The notes below the pieces were generated by a model, which saw nothing but the letters and a program-made list of their open reading frames with translations, had not been told where the DNA came from and did not search any database. Positions 1-64,000 of a DNA stretch of 64,000 nt are shown here, piece after piece (position 1 is the stretch's first letter; the number at the start of each line of letters is the position of its first letter). Source of the DNA: Halomonas sp. (GTDB taxonomy: Bacteria; Pseudomonadota; Gammaproteobacteria; Pseudomonadales; Halomonadaceae); assembly GCF_007692655.1 (NCBI RefSeq), contig NZ_REBQ01000114.1, positions 1 to 64,000 on the forward strand, given 5' to 3'. The translations under genes were made by a program, and so were the position numbers.

Positions 1-736
1 TTTCAATATCATCGAAGCTCGCCATTAACACTTTGGCGGTTTCCGGCTTGGGTAGCAGCTTAACGGTAATCTCCGTCACCACCCCAAGCATGCCTTCTGA
101 GCCGTTCATAAGAGCCAGCAGGTCAAACCCTGGCGCGTCGAGAGACTCGGCGCCCAGGGTCATGTGCTCGCCCTCAATGGTAAGCACGTCAACGCGCATT
201 ACGTTGTGGACGGTGAGTCCGTATTTTAAGCAGTGTACGCCACCGGCGTTTTCGGCCACGTTGCCGCCGATGGAGCAGGCAATCTGAGAAGAGGGGTCGG
301 GGGCGTAGTAAAGCCCGTAGGGCACGGCGGCTTCAGAAATCGCCAGGTTGCGAACGCCTGGCTGCACACGTGCCATGCGGGCGTCCGGGTCAACGTTCAA
401 AATCTTGTTGAAGCGTGACATTACCAATAGCACGCCTTGTTCCAATGGCAGAGCGCCGCCGGAAAGCCCCGTGCCAGCGCCTCGGGTGACTACCGGGACA
501 CTTAATGCGTGGCAGCGCTTAAGCAGCTCTTTCACCTGATCCAAGGTTTCCGGCAGTGCCACTAACATCGGCAATACACGATAGGCCGCCAGCCCATCGC
601 ACTCGAAAGGACGCAAGTCTTCTTCACGATGCAGCAGCGTCATATCGGGGACAGCTTGCTGCAGGTCGTTTAAGACCTCGGTTTTATCACGCCGGACGAG
701 TTTGCCATCCAGTCGCTCATCAAAGAGGATATTCAT
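1..736 (-). CDS. glcD: Glycolate oxidase FAD-binding subunit GlcD (5' part, cut by window edge)
   Basis: Flavoprotein subunit of glycolate dehydrogenase, which oxidises glycolate (or D-lactate) to glyoxylate at the membrane together with GlcE and GlcF. The visible 245 residues are the N-terminal half of the family: a PCMH-type FAD-binding domain with the pyrophosphate-binding stretch PVVTRGAGTGLSGGALP at residues 81-97 and the PDPSSQ...GGNVAENAGG segment at about 147-166. The ATG at 734-736 starts the conserved MNILFDERLDGKL beginning. The gene runs off the left edge, so glcE/glcF would lie further left. It is divergent from a GlcC-like regulator and a TTGGTC/GACCA palindrome lies between them. 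D-lactate dehydrogenase is the main alternative; the regulator next door favours glycolate. Confidence 0.9.
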   Translation of the reverse strand, partial: MNILFDERLDGKLVRRDKTEVLNDLQQAVPDMTLLHREEDLRPFECDGLAAYRVLPMLVALPETLDQVKELLKRCHALSVPVVTRGAGTGLSGGALPLEQGVLLVMSRFNKILNVDPDARMARVQPGVRNLAISEAAVPYGLYYAPDPSSQIACSIGGNVAENAGGVHCLKYGLTVHNVMRVDVLTIEGEHMTLGAESLDAPGFDLLALMNGSEGMLGVVTEITVKLLPKPETAKVLMASFDDIE

Positions 737-872
737 AGGGACATCCCATGCTTACTATCATTAAAGGTAAATGCTGAAATCATTCATACGCATGTCGTTC
801 ATGCACATACCATTCGCATAACGAAGGCCTCAATTTGGGCTTTTTTTGTCCGTCTGTCTAGGTCGTGGTGCA

Positions 873-886
873 TTGGTCAGACCAGT
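873..886. promoter_or_regulatory. Candidate GlcC/LldR-type operator
   Basis: TTGGTCAGACCAGT contains the inverted repeat TGGT-CAG-ACCA, the layout known for FCD-GntR regulators of the PdhR/LldR/GlcC group (AATTGGT-N3-ACCAATT). It sits between divergent glcD and glcC. A copy identical at 12 of 14 positions lies before the lactate/glycolate permease at 15191-15204. Function is inferred. Confidence 0.55.
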
Positions 887-958
887 AATTAGTCGACATA
901 GACGCCTTCTTCGCTTATTACTGACAGGTTGGTCACATCGTCCATTGGGAGAGTCAGC

Positions 959-1738
959 ATGTCACCAGCGAACCAGGCGCTGTCACCCAGGCCGCGAATG
1001 CCGGAAAACGTGGCCTCGCAGCTTGAGCGGCTAGTACTTGATGGTGTTTTTCGTCCAGGGCAGTTGCTGCCTTCGGAGAGGCAGTTGTGCAGCCGCTTAG
1101 GGGTATCGCGGGCCTCCCTGCGCGAAGGGCTAAGAATTTTACGCAGCAAAGGCATTATTGATACCCGCCAAGGGCATGGGTCGACGGTGGCCAAACTATT
1201 GCCAGTCAGCGAGCAGAGTCCGTTGATGCATCTCTTTAAGGATCATCCACGCACGCTGTTTGACCTGCTTGAAGTGCGCGCTTTGCTGGAAGGCGAGTCT
1301 GCTCGGCTTGCCGCTAGCCGAGGCACCTCTGCTGACCGTGTACTGATTACCCGCCGCTACCAGGAAATGGCCGATTACGCGGAGAAAGAGCACAGCATTG
1401 ACGTTGAGCGCTTCGCGAGATTGGATCATGCCTTCCATTTGGCGATCTCACAGGCATCGCATAATCCTGTTTTGGTTCATACGCTACAAAGCCTCACCGA
1501 TTTGCTGCTGAGCTCGGTGTTTGCCTCAGTCAAACACCTTTACCATTTGCCTGGCCCCCGCGAGATGATTAATCGTCAGCACGCCCGCCTGTATAGCGCT
1601 GTAATAGAGGGCCAGCCAGAGCAGGCCCAGTGCGTAGCGTTAGAGCATTTATCCAGCATCAGCCAGCTGTTACGGGATCTAGAAGAAGAGCACGAGCGAC
1701 TGGAGCGCTCTTCTATGCGGCTTGAAGAGTGGCAGTGA
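959..1738 (+). CDS. glcC: GlcC-like FadR-family GntR regulator
   Basis: DNA-binding regulator of the GntR superfamily, FadR/FCD subgroup, expected to respond to glycolate or a related acid and control the divergent glcD operon. The N-terminal winged helix spans about residues 14-80, with SERQLCSRLGVSRASLREGLRIL as the recognition region written across 40-62; an all-helical FCD effector domain follows (about 95-235). The ATG at 959 is preferred because GGGAGAG lies 6-7 bases upstream; an in-frame TTG at 929 would add ten residues without a good ribosome site. Length 259 residues is normal. LldR or PdhR are alternatives within the same family; divergent glcD decides for GlcC. Confidence 0.8.
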   Translation: MSPANQALSPRPRMPENVASQLERLVLDGVFRPGQLLPSERQLCSRLGVSRASLREGLRILRSKGIIDTRQGHGSTVAKLLPVSEQSPLMHLFKDHPRTLFDLLEVRALLEGESARLAASRGTSADRVLITRRYQEMADYAEKEHSIDVERFARLDHAFHLAISQASHNPVLVHTLQSLTDLLLSSVFASVKHLYHLPGPREMINRQHARLYSAVIEGQPEQAQCVALEHLSSISQLLRDLEEEHERLERSSMRLEEWQ

Positions 1739-1764
1739 GCGATTGATTTATGCACCATTCGCTA

Positions 1765-2448
1765 TTAACCGTTAACCGCGTGCTTGTCATCTTCCGTCTC
1801 GATCACACCGGCCAGCGTCGCTACCTCAATTTTATTACATAAGTGATCGCGTAGAATTTGCCCTAGCAACTTGCCATCGCGCTTTTCAAGCGCCGCCATC
1901 ATGTTCTCATGATCTTTTACGGCCTGACTCCAATACCTTTCAGTCATCTTTTTTGAGTAGCGAACGCGTTTAATGCGCTGATTTAAGTTGCTATACGTCT
2001 CTTGTAAAACATCATTATTGGAGGCGGCCAAAAGAGCCTCGTGAATCTGTCGATTGACCTGGAAATAGGGCATTAAATCGCGGTTTTTATAGTGCTCTAG
2101 CATTGTATTGTGAAGTTGACGAATGGCCGTAATTTCAGCGTCGCTGATGTGCTGGCATGCAAGCTCCCCTGATAACCCTTCTAGTGCCGCCATCAAGTCA
2201 TAGGTGTCTTTGACATTTTTCATGGTGAGCCTCACCACCCGTGCCCCGCGATTAGGCAGCAGCTCAATAAGACCTTCCGTGGCGAGCACTTTCAGCGCTT
2301 CTCTAAGCGGCGTGCGCGACACTCCAAAACGCTCGCATAGCTGTTTTTCCGATATCCGTTCGCCTGGAGAGAGTTCACCTTGCTCAATGAGTTCGCCAAT
2401 CCGATCGGCGACTTCACGATATAAATTGCGCTGTAGAATTTTTGTCAT
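1765..2448 (-). CDS. GntR-family regulator (FCD domain)
   Basis: 227-residue transcription factor with a winged-helix N-terminus (about 8-70; ERFGVSRTPLREALKVL is the recognition helix region) and an FCD ligand-binding domain (about 75-215). It is divergent from the HbpS-like gene and the TRAP/CoA-transferase cluster to the right, so it is the natural regulator of that cluster; this is inference from position. Convergent with the GlcC-like gene, 26 bases away. Members of this family usually bind the carboxylate that the neighbouring genes degrade. The ligand is unknown. Confidence 0.85.
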   Translation of the reverse strand: MTKILQRNLYREVADRIGELIEQGELSPGERISEKQLCERFGVSRTPLREALKVLATEGLIELLPNRGARVVRLTMKNVKDTYDLMAALEGLSGELACQHISDAEITAIRQLHNTMLEHYKNRDLMPYFQVNRQIHEALLAASNNDVLQETYSNLNQRIKRVRYSKKMTERYWSQAVKDHENMMAALEKRDGKLLGQILRDHLCNKIEVATLAGVIETEDDKHAVNG

Positions 2449-2544
2449 TAGTCAGTTCCTTATTAATGGCTCCCTTGGCTTGTCGCCGTGTTACCCAGCC
2501 CTTTTTGTTTCGATTCGAGCACGCTATCTCCACACTACTATTTT

Positions 2545-2593
2545 TGCATAGTGGCATCTCTGCATAGTGGCTATTGTTTGTATGATCTGCAAA
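2545..2593. promoter_or_regulatory. Candidate operator region: direct repeats plus imperfect palindrome
   Basis: The 11-mer TGCATAGTGGC occurs at 2545-2555 and again at 2561-2571, a 16-base period. Directly after, TTTGTATGATCTGCAAA (2577-2593) is an imperfect palindrome with TTTG.A/T.CAAA arms. Both lie in the divergent promoter region of the GntR gene and the HbpS-like gene, where an autoregulated GntR operator is expected. Binding is inferred. Confidence 0.4.
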
Positions 2594-2674
2594 AGTAATT
2601 ATGAATTCAATATTCAAATGATCCGTACTTTGCTGATCGCAATGCCATATTAACAATCACAAAGGTAATACCTA

Positions 2675-3136
2675 ATGGCTGGAAATGTATTTCACTGCAG
2701 CGTACAGCTCACAAGAGAGCAGGGCAGACGTATTATCGACGGCGCCATTGAGCTGGCACGAAAAGAAAATTTAGCTCCGCTCACCGTTGTGGTACTCGAT
2801 GGCGGAGGCAATTTGGTGGCGGCAGAACGAGAGAATGGCTGTGCACCTCTGCGTTTTCCAGTTGCCAATGGCAAGGCGTATGCCGCGTTAGGTGTTGGGG
2901 TAGCCAGCGGGGTGATTGGTGAACGTAATGCCGAGAGGACAGCGTTTGTTGCCAGCGTTTCGGCGGCTTCCCAAGGCCATTTTGTGGCGGTGGCAGGGGG
3001 AGTGCCGATTCTAAATGATCAACATTGCGTGATTGGCGCTGTGGGCGTCAGCGGCGCTTCGTCAGAGGAGGACCAGCAAGCGGCCATTGCGGGGATTGAA
3101 CAGGCCGCTTTGCGCTGGGGATTGGCGCCTGAGTGA
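2675..3136 (+). CDS. GlcG/HbpS-like heme-binding family protein
   Basis: 153-residue protein of the HbpS/GlcG family (PF03928 type): repeated alpha/beta fold with the family signature VVVLDGGGNLVAAERENGC near residues 37-55 and ...GGVPI...IGAVGVSGASSEEDQ in the C-terminal third. Members are found in glycolate, propanediol and aldehyde operons; some bind heme or cobalamin, but no enzymatic activity is firmly assigned. No signal peptide, so cytoplasmic. It is the first gene to the right of the divergent GntR regulator and precedes the TRAP importer by 213 bases, so it is probably co-regulated with the catabolic cluster. Its precise role is unknown. Confidence 0.8.
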   Translation: MAGNVFHCSVQLTREQGRRIIDGAIELARKENLAPLTVVVLDGGGNLVAAERENGCAPLRFPVANGKAYAALGVGVASGVIGERNAERTAFVASVSAASQGHFVAVAGGVPILNDQHCVIGAVGVSGASSEEDQQAAIAGIEQAALRWGLAPE

Positions 3137-3192
3137 GATTATTGAAACAAGTATTCTCAATGGCGCCTTGACACCCAGGATAGGCGCCGACT

Positions 3193-3209
3193 AGCTTAAG
3201 AATTAAGCT
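3193..3209. other. Small perfect inverted repeat before TRAP operon
   Basis: AGCTTAA-GAA-TTAAGCT, 7-base arms with a 3-base spacer, about 140 bases before the TRAP binding-protein gene. It could be an operator or a weak terminator for the preceding gene; there is no clear U-run. Confidence 0.35.
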
Positions 3210-3349
3210 TTGAATAAAGAATTCATTTTTCATCGCTTAGCTACACCCACTAGAAATAGGCTAGTAAGCAACGCCCGTATAACTATAAAAACGGCTAAAC
3301 GCATTCATCCAGGCATCGTGCCAACACAATAATAAAGAGGTAACAAGCC

Positions 3350-4330
3350 ATGCTATTTCCACGTGTCGCTGTCGCCACGCTCGCCATCGCAGTGGCGTCA
3401 GTATCGCTGCAGGCCCAAGCTCGTGAAATCACATTGGGTCATGTTGGTGGCCCAGACTCGCTATTCACCGATTCCGCCAACTATTTCGCTGACCTCGTCA
3501 ACGAACGCCTTCCAGAGCCTTTTGAAGTAGTGACTTTTGGGTCAAGTCAGCTGGGTACCGACTCTGAGCTACTGCAACGGATGCGTCTGGGCACCGTCGA
3601 CTTGGCTCTACCGTCCACCATCATGTCATCGGTGGCCGATGAGTTTGGCCTGTTTGAACTTCCCTATCTGATCCAAGACCGAGAGCACATGAAGCGGGTA
3701 GAGGAGGAAGTCTTCTGGCCTCATCTGGCGCCGCTCGCTGAACAGAACGGCTATCGCGTTTTGGCCGTTTGGGAAAATGGCTTTCGCCACATCACTAACA
3801 GTCGGCGCGCGATTAATACCCCTGAAGATCTACGCGGCGTAAAACTGCGTGTCCCTCAAGGGGTTTGGCGCGTACGCATGTTTGAAGAGTATGGTGCCGA
3901 GCCCTCGCCAATGTCGCTCTCTGAAGTGTTCATGGCCCTCCAGACTGGGGTGATGGACGGTCAGGAGAACCCGCTGGCCCAGATTGCCGGACAACGTTTC
4001 CAAGAAGTTCAGGATTACCTCTCGCTGACAGGGCACGTCTACACGCCGGCGTACCTGACCGCGGGGCGTCGCTTCAACAATCTGCCTGAGGAGATTCAGG
4101 AGATCATCATTGAGGCCGCCCGGGAAACTCAAACCTATGTCTACGAGCATGCAGCACAACTCGACCAAGATCTGATCGCTGTCATTGAGGCAGCAGGCAC
4201 GGAGGTGAATGAGGTTGATACCTCCATCTTCATTGAGGCCTCGGCACCGATCTATGAGGCATTTGCCAATGAGGTGCCGGGGTCGCAGGAGTTAATCGAT
4301 CAAGTGTTAGCCCTTGGCGAAGGCTCCTAG
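3350..4330 (+). CDS. TRAP transporter solute-binding protein, DctP family
   Basis: Periplasmic receptor that captures an organic acid and hands it to the DctQM pair encoded next. 326 residues with a Sec signal peptide at 1-24 (cleavage after LQAQA). The DctP fold is shown by GVKLRVPQG at about 162-170, which carries the Arg that salt-bridges the substrate carboxylate in characterised members, and by MDGQENPLAQI near 200. AAAGAGG precedes the ATG. First gene of a dctPQM operon followed by CoA-ester enzymes, so the ligand is probably the carboxylate those enzymes degrade. Substrate cannot be read from sequence. Confidence 0.9.
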   Translation: MLFPRVAVATLAIAVASVSLQAQAREITLGHVGGPDSLFTDSANYFADLVNERLPEPFEVVTFGSSQLGTDSELLQRMRLGTVDLALPSTIMSSVADEFGLFELPYLIQDREHMKRVEEEVFWPHLAPLAEQNGYRVLAVWENGFRHITNSRRAINTPEDLRGVKLRVPQGVWRVRMFEEYGAEPSPMSLSEVFMALQTGVMDGQENPLAQIAGQRFQEVQDYLSLTGHVYTPAYLTAGRRFNNLPEEIQEIIIEAARETQTYVYEHAAQLDQDLIAVIEAAGTEVNEVDTSIFIEASAPIYEAFANEVPGSQELIDQVLALGEGS

Positions 4331-4361
4331 CCCCAGGCGTTCCACTGTAAAAGACCTCTAC

Positions 4362-4387
4362 CCCCACGCCAGATAGCCGGCGTGGGG
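4362..4387 (+). other. Intercistronic hairpin between TRAP receptor and DctQ
   Basis: CCCCACGCC (4362-4370) pairs perfectly with GGCGTGGGG (4379-4387) around an 8-base loop. No U-run follows. A stem here would protect the abundant receptor mRNA or attenuate transcription into dctQM. Equivalent stems occur in the other transporter operons of the window. Confidence 0.7.
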
Positions 4388-4419
4388 CTCCTGCCACTTA
4401 CCTCAATGAGTCGAGACCC

Positions 4420-5007
4420 ATGGGTAATATTAACCAAATCTCCCGCATCATGGAGCGTTTGCTTGAGATCATCACCGTGGTGCTGATGGTGTCGCTGACG
4501 CTAGTGGTGCTATACGCAGTGGTGACTCGCTACGCTTGGCGTACCCCCTCCTGGTATGACGAAGTGGCCGCCATCATGCTCGTGTGGTTGACCTACTACG
4601 CCGGGGCCCTAGCGGCACTCAAGCGTGGTCATATCGGTGTTGACGGCGTACTGGCCGCTATGCCGGTCAATATCCGTATGCCGATTGCCTATCTCTCTGA
4701 GGCGCTGTTTATTGGCTTCTTCCTCGTGCTGGGCTGGGCCGGCTTGGTGGTCCTTGATGTTATGCAAGGCATGGCGTTGATCACCTTGCGTTGGGTGCCG
4801 CTCACCTTTACTCAGTCAGTAATCCCTATCGGTGCGGGCCTCTTTATTATTGCGCAACTGCTGAGCATGCCTGACTACCTGGCCAAGGTGCGCTCGGGTA
4901 TTACTCAGGAGGAAGAAGAGATACGACATGCTATTGCCGAAGCTGAGCGTGACAATGCCAAGGCAGGGCTAACGGCAGAAGAACTGACGAAGAGGAAGCA
5001 GTCATGA
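4420..5007 (+). CDS. TRAP transporter small permease, DctQ family
   Basis: Small integral membrane subunit of the TRAP importer. 195 residues with four hydrophobic segments (about 19-42, 50-68, 88-115, 133-152) in the usual DctQ pattern, including WYDEVAAIMLVWLTYYAGA and the following KRGHIGVDG turn. The C-terminal tail is long and highly charged. Its TGA overlaps the ATG of dctM by four bases, implying translational coupling. Confidence 0.88.
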   Translation: MGNINQISRIMERLLEIITVVLMVSLTLVVLYAVVTRYAWRTPSWYDEVAAIMLVWLTYYAGALAALKRGHIGVDGVLAAMPVNIRMPIAYLSEALFIGFFLVLGWAGLVVLDVMQGMALITLRWVPLTFTQSVIPIGAGLFIIAQLLSMPDYLAKVRSGITQEEEEIRHAIAEAERDNAKAGLTAEELTKRKQS

Positions 5008-6287
5008 CACTTTTGTTCATGTTACTTGGTCTGCTGTTGCTGATCCTCATGAGTGTACCCATTGCGATTGCTCTGGCCATTGTGGCCACCGTCGCTATTG
5101 TTGCCTCCCAAGGGTTAGAGATGCTGCCCAATATCGGCCTAACCATGTACGAGGGGGCGAGCAGTTTTCCTCTATTGGCCATTCCGATGTTCGTACTGGC
5201 CGGTGCCGTTATGAATACTGGCGGTATTTCCAAACGCCTGATTGCTTTTGCTTCAGCCTTATTTGGATTTATCCGTGGCGGCCTGGCAATGATCAATATT
5301 GGCGTTTCACTGTTCTTTGCCGAAATATCCGGCTCCGCGGTGGCGGATGTCGCTGCGACGGGCTCGGTGCTGATCCCTGCCATGAAGAAGCGTGGCTATC
5401 CTAGCTCGTTTGCGGCGGCAGTGACGTCGTCGTCGGCGTCACTGGCGATCATTATTCCGCCTTCAATTCCGATGATTCTTTACGGGGTGATGTCCGGGGC
5501 GTCCATCGTTCAACTGTTCGTAGCCGGTATCGTGCCGGGCTTGCTCGGGGCCGCTGGTTTGATGGGGCTGAGCTACTATTACGCCCGTAAGTACAACTGG
5601 CCGGTGGAGGAGGTATTCCAGCTTAAGCAGGTTAAGAAGACCGCCAAAGAGGCTGGCTGGGCGCTTACCTTGCCGATCATTATTCTGGGCTCGATCTTTG
5701 GTGGCTTCGTAACCGCAACTGAGGGCGCAGGCCTTGCGGTATTGGCCGCTATTTTGATTAGCACCGTGATCTACCGCGAACTCGACCTCAAAACGCTCTA
5801 TAAGGCGATCATTGATGGTGGCCAGCAGACCGCCGTGGTGATGCTACTGGTAGCGGCATCAGCGCTGGTCGGGGTGTTTTTGACCGAAATGCGTATGCCC
5901 CAGCAATTAGCCCAGGCGGTTCTAAGCTTGACCGACAACAAGTACGCGATCCTGATGATCCTTAACGTGTTCTTCTTGCTGATTGGTCTGTTCCTGCACT
6001 CGGCGGCGGCGATTATTTTAGTGGTTCCCATTGTAATGCCGCTGATCGGCGCGGCGGGTATCGATCCCGTGCACTTTGGCTTAATCGTCTGCCTTAACCT
6101 GGCGATTGGTCAGCAGACCCCACCCGTGGCAAGCGTGCTGATCACCGCCTGCTCGATTGCCAAGTCGGATGTCTGGTCGGTAACGCGTTCCAACTTAGGC
6201 TTCATCGGCGTCTTGATGGTTGTGCTGCTGCTGGTCACTTACATCCCAGCGATTCCAATGGCCCTGGTCGAGCTCTTCTATCGCTAA
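5004..6287 (+). CDS. TRAP transporter large permease, DctM family
   Basis: Ion-coupled channel subunit of the TRAP importer, 427 residues with about 12 membrane segments. Family hallmarks are SGSAVADVAATGSVLIPAM near 112-130, SASLAIIIPPSIPMILYG near 147-165 and IGQQTPPVASVL near 370. Na+-driven uptake is the rule in marine members. It ends 67 bases before the crotonase gene, suggesting one transcript from the receptor onwards. Confidence 0.92.
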   Translation: MTLLFMLLGLLLLILMSVPIAIALAIVATVAIVASQGLEMLPNIGLTMYEGASSFPLLAIPMFVLAGAVMNTGGISKRLIAFASALFGFIRGGLAMINIGVSLFFAEISGSAVADVAATGSVLIPAMKKRGYPSSFAAAVTSSSASLAIIIPPSIPMILYGVMSGASIVQLFVAGIVPGLLGAAGLMGLSYYYARKYNWPVEEVFQLKQVKKTAKEAGWALTLPIIILGSIFGGFVTATEGAGLAVLAAILISTVIYRELDLKTLYKAIIDGGQQTAVVMLLVAASALVGVFLTEMRMPQQLAQAVLSLTDNKYAILMILNVFFLLIGLFLHSAAAIILVVPIVMPLIGAAGIDPVHFGLIVCLNLAIGQQTPPVASVLITACSIAKSDVWSVTRSNLGFIGVLMVVLLLVTYIPAIPMALVELFYR

Positions 6288-6354
6288 GCCATCTATCGCA
6301 AAGCCACACTTCTCTTCCCGAATACGTTGAGTCGGGAGGAGTAGGGAGAGGGAT

Positions 6355-7140
6355 ATGAATGACGACAGTCTGCAGTTCAAAGTACAAAACGGCGTAGCCT
6401 GGATTGGCTTTAACCGACCCCAGAGCCGTAATGCGATGACCTGGGCGATGTACGACGGCTTGGAAAAGTATTGCGATCAGTTGACCGAGGACGACACAGT
6501 GCATGCCGTGGTGCTGCACGGCGTCGGTGGTGAAGCCTTTGTGGCCGGTACCGACATCAGTCAATTTTCGGGCTTTAGTAAGCCTGAAGATGCGACTGGC
6601 TACGAGCGACGCATTGACCGTGTGGTGGGCAAGCTCGAAACGCTGCCTAAACCGACGCTGGCACTTATTGAAGGTGCCTGCGTGGGTGGCGGCGCCGCAT
6701 TGGCGTTGGTGTGCGACTTCCGCTATGCCACCCCGACGATGAAGTTTGGCGTGCCGATTGCTAAAACGTTGGGCAACACGCTTTCGATTAACAATGTCTC
6801 GCGGATGATCGACATGCTCGGCGTAGCACGTACCAAAGAAGCGCTGATGATGGCGCGTTTGTTCGGTGCTGAAGAAGCACACGGCGCAGGCTTGGTTAAT
6901 CAACTCTTTGACGCCGAGTCAATTTACGCTGAAGTGGCCACATTGGCGGAGGCCTTTGCCAAGCGTGCGCCATTGACCGTAAAGGCCAGCAAGGCATTGG
7001 TTGGCCGAGCGCTAGAGCAGCGACGCCTCTCGGCAGATGCCAGCGACGACTGGGTGACGACGTGCTATATGAGCCAGGATTTTGCGGCGGCGGTGGATAA
7101 GTTCGTTAATAAAACGCCCTTTGAGTGGTCTGGCCGTTAG
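6355..7140 (+). CDS. Enoyl-CoA hydratase/isomerase family protein (atypical active site)
   Basis: Crotonase-fold protein, 261 residues. The CoA/oxyanion-hole segments are present: EAFVAGTDI near residues 60-68 and IEGACVGGGAALALVCDF near 104-121. However, where classical hydratases have a catalytic Glu in a G-x-P-E motif, this protein reads KFGVPIAKTLGN, with Ile in place of Glu. It is therefore unlikely to be a simple 2-enoyl-CoA hydratase and may be an isomerase, lyase or other crotonase-type enzyme. GGGAGAGGG lies just upstream of the ATG. Located between the TRAP genes and a CoA-transferase 42 bases downstream, so it probably acts on the CoA ester the latter forms. Confidence 0.8.
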   Translation: MNDDSLQFKVQNGVAWIGFNRPQSRNAMTWAMYDGLEKYCDQLTEDDTVHAVVLHGVGGEAFVAGTDISQFSGFSKPEDATGYERRIDRVVGKLETLPKPTLALIEGACVGGGAALALVCDFRYATPTMKFGVPIAKTLGNTLSINNVSRMIDMLGVARTKEALMMARLFGAEEAHGAGLVNQLFDAESIYAEVATLAEAFAKRAPLTVKASKALVGRALEQRRLSADASDDWVTTCYMSQDFAAAVDKFVNKTPFEWSGR

Positions 7141-7182
7141 CGGCCGGACAACGGGCAAAACTACTCATTAGGAGGAGAGCGC

Positions 7183-8370
7183 ATGCTTCCCCTACAAGAT
7201 ATCAAAGTACTGGATGTATCACAGATTATGGCAGGCCCTTACTGCACCATGGTACTGGCGGATATGGGGGCAGAGGTGATCAAGGTCGAGAAACTTAATG
7301 GCGGAGACGACAGCCGCCAAATGGGACCTTACGTGAATGGCGAGTCGACCTGCTTTTCGCAGATTAACCGCAACAAAAAAAGTATTTCGCTCAATCTTAA
7401 AGACGAACGGGCGCGGCAAATTTTCTACCGCTTAGCCGCTGATGCCGATGTCATTGTGGAGAACTACCGCCCAGGGGTGACCAAATCGCTGGCCATCGAC
7501 TATGACACTATCAAAGCGATCAACCCTGGCATCGTCTACTGCTCCATTTCAGGCTATGGCCAAACCGGGCCCTATAGCCACAAAGGGGGCTTTGATTTAG
7601 TCGCGCAGGGCATGACAGGTTTGATGTCGATGACCGGAGAGGAGGGAAAGCGTCCGCTGAAAACCGGCATTGCGGTTTACGATATTGGCGGTGGCTTAAC
7701 CGCGGTGTATTCGATTCTTGCCGCCTGCATTCACAAGATGAAGACCGGTGAGGGGCAGCATATCGATATCGCCATCACCGAGTGTGGTTTGCCCTGGTTT
7801 ACCTGGGAAGCCGCGGCCTATTTCTCTGAAGGCACCGTGCCGGGGCCAACGGGCTGGCGCCACCGTGTCTCAGCACCTTATCAGGCAGTCAAAGCAAGCG
7901 ATGGCTTTTTGATGCTTGGCTGCGCCAATCAGCGCACCTGGGAGCGCTTCTGTCAGGATGTCTTAAAGCGTGAAGAACTCATGCAAGACCCTCGCTTTAT
8001 TACCAACCAGAACCGTGGTCAGCATGTAGAAGAGCTGGAAGCGCTGTTGGAAGAGCTAATGGCGGATAAAAGCGTCAATGAGTGGCTGGCGCTCTGTGAC
8101 AGTGCGGGTGTACCTGCTGGGCCAATTAACGACTTCGCCCAGGCGATGCAGGATGAGCACTATTTAGCGCGGGGTATGGTGCAGGAGATGGAGCATCCGG
8201 TGATGGGGAAAATGAAAACCATCGGTTTTCCCAGTAAGTTCTCTGAGACACCCTCGCAAATCCGCAGTCCAGCGCCGCTATTTGCCCAGCACACCGACGA
8301 AGTGCTCGATAGTTTGGGTATTTCTGGCGCAGAGCTGGACAGCTTGCGCGCGGACGGATGCATTAAGTAG
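7183..8370 (+). CDS. CaiB/BaiF family CoA-transferase (class III)
   Basis: Family III CoA-transferase, 395 residues, moving CoA between carboxylic acids through an enzyme-bound anhydride. The N-terminus LKVLDVSQIMAGPYC-like stretch (here IKVLDVSQIMAGPYCTMVLADMG, positions about 7-29), the ENYRPGV motif near 101-107 and GFDLVAQGMTGLMS near 136-149 with the expected catalytic Asp at about 138 are all present. AGGAGGAG precedes the ATG. It lies between a crotonase homologue and a glyoxylate-type aminotransferase; the acid activated is probably that imported by the TRAP system. Oxalate or carnitine routes are alternatives but their partner genes are absent. Confidence 0.9.
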   Translation: MLPLQDIKVLDVSQIMAGPYCTMVLADMGAEVIKVEKLNGGDDSRQMGPYVNGESTCFSQINRNKKSISLNLKDERARQIFYRLAADADVIVENYRPGVTKSLAIDYDTIKAINPGIVYCSISGYGQTGPYSHKGGFDLVAQGMTGLMSMTGEEGKRPLKTGIAVYDIGGGLTAVYSILAACIHKMKTGEGQHIDIAITECGLPWFTWEAAAYFSEGTVPGPTGWRHRVSAPYQAVKASDGFLMLGCANQRTWERFCQDVLKREELMQDPRFITNQNRGQHVEELEALLEELMADKSVNEWLALCDSAGVPAGPINDFAQAMQDEHYLARGMVQEMEHPVMGKMKTIGFPSKFSETPSQIRSPAPLFAQHTDEVLDSLGISGAELDSLRADGCIK

Positions 8371-8471
8371 CGCTTTTTTTATTGCTGTTTATTGCATTCA
8401 TTATCCATTTCAAATAACGCCAATCGGCACAGCCAATAATCAGCCCGACAACAACAAATAGGAACGTCATC

Positions 8472-9683
8472 ATGTTAAAGCTTAATTTCCACCCATCCGG
8501 CCGTCACTTCTTACAGATTCCTGGTCCCTCGCCAGTGCCCGACCGTATCTTACGGGCGATGAGCCTGCCCACTATTGACCACCGCGGGCCTGAGTTTGGT
8601 GCGTTAGGGCTTGAGCTGCTGAGTAAGATTCAAAAAATCTTCAAAACCGAGAACCCGGTGATTATCTACCCGGCGTCCGGTACCGGTGCCTGGGAAGCCG
8701 CGCTGGCCAATACCATGTCACCGGGCGACCGCGTGCTGATGTTTGAAACCGGCCACTTCGCTACGCTATGGCACAAAATGGCCCTGCGTTTGGACATCCA
8801 GCCCGAGTTTCTGGGGTTGCCGGGCTACGAAGGCTGGCGCCACGGTGTTCAGGCCGACATGATCGAAGCGCGCCTTAAAGAGGATACCAACCACGAGCTT
8901 AAGGCTGTCTGTGTGGTACATAACGAGACCTCAACCGGCGTGACCAGCGACATCGCCGCCGTGCGTAAAGCCATCGATGCGGCGGGCCACCCCGCACTGC
9001 TGATTGTGGATACTATCTCCGGGTTGGCCAGCGCCGACTACCGCCATGATGAGTGGGGCGTTGATGTTACCGTCTCCGGCTCACAAAAAGGTTTGATGCT
9101 GCCACCGGGCATTAGCTTTAACGCGCTTTCGCCAAAAGCAATTGAAGCCAGCAAGCAGGCCAAACTGCCTAAAAGCTTCTGGGCCTGGGATGAAATTCTT
9201 GAAGCCAACAAGAATGGCTACTGGCCCTACACACCCAGCACTAACTTGCTATACGGCCTAAATGAAGCGCTGGATATGCTGCTGGATGAAGGGTTGGAGC
9301 AGGTATTGGCCCGCCATCAGCGCTGGGCCGCTGGCGTACGTGCGGCGGTAGAGGCCTGGGGTCTTGAGATCCAGTGCCTCGACCCATCAGTCTACTCGCC
9401 GGTACTCACCGGGGTGGTGATGCCGGAGGGGGTTGATGCAGATGACGTGCGCAAGATTATCTACGAGCGTTTTGACCTTTCACTGGGCATGGGGCTGGGT
9501 AAGGCCAAGGGCAAGATGTTCCGTATTGGCCACTTGGGCGATTGCAACGACCTTACCTTGATTGCCACCTTGGGCGGCTGTGAGGCGGGTATGAAGCTGT
9601 CCGGCGTTAATCTCAAAGGCAGCGGCGTGACGGCCGCGCTGGACTACTTTGCGGCTAACCCGCTTAACCCAAGCAAGCGCTAA
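8472..9683 (+). CDS. Class V aminotransferase, alanine/serine-glyoxylate type
   Basis: PLP enzyme of 403 residues transferring an amino group, most often to glyoxylate to give glycine. Hallmarks: FLQIPGPSPVPDRILRAMS at 14-32, the YPASGTGAWEAA loop near 64-75, VDTISGLAS near 178-186, and the Schiff-base lysine at about K206 in VSGSQKGLMLPPG. Candidate donors are serine, alanine or, because ureide genes lie elsewhere in the window, ureidoglycine (PucG type). It follows the CoA-transferase by 101 bases and precedes the FAD/FeS oxidoreductase by 17. The neighbourhood implies glyoxylate is an intermediate. Confidence 0.87.
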   Translation: MLKLNFHPSGRHFLQIPGPSPVPDRILRAMSLPTIDHRGPEFGALGLELLSKIQKIFKTENPVIIYPASGTGAWEAALANTMSPGDRVLMFETGHFATLWHKMALRLDIQPEFLGLPGYEGWRHGVQADMIEARLKEDTNHELKAVCVVHNETSTGVTSDIAAVRKAIDAAGHPALLIVDTISGLASADYRHDEWGVDVTVSGSQKGLMLPPGISFNALSPKAIEASKQAKLPKSFWAWDEILEANKNGYWPYTPSTNLLYGLNEALDMLLDEGLEQVLARHQRWAAGVRAAVEAWGLEIQCLDPSVYSPVLTGVVMPEGVDADDVRKIIYERFDLSLGMGLGKAKGKMFRIGHLGDCNDLTLIATLGGCEAGMKLSGVNLKGSGVTAALDYFAANPLNPSKR

Positions 9684-9700
9684 AAGACGGGGAGAGCCAC

Positions 9701-12700
9701 ATGACGTCTCTGACGAATCAATACCCGTCCCGTGATGCCAAGATTAAACCGCTCGGTGAACTCGCCGAGCGTTTATCCCGAGAAATGGCGGGAGAGGTGC
9801 TGTTTGATCGGGCAACCCGTGGGCGCTACTCAACCGACGCCTCGATTTATCAGGTGACCCCGGTGGGCGTGGTAATTCCACGCCATCAGCAAGATCTGAA
9901 AATAGCGTTGGATATTGCCCGCGATGCCAAGGTGCCGATTTTGGCCCGGGGCGCGGGTACCAGCCAGTGTGGCCAAACCGTTGGTGAAGCGTTAGTGATC
10001 GACACCACCCGCTGGCTCGACCAGATCAGTGAGTTCGACGCCGATGCACGCACTGTGGTGGTCGAGCCGGGGGTCGTGCTTGACCATCTCAACGCTTGGC
10101 TTAAACCCCATGGGCTCTGGTACCCGGTGGATGTCTCCACCAGCGCCCAGTGCACCATCGGTGGTATGGCGGGCAATAACTCCTGCGGGTCGCGTTCGAT
10201 CTACTACGGCAACATGGTGCACAACGTGCTGGGCGTGGAGGCGCTATTGGCGGATGGCAGCGCGGCGAGTTTTGGTTTCGTTGACACCTTCGCACAGGGC
10301 TCTCGTGAACAGCACCTTGCCCAACAGGTAAGGACGATTGCCGAGCGCGTAGGCCCGGAAATTCGCGATCACTTCCCCAAAGTGTTGCGTCGGGTCGGTG
10401 GCTACAACCTGGATCTGTTCGATTGCCAGAACCCGATGCCCTATGACCCAGGTAATCGTGCCAACCTGGCCCACTTGCTGGTGGGCTCGGAAGGGACGCT
10501 GGGGGTGAGTCAGCGCATCAAGCTCAGGCTTTCACCGCTGCCCGAGCAGAAGGTGTTGGGGGTGGTGAACTTCCCGACCTTTTATCAGGCGATGGATTTT
10601 ACCCAGCATATCGTCAAACTTGGCCCCACGGCGGTAGAGCTGGTCGACCGCACGATGATTGAACTGTCGCTGGAGAACCCCGCGTTCCGCCCGGTGATTG
10701 AGAAGGCGCTGATTGGCAAGCCGGAAGCGATTTTGCTGGTAGAGTTTGCCGGTCACGACCACGCAGCGCAGTTGGAAGCGCTGCGGGGACTGAATGAACT
10801 GATGGGCGACCTAGGCCTGCCAGGCAGCGTGGTGGATATGCCCGAAGCGGCCGAACAGAAAGCGCTGTGGAACGTGCGCAAGGCCGGGCTCAATATCATG
10901 ATGAGTATGAAGGGTGACGGTAAGCCGGTCTCCTTTATCGAAGACTGCGCGGTGCCGCTTGAGCACCTGGCCGAGTATACCGACAAGCTCACCGAAGTGT
11001 TCAACCGCTACGGCACCGAGGGCACCTGGTACGCCCATGCGGGTGTCGGTACGCTGCACGTGCGGCCGATTCTCGATATGCGCCGGGACGGCGCAGAGAA
11101 AATGCGCGAAATCGCCGAGCTAGCCTCCTCGTTAGTGCGTGAATATAAAGGTGCCTACTCTGGTGAGCATGGCGATGGTATCTGCCGTGGCGAGTGGGTG
11201 GCGTGGCAGTTTGGCGAAACGGTCAACAATGCCTTCCGTGAAATAAAGCAGCTGTTTGACCCTGATAACCTGTTTAATCCGGGCAAAATCGTCGACACCC
11301 CCAAAATGGATGACCAACGCTATTTTCGTTTTCCCAAGAGTTACACCACCATCCCGCTTACCCCGGTGTTTGATTGGTCCGCCTGGAATGTGAAACGCGA
11401 CCCGCTGACGGGTGAGCAAACGGCGCCAGGCTCCGGCGGCGATGCCACCCATGGCTTGGCCATGGCGGTAGAGATGTGCAACAACAACGGCCACTGCCGT
11501 AAGTTTGATGCGGGCACCATGTGCCCAAGTTTTCGCGTCACGAAAGATGAGCAGCACCTTACCCGCGGTCGCGCTAACACCTTGCGCTTGGTGCTTTCGG
11601 GGCAGTTGGGGGATGAAGGGCTGGCCAGCGACGATGTCAAAGAAGCGCTGGATCTCTGCGTATCCTGCAAGGGCTGCAAGCGTGACTGCCCCACGGGTGT
11701 GGATATGGCCAAGTTCAAGATAGAGGCGCGTACCGCCCGAGCCCGAGTGAAAGGCTTATCGCTGCGTGATCGTATGGTCGGCGAAATGCCGCGCTACGCA
11801 CCCTGGGCTAGCAAGTTTTCAGCGCTGGTCAACGGCGTTGAGCGCCTGCCGTTTTTGGCTAAGCAGATCAAACAGGTGTTAAATCTGGCACCCCAGCGCT
11901 CACTGCCAATGTTTAACGGTAATTTCCTCGCTAGTGCCGAGGCGTCTCGGCAGCCAGTCACCTCTGAGCGGGAAGTGCTGCTGTTTGTGGATACCTTCAA
12001 TAACTACATGGAAGGTGATAACGCCCAAGCGGCCAAGCGGGTGCTGGAAGCAGCAGGCTACCGTGTGCATCTCAACGTGACCAAGGGGCAGAAGCCGCTC
12101 TGTTGTGGACGTACTTACTTATCGTCCGGGCAGTTTGATAAGGCTAAGGCTGAAGCCAAGCGTACCCTTGAGCACCTGTTGCCGTTTGTAGAGCGAGGCG
12201 TGGCGATAGTTGGCCTGGAACCCTCCTGTTTGCTCACTATGCGCGATGAGTTTCTGCAGTACGGCTTTGGTGAAGAGGCGAAGGCGCTATCGGCCTCCGC
12301 CTACCTGTTTGAAGAGTTTCTGGTTAAAGCGCGTGCCGAGGATCAGCTCCCCCTCAAACTGAAGCCGTTGAGCTGCGGGCGAGCGATGCTGCACGGCCAC
12401 TGCCACCAAAAAGCCTTTGATGCGTTGCGTCCTGTTGAGCAGGTGCTGGGTTGGATTCCGGGGCTTGAGGTCGAGACCATTGAGTCATCCTGCTGTGGAA
12501 TGGCGGGCAGTTTTGGCTATGAAGCGGAGCACTACGACGCTTCGTTGAAAATGGCGGAGCTATCGCTATTGCCTGCGATCCGTAAGGCGGATGCCAATGC
12601 GGTGGTGGTTGCCGATGGCACCAGCTGTCGCCATCAGATTCATGATGGCAGTGGTCGGGAAGCGATTCACGTTGCTCGATTGCTGGAACAAGCGCTAGCC

Positions 12701-12703
12701 TGA
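9701..12703 (+). CDS. FAD-linked oxidase fused to FeS/CCG module (GlcD-GlcF-like, YdiJ type)
   Basis: 1000-residue fused 2-hydroxyacid dehydrogenase. The N-terminal half is a VAO-type flavoprotein (FAD loop ILARGAGTSQCGQT near 85-98, HGDGICRGEW near 487-496). The C-terminal half is GlcF-like: [4Fe-4S] motifs around residues 592-608 and 653-664 (CVSCKGCKRDCP), then two cysteine-rich CCG modules with CCGRTYLSSG near 803 and SSCCGMAGSFG near 930. The fusion resembles E. coli YdiJ and other D-2-hydroxyacid (D-2-hydroxyglutarate/D-lactate) dehydrogenases that pass electrons to quinone. Neighbouring aminotransferase and CoA-transferase suggest it oxidises a 2-hydroxy acid of the same pathway. Substrate unknown. 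Confidence 0.88.
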   Translation: MTSLTNQYPSRDAKIKPLGELAERLSREMAGEVLFDRATRGRYSTDASIYQVTPVGVVIPRHQQDLKIALDIARDAKVPILARGAGTSQCGQTVGEALVIDTTRWLDQISEFDADARTVVVEPGVVLDHLNAWLKPHGLWYPVDVSTSAQCTIGGMAGNNSCGSRSIYYGNMVHNVLGVEALLADGSAASFGFVDTFAQGSREQHLAQQVRTIAERVGPEIRDHFPKVLRRVGGYNLDLFDCQNPMPYDPGNRANLAHLLVGSEGTLGVSQRIKLRLSPLPEQKVLGVVNFPTFYQAMDFTQHIVKLGPTAVELVDRTMIELSLENPAFRPVIEKALIGKPEAILLVEFAGHDHAAQLEALRGLNELMGDLGLPGSVVDMPEAAEQKALWNVRKAGLNIMMSMKGDGKPVSFIEDCAVPLEHLAEYTDKLTEVFNRYGTEGTWYAHAGVGTLHVRPILDMRRDGAEKMREIAELASSLVREYKGAYSGEHGDGICRGEWVAWQFGETVNNAFREIKQLFDPDNLFNPGKIVDTPKMDDQRYFRFPKSYTTIPLTPVFDWSAWNVKRDPLTGEQTAPGSGGDATHGLAMAVEMCNNNGHCRKFDAGTMCPSFRVTKDEQHLTRGRANTLRLVLSGQLGDEGLASDDVKEALDLCVSCKGCKRDCPTGVDMAKFKIEARTARARVKGLSLRDRMVGEMPRYAPWASKFSALVNGVERLPFLAKQIKQVLNLAPQRSLPMFNGNFLASAEASRQPVTSEREVLLFVDTFNNYMEGDNAQAAKRVLEAAGYRVHLNVTKGQKPLCCGRTYLSSGQFDKAKAEAKRTLEHLLPFVERGVAIVGLEPSCLLTMRDEFLQYGFGEEAKALSASAYLFEEFLVKARAEDQLPLKLKPLSCGRAMLHGHCHQKAFDALRPVEQVLGWIPGLEVETIESSCCGMAGSFGYEAEHYDASLKMAELSLLPAIRKADANAVVVADGTSCRHQIHDGSGREAIHVARLLEQALA

Positions 12704-12737
12704 ACGCTGGACACCAACAATAACCCAGGAGATCAAT

Positions 12738-13262
12738 GTGGCCATTTATCAATACGGCGAGCACCGCCCGGATATTCAGGATGACGTTTACATTGCCGAA
12801 ACGGCCGATGTTATTGGTCAAGTAACCCTAAAGGCACACTCTAGCGTGTGGTATCAGGCGGTGTTACGGGGTGACTCAGATCACCTTGAGGTGGGCGAGG
12901 AGAGCAATATCCAGGATGGCGCCGTGCTGCATGCCGACCCAGGTTTTCCGCTTAAGGTGGGCAAAGGCGTCACGGTAGGACACCAGGCCATGCTGCATGG
13001 CTGCACCGTTGGCGATGGCTGCTTAATTGGCATTCAAGCGGTGGTGCTGAACGGGGCGGTCATTGGTGAAAACAGCTTGGTAGGCGCCGGTGCCTTTATC
13101 AAGGAAGGTGCGGTGTTTCCGCCCAACTCGTTGATTGTGGGTTCGCCTGCCCGTGTCGTGCGGGAGCTTTCTGATGAGGTTGTGGAGGGCATGCAGAAAA
13201 ACGCTCAGGGCTATGTCGAACGCGGTAAGCGCCACGGGCTGGAGATTAAGCGAATAGGTTGA
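12738..13262 (+). CDS. Gamma-carbonic-anhydrase-like hexapeptide protein
   Basis: 174-residue left-handed beta-helix protein of the YrdA/CaiE/PaaY group. Hexapeptide repeats are visible throughout, with zinc-ligand candidates in GAVLHADPG, VGHQAMLHGC and surrounding turns (about residues 58-95). The start is GTG at 12738, with CCAGGAGA 6 bases upstream, and the next residues AIYQYGEHRPDI fit the family. It is the last gene of the cluster, 34 bases after the oxidoreductase. Members next to CoA-ester genes (CaiE, PaaY) can act as thioesterases or cofactor helpers instead of carbonic anhydrases, so that role is possible here. Confidence 0.85.
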   Translation: MAIYQYGEHRPDIQDDVYIAETADVIGQVTLKAHSSVWYQAVLRGDSDHLEVGEESNIQDGAVLHADPGFPLKVGKGVTVGHQAMLHGCTVGDGCLIGIQAVVLNGAVIGENSLVGAGAFIKEGAVFPPNSLIVGSPARVVRELSDEVVEGMQKNAQGYVERGKRHGLEIKRIG

Positions 13263-13303
13263 CTTGAATCTAATCGGTAGAGAGGGTTACCCCCTCAACA
13301 GCA

Positions 13304-13329
13304 AAACCCCAGGCCAAGGCCTGGGGTTT
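13304..13329. terminator. Bidirectional terminator
   Basis: AAACCCCAGGCC and GGCCTGGGGTTT form a 12-base perfect inverted repeat separated by two bases, between convergent genes. A/T runs at both ends allow use from either strand. Confidence 0.85.
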
Positions 13330-13377
13330 GCGTTTCTAGCACCGCTATTTTCTACAACGATTGCTATGGCCTTATGG

Positions 13378-15069
13378 TCACATCAAGGCATCGGTGACGC
13401 CGATAACGTAGAACGCCACCATGGCGATAATGCCGGTGAAGACCAGGTAGTAGATGGTTGGCAGAATCGTTTTACGAATCGTAGCACCTTCCCGGCCTAA
13501 CAAACCGACCGTGGCAGAAGCCGCAACAACGTTATGGATAGCGATCATATTACCCGCCGCTGCCCCGACTGCCTGAAGTGCAATCATCATGGCGGTAGAG
13601 AGCCCTAGTGTCTGAGCGACGTTGAACTGGAATTCCGCCAACATCAGGTTAGACACTGTATTGGAGCCTGCAATAAAGGCGCCCATTGCACCCACGGCTG
13701 GTGCGAACAGTGGGTAGATGCCACCAACGCTGTCGGCCACGGCCTGAGCCATCATGACGGGCATAGAGACTAGGTCCGCACCGTTCACGCCGGAGTTGAT
13801 CAATATGCGCACCATCGGCACGGTAAAGATCAACACAAAGCCAGCCCCGAAAATCGTTTTGGTTGATTCGGAAAGGGCTGCACCCATCTTTTGCGGATTC
13901 ATACGATGGATAAAGTAAGTCACGATAACAACGGCGAGAATGATACCGCCCGGCAGATAAAACGGTTCAACACTGCCACTAACACCCGTTTCGCCGAGAA
14001 TATTGCTCCAACCTAAGCTGAACGAAGTCAGCGCAGCACGCAGGGGCTCAATCGTACGTGAAGCCACCAGGAATATCGCCAACAGAACGTAGGGTACCCA
14101 GCCTTTGAAGGTAGACATTGGTGCTTTGCCTACGACGTCATCAAGCTTGATCTGCAGGTTGCCGATCCACTCATCCGGCCATGAAGATGACTCTGGGAAA
14201 TCCCAGGTGTCTTTAGGTAGTAGGAAGCCACGTTTGGCCGCCGGTACAACAATGGCCAAGCCCACCATGGCGCCAATCATTGATGGGAACTCAGGTCCTA
14301 GCAACACACCTACCAGCATGTAAGGCACTGAGAATGCGATACCGGTAAAGATAGCGAAAGGCGTGATCGACAGGCCCTCTTTCCAGGAGCGGTTGGCACC
14401 AAAGAAACGTACCATCACGGTGACCAGAATCAGCGGCATTAAAATACCTACGATACCGTGGGTAATCGCCACTTCGCTGGTAACTAACTGAAAGTAGACA
14501 TCCCAGCTTGAGCCCGCTGATTCAAGTTCAGCGCTAATGCCAGCACGATCAACACCGCTTCCAACACCCACTACAATGGGCGTACCCACTGCACCGAAAG
14601 AAACCGGCGTGGATTGGATCATCATACCAACGACAACAGCAGCAAGTGCTGGGAAGCCTAACGCAACCATCAGCGGGGCCGCCACGGCAGCAGGGGTGCC
14701 GAAGCCAGAAGCGCCTTCGATAAAGCAGCCGAACAACCAGGCAACAATCAGTGCCTGCACGCGACGGTCAGGACTGATGTCTGAAAAGCCATTACGAATA
14801 GCGGTAATGCCACCGGAATGCTTAAGCGTATTCAGCAGCAGAATAGCGCCAAATATGATCCATAAAAGTCCAGCGGTTTGAATCAAACCTTGAACGGTTG
14901 AAGCCGCTACTCGGCTAAAGGACATATCCCAAACGGTTAAACCAATAATGGCCGCCGTCAGGAAAACGATAGGCATCGCTATTCTGGCAGGTATTTTAAA
15001 ACCGATGAGCAAAATACCTGCTAGCAACAGCGGCAGAAATGCCAGAAGTGCAAGTGTGGTTTCATTCAT
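13378..15069 (-). CDS. L-lactate/glycolate permease, LctP family
   Basis: Secondary transporter of 563 residues with 12-14 hydrophobic segments, matching the LctP/LldP/GlcA family; hallmarks include [19 protein letters not shown] near 116-134, [18 protein letters not shown] near 149-166 and [15 protein letters not shown] near 458-472. Family members import L-lactate, D-lactate and glycolate with protons. It stands alone, but its upstream region carries a GlcC/LldR-type operator nearly identical to that between glcD and glcC, which favours glycolate/lactate uptake under GlcC-like control. Start ATG at 15067-15069 follows GGAAGG-like sequence on the minus strand. Confidence 0.92.
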
Positions 15070-15448
15070 GGAAGGAACTGCCCCTTGTTATTGGTTTGGT
15101 ATGCTCCGAGATAATCGACTAACTGTTGTGCAGCCAGCCGGGTCTGTGTGAAAGATACGTTCAGGTTTTTAAGATGACCATACTGGAGAATTGGTCTTAC
15201 CAGTTGGGTGCCTGTTTGAAATACGCTTTTGAGGTGTTTATTCGACTTTAACGCTATGTTTTAAATAATTTATTTTTATTTTTCCGATCATAGCCGGCCT
15301 GGGGATTTATTAGACTAATAGACAGTCCCAACCAGTGCCCCTTGCACGGTTAGTTGCTTAGGCCCATTGTTTAATGATGCAAAACGCAGAAGCAATCTTT
15401 ATCAGTAGCTTCTTTAGCATTTAAAGCCCAAGGGTGAGGCGGTAATTG
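15070..15448. promoter_or_regulatory. Divergent promoter region, permease and glutathione transferase
   Basis: 379 bases without a gene. It holds the operator-like sequence at 15189-15205 and an AT-rich tract around 15245-15285. No terminator or RNA gene was recognised. Confidence 0.6.
15189..15205. promoter_or_regulatory. Candidate LldR/GlcC-type operator of the permease
   Basis: AATTGGTCTTACCAGTT matches the PdhR/LldR/GlcC consensus AATTGGT-N3-ACCAATT with a single mismatch. Its core TTGGTC-TT-ACCAGT differs only at the two central bases from the glcD/glcC intergenic site at 873-886. It lies about 120 bases upstream of the permease start. Confidence 0.6.
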
Positions 15449-16141
15449 ATGGCTATAAAACTCTATGATTTGTGCGGTCGAGACGAACGGCTACGTTTCT
15501 CTCCTTATTGTTGGCGCGTAAGCATGGCGCTGGCTCATAAAGGTCTGGAATTCACCACCGTTGCGTGGCAATTCAAAGACAAGCAGGCACTTGAATTTGC
15601 CGACTACGATAAAGTGCCCGTGCTTTGCGATGGCGATCAAGTCGTGACCGATAGTTTTGAGATTATGCGCTATTTGGATAAGGCGTACCCGGAGGCTCCA
15701 GTGCTGGGTGAAGGTGTCAGCTACCAGCGAGTGCGACTGTTCAAATACATCGTGGAACGCAGCGTGAATCCAGCGCTATTTCGTATTATTGCCATGGATT
15801 TGTTCGCGGCAGTTCATCCTGACGATCAAGACTATTTCCGGAAAACCCGTGAGGCTCGGTTCGGCTGTACGCTAGAAGAGTTTCACCAGCCAGAGCAGGG
15901 TAAACAGCAGCTCAAGCAAGCGCTGGCACCGTTTAGCGATCTGCTGAGTGACAGCGCATTTTTAGATGGCAACGCGCCAGGCGGCGCTGATTACCTGCTG
16001 TTTGGTAGTTTGATGTGGGCATACGTGGTGTCGACTCAGGAAATTGTCGAGCCGGGTAAGCCGGTAGATGAGTGGTTTAAGCGTATGTTGAACGTACACG
16101 ACGGCCTTGCAAGCCGGGCTGTCACCGTTCGCGATATATGA
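15449..16141 (+). CDS. Glutathione S-transferase family protein
   Basis: 230-residue cytosolic GST-fold protein: an N-terminal thioredoxin-like domain (about 1-78, starting AIKLYDLCGRDERLRFSPYCWRV split over the first strand and helix, with a Ser/Tyr/Cys-containing active-site turn SPYCWR) and a C-terminal all-helical domain. The cis-Pro context KVPVLCDGDQVVTDSFEIMRYL is intact. Start ATG 15449 follows AGGGTGAGG; an adjacent in-frame TTG is less likely. A second GST follows 79 bases downstream. Substrate unknown. Confidence 0.85.
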   Translation: MAIKLYDLCGRDERLRFSPYCWRVSMALAHKGLEFTTVAWQFKDKQALEFADYDKVPVLCDGDQVVTDSFEIMRYLDKAYPEAPVLGEGVSYQRVRLFKYIVERSVNPALFRIIAMDLFAAVHPDDQDYFRKTREARFGCTLEEFHQPEQGKQQLKQALAPFSDLLSDSAFLDGNAPGGADYLLFGSLMWAYVVSTQEIVEPGKPVDEWFKRMLNVHDGLASRAVTVRDI

Positions 16142-16220
16142 CGCACAGCGGCGGCACCGGTGTCATCAACGATGATGTCACCAGCGAAACGGTGTCGCCT
16201 GATGCAACAAGGAGATGGCA

Positions 16221-16910
16221 ATGATTGATCTGTACTACTGGACAACCCCCAACGGCCACAAAATCTCCATCATGCTCGAAGAAGCCAAACTGGCGTACCG
16301 AGTGAAGCCGATTAACATTGGCAGAGGTGAGCAATTCGATCCTGAATTTCTCACCATCGCGCCCAATAATCGTATCCCCGCGATTGTGGATCATGCCCCG
16401 CATGACGGCGGTCAGCCCCTGTCGATGTTTGAATCCGGTGCGATCTTAGAGTATCTCGCCGAAAAGAGCGGTCTCTTTTTGCCCTCTTCAGGCCGTGAGC
16501 GCTATATCGTATTGCAGTGGCTCCATTGGCAAATGGGCGGTTTAGGGCCGATGGCGGGCCAAAACCATCACTTCTGCCACTATGCTCCGCACAAAATCGA
16601 CTACGCCATTGAGCGTTACGTGCGAGAAACCAACCGGCTTTATAGCGTGTTAGACCACCGCTTGGCTCACCACACCTACGTGGGCGGCGATGACTACTCC
16701 ATTGCTGATATGGCGATTTACCCTTGGATTGTTCCTTGGGAGAAACAGCGCCAGACGTTGGAAGAGTTTCCTGACTTGGAACGCTGGTTTGAGTCGATTA
16801 AAGCGCGTCCAGCCGTACGCCGTGCTTACTCCTTAGTCGAAGAAGTAAACCCGCAAGCAGGCGAAGAAATCGATGAGCAAGCCCGTAAGCATCTGTTCGG
16901 TAACCGTTAA
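16221..16910 (+). CDS. Glutathione S-transferase, YfcG/Nu-type
   Basis: 229-residue GST-like protein beginning MIDLYYWTTPNGHKISIMLEE, the pattern of YfcG/YghU Nu-class enzymes in which TPNGxK (about 9-14) binds glutathione and disulfide reductase activity is known. The NNRIPAIVD cis-Pro loop and MFESGAILEYLAE are intact; the helical domain carries WLHWQMGGLGPMAGQNHHF. The ATG at 16221 is chosen because AAGGAG lies seven bases upstream; an ATG at 16215 would abut the ribosome site. Confidence 0.88.
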   Translation: MIDLYYWTTPNGHKISIMLEEAKLAYRVKPINIGRGEQFDPEFLTIAPNNRIPAIVDHAPHDGGQPLSMFESGAILEYLAEKSGLFLPSSGRERYIVLQWLHWQMGGLGPMAGQNHHFCHYAPHKIDYAIERYVRETNRLYSVLDHRLAHHTYVGGDDYSIADMAIYPWIVPWEKQRQTLEEFPDLERWFESIKARPAVRRAYSLVEEVNPQAGEEIDEQARKHLFGNR

Positions 16911-17089
16911 TAGCGACCTACATGGGATTGCTTTAACTCTCTGAAAGTGAGCAGGCGCAGCATGAGGCAAAATCATGTTGCGCTGCACAAAAAGCACTGC
17001 TAGCTTTAAGGACAGCAGAGGCAAAAGCCTGTCTAAGGACCGCCTACCAAGGCGTGTTTATGTGCTAGCTCACATCTGGAGAATAAGTT

Positions 17090-17446
17090 ATGAATAAGAG
17101 TACTGAGAAAACCAAGCAGCAGTTCGAATCCGTTTTTGTATCACCGATGCGTTCATACACGCTGACCGCGCTTGACTACTATGATCAGCTGATCAGCGCC
17201 CAAATGGATGCCGCCCGCGCATATTCAGATATGGCGCTTTCACAAGCACGCACTTGGCTTGATGTGAAAGACGCTGACAGCTTAAAGAAAGCTATGGAAA
17301 GTCAGCAAAAAACCGCCAGTGACTTTATGGAGCGCGTAAAAGGGGACACGGAAAAAGTCACCTCTATTAGCCAGAGCTTTGCTCAAGAAAGTCAGAAGCA
17401 GGCTGAAGAGACTACCAAGAAAGCGGTAGAGACAGCCAAGCAGTAA
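17090..17446 (+). CDS. Phasin family protein
   Basis: 118-residue, Gln/Lys/Ala-rich amphipathic helical protein typical of Phasin_2 proteins that coat polyhydroxyalkanoate granules. Motifs include YTLTALDYYDQLISAQMDAARAYSD (about 24-48, read as successive helix turns) and a coiled C-terminal tail ending in KKAVETAKQ. TGGAGAATAAGTT before the ATG gives a good ribosome site. No PHA synthase is in the window. A terminator follows directly. Confidence 0.8.
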   Translation: MNKSTEKTKQQFESVFVSPMRSYTLTALDYYDQLISAQMDAARAYSDMALSQARTWLDVKDADSLKKAMESQQKTASDFMERVKGDTEKVTSISQSFAQESQKQAEETTKKAVETAKQ

Positions 17447-17492
17447 CCGCTAAGCAATAATCGCACTAGTATTGCATTAGCAGGGCCATATG

Positions 17493-17524
17493 AAATCGCC
17501 GTACCCAGAAGGGTGCGGCGATTT
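17493..17524. terminator. Terminator between phasin and uraD
   Basis: AAATCGCCGTACCC (17493-17506) pairs with GGGTGCGGCGATTT (17511-17524): 14 pairs with one G-T wobble and an AGAA loop, followed by TGTTTGT. It separates convergent genes and may work both ways. Confidence 0.85.
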
Positions 17525-17541
17525 TGTTTGTGAGCAGCTTT

Positions 17542-18084
17542 TTACATCAGCGTGGTGGCACGGTCTATTAAGCGAAAGCGTGCAATGCGAATGATTTGCT
17601 CAATAGCGGTTTGCCGCTCGGTTACTGCGTCATTGCCCAAGCGCTCCTCAAAGGCGGCTAAAATGGCGTGGCGGTCGAGTCCTTTAACGGCAATGACAAA
17701 GGGAAAACCAAACTGCTGCTTATAGGTTTCGTTAAGGTATTCAAAGCGTGCAAGCTCCTCGGGGCTGCACTGGTCAAGTCCTGCGCCTGCTTGCTCACTG
17801 GTTGAGTCTTGGGTGAGTTCTCCTGCCAAAGCGGCTTTGCCAGCCAGATCAGGGTGGGCTTGAATCACCTGGATTTGCTGTTCGCTGCTCGCTTGCTGCA
17901 GCATAAGCCCCATCAGTTCAGCGAGTGCGTTGGGCGCATCATGGGCTTCAGTAAGCCCCTTTCGCCAAGCGGCTTCGGCTACCCAGGGTGAGTGCTCATA
18001 AACATCGCCATAGTGGTGGGTAAACATTTCAAGGCTGCACCGACTGGGTGCTGGTGACAGCTGTAGCGTGGTGTTTTCAGGCAC
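17542..18084 (-). CDS. uraD: 2-oxo-4-hydroxy-4-carboxy-5-ureidoimidazoline (OHCU) decarboxylase
   Basis: Converts OHCU to S-allantoin in urate breakdown. 180 residues with the family signature QAHPDLAGKAALAGELT, whose His (about residue 79) is the catalytic base, followed by TSEQAGAGLDQ and FGFPFVIAVKG. Divergent from uraH, with a TGTATACA palindrome and a TTGACC/GGTCAA palindrome in the shared promoter region. Together with uraH and puuD it completes the urate to allantoin route. Confidence 0.93.
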   Translation of the reverse strand: MPENTTLQLSPAPSRCSLEMFTHHYGDVYEHSPWVAEAAWRKGLTEAHDAPNALAELMGLMLQQASSEQQIQVIQAHPDLAGKAALAGELTQDSTSEQAGAGLDQCSPEELARFEYLNETYKQQFGFPFVIAVKGLDRHAILAAFEERLGNDAVTERQTAIEQIIRIARFRLIDRATTLM

Positions 18085-18131
18085 TTAAAGATTCTCCAAC
18101 GCATGCGGTATTTAAAGAGTAGATAGGATGA

Positions 18132-18141
18132 CTGTATACAA
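18132..18141. promoter_or_regulatory. TTGTATACAA-type operator, uraD/uraH promoter
   Basis: CTGTATACAA, one mismatch from the palindrome found at four other places beside purine genes. It is 48 bases upstream of uraD and 91 upstream of uraH. The core fits the FadR-subfamily GntR pattern T-N-GT-N2-AC-N-A. The likely binder is the GntR protein at 19864-20580. Confidence 0.6.
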
Positions 18142-18163
18142 TAAATAGCAGTAACGGTACTCT

Positions 18164-18179
18164 TTGACCAATAGGTCAA
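18164..18179. promoter_or_regulatory. Second palindrome in uraD/uraH promoter
   Basis: TTGACC-AATA-GGTCAA, a perfect 6-base inverted repeat with a 4-base spacer. It may be another operator or contribute a -35 element; I found no second copy. Confidence 0.4.
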
Positions 18180-18231
18180 GTTGCACAAGCGAAACAGACA
18201 AAGCCAACAATGCTATCAATGAGGAGTGGCT

Positions 18232-18585
18232 ATGGGACGTTTAACCACCCACGTACTGGATACGGCAAAAGGACAGCCTGGTCAGGGCATCACCATTGAG
18301 GTGTTTCGTCTTACAGGAAGTGAACGTCAGCATTTGAGCACCGTAGTCACCAACCGTGACGGGCGTTGCGATGCGCCTATTTTAGACGGCGATGAGTTTG
18401 AGGCGGGGGAGTACGAGCTACTCTTTCATGCCGGAGACTATCTGCGCTCCCAGGGCGTTGAGGCTGCAGAACCGCGCTTTTTAAACGTTATTCCGCTGCG
18501 CTTTGGCGTTGCGGATGCCAGCCAGCATTATCATGTACCGCTGCTGCTTTCGCCTTATGGGTACTCCACCTACCGCGGTAGCTGA
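18232..18585 (+). CDS. uraH: 5-hydroxyisourate hydrolase (transthyretin-like)
   Basis: Hydrolyses 5-hydroxyisourate to OHCU, step two of urate breakdown. 117 residues with the N-terminal motif [14 protein letters not shown] (active-site His7) and the family-defining C-terminal tetrapeptide [15 protein letters not shown] and [19 protein letters not shown] carry the remaining catalytic positions. ATG 18232 sits six bases after GAGGAG; an upstream GTG overlaps that ribosome site and is unlikely. puuD follows after 60 bases. Confidence 0.95.
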
Positions 18586-18645
18586 TTTGCCTGAAAGCTG
18601 GCTGCCCTGGCTGAGTTTTCAGGTAAACCTAACGGGACTTATTTT

Positions 18646-19848
18646 ATGCAAGCGTACCTACTTGATTTTGCTAATTTGCTGCTGCGCTGGCTGCATGTGA
18701 TTGCGGCTATCGCATGGATCGGTGAGTCGATCTATTTTGTTATGCTGGATAATAGCTTACGCGCACCGAAAGCCGCAGAAGATCGCGAGAAGGGTGTGTT
18801 TGGAGAGATGTGGTCGGTTCACGGTGGCGGCTTCTATCACAATCAAAAGTACGCCACAGCACCCGCCAAGTTACCGACTGATCTGCACTGGTCGTTTTGG
18901 AAAGCCTACACCACGTGGCTTTCTGGCTTTGCGCTGTTTGTTATTTTGTACATGGTTAACCCTAGCTTTTACTTGGTAAACCCCAATAGCTCCTGGCAGT
19001 GGGCCGCTACCATGACCGGCTGGCAGGCGAACTTGCTGGCGCTGGCATTCCTGCTGGGTGGCTGGGTGGTTTACAACGAGCTGTGTAAGCGCATTAGCCC
19101 CAATATGAATCGCGACGGGCTGCTCAGCGTGGCGGTTGCCGTCATGATGGTGGTGGTTGCCTATCTCAGCACGCAGATGTTTACCGGGCGTGCTGCGTTC
19201 TTGCTCACCGGCGCAGTCATGGCGACGGCGATGTCGGCGAACGTCTTCTTCTGGATTATCCCTGGCCAGCGTCGCATGGTGAAGGCCATGAAGGCGGGTG
19301 ATGCGCCAAATCCATTGGATGGCAAGCGCGGTAAACAGCGTTCGGTGCATAACACCTATTTCACCTTGCCGGTCGTATTACTGATGGTGAGCAATCACTA
19401 CTCATTTATTTACTCCCATGAGCTTGCCTGGGTGGTAATGGTACTGTTTATCTTTGCAGGGGCTTTGATACGGCAGTTCTTTGTACTGATGCATGCAGGC
19501 AAAAGCCAGCCAGCGTACCCTGCTTTTGGGGTGGGGCTGATTCTAATTGCATTTTGGCTGGCGGCGCCCACCGCTTCCGTGCCTGATGGTGAGACAACGG
19601 CGGAGCGGCCAGACCAAGCGCAAATCACTCAATTGATGGAGCAGCACTGTGTGCAGTGCCATGCCCGTAATCCTGAACATGCCGGTTTTTCAGCGCCCCC
19701 AGCGGGGTTTGCATTGAATAACTGGGATGAAATTCTTGGTCAAAAAGCGCAGATCCAACGGGTAGTGGCTAGCCGCTACATGCCGTTAGGCAATATGACC
19801 AACATGAGCGACGAAGAGCGCGATATCATTGCCGCTTGGGAGGAATGA
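18646..19848 (+). CDS. puuD: Membrane urate hydroxylase PuuD with C-terminal cytochrome c
   Basis: Oxidises urate to 5-hydroxyisourate in place of soluble uricase. 400 residues: about eight or nine membrane segments in the first 310 (beginning LLLRWLHVIAAIAWIGESIYF) and a periplasmic cytochrome c domain with CVQCH at 335-339 and the distal Met in SRYMPLGNMTNM near 380-388. Electrons should go to the respiratory chain, without H2O2. Overlaps nothing but lies 60 bases after uraH and 15 before the GntR regulator, so all three are likely one transcript. Confidence 0.93.
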   Translation: MQAYLLDFANLLLRWLHVIAAIAWIGESIYFVMLDNSLRAPKAAEDREKGVFGEMWSVHGGGFYHNQKYATAPAKLPTDLHWSFWKAYTTWLSGFALFVILYMVNPSFYLVNPNSSWQWAATMTGWQANLLALAFLLGGWVVYNELCKRISPNMNRDGLLSVAVAVMMVVVAYLSTQMFTGRAAFLLTGAVMATAMSANVFFWIIPGQRRMVKAMKAGDAPNPLDGKRGKQRSVHNTYFTLPVVLLMVSNHYSFIYSHELAWVVMVLFIFAGALIRQFFVLMHAGKSQPAYPAFGVGLILIAFWLAAPTASVPDGETTAERPDQAQITQLMEQHCVQCHARNPEHAGFSAPPAGFALNNWDEILGQKAQIQRVVASRYMPLGNMTNMSDEERDIIAAWEE

Positions 19849-19863
19849 TCAAAGAGGCCAGCT

Positions 19864-20580
19864 ATGAGTGATGCCCAGGCGCCGATAAAACGGCGCACTG
19901 CTGTTAAAGAGGGCGATGAGCGCCACGATGCTATCTATCGTGCGGTGAGCGATGCAATCGTCGAGCAGCGCTTAAAGCCGGGCGCGCGACTGCGCGAAGA
20001 TGCGCTATCCGAGGTATTTGGTATCAGTCGTACCGGTATCCGTAAAATCCTCCAGCGTCTGGCGTTGGAGCAGTTGGTCACCCTGACGCCTCGTCGCGGC
20101 GCCAGCGTCACACGGCCCACGGCTGATGAAGCCAAAGACGTTTTCGATGCCCGTCAATTAATCGAGTGTGGATTGATGCCTGATGTGGCAAGACGCATGG
20201 GCGAAAAGGAAGCAGCGGAGCTGCGTGAACTGGCTCGTCAGGAGCGCGAGGCATTGCGCAGTGGCAAGCAGAGCGTTGCCATTCGGCTATCCGCGGATTT
20301 TCATGTGCGGCTAGCCCAGCTATCCGGTAACGCAACGCTGGCAGAGTTTGTCGAACGCCTCTGCTCGCGCTCATCGCTGATACTTGCAGTCTACGGTCAT
20401 CGTGGCCATTTGGGCTGCGAATCACACGACCATGATGATCTTATCGGCTACTTGGAGGCCGGCAACGGCGAACGGGCCAAAGCATTTATGAGCCGCCACT
20501 TGAAAGCGATCGAAGCGTCGCTTTCGATCGTCGATGAAAAAGATGAAGCCCCCGACCTGCGTGAAGTGTTTGGCCTGTGA
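19864..20580 (+). CDS. GntR-family regulator of purine genes (FCD domain)
   Basis: 238-residue FadR/FCD-type transcription factor with a winged helix at about 22-85 (LSEVFGISRTGIRKILQRL is the recognition region) and an FCD domain with metal-ligand His residues (DFHVRLAQLSGN, GCESHDHDDLIGYL). It ends the uraH-puuD operon, so urate or a ureide is a likely effector. The shared TTGTATACAA-type palindromes at purine promoters fit FadR-subfamily binding, making this the best candidate binder; the RpiR and GntR proteins elsewhere are less well placed. Confidence 0.85.
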   Translation: MSDAQAPIKRRTAVKEGDERHDAIYRAVSDAIVEQRLKPGARLREDALSEVFGISRTGIRKILQRLALEQLVTLTPRRGASVTRPTADEAKDVFDARQLIECGLMPDVARRMGEKEAAELRELARQEREALRSGKQSVAIRLSADFHVRLAQLSGNATLAEFVERLCSRSSLILAVYGHRGHLGCESHDHDDLIGYLEAGNGERAKAFMSRHLKAIEASLSIVDEKDEAPDLREVFGL

Positions 20581-20851
20581 AGTTGTTCACTCAGGGGGTG
20601 ACTAGCAGGTTTTAAAGTGCTCCTTAAAGCCTGCTAGCCCTCTCTATCGTTCACTCCATCACTCCATCATTTCCCTTTCCTACTCTTCTCAGATACCGCC
20701 TCGCGCACCGTTTTGGGCCGTGATGCTGCCTGGGTGCACCTTTATAACGCTCTAGCGACGTATCATTTTTCATGGCAGGTATAAGAAAAAGCAGCCTGCT
20801 TGCGTCATGAGATTAAATTTATCGATAGGCAATTCAAGCGTTAAGACCATT

Positions 20852-20880
20852 ATGTATACAAAAAATTATATTTTTGTATA
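20852..20880. promoter_or_regulatory. Operator cluster: TTGTATACAA-type site plus larger palindrome
   Basis: ATGTATACAA (20852-20861) differs at one base from the shared purine operator. It also forms one arm of a 10-base perfect inverted repeat, TATACAAAAA (20855-20864) and TTTTTGTATA (20871-20880). Positioned about 70 bases before the sigma-54 promoter, where a repressor or an activator could act. Confidence 0.55.
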
Positions 20881-20928
20881 TTAAAAATTTTTACAGCTAG
20901 CTGCTTTTTTTGTTACCAGTCTCTTTTT

Positions 20929-20944
20929 TGGCACTGCCCTTGCA
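20929..20944 (+). promoter_or_regulatory. Sigma-54 promoter of ABC importer operon
   Basis: TGGCACTGCCCTTGCA has the GG (-24) and GC (-12) pairs exactly ten bases apart and matches TGGCAC-N5-TTGCA completely. It is 70 bases before the binding-protein start on the same strand. It implies nitrogen-responsive (NtrC-type) or other enhancer-dependent control. Confidence 0.8.
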
Positions 20945-21014
20945 TTGTTTATAAGCAGCTAAGGCGTTTCAGGCTTTGCATTCTTGCTAAGTAAACAGTA
21001 AGGGGACTGAAAAA

Positions 21015-22652
21015 ATGGTATACAAAAAAATGGTGGCGGCCCTACGTCATTTGCGTCAATCCCAGCGTGTCGCGCTGGTATCGGTAGGCGTTGCGTTATT
21101 CGCGACGCCAGCCCTGTCAGAAGATCAGGTGCTGCGTATAGCGATGACAGCATCGGATATTCCGCTTACGACTGGCCAGCCTGATAGCGGTTTTGAAGGC
21201 TATCGTTTTCTCGGTTACACCATCTACGATGCATTGATCAACTGGGATATGTCCTCTGCTGATGAAGTGAGTGGGCTAACGCCCGGTCTAGCTGACTCCT
21301 GGGAGGTTGATACTGAGGATAGCCGAGTCTGGACCTTTAATTTGCGAGAAGGCGTGGTTTTCCATGATGGCAGCGAGTGGAATGCCGATGCCGCCATTTG
21401 GAACCTGGATAAGATTTACGATGAAGACGCAGAGCAGTTTGATGCCCGTCAAGCAGGCAACGTACGCGGCCGAATTCCTTCCATGGATGGCTACGAGAAG
21501 ATAGACGACTACACCATCCAGTTCACCACCAGTGAACCTGATGCCTGGTTTCCCTATCAGCTCTCTTTTCTACTCTTTTCAAGCCCCGCGCACTGGGAAG
21601 CGTTGGGCGGCGATTGGGATGCTTTCGCCAGTAACCCTTCTGGAACGGGCCCCTTCAAGTTAACGCGCTTGGTACCACGTGAGCGCGCAGTGCTTGAGCC
21701 TAACCTAGAGTACTGGGATGAAGAACGAGTACCACGTTTGACGCGCCTTGAGCTGATTCCTATGCCTGAATCCAGCTCGCGTACTTCTGCGCTGCTTTCA
21801 GATCAGGTCGATTGGATCGAGTCTCCCGCCCCTGATGCTATTGCGCGCATGGAGTCCCAGGGGATGGCGATTACCAGCAACCCCTATCCTCACACCTGGC
21901 CTTATCAGTTCTCTATGCAGGAAGGCAGCCCGTGGCTTGATATCAATGTACGCAAAGCGGCCAACCTGGCAGTCGACCGTGAAGGCCTGCAGGCAATGCT
22001 AGGCGGCTTGATGGTGCCTGCGGTAGGCATTGTGACGCCTGATCACCCCTGGTATGGCGAGCCAACCTTTGAAACCCGCTACGACCCAGAAGAAGCGATT
22101 CGACTACTGGAGGAGAGTGGCTTCAGTCCTGAAAACCCGGTAGAGGTGAAGGTGCTAATTTCCACTTCGGGCTCAGGCCAAATGCAACCTCTGGCAATGA
22201 ACGAGTATATCCAGCAGAACCTTGCGGAAGTTGGCATTGCACTGGACTTTGAAGTGCTTGACTGGGAATCGCTGTTTCCAAACTGGCGGCGCGGGGCAGG
22301 TGATGCCAGCAGCCGTGGCGCCCACGCCACCAACATTACCTTCGCTTGGCTAGATCCTTTCTCTGCCTTCTACCGCTTTATGCACTCCAGTATGGCGCCG
22401 CCTAACGGCTTTAACTGGGGCTATATGAACGACCCAGAGTATGACCGCCTGCTGGACGAGGCAAGGGTGACATTTGATCAAGATGAGCAAGATGCCATTC
22501 TCGCCGAGTTCCATGCACGCATGGTGGACGACGCCGCGTGGCTTTGGGTCGCCCATGACGTTGGTCCGCGCGCCATGCAGTCGCGTGTTAAAGGCTTCGT
22601 CCAGGCTAAAAACTGGTTCCAGGATCTGACCCCAGTCTATATCGAGGAGTAA
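21015..22652 (+). CDS. ABC transporter substrate-binding protein, family 5 (peptide/nickel type)
   Basis: Periplasmic receptor of a Dpp/Opp-type importer, 545 residues with a signal peptide to about residue 36 (ATPALS|EDQV). Family 5 features: GLADSWEVDTEDSRVWTFNLREGVVFHDGS split around residues 94-123, SGTGPFKL near 209-216 and AANLAVDREGLQAML near 314-328. Substrates of the family range from peptides to ureides, opines and sugars. Its place behind a sigma-54 promoter and a purine-type operator points to a nitrogen-rich ligand such as a ureide or purine, but this is inference. A TGGTATACAA sequence spans the start codon. Confidence 0.88.
   Translation: MVYKKMVAALRHLRQSQRVALVSVGVALFATPALSEDQVLRIAMTASDIPLTTGQPDSGFEGYRFLGYTIYDALINWDMSSADEVSGLTPGLADSWEVDTEDSRVWTFNLREGVVFHDGSEWNADAAIWNLDKIYDEDAEQFDARQAGNVRGRIPSMDGYEKIDDYTIQFTTSEPDAWFPYQLSFLLFSSPAHWEALGGDWDAFASNPSGTGPFKLTRLVPRERAVLEPNLEYWDEERVPRLTRLELIPMPESSSRTSALLSDQVDWIESPAPDAIARMESQGMAITSNPYPHTWPYQFSMQEGSPWLDINVRKAANLAVDREGLQAMLGGLMVPAVGIVTPDHPWYGEPTFETRYDPEEAIRLLEESGFSPENPVEVKVLISTSGSGQMQPLAMNEYIQQNLAEVGIALDFEVLDWESLFPNWRRGAGDASSRGAHATNITFAWLDPFSAFYRFMHSSMAPPNGFNWGYMNDPEYDRLLDEARVTFDQDEQDAILAEFHARMVDDAAWLWVAHDVGPRAMQSRVKGFVQAKNWFQDLTPVYIEE
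21016..21025. promoter_or_regulatory. Operator-like sequence across the start codon
   Basis: TGGTATACAA matches the shared palindrome at nine of ten positions and covers codons 1-4 of the binding-protein gene. Binding here would block transcription just downstream of the sigma-54 start. It could be chance within coding sequence. Confidence 0.35.
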
Positions 22653-22695
22653 GTCATGTCAGCGGAGTGGCTATTAATGCCGCTCCGCCCATGAC
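22653..22695 (+). other. Intercistronic hairpin after binding-protein gene
   Basis: GTCATG...GCGGAGTGGC (22653-22671) folds onto GCCGCTCCGC...CATGAC (22679-22695). No U-run follows, so mRNA stabilisation or partial attenuation is likelier than full termination. Confidence 0.65.
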
Positions 22696-22706
22696 CAGGA
22701 GGCAAG

Positions 22707-23660
22707 ATGAATACGTACTTCCTCAAGCGAATTCTGTATGTCATTCCTATCACCTTGGCGGTGAGCTTTTTCTGCTTCTCGTTAGTCCATTTATCGCCGG
22801 GCGACCCCATGGATGCCGTTGTCTCACCCGATGCGCCCAGTGAAGTCGTGGCGATGGTGCAGCGTGCCTACGGTTTTGACCGCCCGCTGCCAGAGCAGTT
22901 TGGGCTGTGGGTAAGTCGTGCTGTCCAGGGGGATTTAGGCATGTCCGCAGCGAATGGCAGGGCGGTGACAACCGAAGTGTTCGGTGCGCTAAAGAATACG
23001 CTGCTACTCGCCATCGCTGCCTCCATGATTGGGTTTTCACTGGGCTGTACGTTTGGCGTATTGGCGGGCTATTACCAGGGTTCGCTGCTTGATCGTTTAG
23101 TCACTGGTTTCGCAGTGGGTGGCGTCAGTGTGCCGCACTACTGGTTGGGCATGCTGTTGGTAATCATCTTTTCTGTCGAGCTGAACTGGTTGCCCTCATC
23201 CGGCGCAGGGCCTGGCAGCTCAAGCGACTGGAATTTTGAGTGGTCATACTTGCGCCACTTAATCCTGCCTGCCGTCACGCTGTCGGTAATTCCCATGGGT
23301 GTGGTGACGCGCACGGTGCGTGCCATGGTGGCAGATGTGTTAGCTCATGAGTTTGTGGAAGCGCTGCGAGCTAAAGGCTTGGCTGAACGGCGTATCTTCT
23401 TGCATGTGATTAAGAATGTCGCGCCCACCGCGTTAGCCGTGATGGGGCTGCAGTTAGGTTATCTATTAGGCGGCTCTATTCTGGTTGAGACGGTGTTCTC
23501 TTGGCCGGGTACGGGGTTATTGCTTAATAACGCTATTTTCCAGCGTGATTTGCCAATTCTACAAGGCACTATCTTGATACTGGCGCTGTTCTTCGTGGCG
23601 CTTAATTTAATGGTCGACCTCATTCAGGCTCGCCTTGACCCACGCATCCAGCGCGGCTGA
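22707..23660 (+). CDS. ABC transporter permease, DppB/OppB type
   Basis: First inner-membrane permease, 317 residues, with an N-terminal segment at 9-30, the HLSPGDPMD motif typical of DppB proteins near 28-36, and about six membrane segments. The EAA loop that docks the ATPase is EALRAKGLAERRIFLHVIKN near 218-237. AGGAGG lies before the ATG. The dppC-type gene follows after 18 bases. Confidence 0.92.
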   Translation: MNTYFLKRILYVIPITLAVSFFCFSLVHLSPGDPMDAVVSPDAPSEVVAMVQRAYGFDRPLPEQFGLWVSRAVQGDLGMSAANGRAVTTEVFGALKNTLLLAIAASMIGFSLGCTFGVLAGYYQGSLLDRLVTGFAVGGVSVPHYWLGMLLVIIFSVELNWLPSSGAGPGSSSDWNFEWSYLRHLILPAVTLSVIPMGVVTRTVRAMVADVLAHEFVEALRAKGLAERRIFLHVIKNVAPTALAVMGLQLGYLLGGSILVETVFSWPGTGLLLNNAIFQRDLPILQGTILILALFFVALNLMVDLIQARLDPRIQRG

Positions 23661-23678
23661 ATTGGCAAGGAGAATCCT

Positions 23679-24575
23679 ATGACATCTACTTCTATTGATG
23701 TTGCCTCAAAAGTTGAGGCGCCTTCTATAGCGCCTAGTCGTGGTTATTGGGGTCCTGTATTTCGACGCTTGAGTCGGGACCCAGTGGCCCTGATTGCGGG
23801 CATCATTCTGCTTTGCATACTTGCCATGGCGTTATTTTCACCCTGGCTGGCGCCCATGGACCCCTACAAAACCAGCATGATCAATCGCTTGCAGCCAATT
23901 GGCACGCCGGGCCACTGGTTGGGCACCGATGAGCTTGGGCGCGACATGCTTTCCCGGCTGATTTATGGAGCTCGCTTATCCCTATTGATTGGCGTTATGC
24001 CTATTGTTAATGCGTTTGTGATTGGCAGTGCGATTGGCATCGTGGCGGGGTTTGTGGGGGGCAAAACCAACACTGTATGCATGCGTATTATTGATGTTTT
24101 TTACGCTTTCCCTGCGGTGCTGCTGGCGATTGCTCTAGCGGGCGCGTTAGGTGCTGGCATTGTCAATTCACTGTTCTCTCTCACGGTGGTGTTTATACCG
24201 CCCATTGCACGGGTGGCGGAGAGTGTCACGACTCAAGTGCGTAGCGTTGATTACATTGAAGCGGCGCGGGCCAGTGGGGCGGGCAGTTTAAAAATCATTC
24301 GTTGCCATGTACTAGGTAACGTTTTAAGTCCTATTTTCGTTTACGCCACTTCTCTTGTCAGTGTCAGCATGATTTTGGCGTCCGGGCTATCTTTTCTGGG
24401 GTTAGGTGCCAGGCCGCCGATGCCCGAGTGGGGCTTAATGCTGAATACCTTACGTGATGCCATCTACGTAAATCCCTGGATTACGATTCTGCCAGGGGTG
24501 ATGATTTTTACGGTGTCGATTTGCTTCAACACGCTCAGCGATGGTCTGCGCTCTGCTATGGATGTCAAATTATGA
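23679..24575 (+). CDS. ABC transporter permease, DppC/OppC type
   Basis: Second permease, 298 residues. Features are the periplasmic loop GTPGHWLGTDELGRDMLSRL near 72-91, six membrane segments, and the EAA loop YIEAARASGAGSLKIIRCHVL near 189-208. Its TGA overlaps the ATG of the first ATPase gene (ATGA), so the two are translationally coupled. Confidence 0.92.
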   Translation: MTSTSIDVASKVEAPSIAPSRGYWGPVFRRLSRDPVALIAGIILLCILAMALFSPWLAPMDPYKTSMINRLQPIGTPGHWLGTDELGRDMLSRLIYGARLSLLIGVMPIVNAFVIGSAIGIVAGFVGGKTNTVCMRIIDVFYAFPAVLLAIALAGALGAGIVNSLFSLTVVFIPPIARVAESVTTQVRSVDYIEAARASGAGSLKIIRCHVLGNVLSPIFVYATSLVSVSMILASGLSFLGLGARPPMPEWGLMLNTLRDAIYVNPWITILPGVMIFTVSICFNTLSDGLRSAMDVKL

Positions 24576-25681
24576 ACGCTGAACGTATTTCTGCTCACGC
24601 CTCTATGCCCTCAAAACAACCATTAGATCGCCGAGATCGTGGCGGGCAAGCACAGCCACTGCTTAGTGTGAGATCACTGCGTAAGCACTTTGTGATTAAG
24701 AAAGACTTCTTTGGACGCCCTGTAAGCCAAGTCCATGCCGTCGATGGGGTAGATTTCGATGTGCTAAAGGGCGAAACCCTGGGCATTGTGGGGGAATCTG
24801 GGTGTGGGAAATCAACCACTGCTCGTTTGTTGATGCAGTTGCTGAAACCCGATGCGGGTGAAGTGATTTTCGATGGTGACCCGGTAGGCAAGCCTGGTGG
24901 CTTGTCACTGCGTGAGATGCGTCGGCAAGTGCAGATGGTGTTTCAGAACTCCTATGCCTCGCTCAATCCGCGGATGAGCGTTGAGGAGTCCATTGCATTT
25001 GGACCACAGGTGCATGGCCTTGGTAAGAAAGAAGCCAACGCAAGAGCGCGCAAGCTACTTGATCAAGTGGGCCTGCTACCCAATCAATTCGCTAGCCGTT
25101 ACCCCCATGAACTCTCCGGTGGGCAGCGTCAGCGCATTAACATTGCCCGGGCCTTGGCGCTTGAACCCCGTTTGCTTATCCTTGATGAGGCAGTATCCGC
25201 TCTCGATAAATCCGTAGAGGCGCAAGTTTTAAACCTGTTGGTCGACCTTAAGCAAGAGTACGGCCTGACCTACCTGTTTATTTCCCACGATCTCAATGTG
25301 GTGCGCTACATCAGTGACCGTGTCATGGTGATGTACCTGGGGCGGGTAGCAGAAATGGGCGAAAGCGAGTCGCTTTATAATGCCCCTGCTCACCCCTATA
25401 CGCGGGCATTGATGTCGGCCATGCCGTCTATGGACCCCGATAACCGCACCCAAACAGCACCACTTGTGGGTGACCCACCTAATCCCATTGACTTACCCCC
25501 AGGCTGCCGTTTTTGCCCGCGCTGCAGTATGGCTGTGGATAAATGCAGCGTTCAGGAACCAGAGCTCGCGTCATTAAATGACCAACAGGTTGGGAGCCGC
25601 CAGCATCAATCAGCATGCTGGCGGGCAGCCGACGTACAGGCGTTAGCCGCGACGCCCATTTCTGAGGAGGTTTTGTCATGA
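24572..25681 (+). CDS. ABC transporter ATP-binding protein, DppF/OppF type
   Basis: One of two ATPases of the importer, 369 residues from the ATG overlapping the permease stop. Walker A GESGCGKST near 75-83, Q-loop VFQNSYASLNPR, signature LSGGQRQR, Walker B LLILDEAVSALD and the switch His in ISHDL are intact. The C-terminus has the Opp-type four-cysteine tail (GCRFCPRCSMAVDKC ... CW) thought to bind FeS or zinc. Overlaps the next gene by four bases. Confidence 0.93.
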   Translation: MNAERISAHASMPSKQPLDRRDRGGQAQPLLSVRSLRKHFVIKKDFFGRPVSQVHAVDGVDFDVLKGETLGIVGESGCGKSTTARLLMQLLKPDAGEVIFDGDPVGKPGGLSLREMRRQVQMVFQNSYASLNPRMSVEESIAFGPQVHGLGKKEANARARKLLDQVGLLPNQFASRYPHELSGGQRQRINIARALALEPRLLILDEAVSALDKSVEAQVLNLLVDLKQEYGLTYLFISHDLNVVRYISDRVMVMYLGRVAEMGESESLYNAPAHPYTRALMSAMPSMDPDNRTQTAPLVGDPPNPIDLPPGCRFCPRCSMAVDKCSVQEPELASLNDQQVGSRQHQSACWRAADVQALAATPISEEVLS

Positions 25682-26706
25682 CCGCTCCCTGCGTAACGGC
25701 GCACCAGTCCAGCCCAGAGCAAGTCCCGCTCGACGCTTCATCAACGGCTGAGCAAATGGTTGATGTGCAAAATTTAAAGGTTCACTTTCGTTCCCCTGGG
25801 CGCTTTGTGCAGGCTGTGAACGGTGTCGACCTCACCCTTGCCAAAGGGGAAGTGTTGACGATCCTTGGAGAAAGCGGGTCAGGAAAGAGTGTCACACTGC
25901 GCGCCCTTATGCGGCTACTTCCAGAACGTAGAACGCAAATACATGGGCATATAAAGGTCGCCGGACAAGATGTGCTAGCGATGTCGCGGCGTGAACTCTC
26001 ACGGTACCGCGGGTTTACCACCTCAATGATTTTTCAAGAGCCGATGCTGGCGTTTGATCCTGTCTTTCGCATTGGTGATCAAATCGCAGAAACGGTATGC
26101 CGCCATGAAGGCGTCAGCCACAGGGAAGGGTTAGCCCGTGCATTAGAGCTATTTGAGCTGGTGCGTATCCCGTCAGCGAAACGGCGTTTATCTAACTACC
26201 CCCACGAGCTTTCGGGCGGCATGAGCCAGCGGGCAATGATCGCCCTGGCATTGTCATGTCGGCCCCGGCTGTTGCTGGCCGATGAACCGACTACAGCGCT
26301 AGATGCCACCGTTCAAATTCAGATTTTACTCTTGTTACGTGAGCTGCAGCGCGAGTTAGGGATGTCGGTTATTTTTGTTACCCACGATATGGGGGTCGCC
26401 AACGAGATATCCGACCGCATCGCGGTGATGTACGCAGGCCGGGTAGTGGAGACCGGCAGTGTCGATGAGATTATTCGCGCACCGCGCCACCCCTACACGG
26501 TAGGGCTGATGCAGTCCCGCGCTTCTGGCGAGTTAAAGGGCGAGCGACTCAGTGCTATTCCCGGCTCACCGCCGGATATGGCCTTTCCACCCCAAGGCTG
26601 CGCTTTCGCGCCACGCTGCTCGCTGGCAACCGACGAGTGCCAGCAAGAAGTGCCGCCCGCCAAAGTGCTTGGTCAACAGCACTGGGCAGCGTGCTGGAAG
26701 TTGTAA
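25678..26706 (+). CDS. ABC transporter ATP-binding protein, DppD/OppD type
   Basis: Second ATPase, 342 residues. Walker A GESGSGKSV near 63-71, Q-loop IFQEPMLAFDP, a slightly changed signature LSGGMSQR, Walker B LLLADEPTTALD and VTHDMG are present. The Opp/Dpp C-terminal motif HPYTVGLMQS and cysteines GCAFAPRCSLATDEC follow. About 28 residues of low-complexity N-terminus precede the domain. Last gene of the sigma-54-driven operon; unlike many Dpp operons the F-type gene comes before the D-type. Confidence 0.93.
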   Translation: MTAPCVTAHQSSPEQVPLDASSTAEQMVDVQNLKVHFRSPGRFVQAVNGVDLTLAKGEVLTILGESGSGKSVTLRALMRLLPERRTQIHGHIKVAGQDVLAMSRRELSRYRGFTTSMIFQEPMLAFDPVFRIGDQIAETVCRHEGVSHREGLARALELFELVRIPSAKRRLSNYPHELSGGMSQRAMIALALSCRPRLLLADEPTTALDATVQIQILLLLRELQRELGMSVIFVTHDMGVANEISDRIAVMYAGRVVETGSVDEIIRAPRHPYTVGLMQSRASGELKGERLSAIPGSPPDMAFPPQGCAFAPRCSLATDECQQEVPPAKVLGQQHWAACWKL

Positions 26707-26862
26707 GGCTTGTTGGAAGTCATAAAGGTATGCCAAGCCCGCCACGTACGTCAGACCTTGCGTAGTGGGTTGCAAAGTCTCGCTATTCGGCTGTTAGCAG
26801 ATAGGTGGGGGTGGTTGGAAAGTTGCTAAACAACAGTGCCCAGGGCTTATATTGAGTAGCGC

Positions 26863-27741
26863 TTACATTAAACTCCAAAACGCATCGACCAGTGGATTTT
26901 TTAGGTTTTTCTTTAGGGTAAACAAACCAATATCGTAGGGTTCCAGTTCCGGTGTCACATCGAGTACACGAATGCGATCCACCAAGGGGCTGTTGTCGAG
27001 GACAATTTTGGGCACCACGCCAATCCCAAAACCCAAGCTCACCATACTCACAATGGCTTCATTACCTGTCACCTGAGCATAAATACGCGGGGAGATGTCT
27101 TGCTGGCGAAACCACTCGTCCACCCGCGCTCTGGAGACACCACTCTCCGAGAGAATCATAGGAATGCTCGACCACTTGATGGGTGTGTTGGGCGTGTGGG
27201 TGGGCACATTCGGCACTTGCTGCTCAAGGGGCGCAATAAACAGCAAAGGCGAGGTAGCAATGGATTTAAATGCCAGACCCCGCGGCAGGTTGGCAGGCTG
27301 AGCGGCAATGCTTAGGTCTTCTTTACCATCCAGAACGCGGGCAATCGCATGTTCTGGGTCACCCGTACGCAGCTTGATTTCAATCACCGGGTAGGCAATA
27401 CGAAAGCGGCGCAGTAGCTCGTATAAAAAACTGTAGCTGGCGGTGACGGAGCCATACAGGCTGATTTCACCGCGTAATTGATCAGAATGGTCGGTTAATT
27501 CATGACGAATCAAATTCCATTGGCTACTGGCATCGCGGGCGTACTTGCGAAATTTTTGCCCCTCCTGGGTCAACACCACGGTGCGGTTGTCGCGATTAAA
27601 CAGCGATACGCCCAGTTCCTCTTCTAAATGGCGAATGTTGCGCGACAAGGCAGAAATGCTGATATAGCACTCATCGCTGGCGCGGCCGAAATGCAGGGTT
27701 TCTGCCAAGGCGAGGAACTGTTTTAAAATTTTATAATTCAT
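26863..27741 (-). CDS. ilvY: LysR-family regulator IlvY
   Basis: Activator of ilvC, sensing acetolactate/acetohydroxybutyrate. The start at 27741 aligns MNYKILKQFLALAETLHFGRAS with E. coli IlvY (first 20 residues shown here run from the helix 1 start); ATGs up to 27768 are possible but add only nine residues. The helix-turn-helix is ISISALSRNIRHLEEELG, followed by the IlvY-specific LFNRDNRTVVLT. A C-terminal periplasmic-binding-like domain (about 90-290) senses substrate. It is divergent from ilvC, the classical ilvYC arrangement, with a LysR-type box between them. Confidence 0.88.
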   Translation of the reverse strand: MNYKILKQFLALAETLHFGRASDECYISISALSRNIRHLEEELGVSLFNRDNRTVVLTQEGQKFRKYARDASSQWNLIRHELTDHSDQLRGEISLYGSVTASYSFLYELLRRFRIAYPVIEIKLRTGDPEHAIARVLDGKEDLSIAAQPANLPRGLAFKSIATSPLLFIAPLEQQVPNVPTHTPNTPIKWSSIPMILSESGVSRARVDEWFRQQDISPRIYAQVTGNEAIVSMVSLGFGIGVVPKIVLDNSPLVDRIRVLDVTPELEPYDIGLFTLKKNLKNPLVDAFWSLM

Positions 27742-27784
27742 AAACGCCATCATAATTGAGCTTTGCATAAAATGGGATACGCTG

Positions 27785-27799
27785 TTGCAAATATATCAA
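27785..27799. promoter_or_regulatory. LysR-type box in ilvY-ilvC intergenic region
   Basis: TTGCAAATATATCAA is an interrupted palindrome with TTG/CAA ends, the form expected for an IlvY operator. It lies 44 bases upstream of ilvY and about 140 upstream of ilvC. Confidence 0.5.
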
Positions 27800-27937
27800 T
27801 TTAAGAAATGCTCACTCTTGTATAGATTATCCCTACTCACATGGCGCTGGATCTTGCATTGAGCGGCTATGACTCTCATTTTCGTGTCGGTGTGTCTTAC
27901 ATCGATATTGTGATCATAAATATTTAGGATGTTAACA

Positions 27938-29410
27938 ATGGCTAACTATTTCAATACGCTGCCGCTCCGCGAGCAACTGGCTGAACTCGCCAAATGCCGT
28001 TTTATGTACAGCTCTGAATTTGCTGATGGCGTAGACGCACTTAAAGGCAAAAAAATGGTCGTTATCGGCTGTGGCGCCCAAGGCCTGAATCAGGGCTTGA
28101 ACCTACGCGACAGCGGCTTAGACGTCTCTTACGCGCTGCGCCCTGAAGCCATTGAACAAAAGCGTCAGTCCTGGAAGAACGCCACTGAAAACGGCTTCGT
28201 GGTAGGCACTTACGAAGAGTTGATCCCCACGGCAGACGTTGTATTGAACCTGACGCCCGATAAGCAGCACACCTCTGTTGTAACGGCAGTAATGCCGCTG
28301 ATGAAGCAGGGCGCTTGTTTGTCTTACTCTCACGGTTTCAACATCGTGGAAGAGGGCATGAAAGTCCGTGAAGACATAACCGTCATCATGGTGGCGCCTA
28401 AGTGCCCAGGGTCAGAAGTTCGCGCTGAATACGTGCGTGGTTTCGGTGTTCCCACCTTGATCGCTGTTCACGAAGACAATGATCCTAAAGGCGAAGGCCT
28501 TGCCCTGGCAAAAGCCTACGCAGTGGGTACTGGCGGCCACAAAGCTGGCGTATTGATGTCCTCTTTCATCGCCGAAGTTAAGTCCGACCTGATGGGTGAG
28601 CAAACGATCCTTTGCGGCATGCTGCAAACCGGTTCGATCCTCTGCTTCGACAAAATGATCGAAGAGGGTATCGATCCTGGCTACGCCTCTAAGCTGATTC
28701 AGTACGGCTGGGAAAACATCACGGAAGCACTGAAATACGGCGGCGTGACCAACATGCTGGATCGTCTCTCTAACCCAGCCAAGATCAAAGCCTTTGATCT
28801 TGCTGAAGAGCTGAAAGAGATCATGCGTCCGCTGTACAACAAGCACCAGGACGACATCATCAGTGGCCACTTCTCTAAAACGATGATGGAAGATTGGGCC
28901 AACGATGACGCTAACCTGCTCAAATGGCGCGCCGAAACCGCAGAAACCAACTTCGAAAAAACCCCTGCTGGTAACGTAGAAATTACTGAACAGGAGTACT
29001 TCGACAACGGCATCTTGATGGTGGCAATGGTTAAAGCGGGCGTCGAGCTTGCTTTCGAAACCATGACGGCGGCGGGCATCATCGCCGAGTCTGCTTACTA
29101 CGAGTCGCTCCACGAAACGCCGCTGATCGCCAACACCATCGCGCGTAAGAAACTGTACGAAATGAACGCGACTATCTCTGACACCGCGGAATACGGTTGC
29201 TACCTCTACAACCACGCTTGTGTGCCGCTACTGGCTGACTTTATGAAAGGCATCAAATCCGATGTTATCGGTAAAGGCCTGGCTGTAGACGACAACGGTG
29301 TTGATAACGCGCGTTTAATCGAAGTTAACGATGCGCTCCGCGCCCACCCAGTTGAAGCCGTTGGCGCAGTGTTGCGTGGCCACATGGCAGATATGAAGAA
29401 GATCATTTAA
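27938..29410 (+). CDS. ilvC: Ketol-acid reductoisomerase, class II (long form)
   Basis: NADPH- and Mg2+-dependent second step of valine/isoleucine synthesis, acting on acetolactate and acetohydroxybutyrate. 490 residues, the length of the enterobacterial long form with a duplicated knotted domain. The Rossmann motif [17 protein letters not shown] is near 45-61, the active-site [11 protein letters not shown] near 155, and [16 protein letters not shown] near 209-224. The ATG at 27938 has TAGGA eight bases before; an in-frame ATG at 27929 overlaps that site. The start [17 protein letters not shown] matches E. coli IlvC closely. Confidence 0.97.
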
Positions 29411-29461
29411 TCGGCTGATTAAATGATGGCTCGTCAAAAACTAGACCGCTAAGTCATCTAA

Positions 29462-29497
29462 AAGCCGAGATATCGTCACGATATTCTCGGCTTTTTT
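29462..29497 (+). terminator. Rho-independent terminator of ilvC
   Basis: AAGCCGAGA-TATCG (29462-) pairs with CGATATTCTCGGCTT with one bulged base and a short loop, followed by TTTTTT. Confidence 0.9.
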
Positions 29498-29524
29498 GTC
29501 TCATAAACAATAAGGAATACATTG

Positions 29525-31027
29525 ATGGAGCCTTCAAGCCGCTTAGAGCGTATTCAGCTAAACAAAGCGACGATCAGTTTTGATGATCGCTTCACCCTAA
29601 GCGAGATTGATTGGATCATCGAACCCCACCAGCATTGGGTCATCACTGGCACCAATGGCTCAGGCAAATCGGCCCTGGCGGCAGCGTTGGCTGGCGTTGG
29701 CAAAATTGAAGCGGGCACGGTTCAAGGGCTTCCCCAAAACGTCGGGCTGGTCTCTTTCGAAGCGCAGGCCGAACTCATCGCCAAAGAGCTGAAAAAAGAC
29801 GATGCCGATATCATGGATGTCATTTCACTCGGCACCCCCGTCAGTGAAATGATTTTCGAGCAGTGCCAAGACCCTGAACTCGCAAGCGAGCTGGTCGAAA
29901 AGTTCGGGCTGAGCAAACTACTTGACCGCGCCTTTCGCAAGCTCTCCACCGGCGAAACCCGCAAAGTCATGCTGATTCGCGCGCTGGCGAGCAAGCCGGA
30001 TTTGCTGATTTTAGACGAGCCGTTTGATGGTTTGGATGTCGACACCCTCGCCATGCTGCAAGCCCATCTCGCCTCCATCATCGACACCGTGCCCATGGTG
30101 CTGGTGCTGAACCGCTTTGATGAGATGCCGGACTTCATCACGCACGTTGCCTATCTGGATAAAGATCGTTCGGATAAAGAGCGATTGGAGAAAAAGAGAG
30201 GGGATAAAAAGCGGGGAGATAGTGGGCGATTAGCGTTTACCGTAGAGCGTCAGGACGAAGCCGCCTTCAATGAGTTGTACCAACTGCTGCATCTGAAAAC
30301 CACCGACCTAAGCCTGCCTGAAGCTGACCCAGCCAATAAACTACCCGCTCTCGACCCCAGCCAGCCGTTAGTAAAACTAACGCAAGCGACTATCCAATAC
30401 GGCGATACCGTGATTGTCGATAAGCTCGACTGGACCATAGAGCAGGGCCAGCACTGGCAACTGAGCGGCCCTAACGGTAGCGGCAAAACCTGCGTCTTAT
30501 CCCTGATCACGGGGGATCATCCCCAGTGCTATACCAACGATATTTTTGTGTTTGGCTTCCAGCGCGGTAACGGCGAAAGCATCTGGCAGATCAAGCAGTT
30601 TATCGGCTATGTCTCCACCGCCCTGCAGTGGGAGTATCGCGTCAGCACCAGCTGCAAAAACGTGATTATTTCCGGCTTCTACGACAGCATCGGCATGTAT
30701 TCAAAATCTACCGATCACCAGAAAAAAATTGCCGACCAGTGGTTAGAACTACTAGGCATGCAAGAGCGCGCCGATCAGCCCTTTAACAAACTCTCCTACG
30801 GCGACCAGCGTCTGCTACTTATCGCCCGTGCCATGGTCAAGCACCCGCCGCTGTTGATTCTAGACGAGCCTTGCCTCGGGCTAGATGATATGAATCGCCA
30901 GCTGGTGCTAGCCCTTATCGAGAAAATTTGTGCAGGTAAAGAAACCACGGTGCTCTACGTTAATCACCATACGGAAGACAAGATAAAGGAAATCGACAAT
31001 CATTTGGCGCTGGAGAAGAATCACTAG
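29525..31027 (+). CDS. modF: ModF-like duplicated ABC ATPase
   Basis: 500-residue soluble protein with two ABC ATPase domains, as in E. coli ModF, which is linked to molybdate metabolism though its exact function is unclear. Domain 1 has Walker A GTNGSGKSA near 40 and LSTGETRK/LLILDEPFDG; domain 2 has GPNGSGKTC near 318 and LSYGDQRL/LLILDEPCLG. Start ATG at 29525 has TAAGGAA upstream. An oddity is a very basic linker of Asp/Lys/Arg repeats (KDRSDKERLEKKRGDKKRG) at about 217-235. modABC lies 12 kb downstream. An ABC-F role is possible, but domain spacing favours ModF. Confidence 0.83.
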   Translation: MEPSSRLERIQLNKATISFDDRFTLSEIDWIIEPHQHWVITGTNGSGKSALAAALAGVGKIEAGTVQGLPQNVGLVSFEAQAELIAKELKKDDADIMDVISLGTPVSEMIFEQCQDPELASELVEKFGLSKLLDRAFRKLSTGETRKVMLIRALASKPDLLILDEPFDGLDVDTLAMLQAHLASIIDTVPMVLVLNRFDEMPDFITHVAYLDKDRSDKERLEKKRGDKKRGDSGRLAFTVERQDEAAFNELYQLLHLKTTDLSLPEADPANKLPALDPSQPLVKLTQATIQYGDTVIVDKLDWTIEQGQHWQLSGPNGSGKTCVLSLITGDHPQCYTNDIFVFGFQRGNGESIWQIKQFIGYVSTALQWEYRVSTSCKNVIISGFYDSIGMYSKSTDHQKKIADQWLELLGMQERADQPFNKLSYGDQRLLLIARAMVKHPPLLILDEPCLGLDDMNRQLVLALIEKICAGKETTVLYVNHHTEDKIKEIDNHLALEKNH

Positions 31028-31065
31028 TTGGCGGGGCAGGCTGTTTAGGCGCTAGGGTGAACATT

Positions 31066-31377
31066 TCATTCAGCCAAGGAGGTATTCATCCCCTCACGAA
31101 TAGATTCCCGCATACCGGGTACGGAGAGCAGGTAAAGCATTTCCTGAATGGCCGACCAACCTTCTTCAGATACCAAGACGGCGCTGTTCCGCTTCCCCGT
31201 GATGATGATGGGCTGATGGGACTCGGCAGTTTCATCGATCAAGCGCTGAACATACATTGGAAAGTTAGATTTACCTTGATCATAATATTCTGCATTTTCG
31301 ACATCATTTCGAGCAAAATCATCATAAAATTTCGCAAATGCTGCTTCAAACTCTAGTGATGGCACCGCTAATTCCAT
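31066..31377 (-). CDS. Orphan Phd/YefM-like antitoxin
   Basis: 103-residue protein whose second half (SNFPMYVQRLIDETAESHQPIIITGKRNSAVLVSEEGWSAIQE read in pieces, about 45-88) is the Phd/YefM N-terminal DNA-binding fold; an unusual 45-residue extension precedes it. The ATG at 31377 has GGAG eight bases upstream. No toxin follows: the next gene, modF, is convergent and ends 38 bases away. It may have lost its toxin or work with the adjacent RelE-type toxin. Part of a small accessory patch. Confidence 0.7.
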   Translation of the reverse strand: MELAVPSLEFEAAFAKFYDDFARNDVENAEYYDQGKSNFPMYVQRLIDETAESHQPIIITGKRNSAVLVSEEGWSAIQEMLYLLSVPGMRESIREGMNTSLAE

Positions 31378-31472
31378 GCCAGTTTCTCCAGTAAGGTATC
31401 GCAAAACTTTGCGGCAGTTTTGGAGCCGCGTAGCGGTGGAAAACTATCCGACAACAGCGGCTGGTTAAATTG

Positions 31473-31754
31473 TTATCGCTCACCTTCCAACTCGTGCCAT
31501 ACCCTTAGAATGATGATGGCGCTCGCGTGTACTGAATAGCGAATAACGTATTTTCCAAATACCATGTCGCGGATGGAGTCAGGTTCCGGCGCCATTTCAA
31601 CCGGCGCACCCATTTTGGGAACGTCTGTGAGCAATTCGATCTTGCCAACCAACTCTGCGGCTATTCTGGCTGCCGCAGAGGGACTATGGACCGAGATGAA
31701 CTCCCTGAGGCGTTTCAGATCTTCAATGGCTTCGTCCGTGTAAACCAGTTTCAC
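31473..31754 (-). CDS. RelE/ParE-family toxin
   Basis: 93-residue ParE/RelE superfamily protein, starting MKLVYTDEAIEDLKRLREFI and ending with the strand pattern GKYVIRYSVHASAIIILRVWHELE. Members either inhibit gyrase (ParE) or cleave ribosome-bound mRNA (RelE); the sequence alone does not separate them. The start overlaps the antitoxin stop by four bases on the minus strand, the standard coupled arrangement. Confidence 0.85.
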   Translation of the reverse strand: MKLVYTDEAIEDLKRLREFISVHSPSAAARIAAELVGKIELLTDVPKMGAPVEMAPEPDSIRDMVFGKYVIRYSVHASAIIILRVWHELEGER

Positions 31755-32023
31755 TTACCTGACCTCGGCGCATCCTGCTCGTTTTCGGTTCCCCAGCTAT
31801 TGAGCCAGCCATGGACCGCGTTAGCATCGACTACCTTTCCTTGTGCAGCGGACTCCATCGCCTCCAGCGTTTGCTGCCAACGCTCTTGCTCACGCTGCTG
31901 CTTTTGAATGTATTCTGATAATGCCTGATTGATCACCCAACTTTTACTCCGATGGAGTCTGTCGGCGATTGCCTCCAGGTGTTGTTCAACGTCTGCCTGA
32001 AGACGAACGGTAGTGACGCTCAT
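31751..32023 (-). CDS. Ribbon-helix-helix (CopG/ParD-like) antitoxin
   Basis: 90-residue protein with an N-terminal ribbon-helix-helix: SVTTVRLQADVEQHLEAIAD, then RSKSWVINQALSEYI. The C-terminal half is charged and probably wraps the toxin. First gene of the antitoxin-toxin pair; autorepression from the AT-rich region just upstream (around 32030-32060, GTAATACAATGTATTC-like inverted repeats) is typical. Confidence 0.85.
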   Translation of the reverse strand: MSVTTVRLQADVEQHLEAIADRLHRSKSWVINQALSEYIQKQQREQERWQQTLEAMESAAQGKVVDANAVHGWLNSWGTENEQDAPRSGK

Positions 32024-32435
32024 GACTGCACCTCCAATGTAAGTGAATACATTGTATTACAGCATAGTCGGCGAGGGTCAGCAAAAGAGTTTGATGCCTC
32101 AAATAACAGGCGCTGATGAAGCGCTAGCGGTCGTTGAGTTGATTGAGTACACCCAACATGGGCATGAACTAATGGGATGAAAGTCCCCCCGTGGGAAGAT
32201 CACCGTTCATTGGATTTTAACCAATTGAACGCCAACCAATAGTGAATGGCAGGGGCCGCTCCGCGAGGATAGGGATGGAGAAAGTCGGGCATGTTTGCGT
32301 ACTAGCGCTTAATCAGAAGGGTGGCAAAAACCGCAGGTGTGGGACGCCTCTGATTTGGCGTCCCTTGCTGCATAGGTGTCTGTTTTAAAATGAGTTAATG
32401 AAGTGGTTCCGAGTCGTTGCTGGCTTATAAGGGGG
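32024..32435. mobile_element. Possible group II intron 5' fragment
   Basis: 412 bases without a gene. From about 32100 to 32365 the sequence is rich in RNA-like stems and phrases recalled from the ribozyme part preceding group II intron reverse transcriptases: GGGATGAAAGTCCCCC (32176-32191), GGAAGATCACCGTTCATTGG (around 32196-32215), GCCGCTCCGCGAGGATAGGG (around 32255-32274), then a perfect 8-base stem GGGACGCC/GGCGTCCC at 32341-32364. No reverse transcriptase, maturase or domain V was found, so it would be a truncated remnant. The identification rests on recall and is uncertain. Confidence 0.4.
32341..32364. other. Strong hairpin GGGACGCC/GGCGTCCC
   Basis: Eight perfect pairs around TCTGATTT, without a U-run. 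Probably part of the RNA-like remnant above. Confidence 0.7.
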
Positions 32436-33191
32436 TTATGGCTTAAGTGCTAGATTAAGATCCGAAAGCCCAGCAAACTTGCCGGTAAAGGTTTTGGGTC
32501 GGGGGTAGGCGAGGTCGCCGTGTTTGCTGGTGTGCAGCCCCAGGCTTACCAGAGATTCTGCTAGCTTCAGCGCGGCGGTGACGCCTTCCACGACCGGTAA
32601 GCCGACTTCGCGGCTAATCTGTTGGGTTAAGTTAGCCATGCCTCCGCAGCCTAGAACGATGGCGCCAATGCCATCTTCATCCCGAGCGCGGCAGCACTCT
32701 TCTACAATGCGGGTAAACGCCGCCTCGGGGTGATGTTCAAGATCCAAAACGGGGATTTCAGCGGCGCGTATACGTCGGCAGTGGTGGCTAAAGCCGTACT
32801 GGTGAAGTAAATGCTCGGCGATGATGCCGGTGCGGCCTAGAGACGTAACGATGGAGAAGCGGGTGCTAATTAAGGTAGCGAGGTGAAATGCCGCTTCAGC
32901 GATGCCGATGACCGGCGCACGGGTGAGTTCACGGGCAGCCAGTAAACCGGGGTCACCAAAGCAGGCCACTATATACGCATCGATATTGCCTTCGCGCTCG
33001 CCTTTTAACACCTCTTCGGCAACCCCCACCGCGCTAATCGCCTCATCAAAATGGCTTTCAATAGATACTGGCCCTGCCTCAGGCTGCGACGCGCTAACCG
33101 TAGTGCCCGCCGCTACCTGCTGCTGGGCTGCCTGATGAATAGCGGCTGTCATGGAGGCGGTAGTATTGGGGTTAATGATATGTATCTGCAC
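32436..33191 (-). CDS. Asp/Glu/hydantoin racemase family protein (probable allantoin racemase)
   Basis: 251-residue member of the HyuE/HpxA group. The two catalytic cysteines are C77 in VACFGDPGLLAARE and C182 in VLGCGGMANL; the start MQIHIINPNTTASMT is characteristic. In this family allantoin racemase interconverts R- and S-allantoin so that a stereospecific allantoinase can use both. It is divergent from puuE with two TTGTATACAA operators in between, which supports an allantoin substrate over hydantoins or Asp/Glu. Confidence 0.87.
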   Translation of the reverse strand: MQIHIINPNTTASMTAAIHQAAQQQVAAGTTVSASQPEAGPVSIESHFDEAISAVGVAEEVLKGEREGNIDAYIVACFGDPGLLAARELTRAPVIGIAEAAFHLATLISTRFSIVTSLGRTGIIAEHLLHQYGFSHHCRRIRAAEIPVLDLEHHPEAAFTRIVEECCRARDEDGIGAIVLGCGGMANLTQQISREVGLPVVEGVTAALKLAESLVSLGLHTSKHGDLAYPRPKTFTGKFAGLSDLNLALKP

Positions 33192-33238
33192 GATAGCTAT
33201 TCCGCGTGTAAATCAGCATGTAAACAATATTTTGTTTC

Positions 33239-33248
33239 TTGTATACAA
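33239..33248. promoter_or_regulatory. Perfect TTGTATACAA operator, racemase side
   Basis: Ten-base palindrome 47 bases upstream of the racemase start, at the expected distance for repression. Confidence 0.7.
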
Positions 33249-33427
33249 AAGTAGTGTTATTTCAAGTGTGATGCAAGCTCCAAAGCGCGCCGCATAACAA
33301 AATCGACAGCTAAAAAGTCTGCTTTAACAGCCAAGGTTGGCGCTTTTGAGTCAGTTTAATTCTGTAAATTGTTAAAGCTTCAGGGTTTATTCATGGCAGC
33401 GTTGCGGTTCGTTATTAATCTGGCTAT

Positions 33428-33439
33428 TTTGTATACAAA
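33428..33439. promoter_or_regulatory. Perfect TTTGTATACAAA operator, puuE side
   Basis: Twelve-base palindrome about 140 bases before puuE and 190 bases from the racemase-side copy. Paired sites could allow looping. Confidence 0.7.
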
Positions 33440-33578
33440 TAATTGGCAAATTGGCTGGGTACGCGCGTGAGGCGATTTTTTTGCATAAGCTAGGGCTTAT
33501 GCGGACTGGCGTTGATACGGCCAGCGATTATAAGGGCCAGGGTCTATTCAGTCAGGAATATGAATAAAGGAGTTAACG

Positions 33579-34517
33579 ATGATGTCATCCGCTACGGGTC
33601 ACTACCCCCGCGACTTAATCGGCTATGGGCGTAATCCACCCCATGCCAACTGGCCCGGCAACGCTAAAATAGCTGTTCAGTTCGTGCTGAACTATGAGGA
33701 GGGCGGCGAGAACTGCGTGCTCCATGGCGATTCAGGCTCAGAGCAGTTCTTATCGGAAATCATCGGCGCTCCCGCTTACCCTGATCGCCACTTGAGCATG
33801 GAGTCGATTTATGAGTACGGCTCCCGGGCTGGGGTATGGCGCATTCTGCGTGAGTTTGAAAAGCGCGACCTGCCGCTCACTGTGTTTGGCGTGGCCATGG
33901 CGCTGGAGCGCAACCCTGATGTGGCCCAGGCGTTTAAAGAGCTAGGCCACGAGATCGCCTGCCACGGCTACCGCTGGATTCACTATCAAGAAGTCTCCGA
34001 GCACGTTGAGCGGCAGCACCTTCAGCAGGCCATGGAGATTTTTCAGCGCCTGTTTGGCGAAAAGCCCCAAGGCTGGTACACCGGGCGCGACAGTCCCAAT
34101 ACCCGGCGCTTAGTGTTGGATGAGGGCGGTTTCCTTTACGATAGCGACTACTACGGCGATGACTTGCCTTTCTGGACCCAAGTCACCGATAGCCAGGGCA
34201 GTGAGCATAACCATTTGATCGTGCCCTATACTTTAGACAGCAACGATATGCGCTTCGCCGCCCCCCAGGGGTTTAACACGGCGGATCACTTCTTTAGCTA
34301 CCTGCGCGATGCCTTTGATGTGCTCTATGCGGAAGGGGAGGAGGCGCCTAAGATGCTCTCTATCGGTATGCATTGCCGCTTATTGGGTCGCCCTGGGCGT
34401 TTCCGAGCGCTGCAGCGCTTTTTGGATTACATCGAAACCCATGACCGCGTTTGGGTTGCCCGGCGTGTTGATATTGCTCGCCACTGGGCCGAGCATCACC
34501 CAGCCCCAAAGCGATAA
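33579..34517 (+). CDS. puuE: Allantoinase PuuE (polysaccharide-deacetylase fold)
   Basis: Metal-independent allantoinase family that opens allantoin to allantoate. 312 residues: the start YPRDLIGYGRNPPHANWPGNAKIAVQFVLNYEEGGE (in two stretches, residues 9-44) and YEYGSRAGVWRILREFE are strongly conserved in PuuE; HEIACHGYRW and GWYTGRDSPNTRRL follow. AGGAG stands six bases before the ATG. The RpiR regulator gene follows 24 bases downstream. Confidence 0.94.
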   Translation: MMSSATGHYPRDLIGYGRNPPHANWPGNAKIAVQFVLNYEEGGENCVLHGDSGSEQFLSEIIGAPAYPDRHLSMESIYEYGSRAGVWRILREFEKRDLPLTVFGVAMALERNPDVAQAFKELGHEIACHGYRWIHYQEVSEHVERQHLQQAMEIFQRLFGEKPQGWYTGRDSPNTRRLVLDEGGFLYDSDYYGDDLPFWTQVTDSQGSEHNHLIVPYTLDSNDMRFAAPQGFNTADHFFSYLRDAFDVLYAEGEEAPKMLSIGMHCRLLGRPGRFRALQRFLDYIETHDRVWVARRVDIARHWAEHHPAPKR

Positions 34518-34541
34518 TTAAATTATGAAAAATAGGATGTT

Positions 34542-35417
34542 ATGACGCCGCATATAGGCCAGAGAATTACTGCTCAGTTTGATGAGTTAAGTGCCCAGGA
34601 GCAGCGCGTAGCGAGCTTTATCCTCGATCACTTTGACGATTTGGCGGTGTATAGCGCCGCCGACCTGGCGCGCTTAACCGGCGTTTCCAAGTCGACTGTC
34701 AGCCGCTTGTTCAAGCGGCTGGGGTTCGAGAGCTACCGCACCGTTAAGGATCATGCCCGCCAACTGCGCAATATGGGTGTGCCGTTGGTAATCGACGCCA
34801 ACGCCATGCAGGAAGAGGCCGGAGCGCCGTTTCAGCGCCATCTTCAGCGGGAGCAGGATAATCTGCAGCGCTGCTTGAACGGCATTGCCACGGATCAGTT
34901 TGCCGCCTTGGTGGAACGTCTAAATGGGGCGCGCCATGTAGTGGTGATTGGCTTTCGTAACAGCTACCCCTTAGCGCTGCACTTTCGACAGCAGCTAATT
35001 CAGGCACGTACTCAGGTGCGGGTGGTTCCTCATCCAAACCAGTCGTTAGCGGAAGAGATTGTCGATCTCACCGAGCAGGATGTGGTGGTGTTGTTTGGTT
35101 TTCGCCGCCGCCCAGCAGCATTTGCTTCGCTCATTGATTCACTTGAGCGCTCACCTGCCAAGGTAGCCTTGCTGGCTGACCCCACTGCGGTCAATTTCGC
35201 TTCACAAGTAACGTGGTTTTTTGAAACGCCGCTGGAAAGCCTCTCCGCGTTCGATAGCTATGCCACGGCCAACAGCCTGATCTGCCTGATCGCCAATGGT
35301 GTACTGCACCGTCGCCTTGCAGAGGGTCGAGAGCGAATTAGCGCCATCAGCGATATTTATTCAGATCTCAGTGAGCTGGAAGCGCCGACCATGAGCGTTG
35401 ATTGGAGTGCCCAGTAG
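34542..35417 (+). CDS. RpiR/MurR-family regulator (HTH plus SIS), HpxU-like
   Basis: 291-residue regulator: N-terminal RpiR helix-turn-helix at 1-77 (YSAADLARLTGVSKSTVSRLFKRLG) and a SIS domain at about 120-255 (VVVIGFRNSYPLALHFRQQL, VVVLFGFRRRP). SIS domains usually sense phosphosugars, but RpiR members in purine loci (HpxU) respond to purine intermediates or are unassigned. A 17-base sequence containing GAAAC-GAAA-GTTTC occurs before the following ABC operon and before the YfcC/allE pair and is the likely target. Confidence 0.88.
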   Translation: MTPHIGQRITAQFDELSAQEQRVASFILDHFDDLAVYSAADLARLTGVSKSTVSRLFKRLGFESYRTVKDHARQLRNMGVPLVIDANAMQEEAGAPFQRHLQREQDNLQRCLNGIATDQFAALVERLNGARHVVVIGFRNSYPLALHFRQQLIQARTQVRVVPHPNQSLAEEIVDLTEQDVVVLFGFRRRPAAFASLIDSLERSPAKVALLADPTAVNFASQVTWFFETPLESLSAFDSYATANSLICLIANGVLHRRLAEGRERISAISDIYSDLSELEAPTMSVDWSAQ

Positions 35418-35776
35418 GTTCTTTACCCTGGCATGGTGCATCGCGTCCCTTTGATGGATGAAAACTGCACCAAGACGTTGCGCTTATTTTTATTCAAACT
35501 CTCCTGCCGACGCGGCTTCAATGGCGTTGCGGCTACGCATGCCCTCTAAGCTGCTGTTATAAAATATCTTAGTGACTTCTGGTATCGCGATTGCTTTTAG
35601 GTAATCAGGTGAAACGAAAGTTTCTTTGTTGGGTTTTATGCAACAAAGCTTTCATTCGCTTTGCTTTCATTGCCAAGACCACTACTCATTTCCAAAACCA
35701 CCACTGCTAATTATTCAGCGAATTGTCTCTAGCAAAACCAAGATTTTGCAGAACATGCGCCTGCCAGGAGAGCTTT
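35418..35776. promoter_or_regulatory. Promoter region of polar ABC operon
   Basis: 359 bases without a gene. It holds the RpiR-type site at 35609-35625 and, just after it, the partly repeated CTTTCATTCGCTTTG/CTTTCATTGCC (around 35648-35673), possibly a second, degenerate site. No terminator was recognised after the RpiR gene. Confidence 0.6.
35609..35625. promoter_or_regulatory. RpiR-type operator, copy 1
   Basis: GTGAAACGAAAGTTTCT with the inverted repeat GAAAC-GAAA-GTTTC. The identical 17-mer recurs at 40245-40261. About 150 bases before the ABC binding-protein gene. Confidence 0.65.
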
Positions 35777-36631
35777 ATGAAATCGTTATCCCACCGCTTC
35801 AACAACTCCTTTTCCCGCCGCTTCAAACGTCTACAGTCCGGCGTGTTAGCCACTGGCCTGAGTGCTGCTGTTGCCCTTGGTGCTTTAACCACCAGCCCAA
35901 GCGTTCAGGCGGATGCGTTAGAGGGGATTGAGTCTCGTGGCACTATTCGGATAGCCGTGCCCCAGGACTTTCCTCCCTTTGGCTCGGTAGGTACTGATCT
36001 GCAGCCGCGTGGCTACGATATCGATATGGCGCAATACCTTGCCGACGAGATGGGTGTTGAGCTTGAACTGATCCCTGTTACCAGTGCTAACCGCATCCCT
36101 TATTTGCAGACCGGTCAGGCGGATTTGGTGATCTCTAGCCTGGGTAAAAACCCCGAGCGCGAAGCGGCGATTGATTTTTCAGATGCCTACGCACCGTTCT
36201 TCCTGGGCGTGTTCAGCGCCGATGCGGATGAGAGCGTGGATGACCCTGAAGGATTGGCGGATAAAACGATTGGGGTAACGCGTGGTGCTGTAGAAGACAT
36301 GGAGCTTTCAGAGATCGCCCCGGATTCAACCAGAGTTCAGCGCTTTGAAGATAACGCTACGACCATCTCTGCGTTTCTTTCCGGCCAGGTCGATTACGTC
36401 GCCACCGGTAACGTGGTCGCCGCCGAGATTGCCGAGCGCAATAGCAGTCGTGCTCCCTCGTTGGTGTATCAGTTAAGAGACTCTCCTTGCTACGTGGGTA
36501 TGAACAAAAATGAGCCAGCGCTGATGGAAGAGGTGAATCGACTGATTGCCCAGGCATTAGAAGATGGCACCTTAAATGAGCTATCACAGCGCTGGTTTAA
36601 TGCGGACCTGCCTGAAAACTTCGGCAGCTGA
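35777..36631 (+). CDS. Polar amino-acid-type ABC substrate-binding protein
   Basis: Family 3 periplasmic receptor, 284 residues. A long signal peptide (about 1-47, ending SVQA|DALE) precedes IESRGTIRIAVPQDFPPFG, and GYDIDMAQYLADEMGVELELI is the amino-acid/amidine-binding lobe; DLVISSLGKNPEREAAIDFSDAY follows. ATG 35777 has AGGAGA upstream. The Arg-Asp pair that binds alpha-amino carboxylates is not obvious, so a ureide or other nitrogen compound is possible. First gene of a four-gene importer operon. Confidence 0.9.
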   Translation: MKSLSHRFNNSFSRRFKRLQSGVLATGLSAAVALGALTTSPSVQADALEGIESRGTIRIAVPQDFPPFGSVGTDLQPRGYDIDMAQYLADEMGVELELIPVTSANRIPYLQTGQADLVISSLGKNPEREAAIDFSDAYAPFFLGVFSADADESVDDPEGLADKTIGVTRGAVEDMELSEIAPDSTRVQRFEDNATTISAFLSGQVDYVATGNVVAAEIAERNSSRAPSLVYQLRDSPCYVGMNKNEPALMEEVNRLIAQALEDGTLNELSQRWFNADLPENFGS

Positions 36632-36639
36632 GGTTCACG

Positions 36640-37317
36640 ATGGGTCCAACGCTCGATTTCCTGACTCTGCTGCCCTATCTCAGTGAGCTGCTGCAAGGTC
36701 TTACCACCACGGTCATATTGACCGTGGTGACTACCTTGACAGGCCTGACACTGGCGGTAGCGGTAGCGTATTTACGCGTTAATGGGCAGCTATGGGTGCG
36801 CTGGGGGCTGGGCGGCTACGTTGAAGTGACCCGCAACACTCCCTTTATCGTACAGCTGTTCTTTATCTTCTTTGGGCTACCGGGGCTCGGTATCAAAATT
36901 GATGCCATCACCGCAGCGTTTATTGCCATGACCCTTAACCTGGCCGCATACAGCGCCGAGATCCTTCGCGCCGGGATCAGCGCCACGGCGAAAGGGCAGT
37001 TAGAAGCGGGGCGCGCGCTGGGTATGACTACCTTGCAAAGCTATCGCCACGTAGTGCTGGTCCCGGCTTTTGCGCGGGTCTATCCAGCGCTGATCAGCCA
37101 GTCGATTATCGTGATGCTGGGCTCGGCGGTGGTGTCGCAGATCTCGGTATTTGATCTGACCTACGCCGCCAACTTTATTCAGTCGCGTAATTTCCGCAGT
37201 TTTGAAGTTTACCTGCTGATCACGCTGGTTTATTTGCTCCTCGCCTTTGGCATGCGCCGCAGCTTCATGCTGGTGGGTAAGCGGCTATTCGCCTATCAGC
37301 AAGGAGAGCAACGATGA
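36640..37317 (+). CDS. ABC transporter permease, amino-acid (HisM/GlnP) type
   Basis: 225-residue permease with about five membrane segments; TRNTPFIVQLFFIFFGLPGLGIKI near 66-89 is the family signature and LEAGRALGMTTLQSYRHVVL the EAA loop. Eight bases after the receptor gene; its stop overlaps the next permease by four bases. Confidence 0.92.
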   Translation: MGPTLDFLTLLPYLSELLQGLTTTVILTVVTTLTGLTLAVAVAYLRVNGQLWVRWGLGGYVEVTRNTPFIVQLFFIFFGLPGLGIKIDAITAAFIAMTLNLAAYSAEILRAGISATAKGQLEAGRALGMTTLQSYRHVVLVPAFARVYPALISQSIIVMLGSAVVSQISVFDLTYAANFIQSRNFRSFEVYLLITLVYLLLAFGMRRSFMLVGKRLFAYQQGEQR

Positions 37318-37970
37318 TTGAGTTCACCTTCTGGGACATTTTGCGCAACCTGCTGCTGGCAACCCGCTGGACGATTGTGCTGTCGCTGATCGCCTTTGTG
37401 GGCGGCGCCACGGTGGGGCTGGTGTTGACCTTTATGCGCCTCTCCAGCAACCGCTGGCTGCAGCGTTTAACGGCACTCTATGTGGATCTTTTCCAAGGCA
37501 CGCCGCTGCTGATGCAGTTGTTTTTGATCTTCTTCGGCGCTGCCGCCATGGGGCATCCGATCTCTGCCTGGTGGGCGGCCTCCATTGCGCTGACGCTGTT
37601 TACCAGTGCGTTTCTATGCGATATCTGGCGCGGCTGCTTGGAAGCGGTGGCCAAAGGCCAGTGGCATGCGGCGCGAGTGCTGGGCATGAACTACTTCCAA
37701 TCCATGCGCCATGTGATTCTGCCCCAGGCGCTGCGGCTCTCGATTCCGCCTACGGTGGGTTTCTCGGTACAGGTGATTAAAGGGACGGCGCTGGCCTCCA
37801 TCATTGGCTTTGTAGAGCTGACCAAAGCCGGCACTATGCTCAATAACGCCACCTTTGAACCCTTCACTATCTTTGCCCTTGTGGCACTTCTTTACTTTGC
37901 GCTGTGCTACCCACTTTCATGCTACGCGCGCTATCTGGAGAAAAAGCTCTATGACGCTGGTTTACGTTGA
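37314..37970 (+). CDS. ABC transporter permease, amino-acid type
   Basis: 218-residue partner permease with the same layout: LFQGTPLLMQLFLIFFGAA near 59-77 and WHAARVLGMNYFQSMRHVIL as the EAA loop. The ATPase gene starts inside its last 20 bases, so the operon is tightly coupled. Confidence 0.92.
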   Translation: MIEFTFWDILRNLLLATRWTIVLSLIAFVGGATVGLVLTFMRLSSNRWLQRLTALYVDLFQGTPLLMQLFLIFFGAAAMGHPISAWWAASIALTLFTSAFLCDIWRGCLEAVAKGQWHAARVLGMNYFQSMRHVILPQALRLSIPPTVGFSVQVIKGTALASIIGFVELTKAGTMLNNATFEPFTIFALVALLYFALCYPLSCYARYLEKKLYDAGLR

Positions 37971-38679
37971 TAACGTTCATAAAGCCTTTGGCGATCTGGA
38001 AGTGCTTAAAGGTATTAACCTTTCGGTCGCGCAAGGCGAGGTGGTGGCAATCATTGGCCGCAGCGGATCGGGTAAAAGCACCCTGCTGCGCTGTCTGAAT
38101 CAGCTTGAAAAGCATGACAGCGGGGAGATCACTATCGCCGGTAAACAGCTGGATGCGGCGTCAATGTCGCCCAAAGAGCTAAGCGAAAACGTGGGCATGG
38201 TGTTTCAAAGCTTCAACCTGTTTCCCCATAAAACCGTGGGTGACAATGTTTGCCTGGCACCAATAGTGGTGCGCGGCGAAGGGAAAGCTGAGGTTGAGAA
38301 AATCGCCCGTGAAGTGCTTGAGAAGGTGGGCCTATCGGATAAATACGATGCCTACCCAGCTCAGCTCTCCGGCGGTCAACAGCAGCGGGTGGCGATTGCC
38401 AGGGCGCTAGCCATGCGTCCCAAAGTGATGCTTTGCGACGAGGTGACTTCGGCGCTAGACCCTGAACTGGTGGGGGAAGTGCTGCGCGTGCTGGAAGCGC
38501 TGGCAAAAGAGGGTATGACACTTATCTTGGTCACCCACGAGATGAGCTTTGCCCGTGATGTGGCCGACCGAGTAGTGTTTATGCACCAGGGGCGCATCCA
38601 TGAAGAGGGCGCCCCCAGCGAACTGTTTACCAACCCGCAAACGGCCGAACTGAAGCAGTTTATTTCCGCCGTGCTCTAG
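37951..38679 (+). CDS. ABC transporter ATP-binding protein, amino-acid (GlnQ) type
   Basis: 242-residue ATPase. Walker A GRSGSGKST near 36-44, Q-loop VFQSFNLFPHKTV, signature LSGGQQQR, Walker B VMLCDEVTSALDPEL and VTHEMSFA are intact. The ATG at 37951 (GGAG ten bases before) makes a start typical of GlnQ proteins (TLVYVDNVHKAFGDLEVLKGI-like opening). Its stop overlaps the convergent YfcC gene by two or more bases, so no terminator separates them. Confidence 0.93.
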   Translation: MTLVYVDNVHKAFGDLEVLKGINLSVAQGEVVAIIGRSGSGKSTLLRCLNQLEKHDSGEITIAGKQLDAASMSPKELSENVGMVFQSFNLFPHKTVGDNVCLAPIVVRGEGKAEVEKIAREVLEKVGLSDKYDAYPAQLSGGQQQRVAIARALAMRPKVMLCDEVTSALDPELVGEVLRVLEALAKEGMTLILVTHEMSFARDVADRVVFMHQGRIHEEGAPSELFTNPQTAELKQFISAVL

Positions 38680-40115
38680 CCGGTCCACTGGATTGCCTGG
38701 GCAAAAATTAGAAAGCCCAGTGCAATCGCGACCCATACGCAAAAAAGTGGGAAGAAGAATTTGACCCACTTTTGCCATGGTACACCCGCCAGTGCCAGGG
38801 TCGCCATAAAGTAACCCGAGGTTGGGTAGAGGATATTGCCAATGCCGTCACCGAGCTGGAAAGCTAATACCGCTGTTTGGCGGGTAACGCCAATAATGTC
38901 GGAGAGTGGTGCCATCAGCGGCATAGTGACTAGGGCCTGGCCACTGCCGGAAGGGACGATGAAGTTGAAGCCTAGTTGAGCGAAGAACATGCCAATAGCA
39001 GAAAGCAGGGTGGGCAGGCCACCGACAAGATTGCCAAGCCCAAACACCAGGGTGTCCATTATTTGGCCATCCTCCAGCATGACGGCCACACCCCGTGCGA
39101 CGCCCGCAATCATGGCCCCGACCAATACATCGCGGAAGCCCTGGTTGAAGCCTGAGCATATCTCGTCCGTGTCGAGCCCTGCGATAAGGCCAACGACAAT
39201 GCCCATGATGATAAACAGCCCCGCCATCTCCATCATGAACCAGCCTTGCTGCAGTACGCCATAAACAAGCACGGCGAAGAAAGCGAAGGTGGCGATGGCT
39301 GCCAGCTTCTGGCGAGCGGTAGCAATTAATGCGGGGCTATCATCAGCGTGTTGGTAGAGCGTGCGTTTTTCAGATTCGCTAGCGTCACTGCTCAGTAAGC
39401 TGAGGGACGGCGTGTGACGTACCCTACGAGCGTAGCGCATGACGAAGAAAATGGCTGCCGCCAGCATGGCAACAAACGCCATGATGCGCAGGCCATAACC
39501 AGAGTAAAGGGGAAGATCTGAGAGCTGCTGGCCAAGCCCGGTATTGATGGGATTGAGCACCCCCGTCGTGAACCCAACGGTGGTGGCGCAAAGCGCCACT
39601 GCCGCTGCGGTGACTGAATCGAAGCGTAAGGCAATCATTAACGGCAGGATGACCGGTACATAAACCAGTGCCAGCTCTTGCGTACCGATAACCGTTGCAA
39701 TCAGGGCAAATACCGTCATCAGCACGGGGATAGTGAGCAGGCTCTGCCGTGCAAAGCGTCGCGTTAGCTTATCAACGCCTATTTCAATAATGCCGGTGCG
39801 CCTTAGCACCATGAACATCCCGCCAATCATAAAGGTAAAAAAGACCACTTCACCGGCGCTCATCAAGCCATTGGGAATCGCCAGCATAAAGTCGACGATA
39901 CCAATGGGCGACGAGGCGATCTGTTCATAAGACGTAGGGTCAATAGTGACACGGCCGTCTGGACCTGGAACGCGTTCAAATTGTCCTGCGGGTACAAAGT
40001 GAGTCGCTAGCGCGGCCAAACCGATAAAGATGAACAGCACTACGTAGATGTCAGGGATTCTGCACCAACTTTTTTTAGGCGTTGGGCTATCGGGAGTGGG
40101 AGTTGGTTGGGACAT
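38676..40115 (-). CDS. YfcC-family permease (DcuC/ArsB-like superfamily)
   Basis: 479-residue secondary transporter with about 12 membrane segments, of the YfcC/C4-dicarboxylate anaerobic carrier type: IPDIYVVLFIFIGLAALATHFVPAGQF near the N-terminus (two stretches), GVLNPINTGLGQQLSDLP near 190-207 and PSGSGQALVTMPLMAPLSD near 390-408. Family substrates are carboxylates, amino acids or peptides and mostly unproven. ATG 40115 has GAGG six bases before. It is divergent from allE and shares with it both an RpiR-type and a TTGTATACAA site, so a ureide is a fair guess. Confidence 0.87.
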   Translation of the reverse strand: MSQPTPTPDSPTPKKSWCRIPDIYVVLFIFIGLAALATHFVPAGQFERVPGPDGRVTIDPTSYEQIASSPIGIVDFMLAIPNGLMSAGEVVFFTFMIGGMFMVLRRTGIIEIGVDKLTRRFARQSLLTIPVLMTVFALIATVIGTQELALVYVPVILPLMIALRFDSVTAAAVALCATTVGFTTGVLNPINTGLGQQLSDLPLYSGYGLRIMAFVAMLAAAIFFVMRYARRVRHTPSLSLLSSDASESEKRTLYQHADDSPALIATARQKLAAIATFAFFAVLVYGVLQQGWFMMEMAGLFIIMGIVVGLIAGLDTDEICSGFNQGFRDVLVGAMIAGVARGVAVMLEDGQIMDTLVFGLGNLVGGLPTLLSAIGMFFAQLGFNFIVPSGSGQALVTMPLMAPLSDIIGVTRQTAVLAFQLGDGIGNILYPTSGYFMATLALAGVPWQKWVKFFFPLFCVWVAIALGFLIFAQAIQWTG

Positions 40116-40244
40116 GCTATGCCTCGCGTTATAGAGCTGCCACCCAGGATGGCGATTATTATTAATGTTTAACCTTAGCAACGATCGTGTCAGATAGAAC
40201 GTGAGGTTGCTGTTTCTGGTCGCGGACCGTATCGTTTTAAAATT

Positions 40245-40261
40245 GTGAAACGAAAGTTTCT
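40245..40261. promoter_or_regulatory. RpiR-type operator, copy 2
   Basis: Identical 17-mer to 35609-35625. A complementary half-site GTTTCAC follows at about 40283-40289. Lies 130 bases before the YfcC gene and 136 before allE. Confidence 0.65.
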
Positions 40262-40343
40262 AAAGACGTTACTATTGGGAGGATTGTTTCACAAGGGTTC
40301 AGCTAAAGAATCCGGTTAAAGATCGCTTTAATGTAGTCAACTA

Positions 40344-40359
40344 ATCTTGTATACAAGAT
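40344..40359. promoter_or_regulatory. 16-base perfect palindrome containing TTGTATACAA, allE promoter
   Basis: ATCTTGTATACAAGAT reads the same on both strands. The most symmetric of the shared purine operators; it ends 37 bases before the allE start. Confidence 0.75.
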
Positions 40360-40396
40360 GGATGTCTTGTTTTTATTAAGCCTCATAGGTTCACAA

Positions 40397-41227
40397 ATGC
40401 CAGCTACCTACTATGCCCCTACCGGCGGGCACCCGCCGCAAACGCAAATTACCGCTGATCGCGCCGTGTTCACGGAAGCATACGCGCTGATCCCGAAAGG
40501 CGTGATGCGCGATATCGTCACCAGCAATCTGCCGTTTTGGGAAGGTACTCGGCTATGGATGCTGGCGCGGCCATTGTCGGGATTTGCCGAGACGTTCTCT
40601 CAGTACATTATGGAAGTGCAGCCGGAGGGCGGCAGCGATAAGCCCGAACCTGATCCCCAGGCGGAAGGCGTGCTGTTTATTGTTGAAGGTGAGTTAACGC
40701 TTACTTTGGCGGGCGAGCAGCACACCATGCAGCCCGGCGGCTATGCGTTTATCCCCCCGGGAACTCCATGGCAGGTGCGCAACGAGTCTAACGCACCGGT
40801 GCGGTTCCACTGGGTGCGTAAGGCTTATGAGTTTGTGGAAGGGCTTGAGGTGCCGCAGGCGTTCATTACCAATGAACAGGACGTTGCGCCTATCGAAATG
40901 CCGGACACCGAAGGCCGTTGGGCCACCACACGGTTTGTTGACCCTGCTGACGTTCGCCACGATATGCATGTCAATATCGTGACTTTTCAGCCGGGCGGCG
41001 TGATTCCCTTTGATGAAACTCATGTGATGGAGCACGGCCTTTACGTGCTTGAGGGCAAAGCCGTTTACCATTTAAATCAAAACTGGGTAGAAGTCGAAGC
41101 AGGGGATTTTATGTGGCTACGGGCCTTCTGCCCCCAGGCTTGCTACGCCGCTGGCCCAGGGCCGTTCCGGTATTTATTGTATAAAGATGTTAATCGTCAC
41201 CCATCCCTTAAACTGTCATCTCGCTAA
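40397..41227 (+). CDS. allE: (S)-ureidoglycine aminohydrolase (bicupin)
   Basis: Mn-dependent enzyme converting S-ureidoglycine to S-ureidoglycolate with release of ammonia. 276 residues with two cupin barrels; the second carries the metal site in THVMEHGLYVLEGKAVYHLN. The start PATYYAPTGGHPPQTQ matches the family (YYAPTGGLPPQT), so ATG 40397 is chosen over an upstream ATG at 40358 inside the promoter. allA follows after nine bases. Its substrate is made by allantoate amidohydrolase, not encoded in this window. Confidence 0.92.
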   Translation: MPATYYAPTGGHPPQTQITADRAVFTEAYALIPKGVMRDIVTSNLPFWEGTRLWMLARPLSGFAETFSQYIMEVQPEGGSDKPEPDPQAEGVLFIVEGELTLTLAGEQHTMQPGGYAFIPPGTPWQVRNESNAPVRFHWVRKAYEFVEGLEVPQAFITNEQDVAPIEMPDTEGRWATTRFVDPADVRHDMHVNIVTFQPGGVIPFDETHVMEHGLYVLEGKAVYHLNQNWVEVEAGDFMWLRAFCPQACYAAGPGPFRYLLYKDVNRHPSLKLSSR

Positions 41228-41236
41228 GGAGCTGCA

Positions 41237-41722
41237 ATGCTAAAACTAAAAGCCGAGCCGCTGACGGCAGAGGCCTTTGCCCCCTTTGGCGATGTAATCG
41301 ATGCGCGAACATCAGCGTCGTTTCCCATCAACGCTGGACGCACACAGCGCCACCACGACTTGGCGAAAGTGGAAACCTTGGGCGAAAATGCCCACACACT
41401 GATCAATATTTTTATCAGCCAGCCGGTCACGCTGCCGCTAGAGCTTACTTTTTTAGAGCGCCACCCCCAGGGCAGCCAGGCGTTTATGCCACTGCACCAA
41501 GAGCGTTTTATTGTGGTGGTTGCGCCGCCAGGTGAACATATTAACCCTGATGATGTGCGCGCCTTTGTGACCGACGGCCGCCAGGGCGTGAATTACCGCG
41601 CGGGTACCTGGCACGCGATTCAGTCGGTATTGGAGCGTGAAGGGGAGTTTTTAGTCGTGGATCGGGGCGGGGAGGGCAACAACTGCGATGAGTTTCCTCT
41701 GGCAATGACCATTACGTTGTAA
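41237..41722 (+). CDS. allA: Ureidoglycolate lyase
   Basis: Splits S-ureidoglycolate to glyoxylate and urea. 161 residues, the AllA length, beginning LKAEPLTAEAFAPFGDVID; conserved HPQGSQAFMPL near 75-85, VVAPPG, and NYRAGTWHAI near 118-127, where the His is active. Cotranscribed with allE. Its products would feed urease (not seen here) and glyoxylate metabolism. Confidence 0.93.
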   Translation: MLKLKAEPLTAEAFAPFGDVIDARTSASFPINAGRTQRHHDLAKVETLGENAHTLINIFISQPVTLPLELTFLERHPQGSQAFMPLHQERFIVVVAPPGEHINPDDVRAFVTDGRQGVNYRAGTWHAIQSVLEREGEFLVVDRGGEGNNCDEFPLAMTITL

Positions 41723-41826
41723 TATTACGCACATTTCCTGTTGCAGGGCTGTCATATAGAAGGCGTTAAACTGATAAGCTAGTGTTATTAGAGCCACTAC
41801 CCGTTAAATTGCAAGGTTGGAATCAT

Positions 41827-43302
41827 ATGAACGCACTGCACTTCTCTTCGATTCGTCGTACCAAAATTGTCGCCACCCTTGGCCCTGCCAGTGACCGCGA
41901 AGGCGTATTGGAAGCCATGCTTGCGGCGGGTGTGGATGTGGTGCGTTTAAATTTCTCTCACGGCACTGCCGATGATCATCGCCGTCGATTGACCGAAGTG
42001 CGTGAAATTGCCGCCAAGTTAGGCCGCAGCGTAGCGGCCCTGGGTGATCTTCAAGGCCCCAAAATTCGCATCGCGCGGTTTAAAAATGGCGCGGTGGTAC
42101 TCAAAGAAGGCCAGCCGTTTATTCTCGATATGGAGCTTGATGGCGACGCAGGCGATGAACAGCAGGTGGGCTGTGATTACAAAACCCTCTCCCAGGATGT
42201 CACCGCCGGTGACCGCCTACTGTTAGACGATGGACGCGTAGTGCTCGACGTCACTCGCGTAGACGGCCAACAGGTGCATACCAGCGTGGTCGTGGGCGGT
42301 AAGCTCTCTAACCACAAAGGCATTAACAAGCAGGGCGGCGGGCTTTCTGCTCCCGCGTTAACCGAAAAAGATAAGATCGATCTCAAAACTGCGGTTGAGA
42401 TTGGCGTTGACTACTTGGCCATCTCGTTCCCCCGTCATGCAGAAGATATGCTGGAAGCGCGTCGCTTGTTAGGCGAAGAGGGTAAAGAGATTGGTTTGGT
42501 TGCCAAGGTTGAACGCGCCGAGGCGGTAGCGGATGACGCGACACTGGACGGCATTATCGAAGCCTCCGAGGCAGTGATGGTGGCGCGGGGCGATCTAGGC
42601 GTAGAGATTGGCGATGCCAAATTAGTTGGCGTTCAAAAACGCATGATCAAGCGCGCGCGCTCGCTTAACCGCGCCGTGATTACCGCCACGCAGATGATGG
42701 AAAGCATGATTTCCGCGCCGCTACCCACCCGTGCGGAGGTGTTTGACGTGGCCAACGCGGTACTGGATGGTAGCGATGCGGTCATGCTTTCGGCGGAAAC
42801 CGCGGCAGGTGACTATCCGCTGGAAACCGTGGAAGCGATGTCGCGGGTTTGCTTGGGGGCAGAGCGTGAAAAATCAGCCCAGGAATCTGGCCACCGTATT
42901 CATGAAGGCTTTACCCGCCCGGACGAAACCATCGCGCTGTCAGCCATGTACGCCGCCAACCACATGACTGGTATTACCGCGATTGCCTGCATGACCTCGT
43001 CTGGCTACACGCCACTGATTGCTTCGCGGATTCGCTCTGGACTGCCGATTGTCGGCTTGGCGCACAACCCCATCGCCCAGCGCCGTATGGCGCTCTATCG
43101 TGGCGTTGTATCGCTGCCGTTCGATACCACGGATATGACACCTACCGAGCTGAATGATCGGGCGCTTGAACTGCTGGTGAGCACCGGTATCTCCAAACCA
43201 GGTGACCACGTCATTCTTACCCGTGGCGACCATATGAACGCTCACGGCGGCACCAATACCATGAAGGTGATGGAGATTACCGACGAGCATGCTAAAAGCT
43301 AA
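41827..43302 (+). CDS. pyk: Pyruvate kinase
   Basis: Glycolytic ATP-forming step from phosphoenolpyruvate. 491 residues with [13 protein letters not shown] near 9-21, [21 protein letters not shown], and the signature region [13 protein letters not shown] with MVARGDLG binding phosphate; [12 protein letters not shown] follows. The ATG at 41827 is chosen because residues before it (from 41782) are not family-like. Resembles the PykA type. The modA start lies inside its last codons. Confidence 0.95.
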
Positions 43303-44077
43303 GTTAGCGCATGGGCTACTGCTAGCCTGCTTGTTACTCACAAGCGCCCCCGCAATTGCGGGGGCGCCTCCTGTTGTGGCGGCTGCCTCAGATCTACAGT
43401 TTGCGCTTTCTGAGGCGGCCGAGCAGTTTCAGCAGGAAACTGGCCATGCGCTGCGCCTCAACTTTGGCTCCTCGGGCAATTTTCGCCGGCAAATTGCCCA
43501 GGGAGCACCCTTTGAACTCTACCTCTCTGCTGATGAGCAGTATGTCCATGCGCTTTATCGAGAAGGGCACACTATTGATGAGGGCGTGATTTATGCCATT
43601 GGCCGCTTGGTATGGTTGCAGCGTGCAGGGCGCGGTGATTTGCCCAGTGACGATGCGCCGCTTGCGGCAGTAAAGGCGGCGTTAGAAGCCCACGCAAACG
43701 GTGTTACAGAGCGCGTCTCACTGGCGAATCCCGAGCATGCGCCTTACGGCGTTGCGGCGAAACAGGTGCTTGAGCAGGCTGGGCTTTGGGAGCAATCTGA
43801 GCCGCTGCAAGTGCTTGGCGAAAACGTCTCTCAGGCAGCGCAGTTTGCGCTTACTAACGATGCCCGTGGCGGATTGGTAGCTTACTCTTTAGCCTTAGCG
43901 CCCGCACTTAGTGAGCGAAGTGAGTACGTACTTATCCCTGAGGCTTGGCATCGCCCGTTACATCAACGCATGGTATTAACGAACCAGGCGGGAGAGGTTG
44001 CCAGCGATTTTTATCACTGGTTACAGCAAGATGAAGGGCAGGCCATTTTGCGCCGCTATGGCTTTAGCGTCGAATAA
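43289..44077 (+). CDS. modA: Molybdate ABC transporter substrate-binding protein
   Basis: Periplasmic molybdate/tungstate receptor, 262 residues. A signal peptide (about 1-24, ending APAIAGA) leads to [19 protein letters not shown], the ModA oxyanion-binding start, then [29 protein letters not shown] (in segments, about 58-86) and [18 protein letters not shown]. Overlaps pyk by 14 bases. Molybdenum would serve the Mo cofactor of xanthine dehydrogenase and others. Confidence 0.93.
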
Positions 44078-44104
44078 TGGCTGAGTCATAATGGATGAAC
44101 CATA

Positions 44105-44773
44105 ATGGATTGGTCGGCGCTTTCGGTGTCACTCCGCCTTGCGGGGTTTACCTGTTTAATTCTTATTCCCTTCGCTATATGGCTAGGCCGGGCACTGGCC
44201 TACGCGCGTTTTCGCGGCAAAGGTTTATGCGAGGCGCTCGTTGCGCTGCCGCTGGTGCTGCCACCCACCGTGCTGGGTTTCTATCTGCTATTGAGCTTTA
44301 GCCGCGACGCGCCGCTGGGCGCTTTGTGGGCTGATATGACCGGCAGCGGGCTGAATTTTACCTTCAGCGGCATCTTGCTCGCTTCACTGATCGCTAATCT
44401 GCCGTTTGCCATACAGCCGATCCAGCGCGCCTTTGAGAACGTACCCCACAACCTGCGCGAGGCGGCGTGGTGCAGTGGGTTGAGCCCTTGGCAAACGCTG
44501 CTGCGTATTGAGCTGCCGCTGGTATGGCCAGGCATTATGTCAGCAACAGCGTTGACCTTTGCCCATACGCTGGGTGAGTTTGGCGTCATTTTGATGGTTG
44601 GTGGTGCGATTGACGGCGAAACCCGCACCCTCGCCATTGCTATTTATGATCGTGTACAGGCGTTTGATGAACAGGGCGCCGCGCAGATGTCGGCGCTGCT
44701 GCTGTTCGTATCATTTGTCACTTTAGGTCTCGTGTATGGGCTGGCCGGGCGCAGGCGGTGGGTACGTGGCTGA
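44105..44773 (+). CDS. modB: Molybdate ABC transporter permease
   Basis: 222-residue permease with five membrane segments; ALVALPLVLPPTVLGFYLL near 40-58 and the EAA loop LREAAWCSGLSPWQTLLRIELPL near 117-139 are ModB features. HTLGEFGVILMVGG is conserved. The modC start overlaps its end. Confidence 0.93.
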   Translation: MDWSALSVSLRLAGFTCLILIPFAIWLGRALAYARFRGKGLCEALVALPLVLPPTVLGFYLLLSFSRDAPLGALWADMTGSGLNFTFSGILLASLIANLPFAIQPIQRAFENVPHNLREAAWCSGLSPWQTLLRIELPLVWPGIMSATALTFAHTLGEFGVILMVGGAIDGETRTLAIAIYDRVQAFDEQGAAQMSALLLFVSFVTLGLVYGLAGRRRWVRG

Positions 44774-45911
44774 GTCGACGTCAGGGCTAGCCGCAGGCCT
44801 GCATGTGGCGGTCAATCAAACGGGGCCTATTCCCTTGGCCGCGGAGTTTGTCTGTCAGCCCGGTGAATTGCTGGCGCTGGTGGGGCCTTCCGGCAGTGGT
44901 AAAACGACGCTGCTACGCACCATTGCTGGGCTTTACCGTCCTCAATACGGCCAGATAGCGTGTGCTGGCAACGTGTGGTTTGACTCAGATCGTAAGCATT
45001 CACTCTCGCCACAGCACCGCCGGGTGGGGATAGTGTTTCAGGATTATGCGCTGTTCCCTCATCTGACTGCGCTGGAAAATATTCAAGTGCCGCTTCGCCA
45101 CCTGCCTCCATCGCAGCGCCTTGACCAGGCCGAACAGTGGCTTGCTAAGGTGCGCCTGGAAGGGCTTGGTGAGCGCTATCCCTATGCGCTTTCCGGTGGC
45201 CAGCGCCAGCGAGTGGCGCTGGCGCGTGCATTGGCGCGTGATCCCCACGTGCTGTTGCTCGATGAGCCGTTTTCGGCGGTGGACCAAGTCACCCGGCGGC
45301 GATTACAGCGCGAGCTGGCGCTGCTACGCCAGCAGATCGAGATTCCGATTGTGCTAGTGACCCATGACCTGGAAGAAGCCACCGCGCTGGCTGATCAAAT
45401 CTGTGTGCTGCATAACGGCGTAAGCCTTCAACAGGGCGAGCCTGAGGCGCTGTTTAGTCGGCCCTCTTCGCCGCTGGTGGCGCGCTTGTTAGACCGGCAT
45501 AACCTGTTTGAAGGAGTGGTGGTAGAGGTGGAAGGGCAGCGACGGCTGCAGTGGGGGGAGCGTTATCTGGAAGTGACTAATGGGCTTGCTGAGCTTCCGC
45601 TGGGGGAGACAGTCACCTGGTACCTTCCACCATCAGATATTGTGCTGCACCGTCGTGATCGGCCCTCACTGGGCGAGCGTGAAAATCCGGTCGCTGCCAC
45701 CGTTAGTGAGCTGGTCGTATTGGGGGGCATCACATCAGTTTCGCTGCGCGTAAACCATGGTGCTATATTACGCTTCGATATCGCCACCCATGCCGCGCGG
45801 CGTAACCAGTTAACCAGCGGAGCTGTGGTGAACGTTTCTCTACTGGCGGAGGGGATTCACCTGATCCCAGGCCACCGGGTTCGCGCAGATGCGCATGACA
45901 AAAGGAAGTAA
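44736..45911 (+). CDS. modC: Molybdate ABC transporter ATP-binding protein
   Basis: 391-residue ATPase with Walker A GPSGSGKTT, Q-loop VFQDYALFPHLTALENI, signature LSGGQRQR, Walker B VLLLDEPFSAVD and a C-terminal TOBE-like domain (about 300-385) that binds oxyanion or regulates. Start is ATG 44736 (AGG eight bases upstream); GTG at 44766 is an alternative with less overlap with modB. The C-terminal part NPVAATVSELVVLGGITSVSLRV fits the TOBE fold. Confidence 0.92.
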   Translation: MGWPGAGGGYVAESTSGLAAGLHVAVNQTGPIPLAAEFVCQPGELLALVGPSGSGKTTLLRTIAGLYRPQYGQIACAGNVWFDSDRKHSLSPQHRRVGIVFQDYALFPHLTALENIQVPLRHLPPSQRLDQAEQWLAKVRLEGLGERYPYALSGGQRQRVALARALARDPHVLLLDEPFSAVDQVTRRRLQRELALLRQQIEIPIVLVTHDLEEATALADQICVLHNGVSLQQGEPEALFSRPSSPLVARLLDRHNLFEGVVVEVEGQRRLQWGERYLEVTNGLAELPLGETVTWYLPPSDIVLHRRDRPSLGERENPVAATVSELVVLGGITSVSLRVNHGAILRFDIATHAARRNQLTSGAVVNVSLLAEGIHLIPGHRVRADAHDKRK

Positions 45912-45913
45912 GC

Positions 45914-46447
45914 ATGGATCACTCTCGTCGCACGCTGCTTAAATCGTCGTTACTGTTACCGCTAGCGGCCTTAATGCCGATGTCGCTACTCAGCTCTGTG
46001 GCCTGGGGAGAGGCGGCGCAGGCCAACGTGCAGACGTTGGAGTTGGCCATTCACAGCGATAACGGCCCTCATCGCTTAGAGGTCGAAGTGGCGGAAACCG
46101 CTGCTCAGCGCCAGCGTGGTTTGATGGGGCGTGAACACTTGCCGGAAGAGAGCGGCATGCTGTTTCGGTTTGAAAGCGAGCAGCCCGCTGAAAATGCTTT
46201 TTGGATGTATCGCACGCTGATCCCCCTCGATATTGCCTTTATCGATGACGAAGGGCGGATCGTGGCCATTAATACCATGCAGCCCTGCGAGTCCAGCTCG
46301 CCGCGAAGCTGCCCTAGCTATCCCGCCGGTGTCGCTTATTACTCAGCGTTAGAGGTTAATGCAGGTTACTTCGCTGAGCGGGGCATCAGCGTGGGTGACT
46401 GTGTATCAATCCCCGACATCGCTGGTTTCTGCCAGCCACCGGCTTAA
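45914..46447 (+). CDS. DUF192 family protein, exported
   Basis: 177-residue protein of the DUF192 family, recognised by RQRGLMGREHLPEESGMLF near 62-80 and the ending NAGYFAERGISVGD. The N-terminus SRRTLLKSSLLLPLAAL looks like a twin-arginine or Sec signal peptide. Function of the family is unknown. It starts three bases after modC, so it is probably cotranscribed with the molybdate genes, though a link to molybdate is not established. Stop overlaps the convergent EamA stop by four bases. Confidence 0.85.
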   Translation: MDHSRRTLLKSSLLLPLAALMPMSLLSSVAWGEAAQANVQTLELAIHSDNGPHRLEVEVAETAAQRQRGLMGREHLPEESGMLFRFESEQPAENAFWMYRTLIPLDIAFIDDEGRIVAINTMQPCESSSPRSCPSYPAGVAYYSALEVNAGYFAERGISVGDCVSIPDIAGFCQPPA

Positions 46448-47316
46448 GCTGGGCGGGCTTTGCCGCTGAAATTAATCACGATCAGGGCGATACCCGCGAC
46501 CACTAAACCGCCGCCCGTGAGTTTATGAAAGCCTAGGCTGTCGCCCATTAATAGCGCGCCTAGGCCCACGGCAAACACCGGGGTGAGTAGGGTCATTGGC
46601 ACCACGCGGTTCACCGGGTGGCGGCGCAACAGCGCGTACCAAATCCCGTAGGCCACAATCGACGACATCACGGCGGTGTAAATCATCGCCCCCCAGCCTA
46701 GCCAACTTGCCTGCTGCATCGCCTGCCACTGTCCGTTTTCAAATAGCCATGACCCCAGCGCTACCTGCGGCACCGCGAACAGTGCCACCCAGCCTGCCAA
46801 TGCCAAGGGGGCAATGGGCGGGCCGCGCTTAATCAACAGCTGCGAGACCGCCCAGCCAAAGGCACTCAGTAAAAGAATGGCCAGGGGGAGAGGCGTCGGT
46901 AAGGTGGGCCCGCCCGCCAATACAATGATACCCGCAAACGATAGCAGCAGCCCTGCGATACGTTTTGGACCCAACTTCTCTTTAAGAAAAATCACGGCCA
47001 GCAGGGTGGCAAAGGGCGTTCCCATCTGCACCAACAGCGCCCCGGTGCCAGCCTCTGCCTGACCTAAACCAATAAACAACAGCGCGAAATGAAGGCTGCC
47101 GAAGGTCACTGATAACAGCAGCAAAAACGGCAGTTGCACCCGCGCCACCGGGTAAAAAGGCACCAGCAGCGCCGCCACCAGCATAAAGCGCAGCGTGGTC
47201 ATCAACAGCGGCGGCAGCTCTGCCACGCCCACCTTAATCACAATAATATTCAACGCCCAAATGGCGATCACAAACAGGCCAAGCAGCAGGTCGCGTAGGG
47301 GCACGTTGAGGTCCAT
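46444..47316 (-). CDS. EamA-family (DMT) transporter
   Basis: 290-residue drug/metabolite-transporter protein with ten membrane segments in two EamA repeats, beginning LLLGLFVIAIWALNIIVIKVGVAELPPLL. Resembles the amino-acid/metabolite exporter YedA/EamA branch. Standing alone on the minus strand, so its substrate cannot be inferred. Confidence 0.88.
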   Translation of the reverse strand: MDLNVPLRDLLLGLFVIAIWALNIIVIKVGVAELPPLLMTTLRFMLVAALLVPFYPVARVQLPFLLLLSVTFGSLHFALLFIGLGQAEAGTGALLVQMGTPFATLLAVIFLKEKLGPKRIAGLLLSFAGIIVLAGGPTLPTPLPLAILLLSAFGWAVSQLLIKRGPPIAPLALAGWVALFAVPQVALGSWLFENGQWQAMQQASWLGWGAMIYTAVMSSIVAYGIWYALLRRHPVNRVVPMTLLTPVFAVGLGALLMGDSLGFHKLTGGGLVVAGIALIVINFSGKARPA

Positions 47317-47675
47317 GGTTAGAGAAAAAAGAAAGCCATTGTATCAGCTTGGATGCATGCAAAAATAAAAGCGCTCTGAGTCGCCGCAGGAGGGGTTGCT
47401 CGATGATGGGCCGCCTTCAGAGGTGGGCAGCTACCCGAACCAACGGCTTTTTATCACTGGGGAGCGGTGATTATTTCAGTCTGGTGCCTTATGTTGAGAG
47501 GGGTATGGTCGTAATCCAACAGGATTGGGATGAGAATTAGCCATGCCGACCATAGGCGTGTTTCTTTCAAGCGCCAAGTGCATACAATAAGTGTGGCGGT
47601 TGGGAAACCCTAGCAACTGCTATCTGCACACCTAATAAAACGCTCACCATAAAAATAGCTAAAAAAGGATCTACC
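47317..47675. other. Intergenic region before second TRAP operon
   Basis: 359 bases without a supported gene. It must contain the promoter of the TRAP receptor gene, but no repeat, operator or terminator convinced me. Short open frames here lack a ribosome site and family features. Confidence 0.5.
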
Positions 47676-48686
47676 ATGACGCTGACACGCTCAATGGCTC
47701 GTTTCACTGCCGGTTTGGCTGGCGCTGCACTGCTTTCCGCTTCACTCTCTGCACAGGCTCGTGAACTCTCGGTTTCTACGGTTTTATCTGATGCTTTTCC
47801 CTGGGGGCAGGCGGCAGAAAAGTGGGCCGAGCTGGTGGAGGAGCGCAGCGGCGGTGAGTTAACGCTGCGGGTGTATCCTAACTCGCAACTGGTTTCTGGT
47901 GATCAAACCCGAGAATTTTCCGCTATGCGATCGGGTTTAATCGATGCGGCAGTGGGCTCGACCATTAACTGGTCGCCTCAGGTGCCGGAGCTTAATCTGT
48001 TCTCTTTGCCATTTTTCATTCCCGATGAAGCTGCCGTTGATGCGGTGACCGGCGGTGAGGCAGGGGAAATGGTGTTTGAAGCGATTGAATCTCGTGGCGT
48101 GATTCCGCTGGCCTGGGGCGAAAATGGCTTCCGCCAAGTCTCAAATTCCCGTGGGCCAATTAGTGAGCCAGACGATTTGGACGGCCTGAAAATTCGTGTG
48201 GTAGGTTCCCCGCTGTTTCAGGATACCTTCTCTGCCCTCGGCGCTGATCCTACCCAAATGAGTTGGACCGACGCCCAACCGGCGCTGACCACGGGTGCTG
48301 TGGATGGTCAGGAAAACCCGCTATCGGTGTTTGATGTGGCGCGTATTGATCAAGTAGGCCAGGAGTATTTAACGCTCTGGAACTATATGAATGACCCGCT
48401 GATTTTTGCGGTCAATCAGACCGTGTGGCAGTCGTTGAGTGAAGAGCAGCAAGATATGCTGCGTGAAACCGCACAGGAAGCGGGTGAGTGGGAAATCGCC
48501 ATGACCCGTGAAGAGGAGAGCGAACGCTTAGCCGCTATTCAAGAGCGCGGCGTGACTGTCACTGAATTGACTGACGAGCAGTACCAAGCCTTTGTCGACG
48601 CTACCCAGACCGTTTATGAAAAATGGGCGCCGCGAATCGGTGATGAACTGGTAGAAGCGGCTCAAGCAGCGATTGATGCGCGTTAA
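47676..48686 (+). CDS. TRAP transporter solute-binding protein, DctP family (second set)
   Basis: 336-residue periplasmic receptor with signal peptide 1-28 (LSAQA|RELS). The DctP signature is GLKIRVVGSPLFQ near 170-182 with the carboxylate-binding Arg, and GAVDGQENPLSVF near 207-219. Opens a second dctPQM operon without adjacent enzymes, so the ligand is open. Closely related in architecture to the first receptor but clearly different in sequence. Confidence 0.9.
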   Translation: MTLTRSMARFTAGLAGAALLSASLSAQARELSVSTVLSDAFPWGQAAEKWAELVEERSGGELTLRVYPNSQLVSGDQTREFSAMRSGLIDAAVGSTINWSPQVPELNLFSLPFFIPDEAAVDAVTGGEAGEMVFEAIESRGVIPLAWGENGFRQVSNSRGPISEPDDLDGLKIRVVGSPLFQDTFSALGADPTQMSWTDAQPALTTGAVDGQENPLSVFDVARIDQVGQEYLTLWNYMNDPLIFAVNQTVWQSLSEEQQDMLRETAQEAGEWEIAMTREEESERLAAIQERGVTVTELTDEQYQAFVDATQTVYEKWAPRIGDELVEAAQAAIDAR

Positions 48687-48708
48687 TCACTTTCTATGAT
48701 GTATTACG

Positions 48709-48738
48709 CTACCGGCGCTTTTGGGGCCGGTAGCTTTT
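48709..48738 (+). terminator. Rho-independent hairpin between TRAP receptor and DctQ genes
   Basis: GCTACCGGC (48709-48717) pairs perfectly with GCCGGTAGC (48726-48734) and is followed by TTTTT. A typical partial terminator that sets higher receptor than permease expression. Confidence 0.85.
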
Positions 48739-48753
48739 TGCTGTGAGGCTGCC

Positions 48754-49233
48754 ATGAAAGGCTTTCCTGATGCGCGCCCTGAACGCTGGCTGGGCGCGCT
48801 GGCATTAATCATTATCTCGTTGATCAGCCTGGGAAATGTTATCACTCGCTACATCACGGGGGGCTCATTCTCCTTTACCGAAGAGTTCTCCGTTTTTCTG
48901 TTAGTGGTGCTGACCTTCGCGGGTGCCTCTGTGGCGCTGCGTCGCAACCGGCATATTCGCATTGGTTTCCTGGAGCGTGCCTTGCCGCCAACGCTGCGCC
49001 GGGTATTAATCCTGTTTCAGGCGCTGTGCGGGGTCATCGTGCTGGGTCTTATTACCTGGTACGGGGGCAAGCTGGCTTGGCAGGAGCAGCAGTGGCAGTC
49101 GCTGTCGCCGGGACTTGGCTTGCCCCAGTGGTGGTACTTGGTATGGCTGCCCGTGCTGACCCTCGCCATGCTGTGGCGACTAATCCAGCAAACCCGTGAC
49201 CGACTGTCGGGGAGACTCGCTGATGAGCCCTGA
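48754..49233 (+). CDS. TRAP transporter small permease, DctQ family (second set)
   Basis: 159-residue protein with four membrane segments; FTEEFSVFLLVVLTFAGASVALRRNRHIRIGFL is the family core (read from about residue 41). The ATG at 48754 has GAGG six bases before; an upstream ATG lies inside the terminator stem and is unlikely. Ends inside the dctM start, an 11-base overlap. Confidence 0.88.
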   Translation: MKGFPDARPERWLGALALIIISLISLGNVITRYITGGSFSFTEEFSVFLLVVLTFAGASVALRRNRHIRIGFLERALPPTLRRVLILFQALCGVIVLGLITWYGGKLAWQEQQWQSLSPGLGLPQWWYLVWLPVLTLAMLWRLIQQTRDRLSGRLADEP

Positions 49234-50527
49234 TGTGTGGATGATTCTGGCGTTTGCCGGGCTGCTGATTGCGGGCGTACCGGTGGCGTTTTCGCTGGCG
49301 CTCTCTGGGGCGGTGGGGATTGTGATTGGGTTATCGCCGGATATGCTCGCAACCTTGGGCACTAATACCTATAACAGCGTTGCCAAATACCCGCTGATTG
49401 CGATTCCGCTGTTTATATTAACCGGGCTGATTTTCGAACGTTCAGGCGTCGCGCTGCGTTTGGTACGTTTTGCGCAGGCATTGATTGGGCCTCGCCATGG
49501 CGGCTTGGCGCTGGTGGCGGTGCTGGTGTGTATGATTATGGGCGGTATGAGTGGCTCGGGCCCTGCGGATGCGGCGGCCGTCGCCATGGTGATGCTGCCT
49601 AGCATGACCAAAGCGGGCTATCCCAAGCCATTTTCAGCCACGCTGATTGCCGCTTCTGCGTCTACCGCTATTCTTATTCCCCCTTCGGTGGCGCTGATTC
49701 TTTATTCCATCGTGGTGCCGGGTGTTGATTTGCGGGCGCTGTTCGCCGCAGGCCTATTCCCCGGTATTTTAGCGGGCCTGGCGCTGCTGGTGCCGGCGAT
49801 GATCGTTTCCAAACGTTACGGCTGGGAGGGCGGCACGCCGGTTGAGGGAGCCGAGTTGCTCAGTGTTCGTAGTACGTTTAAACAAGCGATACCTGCGCTG
49901 TTTGCACCCGTGTTGATTCTAGGTGGGCTACGCTCAGGGCTATTTACCCCCACTGAAGCGGCAGTGGTGGCGGTGGCCTATGGCGCCTTTGTGGGGCTGT
50001 TTCTGACCCGCGAGCTTTCGCTCAGGGATTTATGGGAACTGCTTGGCGAGGCGGCGATTATTTCCGGGGTGGTGATGCTGATTATCGCTCTGGCGGGTAT
50101 TTTTGCCTGGGCGGGTACCATGCTGGGCACCTTCCGCCATTTGGCCGAGTGGATTATTAGTTTGACCGATAACGGTGTGCTGCTGCTTATTTTGGTGATG
50201 TTAGCGGTGCTGGTGGCTGGCATGCTGCTAGATGCCATCTCGATCTATCTGATCATGATGCCGATTCTGATCCCCGTGATGCAGCACTTTGAATGGAATC
50301 CGGTGTGGTTTGGGATTCTACTGGCAATGAATATCGCCATTGGGCAATTCACTCCTCCCGTGGCGGTAAACTTGATGGTGACCACAGACGTCGCGAAGAT
50401 CCGTTTGGAGCAAACCATTGGCTGGGCGCTGTTATTTGTCGTGGCGATGGGCTGTGCCCTGGCGCTAGTCGCCATTTTTCCTGCTATTGCGCTGTGGCTG
50501 CCAACAGTGCTGGGGTACAACGTTTAG
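49223..50527 (+). CDS. TRAP transporter large permease, DctM family (second set)
   Basis: 434-residue channel subunit with about 12 membrane segments; MGGMSGSGPADAAAVAMVM near 105-123, ASASTAILIPPSVALILYS near 143-161 and IGQFTPPVAVNLMVTT near 371-386 are hallmarks. ATG 49223 has GGGGAGA eight bases upstream. Confidence 0.92.
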   Translation: MSPDVWMILAFAGLLIAGVPVAFSLALSGAVGIVIGLSPDMLATLGTNTYNSVAKYPLIAIPLFILTGLIFERSGVALRLVRFAQALIGPRHGGLALVAVLVCMIMGGMSGSGPADAAAVAMVMLPSMTKAGYPKPFSATLIAASASTAILIPPSVALILYSIVVPGVDLRALFAAGLFPGILAGLALLVPAMIVSKRYGWEGGTPVEGAELLSVRSTFKQAIPALFAPVLILGGLRSGLFTPTEAAVVAVAYGAFVGLFLTRELSLRDLWELLGEAAIISGVVMLIIALAGIFAWAGTMLGTFRHLAEWIISLTDNGVLLLILVMLAVLVAGMLLDAISIYLIMMPILIPVMQHFEWNPVWFGILLAMNIAIGQFTPPVAVNLMVTTDVAKIRLEQTIGWALLFVVAMGCALALVAIFPAIALWLPTVLGYNV

Positions 50528-50686
50528 CGCTTATAACGTTTTGAGTGTTGAGGGGGGACATGACATGCGCAAAACAGGGCGTGATATGGCTGATTAAATA
50601 AGCGATGGGATTTCGTTAATTAGCATATTCTTTTAAGTTGTATGCTGGTGGTGCCCGAGCAATCGCGCCTTTACCTTGGAGTTACT

Positions 50687-50926
50687 ATGCTGTTCCCCCC
50701 ACGCTTCGCCCGAATAGTGTTTGCGGCTTTAATGTCGATCTACATGGTCACTCTAATGACCTTTGTGATTACCTGGGCAAATACGGGGTTGATCGACGGC
50801 TTTGTTGGCCGCTGGTGGCGAGCATTCTATATTGCTTGGCCAATTGCGTTCTGCCTGATTTTAGTGGGTGCCCCTCGGCTTCAGCGGCTGACGTCGTTGT
50901 TAATAAAACCTCCCCATCAGTCATGA
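50687..50926 (+). CDS. DUF2798 family small membrane protein
   Basis: 79-residue protein with two membrane segments (about 8-30 and 44-66): PPRFARIVFAALMSIYMVTLMTF and FYIAWPIAFCLILVGAPRLQRL. This pattern fits DUF2798; function is unknown. ATG 50687 has GGAG six bases before; an upstream in-frame start at 50642 is less likely. Stands alone between two TRAP systems. Confidence 0.75.
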   Translation: MLFPPRFARIVFAALMSIYMVTLMTFVITWANTGLIDGFVGRWWRAFYIAWPIAFCLILVGAPRLQRLTSLLIKPPHQS

Positions 50927-51280
50927 ATGGTTCATTTAGCGGCTCTTTGGGCTGGGTGTAAGTAAATACGTGAGGCATATATTCTCGCTGTTAACACAAT
51001 TAACGCCTACTAAACGGTGAAGGCGACTAGACTCAAATTATAAAGTGTTAAACTGTGTAGCCGCCGCAAGCGCTCGTGCAGCAATCAAGTGCTTGAGAGA
51101 CAATGGTATTTCGCCAAATGCACCTTTTTTCGCTAAAGTAGTAACTGTCGGCACTTGCACGTGGTGTCTGCACAAGATTGTCTTGAAAACGTTTTGAAGT
51201 AGGTGCACCTGAGGGGAACCGTTCTGCAGGTGGTTTCAAAGCGCATAACGCTCACAACATCAAGATAAAGAGGTATTTCC
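50927..51280. other. Intergenic region before TAXI-TRAP operon
   Basis: 354 bases without a supported gene. It presumably holds the promoter of the TAXI receptor gene. I see no clear operator or terminator. Confidence 0.5.
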
Positions 51281-52261
51281 ATGAAACGCCATGTATTTTC
51301 TACCGCTGCCTTTTCAGGCGCGCTGCTAGCAGCTGCCAGCTTTGCTTCTCCGGCAGTGGCCCAGGATCGCTACATTACCATCGGTACGGGCGGCCAAACC
51401 GGTGTTTATTACGTCGTTGGTCAGTCGGTTTGCCGTATGGTTAACCGTGGCAGTGATGACCACAACATTCGCTGTAACGCACCTTCTACCGGTGGTTCGG
51501 TAGCTAACGTTAACGGCATGAAAAGCGGCGAGCTGGACATGGGTGTTGTTCAGTCCGATGTCCAATACCGTGCCTATCATGGCGAAGCGAACTTTGAAGA
51601 GGACGGTGCCTGGGAAGAAATGCGTTCTGTCTTCACCATGCACGGTGAGCCTTTAACGGTTGTTGCTCGCGCCAACTCTGGCATCGAGAATATCAGTGAT
51701 TTCCCTGGCAAGCGTGTCAATATCGGTAACCCTGGCTCTGGGCAGCGTAACACCATGGATGTCGTCATGGACGCGTTTGGTTGGGACGAAGACACCTTTG
51801 CCTTAGCTTCTCAGCTAGACGCTGCTGAACAGGCCGCTGCGCTATCTGATAACAACATTGATGCCATGGTCTACGTTGTTGGTCACCCGAACGGCTCTAT
51901 CCAAGAAGCGACGACCACTGTCGATGCACGTCTCGTGCCGGTAACGGGCGAAGAGATTGACGCGCTGATTGAAGAGTACCCGTACTACACGCGCTCGGTA
52001 ATTCCGGGTGGCTTGTACCGCGGTAATGACGAGGACGTTGAGACTTTCGGTGTGGCTGCCACCTTTGTTTCGTCTACCGACGTAGATGAAGACGTTATCT
52101 ACGAAACGGTAAAAGCCGTGTTTGAAAACTTCGACCGTTTCAAGCGTCTGCACCCAGCGTTTGAGAACCTTAACGAAGAAGATATGATTTCCGACGGTTT
52201 AACTGCTCCGCTTCACGACGGTGCCGAGCGTTACTACCGTGAGCGTGGCTGGATTGAGTAA
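51281..52261 (+). CDS. TAXI-family TRAP solute-binding protein
   Basis: 326-residue periplasmic receptor of the TAXI (TRAP-associated extracytoplasmic immunogenic) family. Signal peptide 1-27 (SPAVA|QDRY), then YITIGTGGQTGVYYVVGQSVCR and the family motif RCNAPSTGGSVANVNGMKSGELDMGVVQSDV (in segments, about 64-94). GKRVNIGNPGSGQRNT near 143-158 completes the ligand cleft. TAXI members take glutamate or other carboxylates; substrate unknown here. Confidence 0.93.
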   Translation: MKRHVFSTAAFSGALLAAASFASPAVAQDRYITIGTGGQTGVYYVVGQSVCRMVNRGSDDHNIRCNAPSTGGSVANVNGMKSGELDMGVVQSDVQYRAYHGEANFEEDGAWEEMRSVFTMHGEPLTVVARANSGIENISDFPGKRVNIGNPGSGQRNTMDVVMDAFGWDEDTFALASQLDAAEQAAALSDNNIDAMVYVVGHPNGSIQEATTTVDARLVPVTGEEIDALIEEYPYYTRSVIPGGLYRGNDEDVETFGVAATFVSSTDVDEDVIYETVKAVFENFDRFKRLHPAFENLNEEDMISDGLTAPLHDGAERYYRERGWIE

Positions 52262-52346
52262 GGTTCGATTGAAGAAGGTCGGACCGAGTAGGTTTGAAGC
52301 GACGTAAAGATCAGCAGGTGAACAGCGTTCACCGCCAGTAATAAAG

Positions 52347-52390
52347 CGCGGGCGCCTGGTAATTGTTAACCCAGGTGTCCGCGTTTCTTG
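52347..52390 (+). terminator. Hairpin between TAXI receptor and fused permease genes
   Basis: CGCGGGCGCCTGG (52347-52359) pairs with CCAGGTGTCCGCG (52371-52383): 13 pairs, two G-T, with an 11-base loop, then TTTCTTGTT. Probably partial termination favouring the receptor. Confidence 0.75.
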
Positions 52391-52436
52391 TTGAAAGCGC
52401 TGATTGTCAGCGCTGACCATTAGGCAGGGCAAGCGT

Positions 52437-55040
52437 ATGCGTGATGACAAACAACCTTCGGCGGCCGCTGAGCAAGACCTCGAGGATATGGTCGCTGCCA
52501 GCGACTCAGGAGCACGAAAACCGGTAGGGGTGCCGGGTAAAATGCTGGTCAGCATTGCAGCGATTTGGTCGCTGTTTCAGCTATGGATTGCTTCTCCACT
52601 TCCGTATGTATTTCGCGTTGGTGTGTTTAGTGCGACGGAAGCACGTTCGATACATTTGGCGTTTGCGCTGTTTCTGGCCTTTATGGCCTATCCTGCTTTT
52701 AAACGATCACCCAGGGATCGCATTCCAGCACAGGACTGGCTGTTCGCCGCGGTGGCCGCGTTTTGTGGTGCCTATCTATTTCTGTTTTATGCAGACCTTT
52801 CCCAGCGCCCAGGGCGCCCTATTACGCAAGATGTTGTGGTAGGGGTTGTTGGTATCGTTTTGCTGCTAGAAGCTGCCCGTCGAGCACTGGGGCCACCGTT
52901 GATGATAGTGGCAGGTATTTTTATTATTTACTCGCTATTCGGCCCACACATGCCGGGCATACTAGCCCACCGTGGTGTTAGCCTTAATGGCTTAATTAAC
53001 CATCAGTGGTTAGGTACCCAGGGTGTTTTTGGTATCGCTGTTGGTGTTTCAACCAGCTTTGTCTTTCTTTTTGTACTGTTCGGCGCGTTATTGGATAAGG
53101 CGGGGGCGGGTAATTATTTTATTAAAGTGGCTTTCTCCATGCTGGGGCACTTTAAAGGCGGCCCAGCTAAAGCAGCCGTCGTTGCATCTGGCATGACCGG
53201 TTTGATCTCGGGGTCGTCGATTGCCAATACGGTAACCACTGGTACCTTTACGATTCCGATGATGAAGCGCGTCGGGTTTAGTTCTGAAAAGGCCGGTGCC
53301 GTTGAGGTGTCTTCGTCTGTTAACGGCCAGATTATGCCTCCCGTGATGGGCGCTGCGGCATTCCTGATGGTGGAATACGTTGGCATCCCCTATGTAGAGG
53401 TGATTAAGCATGCCTTTCTGCCGGCCATTATTTCCTATATCGCGTTGATCTATATTGTTCACCTTGAAGCGCTAAAAGCGAACATGAAGGGTCTGCCTTC
53501 CAGCAACCCGGTTCGCCCGTTGTTGAATAAAGTTCTTGGCTTTATGACGGGGCTTATTTTGCTAATGGCGCTATCATTTGCCGTCTATTACGGCCTCGGG
53601 TGGCTAAAGCCAGTGCTGGGTGATGCTACCCCTTGGGTGATCGCCGTGCTGCTTACAGTGGTCTATATCGGCTTGCTCAAAGTCGGGTCGGCTTATCCAG
53701 AGCTGGAGTTGGATGACCCTAACTCTAAAGTGTTGATTCTGCCCCAAACGCGGCCAACAGTGATGGTCGGCTTGCACTACATTCTGCCGGTGATTGTACT
53801 GGTATGGTGCTTGATGGTTGAGCGACTTTCGCCAGGTCTGTCAGCATTTTGGGCAACCATGTTTATGATCTTTATCATGGTGACTCAGCGTCCAGTAATC
53901 GCCTTCTTCCGTGGTCATAGCAAGTTTGCCGGTGACGTAAAAGAGGGCTTTAAAGATCTGTGGGATGGTCTAGTGGCCGGCGCACGCAATATGATCGGTA
54001 TCGGTATCGCGACAGCCGCCGCTGGCATCATTGTGGGGGCCGTATCGCAAACAGGCGTTGGCCTAGTGCTGGCAGACGTGGTGGAGATCCTTTCAGGTGG
54101 CAACCTGATGATGATTCTACTGCTCACTGCCTTGCTTAGTCTGATTTTGGGTATGGGCTTGCCGACCACGGCCAACTACATTGTGGTTTCGGCGTTGATG
54201 GCGCCGGTGATTGTCATGCTGGGGCAGCAAAACGGATTAATAGTGCCGCTGATCGCGGTTCACCTGTTCGTTTTCTATTTTGGCATTATGGCGGATGTAA
54301 CGCCGCCGGTGGGGCTGGCATCATTTGCAGCCGCAGCGGTATCTGGGGGTGACCCGTTGCGCACTGGCTTCCAGGCGTTTTATTACAGTTTGCGCACAGC
54401 CGCGCTACCCTTCCTATTTATCTTTAATACTGACCTGCTGCTCATTAATGTGTCGTTTGTGCAGGGCATTGTCGTGTTTATTATTGCGACCATTGCCATG
54501 CTGATCTTTGCCGCAGGAACCCAGGGCTATATGGTGGTTCGCAACCGCTGGTACGAATCACTGCTACTGCTGCTGGTGGCTTTCACCCTGTTCCGCCCTG
54601 GGTTTTGGATGGACAAAATCCATGACCCCTATGAGTCAGTCCCCCCGGCCGAGTTCGTTCAAGCACTTGGTCAAGTGGAAGACGGCAGTAATCTTCGTGT
54701 ACGCATTGCCGGTGAAGATGACTTTGGCGACCCAATGACCACCTATATTCTTGTGCCTGTGCCACGCGGCGATAGTGGCGAAGCGCGTATGGAAGGCCTA
54801 GGTATGGAACTCTGGATAGATGGCGAACAGGCCACCGTCGACTTTGTGGAGTTCGGAGGTTTGGCGCAGGACTTGGGCTTTGACTTTGACCAGGAGATCA
54901 TAGAGGTATTGGCACCTGTGGATCGCTGGGCGAAGGAGTGGATGTGGATACCAGGCTTTATGCTGTTTGCTTTGATTGTAATGCTGCAGCGCCGTCGCCG
55001 TGTACCAGAGCCGTCTGACAAGACTGCTACCGTCGTCTAA
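52437..55040 (+). CDS. TRAP permease, fused DctQM (TAXI system)
   Basis: 867-residue permease in which the 4-segment (DctQ) and 12-segment (DctM) units are fused, normal for TAXI systems. The DctM core shows SGMTGLISGSSIANTVTTGTF near 258-278, VNGQIMPPVMGAAAFLMVEY and GMGLPTTANYIVVSAL. The final 120 residues form a periplasmic/cytosolic soluble module of unknown role (after the segment LLLLLVAFTLFRPGFW, about 710). Start ATG 52437 is used; an in-frame TTG at 52404 lacks a ribosome site. Confidence 0.92.
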   Translation: MRDDKQPSAAAEQDLEDMVAASDSGARKPVGVPGKMLVSIAAIWSLFQLWIASPLPYVFRVGVFSATEARSIHLAFALFLAFMAYPAFKRSPRDRIPAQDWLFAAVAAFCGAYLFLFYADLSQRPGRPITQDVVVGVVGIVLLLEAARRALGPPLMIVAGIFIIYSLFGPHMPGILAHRGVSLNGLINHQWLGTQGVFGIAVGVSTSFVFLFVLFGALLDKAGAGNYFIKVAFSMLGHFKGGPAKAAVVASGMTGLISGSSIANTVTTGTFTIPMMKRVGFSSEKAGAVEVSSSVNGQIMPPVMGAAAFLMVEYVGIPYVEVIKHAFLPAIISYIALIYIVHLEALKANMKGLPSSNPVRPLLNKVLGFMTGLILLMALSFAVYYGLGWLKPVLGDATPWVIAVLLTVVYIGLLKVGSAYPELELDDPNSKVLILPQTRPTVMVGLHYILPVIVLVWCLMVERLSPGLSAFWATMFMIFIMVTQRPVIAFFRGHSKFAGDVKEGFKDLWDGLVAGARNMIGIGIATAAAGIIVGAVSQTGVGLVLADVVEILSGGNLMMILLLTALLSLILGMGLPTTANYIVVSALMAPVIVMLGQQNGLIVPLIAVHLFVFYFGIMADVTPPVGLASFAAAAVSGGDPLRTGFQAFYYSLRTAALPFLFIFNTDLLLINVSFVQGIVVFIIATIAMLIFAAGTQGYMVVRNRWYESLLLLLVAFTLFRPGFWMDKIHDPYESVPPAEFVQALGQVEDGSNLRVRIAGEDDFGDPMTTYILVPVPRGDSGEARMEGLGMELWIDGEQATVDFVEFGGLAQDLGFDFDQEIIEVLAPVDRWAKEWMWIPGFMLFALIVMLQRRRRVPEPSDKTATVV

Positions 55041-55055
55041 TGGAGGTCACCCATC

Positions 55056-55484
55056 ATGTACCAAAAGATTTTACTGCCGGTTGATCTTAACGAGGCGGCG
55101 TCATGGCAAAAGGCTCTGCCTACCGCTATTACACTCTGCCAAACCTTCGGCGCCTCACTGCATGTGGTGACCGTACTGCCGGAATTTAAGATGCCCATGG
55201 TAGGCGCTTATTTTCCCAAGGATTTTTCCCAAAAGGCCCATGCAGCCATTAAGGAGGCGCAGCGTGAGTTCATTGCAACCCATGTGCCTGAAAGCATTCA
55301 AACCCAGAGCGTCATCGTGGATGGCTCCCCGTGGGAGGCGATTATCAAGGCCGGCAAAAAGCTCGATGTCGATCTTATCGTCATGGCATCTCACACCAAG
55401 CGTAAATTCGTCGACTACGTACTGGGTCCCAATGCTGAACATGTGGTTCATCATTCCAAAGTATCGGTAATGATTGTGCGATAA
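55056..55484 (+). CDS. Universal stress protein, UspA family
   Basis: 142-residue Usp-fold protein: YQKILLPVDLNEAAS at the start and the ATP-binding motif near the end, VMASHTKRKFVDYVLGPNAEHVVHHSKVSVMIV, in which GPNAEHV replaces the G-2X-G-9X-GS pattern. 15 bases after the TRAP permease gene. In Halomonas elongata a UspA protein (TeaD) controls a TRAP transporter, and this one probably plays the same part. Confidence 0.9.
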   Translation: MYQKILLPVDLNEAASWQKALPTAITLCQTFGASLHVVTVLPEFKMPMVGAYFPKDFSQKAHAAIKEAQREFIATHVPESIQTQSVIVDGSPWEAIIKAGKKLDVDLIVMASHTKRKFVDYVLGPNAEHVVHHSKVSVMIVR

Positions 55485-55523
55485 ACACTCCACCTACATG
55501 GGTATAAGGTGCAGTAAATGGAG

Positions 55524-55557
55524 AAAACCCTGGGCTTTTTTAGCTCGGGGTTTTTTA
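55524..55557 (+). terminator. Terminator of TAXI-TRAP/uspA operon
   Basis: AAAACCCTGGGC pairs with GCTCGGGGTTTT (two G-T) around TTTTTTA and ends in TTTTTT. Confidence 0.85.
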
Positions 55558-55877
55558 TGCCTAAGTATATCGAGAGTCGCTAAAGCAACAATTTAATTGG
55601 TTCTTTCACCCCCTTTGGAGGAATTTTTGTACGCATAACCCAACAGTGAACGCCTTGCGACATCAGGTCAGCTACATTGAGAGTATTAGGTCATTAAGCT
55701 GACTTTAGTGCTTTTAATCTGAGACAGCTTTCAGTTCATGAAATAGGTTCGCGATAGGAGGGCGCGGTTTTAAGTCCGCGATATGGATGAAAGGAAAGAC
55801 GTAAATTTAATAATAATTGTAAAACGTAAGATGATTGGTAAGACGTAAGCTGATACTTTGAGTGAATCCTGAATTTG

Positions 55878-55901
55878 GGATCTATATCAGGATCTATATC
55901 A
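55878..55901. repeat. 12-base tandem repeat before DUF2189 gene
   Basis: GGATCTATATCA occurs twice in direct tandem, followed by a decayed third copy GGAACTACAGGA that supplies the ribosome site. Twelve bases keeps any reading frame, but it lies outside the chosen coding sequence. Confidence 0.7.
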
Positions 55902-55921
55902 GGAACTACAGGAGTAATGCC

Positions 55922-56746
55922 ATGAACGAGGCCACTACAAAAACAAATAACTCATCCAGCATGCCTAGCATTAAAATCACCATTAACAAGGTTGGCATGG
56001 ATCGTCCACGGGCATGGTTAACGTCAGGCGTTGAAGATTTTCGACGTGCCACAGCCGTCAGTCTTTCCTATGGCATGTTTTGGGTAGGCCTTAGCGTTGC
56101 AATTACGCTAGGGGCATTTACGCTCGGTTACTGGTACTGGCTGTTGCCAATGATCGCAGGGTTTATGTTTATCGGGCCGCTAGTCGCCGTTGGTTCCTAT
56201 GGTATCAGTCGCGCCCTTGAACGTGGACGCGTGCCCAATTTGGGAGATGCGTTCGGAAGCTGGAAACCCCATGCCGGCCAATTGGCGATGATGGGCGTGA
56301 TGATGATGATTTTCTTCCTTGCCTGGATTCGCTTGGCAACCCTTCTGTTTGCACTGTTTTTTGGCTTTGAAGTTCCTAGCCCCGCTACGCTTTATACCTC
56401 ACTGCTTACCACCCCTGAAGGTTTAGGAATGTTAGCAGTCGGCACTGTGGCTGGCGGTATCCTCGCGTTTGGAGCCTTTGCGATTAGTGTTGTCGCCATT
56501 CCAACGCTAATGGACCAAGACCTCACCTTTATGGAAGGCATTGAGGCGAGTGTCCGCTGTGTTGCACGTAATTTCCGCGTGATGCTGCTATGGGCAGCCA
56601 TTCTTACCGTGTGTGTGTTGGTGGGCGTCATGACCTTTTATATCGGTCTAGCGCTTATCCTGCCGGTGCTGGGGCACGCCAGTTGGCACGCTTATGAGGA
56701 TCTAGTGCGCTGCGAGCCAATCGAAAAGAGTGAAACGCCCACTTGA
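55922..56746 (+). CDS. DUF2189 family membrane protein
   Basis: 274-residue integral membrane protein with six or so hydrophobic segments, matching the DUF2189 pattern: RPRAWLTSGVEDFRRATAVSLSYGM near 29-53 and YWLLPMIAGFMFIGPLVAVGSYGISRALERG near 79-109 (given in parts). Some members sit beside cytochrome or NO-related genes; function is unknown. ATG 55922 follows AGGAG; an upstream start at 55862 lies across the tandem repeat. Confidence 0.85.
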   Translation: MNEATTKTNNSSSMPSIKITINKVGMDRPRAWLTSGVEDFRRATAVSLSYGMFWVGLSVAITLGAFTLGYWYWLLPMIAGFMFIGPLVAVGSYGISRALERGRVPNLGDAFGSWKPHAGQLAMMGVMMMIFFLAWIRLATLLFALFFGFEVPSPATLYTSLLTTPEGLGMLAVGTVAGGILAFGAFAISVVAIPTLMDQDLTFMEGIEASVRCVARNFRVMLLWAAILTVCVLVGVMTFYIGLALILPVLGHASWHAYEDLVRCEPIEKSETPT

Positions 56747-56896
56747 GTGTGAATAGCCAATAACCTTTCGGTTACGAAAAAAACAGTATTTGGCCTGACC
56801 TCTTGAAAAAGATGGCGTAATCTTTGCGCTGTCTTCTTCTGTTGCTTGTATTGTGGCGTATTGCCCATCGAGTAATTCTTGTGTGAGGTGTTTAAA

Positions 56897-57409
56897 GTGA
56901 AAGCGTTGTTTATGGGGTGCGCCATGCTGATGTTCAGCATTCCCCAAGCGGGGCTGGCGAACATGGCCGCAGACCTGGATCTGCCTAACGGTCCTGTCAT
57001 TCTTACGGTAAAAGGTAATATTGCCAACACGAATGTGGCCGATGAAGCGCAGTTTGATCGCGCTATGTTGGAAGCGTTGCCACAGCATGAATTTGAGACA
57101 GGAACGCCTTGGACTGAGGGGGTTAGTCGCTACCAAGGGCCTTTAATGCGTGATCTGTTGGCTCATTTAGGCATAGACAGTGAGGCGGTCCATGTGAATG
57201 CGCTCAACGGTTATGAAGCTGAAATACCCGTCAGTGATTTTGATGACTACGATGTCATTTTAGCCCTGCAGAAAGATGACCAAGCGATACCTGTTCGTGA
57301 ATACGGCCCCTTATGGGTACTCTATCCTTTTGATCAAGATGAAGCGTTGTTAAGCGAGAAAATACGCTTTAGGGCAGTATGGCAAGTTATGAATATTAAT
57401 GTCCGTTAG
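56897..57409 (+). CDS. Molybdopterin-oxidoreductase-fold protein, periplasmic, lacking Mo-ligand Cys
   Basis: 170-residue protein with a signal peptide to about residue 21 and the sulfite-oxidase/YedY-like fold recognised by [22 protein letters not shown] near 86-107 and the ending [11 protein letters not shown]...[13 protein letters not shown]. In true enzymes a Cys holds the molybdenum; here the only Cys is in the signal peptide, so it cannot be a normal Mo enzyme and is probably a ligand-binding sensor partner. GTG 56897 has GAGG eight bases before. Its last codons overlap the start of the hybrid kinase by 11 bases. Confidence 0.75.
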
Positions 57410-59636
57410 CATCTCAGCGCCTAAAGCTTCTAGCCTGCTGCGTTATCCTCGACGCTTCAAGCTCGTTGCTATCATCGCCGTAGCACTGTTTGCGGCAGCG
57501 TTGGTGGTGGCAACACTAGCGGCATGGCGGCAAGAAAACCTTACTCAAAGCCTGCGAGAAGATACTGCCTGGGTAGTTTATAAGCTGGACCGCGATGCGG
57601 TGCAGCTTATGAACCATTTGCTGGCGGCGACCCGAGAAACACTAGACCCTGCAAGACACGATGAACTTCACCTTCGCTTTGAGTTGCTTTACAGCCGCAT
57701 CACGCTGCTCAACGAAGGAGAGGTCAGCAATTTGCTCCATGAGATTAATGCAGCGAGTGGGTTGCTGCAGCAAATCCATCAGCAGCTCGATGTGCTCGAT
57801 CCTATGTTCGAGCCTTATGGGGTGCTTGAGCAAATGCCGGTGGCGGAGATTGAAGCTGAATTGCAGGTGTTAACGCGGTTTACCGAACGCCTGGTCATTG
57901 CCATCAATGGCTACCTGGCAGAGTCCGCTACCGAAGAGCGTGCCCAGCTTAGCCAACTGTATAAATTGCTGATGACGCTGATTATTGGCATGAGCTTGGC
58001 AGCCTTGCTGGTGATTGTGTTTTTGGTGCGTGAGATGCGTGAGAGCGCCGCCATAAGACGCCAACAAGAGCAGTTGGGACTGAAGTTGGAAGTAGCCGCC
58101 GAGCAGGCGCAGGCGGCCAACCAGGCCAAGTCTGACTTCTTAGCCATGGTCAGCCATGAAATTCGCACGCCGCTCAATGGCGTCATTGGCATGAGTGAGC
58201 TGCTGCGCGAATCAGTGAGCCCTACTCAGGTGGAAGATTATGCGCGTACGATTCACGAAAGCGCGAACCAGCTGCTGGCCATGATCAATGAAATTCTAGA
58301 TTTTTCAAAAATTGAAGCAGGGCATTTAACCCTTGAAACGTCGCCCACGGCCATAAGGTCACTGCTGGATAGCGTCGTGGTGTTATTTGTCCCCCGCGCC
58401 AAGATAAAAGGCTTATCGCTCACCGTTAATGTGGATACGTTAGTGCCGGAGTGGGTGCTGGTAGATGAGGGGCGTCTTAGGCAGATCTTACTTAACTTGA
58501 TTGCCAATGCGATCAAGTTCACCGACCAGGGTGGGGTTACCGTGAGGGTATCGTCCACGGTGGAGCAGCTTTTATTTGAAGTTAGTGATACGGGCTGCGG
58601 GCTCAGTGAGAAGCAGCAGGCGCGGCTATTTGAACCTTTTCAGCAGGCGGATGAATCGGTGGCAAGACGCTTTGGCGGCACCGGTCTTGGGCTGGCAATT
58701 TGCAAACGGCTAAGCGATGCGATGCAGGGCGAATTAGGTGTGGAGAGCCAGCTGGGCCAAGGAAGCACCTTCTGGTGCACATTGCCACTGGTGGAAGCGG
58801 ATCCTCTGCCAGCCTCGCTCTCGTCACCCCCTCAGCGCGATTTTACGGGATCAACGTTGATGTTGGTGGAGGATAACGCGGTCAATCGTAAAGTCGCTAT
58901 CGGGTTATTGTCGCGTTTGGGTTGTTATGTCGTGTGCGCTGAAAATGGCCATGACGCTCTTTTATTGGCTCAGGCGCAGCAAGTGCACCTTATCTTTATG
59001 GACATCCAGCTGCCAGATATGGACGGTTTAGAGGTCACCCGGGAATTGCGCGCACAGGGCGGATGGTTAGCCGATGTGCCCATTGTCGCGATGACAGCAG
59101 GCGGCGCTGAAGATGACCGTCAGCGTTGCCTCTCGGCGGGGATGAACGATTACATTACCAAGCCCTTATCACTCTCCTCGTTAAGCAATGTGCTGGTACT
59201 GCAGCTTTTTCCTCATGGAGATTCGAGCGCGTTACCCGCACTGACAGCGGTTCCAGCGTTACCAGGGACGCATCCGCTACTCAATACCGATACGTTATCC
59301 GTGTTGAAAACAACGCTGGGAGATACAGGGCTGACGCAATTGATCCTACTCTACCATCAGCAAGTCAGTGATTACTTCGCTCAATTGACAGCGTGCCTGG
59401 CAGCAACGCCCCTGTCATCTGAGCAAGTGGTGCGTCTAGCGCACCAGCTGCGGGGCGAATCGGCGAGCGTTGGCGCTGAGAAGCTCGCTGAACAAGCCAG
59501 GCAGCTTGAAGACTTAGTCAAGGCAGGGCAATTCACGCCCATCCAGCTTGATGATGTGTTCAGTACACTACGGCAAACCATGGCGCTCAGTCATGCAGCG
59601 CTAGAGAGATGGCGACATGACCACCTATCCGGTTGA
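57399..59636 (+). CDS. Hybrid sensor histidine kinase (kinase-receiver-HPt)
   Basis: 745-residue membrane sensor: membrane segments at about 20-43 and 190-213 flank a 145-residue mainly helical periplasmic region; a coiled coil leads to HisKA with phospho-acceptor H253 ([12 protein letters not shown]), HATPase_c ([22 protein letters not shown]), a receiver with D535 ([12 protein letters not shown]) and an HPt domain with H682 (LAHQLRGES). It is a full phosphorelay. Output probably passes to the downstream kinase/regulator set, or to unlinked targets. The start overlaps the Moco-fold gene and the end overlaps the FIST gene by 20 bases. Confidence 0.9.
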
Positions 59637-60780
59637 AGCTGGGGCAATCACGGCAGCAAGCCAGCATGCTGATGCTTACCAGGCTGCCGCTGAATTAGCC
59701 CGCAAACTGCGCCATGAACATTTGGGATTTGTGCTGTTTTTTTGTAGTGCAGAGTATGACTTAGTTGTTCTGGCTGATGCACTAGAAAGTCACTTTTCGC
59801 CAACGCCCCTGAGTGGCTGTACCACCGCCGGAGAAATCACCCCGTTAGGCTATGACCGTGGCTCAATAGTCGCGATTGGTTTTGATCGTCGCTTGTTTGC
59901 CATCAGCACGGCACTGGTTGACGATCTGGATGATTTTAATCTGACCAAAGCACAGCCTCTGGTGGATACGCTATTGCAGCATTGTCGTCGCCAAGCACTG
60001 GCGCCCATCAACGAGCACAGTTTTGCGCTGACGCTGCTGGATGGTCTATCCAGCCGTGAAGAGCAGGTGCTCGCCACGCTGGATGCCGCACTGGGGCGCA
60101 TTCCCAGCTTTGGTGGCTCCGCGGGGGATGATAATCGTCTTAGCCATACTCATGTTTACGGCGCTGGGCGCTTCCACACCCATGCTGCGGTGGTGGTCAT
60201 GATCAACACCCGACTACCGTTTGAAGTATTTTCCACCCACCATCTAACACCTCTTACTCACAAGCTGGTGGTCACCGAAGCGGACCGTGAACAGCGGCGG
60301 GTGATTGAGCTAAATGGTTTGCCCGCTGCTCAGGTATATGCTGATTTAGTCGGCGTTAAACGGGAGCAGCTCAGCGCGGCTATTTTTGCCCGTCATCCGC
60401 TAGCGGTTCGCATTGGTGGCCAGCACTATATCCGCTCTATTCAGCGCGTTAATAGCGACGGTAGCCTGAGTTTTTATTGCGCGGTGGAAAATGGCATTGT
60501 GCTCACGGCTATGCAACCAACCCCGCTGCTCGATAATCTGGCGGCGATGCTTGCTGGAGTGAGTGCCCGACTGGGAACGCCAAGTGCAATTATTGGCTGT
60601 GACTGTTTTCTGCGCCGTATGGAGCTTGAAGCGTTAGAGCAGTTAGATCAGGCGTCGCGGCTGTTGCGCCGATCTAACGTAGTCGGCTTCAACACCTATG
60701 GTGAGCAGCATCACGGTATGCATGTGAATCAAACGTTTACGGGGGTGGCGTTTGGAACTCTTCCAGTTAACGACCTTTAA
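59617..60780 (+). CDS. FIST-domain sensor protein (NosP-like)
   Basis: 387-residue cytosolic protein with FIST_N (about 25-215; [25 protein letters not shown] and [10 protein letters not shown]) and FIST_C (about 220-370; [39 protein letters not shown]). FIST proteins paired with kinases include NosP, a heme protein that senses NO for NahK in Pseudomonas. The heme-binding residue cannot be named here, and other FIST proteins sense small ligands. Its end overlaps the next kinase by 29 bases, so they are surely coupled. Confidence 0.85.
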
Positions 60781-62167
60781 CACTAACGCGACTACAGACC
60801 CTGACGCGACCGAAAGCACTGACACCACAGACGTTGCAGCGTTACGGGAGGAAAATCGTCGCCTACGTAAAGTGTGCCAGGCGCTGATGGAGCGGGTGGA
60901 AACCGATGGCAGCACCGATGGTGCTCCCTATGCCGCCTTTGAACGCTCGGTATTACTCGCTGAACAGGTGCGTGAACGCACCGACGCGCTGCACCGAACC
61001 TTAGACGAGCTTGGCCAGGCCAATATACGCTTATTGGCTGCCAAAGCCGAAGCCGAGGCGGCCAACCTGTCGAAAACGAAATTCCTGGCGGCAGTCAGCC
61101 ACGATCTGCTGCAGCCGCTTAACGCTGCCCGTCTATTTGCCAGCGCATTAGAGACCCACTCCCTGCCAGAAACCTCACAAATGCTTGTCAGTCATATTGG
61201 CCGCTCACTGAAAGACGTGGAAGGCCTGCTGGGAACGCTAGTGGATATTTCGCGCCTAGATGCCGGGGTGCTGCATGCTGATAAAGCACCGTTTGCTGTG
61301 AGCACACTGCTGGATGCGTTAGCGGAAGAGTATCGCCAAGTGGCAGGCGTCCGCGGTTTGGCGCTGCATTACGTGCCCTCCAGCGCGGTGATTGAATCTG
61401 ATTTGGCGCTGCTGGCGCGGGTGATCCGCAACTTCCTGAGTAATGCGGTTCGTTACACCGAGCAGGGCAGAGTATTGCTGGGGTGTCGGCGGCGGCGTGA
61501 CGGGCTAGAAATTATGGTAGGTGACACCGGCCCTGGTATTCCAGAGCAGCAGCGTGAAGCGATCTTCTTAGAGTTTCGCCGAGCAAATCACCCCCAAAGC
61601 GCCCATAGCCGCGGCTTAGGGCTGGGGCTAGCCATTGTAGATCGCATTAGCACCATGCTGGAACAGCCGATCTCGCTAGCGTCTCGCCCTGGCAGTGGCG
61701 CGCTGTTCTCTATCACCGTCCCCTATGCGGCGGTATCTTCAACGCCTTCCTCCTCAGGCTCCCGTTATAGCCCGCTGCCTGGCGATGAGTATGATCCGCT
61801 ACACGGCTGCGTGGTGTGGGTGATCGATGATGACTTGGCGATTATTGAAGGTATGCAGGCGCTGCTCGGCAGTTGGGGGTGTCGGGTGCGTGCGGCGGCT
61901 ACGGTAAGCGCTTTAGAGGCTGCAAGCGACGGTGAGCAGCCGGCGGTATTACTGGTGGATTACCATCTGGGGGATCATCGCGAAACTGGCATTGCATTAG
62001 CGGCAAGGTTACAGCGTCGCTATCCAGGATTAGTGTCAGTGGTTATCACGGCTAACCATGAGGCGGAGATAAAACGTGTCACGCGTGAGGCTGGCATGCA
62101 CTGTTTACTCAAACCATTGAAGCCTCTTCGGCTACGCATGTTGCTGGGTACCCTGTTGAGTAAATAG
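60752..62167 (+). CDS. Cytosolic hybrid histidine kinase (NahK/ErcS'-like)
   Basis: 471-residue soluble kinase: N-terminal coiled coil (about 20-100), HisKA with H117 in SHDLLQPLNAARLFAS, HATPase_c (RNFLSNAVRYTEQG, GDTGPGIP, GLGLGLAIVDRI) and a receiver with D403 in LLVDYHLGD. No membrane segment or PAS domain, so its input is probably the FIST protein. In P. aeruginosa the equivalents (PA1975/PA1976) act on ethanol oxidation and biofilm/NO control. The start is TTG 60752 behind GGGGGTGG; no good ATG exists before residue 46. Confidence 0.87.
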   Translation: MELFQLTTFNTNATTDPDATESTDTTDVAALREENRRLRKVCQALMERVETDGSTDGAPYAAFERSVLLAEQVRERTDALHRTLDELGQANIRLLAAKAEAEAANLSKTKFLAAVSHDLLQPLNAARLFASALETHSLPETSQMLVSHIGRSLKDVEGLLGTLVDISRLDAGVLHADKAPFAVSTLLDALAEEYRQVAGVRGLALHYVPSSAVIESDLALLARVIRNFLSNAVRYTEQGRVLLGCRRRRDGLEIMVGDTGPGIPEQQREAIFLEFRRANHPQSAHSRGLGLGLAIVDRISTMLEQPISLASRPGSGALFSITVPYAAVSSTPSSSGSRYSPLPGDEYDPLHGCVVWVIDDDLAIIEGMQALLGSWGCRVRAAATVSALEAASDGEQPAVLLVDYHLGDHRETGIALAARLQRRYPGLVSVVITANHEAEIKRVTREAGMHCLLKPLKPLRLRMLLGTLLSK

Positions 62168-62186
62168 TCACCTGACTTTACGCAAG

Positions 62187-62864
62187 TTAGCGCATCCGGT
62201 TTGCCCGGTAAAAACCTAAATCCTCCTCTCCTGCCACGACAATGGCGTGAACTCGGCTGGTCGCGTTTAATTTACGTAAAATTGCTGAAACATGGGTTTT
62301 AACCGTGGTTTCGGCAATTAATAATTCTCGAGCAATCTGCTTGTTAGATAAGCCTTTCGCCATGCACTCTAATACTGCCAACTGCTTGTCGGTTAAGCGT
62401 GCTAGACGTTCGCTGCTAGTCGCTTCGTTAGCGGCGGGTGGAACCGATGAGACACGTGGTGCTGGTCGACGCATTACATCGGGCGGCAAATACAGCTGAC
62501 CTTTTAGTATCTGTGACAACGCTTCCAGCAATGCCTCACGCGGCGTAGATTTGGGGATATAGCCCACCGCACCAAGGGTAATAGCATCCAGCACCAGTTG
62601 ACGCTCTTGGTGGGCGGATACAATGGCCACTGGCAGCCAAGGAAAGGCCTCCCGCAGTGTTGTTAATCCTTCAAGCCCCTCTGCATCCGGCAGGCTTAAA
62701 TCCAGCAGCAGTAAATCTAACTCTTCTTGCTGCTCAATAAGCTTCATCGCTTCGGCAAGGCTATCCGCTTCCAGTAGCTGGCTGTCGGCCAGGCCGCCGC
62801 TAATCACGGCTTGCAGCGCGTCTCTGAACAGCGGATGGTCATCTGCCACCAACAGGGAATACAT
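62187..62864 (-). CDS. LuxR/NarL-type response regulator, AgmR/ErbR-like
   Basis: 225-residue regulator with a receiver (acidic DD at 8-9, phospho-acceptor D55, Lys near 109 in IPKST) and a C-terminal LuxR helix-turn-helix (LTDKQLAVLECMAKGLSNKQIARE ... TTVKTHVSAILRKLN, about 160-210). Closely resembles AgmR/ErbR of Pseudomonas, which control ethanol/glycerol oxidation. ATG 62864 has AGGAG six bases before. Convergent with the kinase gene and divergent from the aldehyde dehydrogenase gene it probably activates. Confidence 0.9.
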   Translation of the reverse strand: MYSLLVADDHPLFRDALQAVISGGLADSQLLEADSLAEAMKLIEQQEELDLLLLDLSLPDAEGLEGLTTLREAFPWLPVAIVSAHQERQLVLDAITLGAVGYIPKSTPREALLEALSQILKGQLYLPPDVMRRPAPRVSSVPPAANEATSSERLARLTDKQLAVLECMAKGLSNKQIARELLIAETTVKTHVSAILRKLNATSRVHAIVVAGEEDLGFYRANRMR

Positions 62865-62980
62865 GGCGTCTCCTACCAAGGGATGAGGGCTAATCCTGCC
62901 ATCGGGCTATATCGCTATTGAGCATACTGAACAACACTGTTAATGCACCTTAAATAATCATAATACTCAGGAGCATGACA

Positions 62981-64000
62981 ATGATCTACGCCAACCCTGG
63001 TGATACCGGTTCAGTGGTGTCCTTTGAAAAACGCTACGGTAACTACATCGGTGGTGAATTTGTCGCCCCGGTGAAAGGTCAATACTTCGACAATATCAGC
63101 CCTGTTAATGGTCGCGTATTTTGCGAGATCCCCCGCTCTAGCGCTGAAGATATCGATAAGGCGCTGGATGCTGCCCACCAGGCAGCGCCTGCTTGGGGGA
63201 AAACCTCGGTTCAAGAACGCAGTAATATTCTGTTGAAGATCGCTGACCGTATAGAGCAGAACCTGGAAATGCTCGCGGTAGCTGAAACCTGGGATAACGG
63301 TAAAGCGGTACGTGAAACCCTTAATGCCGATATTCCCCTTGCCGTTGACCACTTCCGCTACTTCGCTGGCTGCCTGCGCTCCCAGGAAGGTACTGCGGCG
63401 GATATCGACGCCAACACCGTCTCCTACCATTTCCATGAACCCTTGGGCGTGGTGGGACAGATTATCCCTTGGAACTTCCCGATCTTAATGGCTGCCTGGA
63501 AGCTGGCGCCTGCACTGGCCGCGGGTAACTGCGTCATTTTAAAACCCGCCGAGCAAACTCCCGCCTCCATTCTGAAAGTAATGGAAGTGATTGGCGATCT
63601 GTTACCGCCGGGTGTACTCAATATTGTAAATGGCTTTGGCGCCGAAGCGGGTCAAGCGCTGGCCACCAGCAAGCGTATCGCCAAAATCGCCTTTACTGGT
63701 TCCACTCCCGTGGGCTCGCATATCCTTAAATGCGCGGCAGAAAATATTATTCCCTCCACCGTAGAGCTAGGTGGCAAATCACCTAATATCTACTTTGCCG
63801 ATATCATGAATGCCGAACCGACATTCATTGATAAAGCGGTCGAGGGGCTTGTGCTGGCATTCTTTAACCAGGGCGAAGTATGTACCTGTCCGTCGCGTGC
63901 GTTGATCCAAGAAAGTATGTATGACGAGTTCATGGCCAAGGTGATTGAACGCACGAAAACGATCAAACGTGGCAACCCGCTGGATACCGACGTACAGGTG
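62981..64000 (+). CDS. NAD-dependent aldehyde dehydrogenase, ExaC/AldB type (5' part)
   Basis: Oxidises acetaldehyde or similar aldehydes to acids. The first 340 residues are visible and the gene runs off the right edge; about 506 is usual. [21 protein letters not shown] near 163-183, ELGGKSP with Glu262 and the catalytic Cys301 in [12 protein letters not shown], typical of ExaC/AldB, are intact. ATG 62981 has CAGGAG seven bases before. It is divergent from the AgmR/ErbR-like regulator and follows the FIST-kinase pair, the order seen around ethanol oxidation in Pseudomonas. Confidence 0.93.

Follow-up and report, generated by a model that had tools for sequence, protein, structure and literature searches.

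A GntR/FCD protein as the probable autoregulated repressor of a urate and ureide degradation regulon in Halomonas

Introduction

In Pseudomonas aeruginosa, the GntR-family protein UgmR (PA1520) represses the allantoin and gcl clusters, its repression is relieved by urate, and pykF is induced by allantoin, according to the excerpts of the published study used here (PMC12694930). For FadR-subfamily regulators, including HpxS and MdcY, the excerpted survey describes operators of TKGT and ACMA boxes with a 2-nt spacer, as well as divergons with double sites in which each site serves its own operon (Suvorova 2015, PMC4494728). Within the titles and abstract starts of the open-licence literature, nothing with TTGTATACAA on the GntR regulator studied here was found.

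The Halomonas locus described below is like the excerpted UgmR system in having a GntR-family regulator, purine/ureide targets and a pyruvate kinase linked to allantoin use (PMC12694930), and differs in that its predicted regulon adds a racemase and two ABC importers. On the best reading, the regulator would be a known kind of repressor, resembling UgmR in family, targets and gene order, with an enlarged regulon.

Results and Discussion

Genes and operator sites

The window, that is, the whole 64-kb stretch of DNA analysed, carries two separated purine-degradation blocks:

17542–18084, minus strand: uraD, OHCU decarboxylase (TIGR03164, 203.8 bits against a cut-off of 96.25)
18226–18585, plus strand: uraH, hydroxyisourate hydrolase (TIGR02962, above cut-off)
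18646–19848, plus strand: membrane urate oxidase carrying a cytochrome c-like end (PF06181, 405.8 bits)
19864–20580, plus strand: GntR/FCD protein, likely a UgmR-type repressor (PF00392 and PF07729, above cut-off)
32436–33191, minus strand: Asp/Glu/hydantoin racemase family (PF01177)
33579–34517, plus strand: puuE, allantoinase (TIGR03212, 536 bits against a cut-off of 424.6)
34542–35417, plus strand: RpiR-family regulator, accessory (PF01418 and PF01380)
35723–38679, plus strand: polar-amino-acid-type ABC importer, downstream of puuE-rpiR
40358–41227, plus strand: allE, (S)-ureidoglycine aminohydrolase (NF008376, 536 bits, above cut-off)
41237–41722, plus strand: allA, ureidoglycolate lyase (NF009932, above cut-off)
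41782–43302, plus strand: pyruvate kinase

The urate oxidase gene, which we take to be puuD, lies between uraH and gntR with gaps of 60 and 15 bp, forming one unit. The racemase is probably an allantoin racemase, and allE also exceeds the cut-off for NF040771 (bifunctional allantoicase/UGlyAH, 511 bits). Since the gap after allA is 59 bp and pykF is reported as allantoin-induced in the excerpts on P. aeruginosa, the pyruvate kinase gene possibly belongs to the allE unit. The polar-amino-acid-type importer has no operator of its own, as no motif match with up to one mismatch was found in 35418–35722.

Scanning the window for TTGTATACAA with up to one mismatch gave six matches (at 18132, 20852, 21016, 33239, 33429 and 40347), against a mean expectation of 1.23, and none of 100 shuffles reached six or more. 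These are the positions noticed by eye in the preliminary description, which had also seen no copy at unrelated genes of the window and a perfect 16-bp palindrome at 40344–40359; all of this was borne out. The copy at 33428–33439 is palindromic over 12 bp. With a position weight matrix (PWM) from relatives, the six sites were the top six 16-mers of the window (scores from 24.1 to 14.5), followed by a 16-mer scoring 9.6. The four sites within the two blocks are as follows:

18132–18141, no strand: operator CTGTATACAA, uraD/uraH divergent promoter
33239–33248, no strand: perfect operator, racemase promoter, 47 bases from the racemase ORF start (a second weak box lies at 33218 by PWM)
33429–33438, no strand: perfect operator, puuE promoter
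40347–40356, no strand: perfect operator, allE, 40 bases upstream of the probable start codon

The preferred reading, given a probability of about 0.85 from the sequence comparisons below, is that the GntR/FCD protein is an autoregulated dimeric repressor of a urate-to-ureidoglycolate regulon. The dimer would bind TTGTATACAA, with its GT-AT-AC core and T-rich and A-rich flanks, and occlude the promoters of uraD, uraH-puuD-gntR, the racemase gene, puuE and allE-allA (perhaps with pyk). A purine intermediate, most likely urate as for UgmR, would free the repressor from DNA and, because gntR sits in the uraH-puuD-gntR unit, the repressor would control itself.

Distribution of the motif in genomes

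The 4.05-Mb assembly of the same genome contains three perfect copies of TTGTATACAA, all in the window, with none for the reversed pattern and about 2.2 expected from an order-1 model; the assembly is 90.6% complete, so absences from it weigh little. One-mismatch copies were not enriched (38 versus 55 for the control), which makes their genome-wide count uninformative, and the weaker window sites consequently rest on conservation. The complete genomes of 15 relatives hold 51 perfect copies, of which 35 are no more than 30 kb from gntR (0.76 expected), with at least one such copy in every genome; the reversed pattern gave 11 copies in total. Two of the 16 distant copies were looked at.

Conservation at Halomonadaceae loci

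Conservation was assessed at 80 named Halomonadaceae loci, which were retrieved by their GntR and so cannot reveal its absence. Filters were passed by 76 loci for uraD/uraH, 53 for racemase/puuE and 47 for allE, the others having the genes missing, cut, turned or farther apart. Distances in relatives are approximate, as gene ends there were set with tblastn and a basic ORF caller. The core site was present in 74 of 76 uraD/uraH divergons and at 51 of 53 racemase/puuE loci (53 of 53 with TTGTACACAA), as well as upstream of the oppA-like gene at all five loci, while control regions gave 0/32 (ilvY/ilvC 0/16, pyk upstream 0/16; shuffle means ≤0.25). A motif first seen by eye thereby becomes a regulon that can be tested across a bacterial family.

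Among 1024 palindromes, TTGTATACAA ranked first at racemase/puuE (43 of 53 loci; runner-up 4), and it occurred with up to one mismatch in 134 of 176 pooled regions. The ranking is informative only for these two counts; perfect copies were found in 0/76 regions at uraD/uraH and 2/47 at allE, where other palindromes lead.

Several loci count against control by GntR: two uraD/uraH divergons (L127 and L156) have weaker sites only, puuE adjoins gntR with no core site between them in G002 (L198), and a 20-kb region of G009 (L068) has gntR and perfect sites, yet no gene for a ureide enzyme reached the threshold there. On the other side, G052 has neither the GntR nor puuE.

The palindrome might instead be bound by the RpiR-family protein encoded at 34542–35417, inside the second block. 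RpiR proteins have AT-rich palindromes as targets, and rpiR lies directly downstream of puuE and was found at 19 of the 53 racemase/puuE loci, each of which has the site. However, all 34 loci without an rpiR of at least 55% identity, some of which end early, also have the site. Moreover, allE directly follows puuE with no rpiR between them at 28 loci, no operator precedes the rpiR-allE unit in seven cases, and in distant genomes with the site a GntR gene adjoins it. The GT-N2-AC form is, in addition, that of FadR-subfamily GntR regulators in the excerpted survey (PMC4494728), and binding by RpiR is considered very improbable. Conservation, linkage to gntR and the weakness of this alternative support the earlier proposal that GntR probably controls both blocks.

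At racemase/puuE, the spacing between the two sites increases with intergenic length (r 0.78, n = 36), as in the double-site divergons of the excerpted survey, from which this pair differs in that neither gene encodes the regulator (Suvorova 2015, PMC4494728). Spacings were 163–195 bp in 30 of 36 loci, clustering near 171, 182 and 193, and 252–351 bp in the other six. Since spacing tracks intergenic length, no looping or helical phasing is claimed.

The first operator base in uraD/uraH divergons is A, C or G, and T in 0/75, and the tree requires 17 or more changes of this base. The perfect palindrome thus seems to be disfavoured at the urate step but retained at those of allantoin. A wider proposal is a urate/ureide regulon spanning the genus, with operator strength tuned per promoter and with two uncharacterised ABC importers (Opp-type and NMT1/SsuA-type) drawn into it. 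This proposal is tentative and less likely than not, and a perfect copy before uraH in G051 (L210), with no divergent uraD in the stretch seen, lowers its odds. Natural operators of two strengths (puuE perfect, uraH imperfect) would serve for studying graded repression of a pathway.

A site beyond the uraD stop was present in 20 of 75 loci. Its use as an auxiliary operator was rejected, since ten of these sites are 33–68 bp before a xanthine/uracil-type permease gene and nine fall between uraD and a phasin-like gene that converges on it; the last is near an unassigned gene.

The regulator and its distant homologues

The GntR protein scored 50.4 bits for PF00392 (cut-off 27) and 74.8 bits for PF07729 (cut-off 24.3), and its recognition helix reads S55-R56-T57 (SRT). 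From the conserved sites, TTGTATACAA has the palindromic TKGT-N2/3-ACMA form, consistent with the FadR-subfamily assignment first made from its pattern; the GT-N2-AC geometry agrees with that of HpxS (considered here by name alone), MdcY and other members in the survey excerpts (PMC4494728). As expected of a UgmR-type protein, the predicted operator precedes urate and allantoin catabolic genes.

Among 13 distant GntR homologues, a nearby site was found in 8 of 9 with the SRT helix and in 0 of 4 with other helices (SRA, SRS, SRS, NRN; Fisher p 0.007), a grouping made after the data were seen. The operator is retained beside homologues just 35–40% identical. Clusters L181–L183 contain allA, allantoicase, uraD, puuE and xanthine permease genes, as in the UgmR system, and the homologues of L182 and L183, in UgmR-like gene order, are 36–40% identical. 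Ureide linkage was set aside as a site predictor: within 20-kb regions, 8 of 10 ureide-linked genomes have the site (L175 and L178 do not) against a near-gene site in 0 of 3 others. Among these others, L176 carries a one-mismatch copy at a distance of about 5 kb, and L174 spans 3 kb only. The helix contrast still holds.

Several SRT-helix FCD-type GntR regulators could use a common operator, with joint control or cross-talk. Another FCD GntR of the same genome, on contig C46, has the SRT helix and is flanked by two one-mismatch core sites, and the relatives G001, G021 and G045 have a perfect site close to a uraD paralogue, in a region that also encodes a second GntR. This sharing is nevertheless judged unlikely, as most perfect copies track the orthologue of GntR 19864–20580, whose own operon has the site, and the second GntR of G001 (L190) has an SRS helix.

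The Opp-type importer

Two further operators belong to an importer operon downstream of gntR:

20852–20861, no strand: upstream operator ATGTATACAA of the Opp-type operon, TGTATAC unchanged in 6/6 species
20874–20883, no strand: weak second box TTGTATATTA, 22 bp from 20852, PWM score 8.5, partly conserved
20928–20944, plus strand: sigma54-type (-24/-12) promoter TTGGCAC-N5-TTGCA, serving the Opp-type operon
21016–21025, no strand: downstream operator TGGTATACAA, overlapping the substrate-binding protein's start codon, unchanged in 6/6 species
21015–26706, plus strand: Opp/Dpp-type ABC importer operon (substrate-binding protein, two permeases, two ATPases)

Sigma54 promoters have GG at -24 and GC at -12. 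The element has no mismatch to TTGGCAC-N5-TTGCW, and no other exact match occurs in the window; matches with up to two mismatches were not enriched (26 versus 27.8 expected). Its TTGGC and TTGCATT are unchanged in 6/6 species. This promoter had been overlooked in the preliminary description.

The two Opp sites could reflect chance or coding conservation, with sigma54/NtrC as the sole control. The 21016 copy does overlap the ATG of the oppA-like ORF and hence coding sequence, and the upstream copy has two mismatches in 2 of 6 species. Within a diverged promoter, however, TGTATAC and the 17 bases surrounding the start-codon site do not vary among the six species, which makes this explanation improbable. 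Retention of both operators in six species supports the earlier suggestion that the Opp-type importer is part of the predicted GntR regulon, behind a conserved sigma54-type promoter. With operators flanking this promoter, the importer would depend on nitrogen limitation as well as on a ureide signal.

The allE unit

The listed allE ORF begins inside the palindrome, and the likely start is the ATG at 40397. Where allE comes after yfcC or after the polar ATPase gene, the site was found in 7 of 8 cases, against 0 of 28 where puuE directly precedes allE. The preliminary description had also considered YfcC as a regulon member. This is not supported, since the site tracks allE: L074 and L185 keep it although no yfcC precedes allE, and in the window the distance to the yfcC ORF start is about 165 bases, versus 40 to allE.

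Sites outside the window

Six core sites lie elsewhere in the genome. The one on contig C12 (C12:9166) is conserved, at an NMT1/SsuA-type ABC importer whose 9 close orthologues all have a perfect site; in relatives this importer is unlinked, about 1 Mb from gntR. By this conservation, it probably belongs to the GntR regulon. Regulon membership would suggest purines, urate or ureides as substrates of this importer and the Opp-type one, whose families alone point to peptide/nickel or sulfonate. Besides the two sites on C46, where the DctP gene gave no orthologue at E 1e-120 in 12 genomes and the aconitase-like gene has orthologues just 54–61% identical, two lie inside MCP/PAS- and rimM-like ORFs and one by a contig end.

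Operator Sites in the Window and in the Genome

The motif search of the window returned six matches to the short palindromic operator, at 18132, 20852, 21016, 33239, 33429 and 40347, where 1.23 were expected; this number was reached by 0 of 100 shuffles. They are exactly the six copies that the preliminary description had reported; its observation was right, and its interpretation, control of the set by the GntR protein, largely so. The copy at 33428-33439 is a 12-bp palindrome and that at 40344-40359 a 16-bp palindrome, a form present again in several relatives. The sites fall in two purine blocks, and none was found at ilvY, ilvC or modF between them:

First block
uraD, minus strand
uraH
puuD, PuuD-type urate oxidase
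19864-20580, gntR, GntR/FCD gene, proposed repressor
Opp/Dpp-type ABC operon
Second block
hydantoin-type racemase, minus strand
puuE
34542-35417, rpiR, RpiR-family regulator
polar-amino-acid-type ABC importer
yfcC, minus strand
allE
allA
pyk, pyruvate kinase

In the 4.05-Mb assembly, perfect TTGTATACAA occurs three times, always inside the window, and the reversed control pattern not at all. One-mismatch matches number 38 genome-wide versus 55 for the control, and imperfect sites therefore need support beyond frequency. A PWM from relatives' sites placed the six window sites at ranks 1-6 in 64 kb, with the score falling from 14.5 to 9.6 after the sixth.

Gaps of 60 bp (uraH-puuD) and 15 bp (puuD-gntR) point to transcription of gntR from the promoter bearing the 18132 operator, through which it would be autoregulated. 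Further along, the pyruvate kinase ORF overlaps the modA start, after which come modB and a gene for an ATPase (41782-45911); molybdate uptake may share a unit with allE.

Conservation across Halomonadaceae

Among 61 same-genus genomes searched, 57 encode a near full-length GntR (at least 68% identity) and two others a split version; the search did not detect the gene in G042 (66% complete) or G052. The latter also lacks puuE, and G042 retains puuE and both racemase/puuE sites. Fifteen complete genomes hold 51 perfect copies (11 for the control pattern), 35 of them within 30 kb of gntR against 0.76 expected, with at least one in this range in every genome.

Sites were then counted in 80 named loci (Vreelandella, Halomonas, Billgrantia, Litchfieldella and others) collected through their GntR gene. 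A core site was found at uraD/uraH in 74 of 76 loci, one each (L127 and L156 have weaker sites only), at racemase/puuE in 51 of 53 (53 of 53 if TTGTACACAA is counted; 99 core sites in total) and at oppA-like promoters in 5/5. The control regions, the ilvY/ilvC divergon and the stretch upstream of pyk, gave 0/16 each. At racemase/puuE, TTGTATACAA ranks first of 1024 palindromes. At locus L198 (genome G002), the stretch separating gntR from puuE contained no core site. The region of G009 carries gntR and operator sites but yielded no gene for a ureide enzyme at the chosen threshold.

The operator tracks transcription units, being present where allE needs its own promoter. Upstream of allE, a core site was found in 7/8 loci when it comes after yfcC or the gene for the polar ATPase, in 0/28 when it directly follows puuE and in 0/4 when it follows allA. 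The rpiR-allE units are a real exception to this rule, as no site, weak ones included, was found in seven loci.

Probable Regulator of the Sites

The RpiR-family protein, encoded beside puuE, is the rival binder. Its gene (at least 55% identity) was not found in 34 of the 53 racemase/puuE loci, and all 34 keep the site. For GntR, a search across the class at E 1e-30 gave matches in 10/229 genomes, own genome included, from which 13 other loci were taken as a distant set (34-52% identity). The recognition helix is SRT in the window GntR and six aligned family members, as well as in 9/13 distant homologues; a core site lies close to the gene in eight of these nine (perfect in five), L178 being the one without. 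The four non-SRT proteins (SRA, SRS, SRS, NRN) showed no core site within 3 to 3.7 kb. Gene linkage separates the sites less well than helix type: in 20-kb windows, ten distant loci lie near ureide genes, eight of them with a site, and L175 is ureide-linked with an SRS helix and no site. In L176, a copy with one mismatch lies at a distance of about 5 kb, and L174 is limited to a 3-kb contig.

The SRT helix is not private to the window GntR. On contig C46 of the own genome, one-mismatch copies (L018 4001 and 15377) flank the gene of an unrelated FCD GntR protein with the same helix, making cross-talk possible.

Promoter Geometry and Possible Operator Tuning

Relatives have the site 24-64 bp upstream of uraD in 66/74 loci and 25-58 bp upstream of the racemase in 51/53. 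A dimer bound there could block RNA polymerase, and this repression would be relieved by a purine intermediate. At racemase/puuE, two-site spacing rises with intergenic length (r 0.78, n = 36), which according to PMC4494728 is a sign of one site per operon. A weak second box 21 bp off was detected by PWM in about half of 45 racemase promoters; in the window, such boxes occur at 33218 (racemase promoter) and 22 bp from 20852, which is no more than a hint. Like UgmR, the GntR-family purine repressor of Pseudomonas aeruginosa (PA1520), the window system would place purine catabolism under GntR control; the proposed regulon is a further case of this known type and adds predictions for two importers. 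For UgmR, urate is reported to relieve the repression (PMC12694930).

The first operator base in uraD/uraH divergons is C in 35, A in 21, G in 19 and T in none (n = 75, including 18132), and the GntR tree requires 17 or more changes at this base; the two weaker sites likewise start with G and A. If changes were free, the chance of missing T would be about one in a thousand, (2/3)^17, an estimate that ignores mutation bias. The perfect form is the commonest at racemase/puuE (57/122 sites). This distribution suggests that selection may favour a weaker operator where urate is broken down; G051 is a counterexample, its perfect copy (L210 2248) standing ahead of a uraH that has no divergent uraD within the sequence examined.

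Importers

The Opp-type operon lies downstream of gntR in the window and in 5/80 named loci. These six promoters, from six species, agree fully in TGTATAC, in the 17 bases surrounding the start-codon site and in TTGGC...TTGCATT, whereas the rest of their sequence has diverged. Ahead of the operon, the sigma54-type consensus has its single exact match in the window, TTGGCACTGCCCTTGCA at 20928-20944. An NCS1 permease (cluster c4) is present in 54 loci, near the racemase in relatives; neither the own genome nor G043, which share the Opp-type importer, showed a close copy (best 32%). This suggests that the importer may have replaced the permease, although G010 carries both (NCS1 at 95%).

Outside the window, on contig C12, an NMT1/SsuA-type SBP-ATPase-permease operon diverges from a BCCT transporter, with TTGTATACAC at its start (G000:C12:9166-9175; L016 4001-4010). 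In 12 genomes searched, the perfect TTGTATACAA was present at the start of 9/9 orthologues (85-90% identity); two further relatives are 42-44% identical, and three genomes had no orthologue. No FCD regulator was found in 16, 19 and 20 kb around the operon in three genomes, so control would be in trans.

Sites at Other Genes

On the far side of uraD, a site occurs in 20/75 loci, and in ten of the 20 a xanthine/uracil-type permease starts there. In nine (L089 7566 and eight more), uraD and a phasin-like gene converge on the operator, which may be a fossil or auxiliary site. Near uraD, a perfect site was also observed at the start of a chemoreceptor (methyl-accepting chemotaxis) gene (L141 5458, L142 5609, L152 5623), in three of the seven loci with a chemoreceptor gene of one sequence cluster, which suggests purine or ureide taxis. 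Finally, perfect TTGTATACAA marks the start of a uraD paralogue (L193 6449-11619, L190, L191); after the paralogue come aceE/aceF-like genes for a 2-oxoacid dehydrogenase, and the region also encodes a second GntR.
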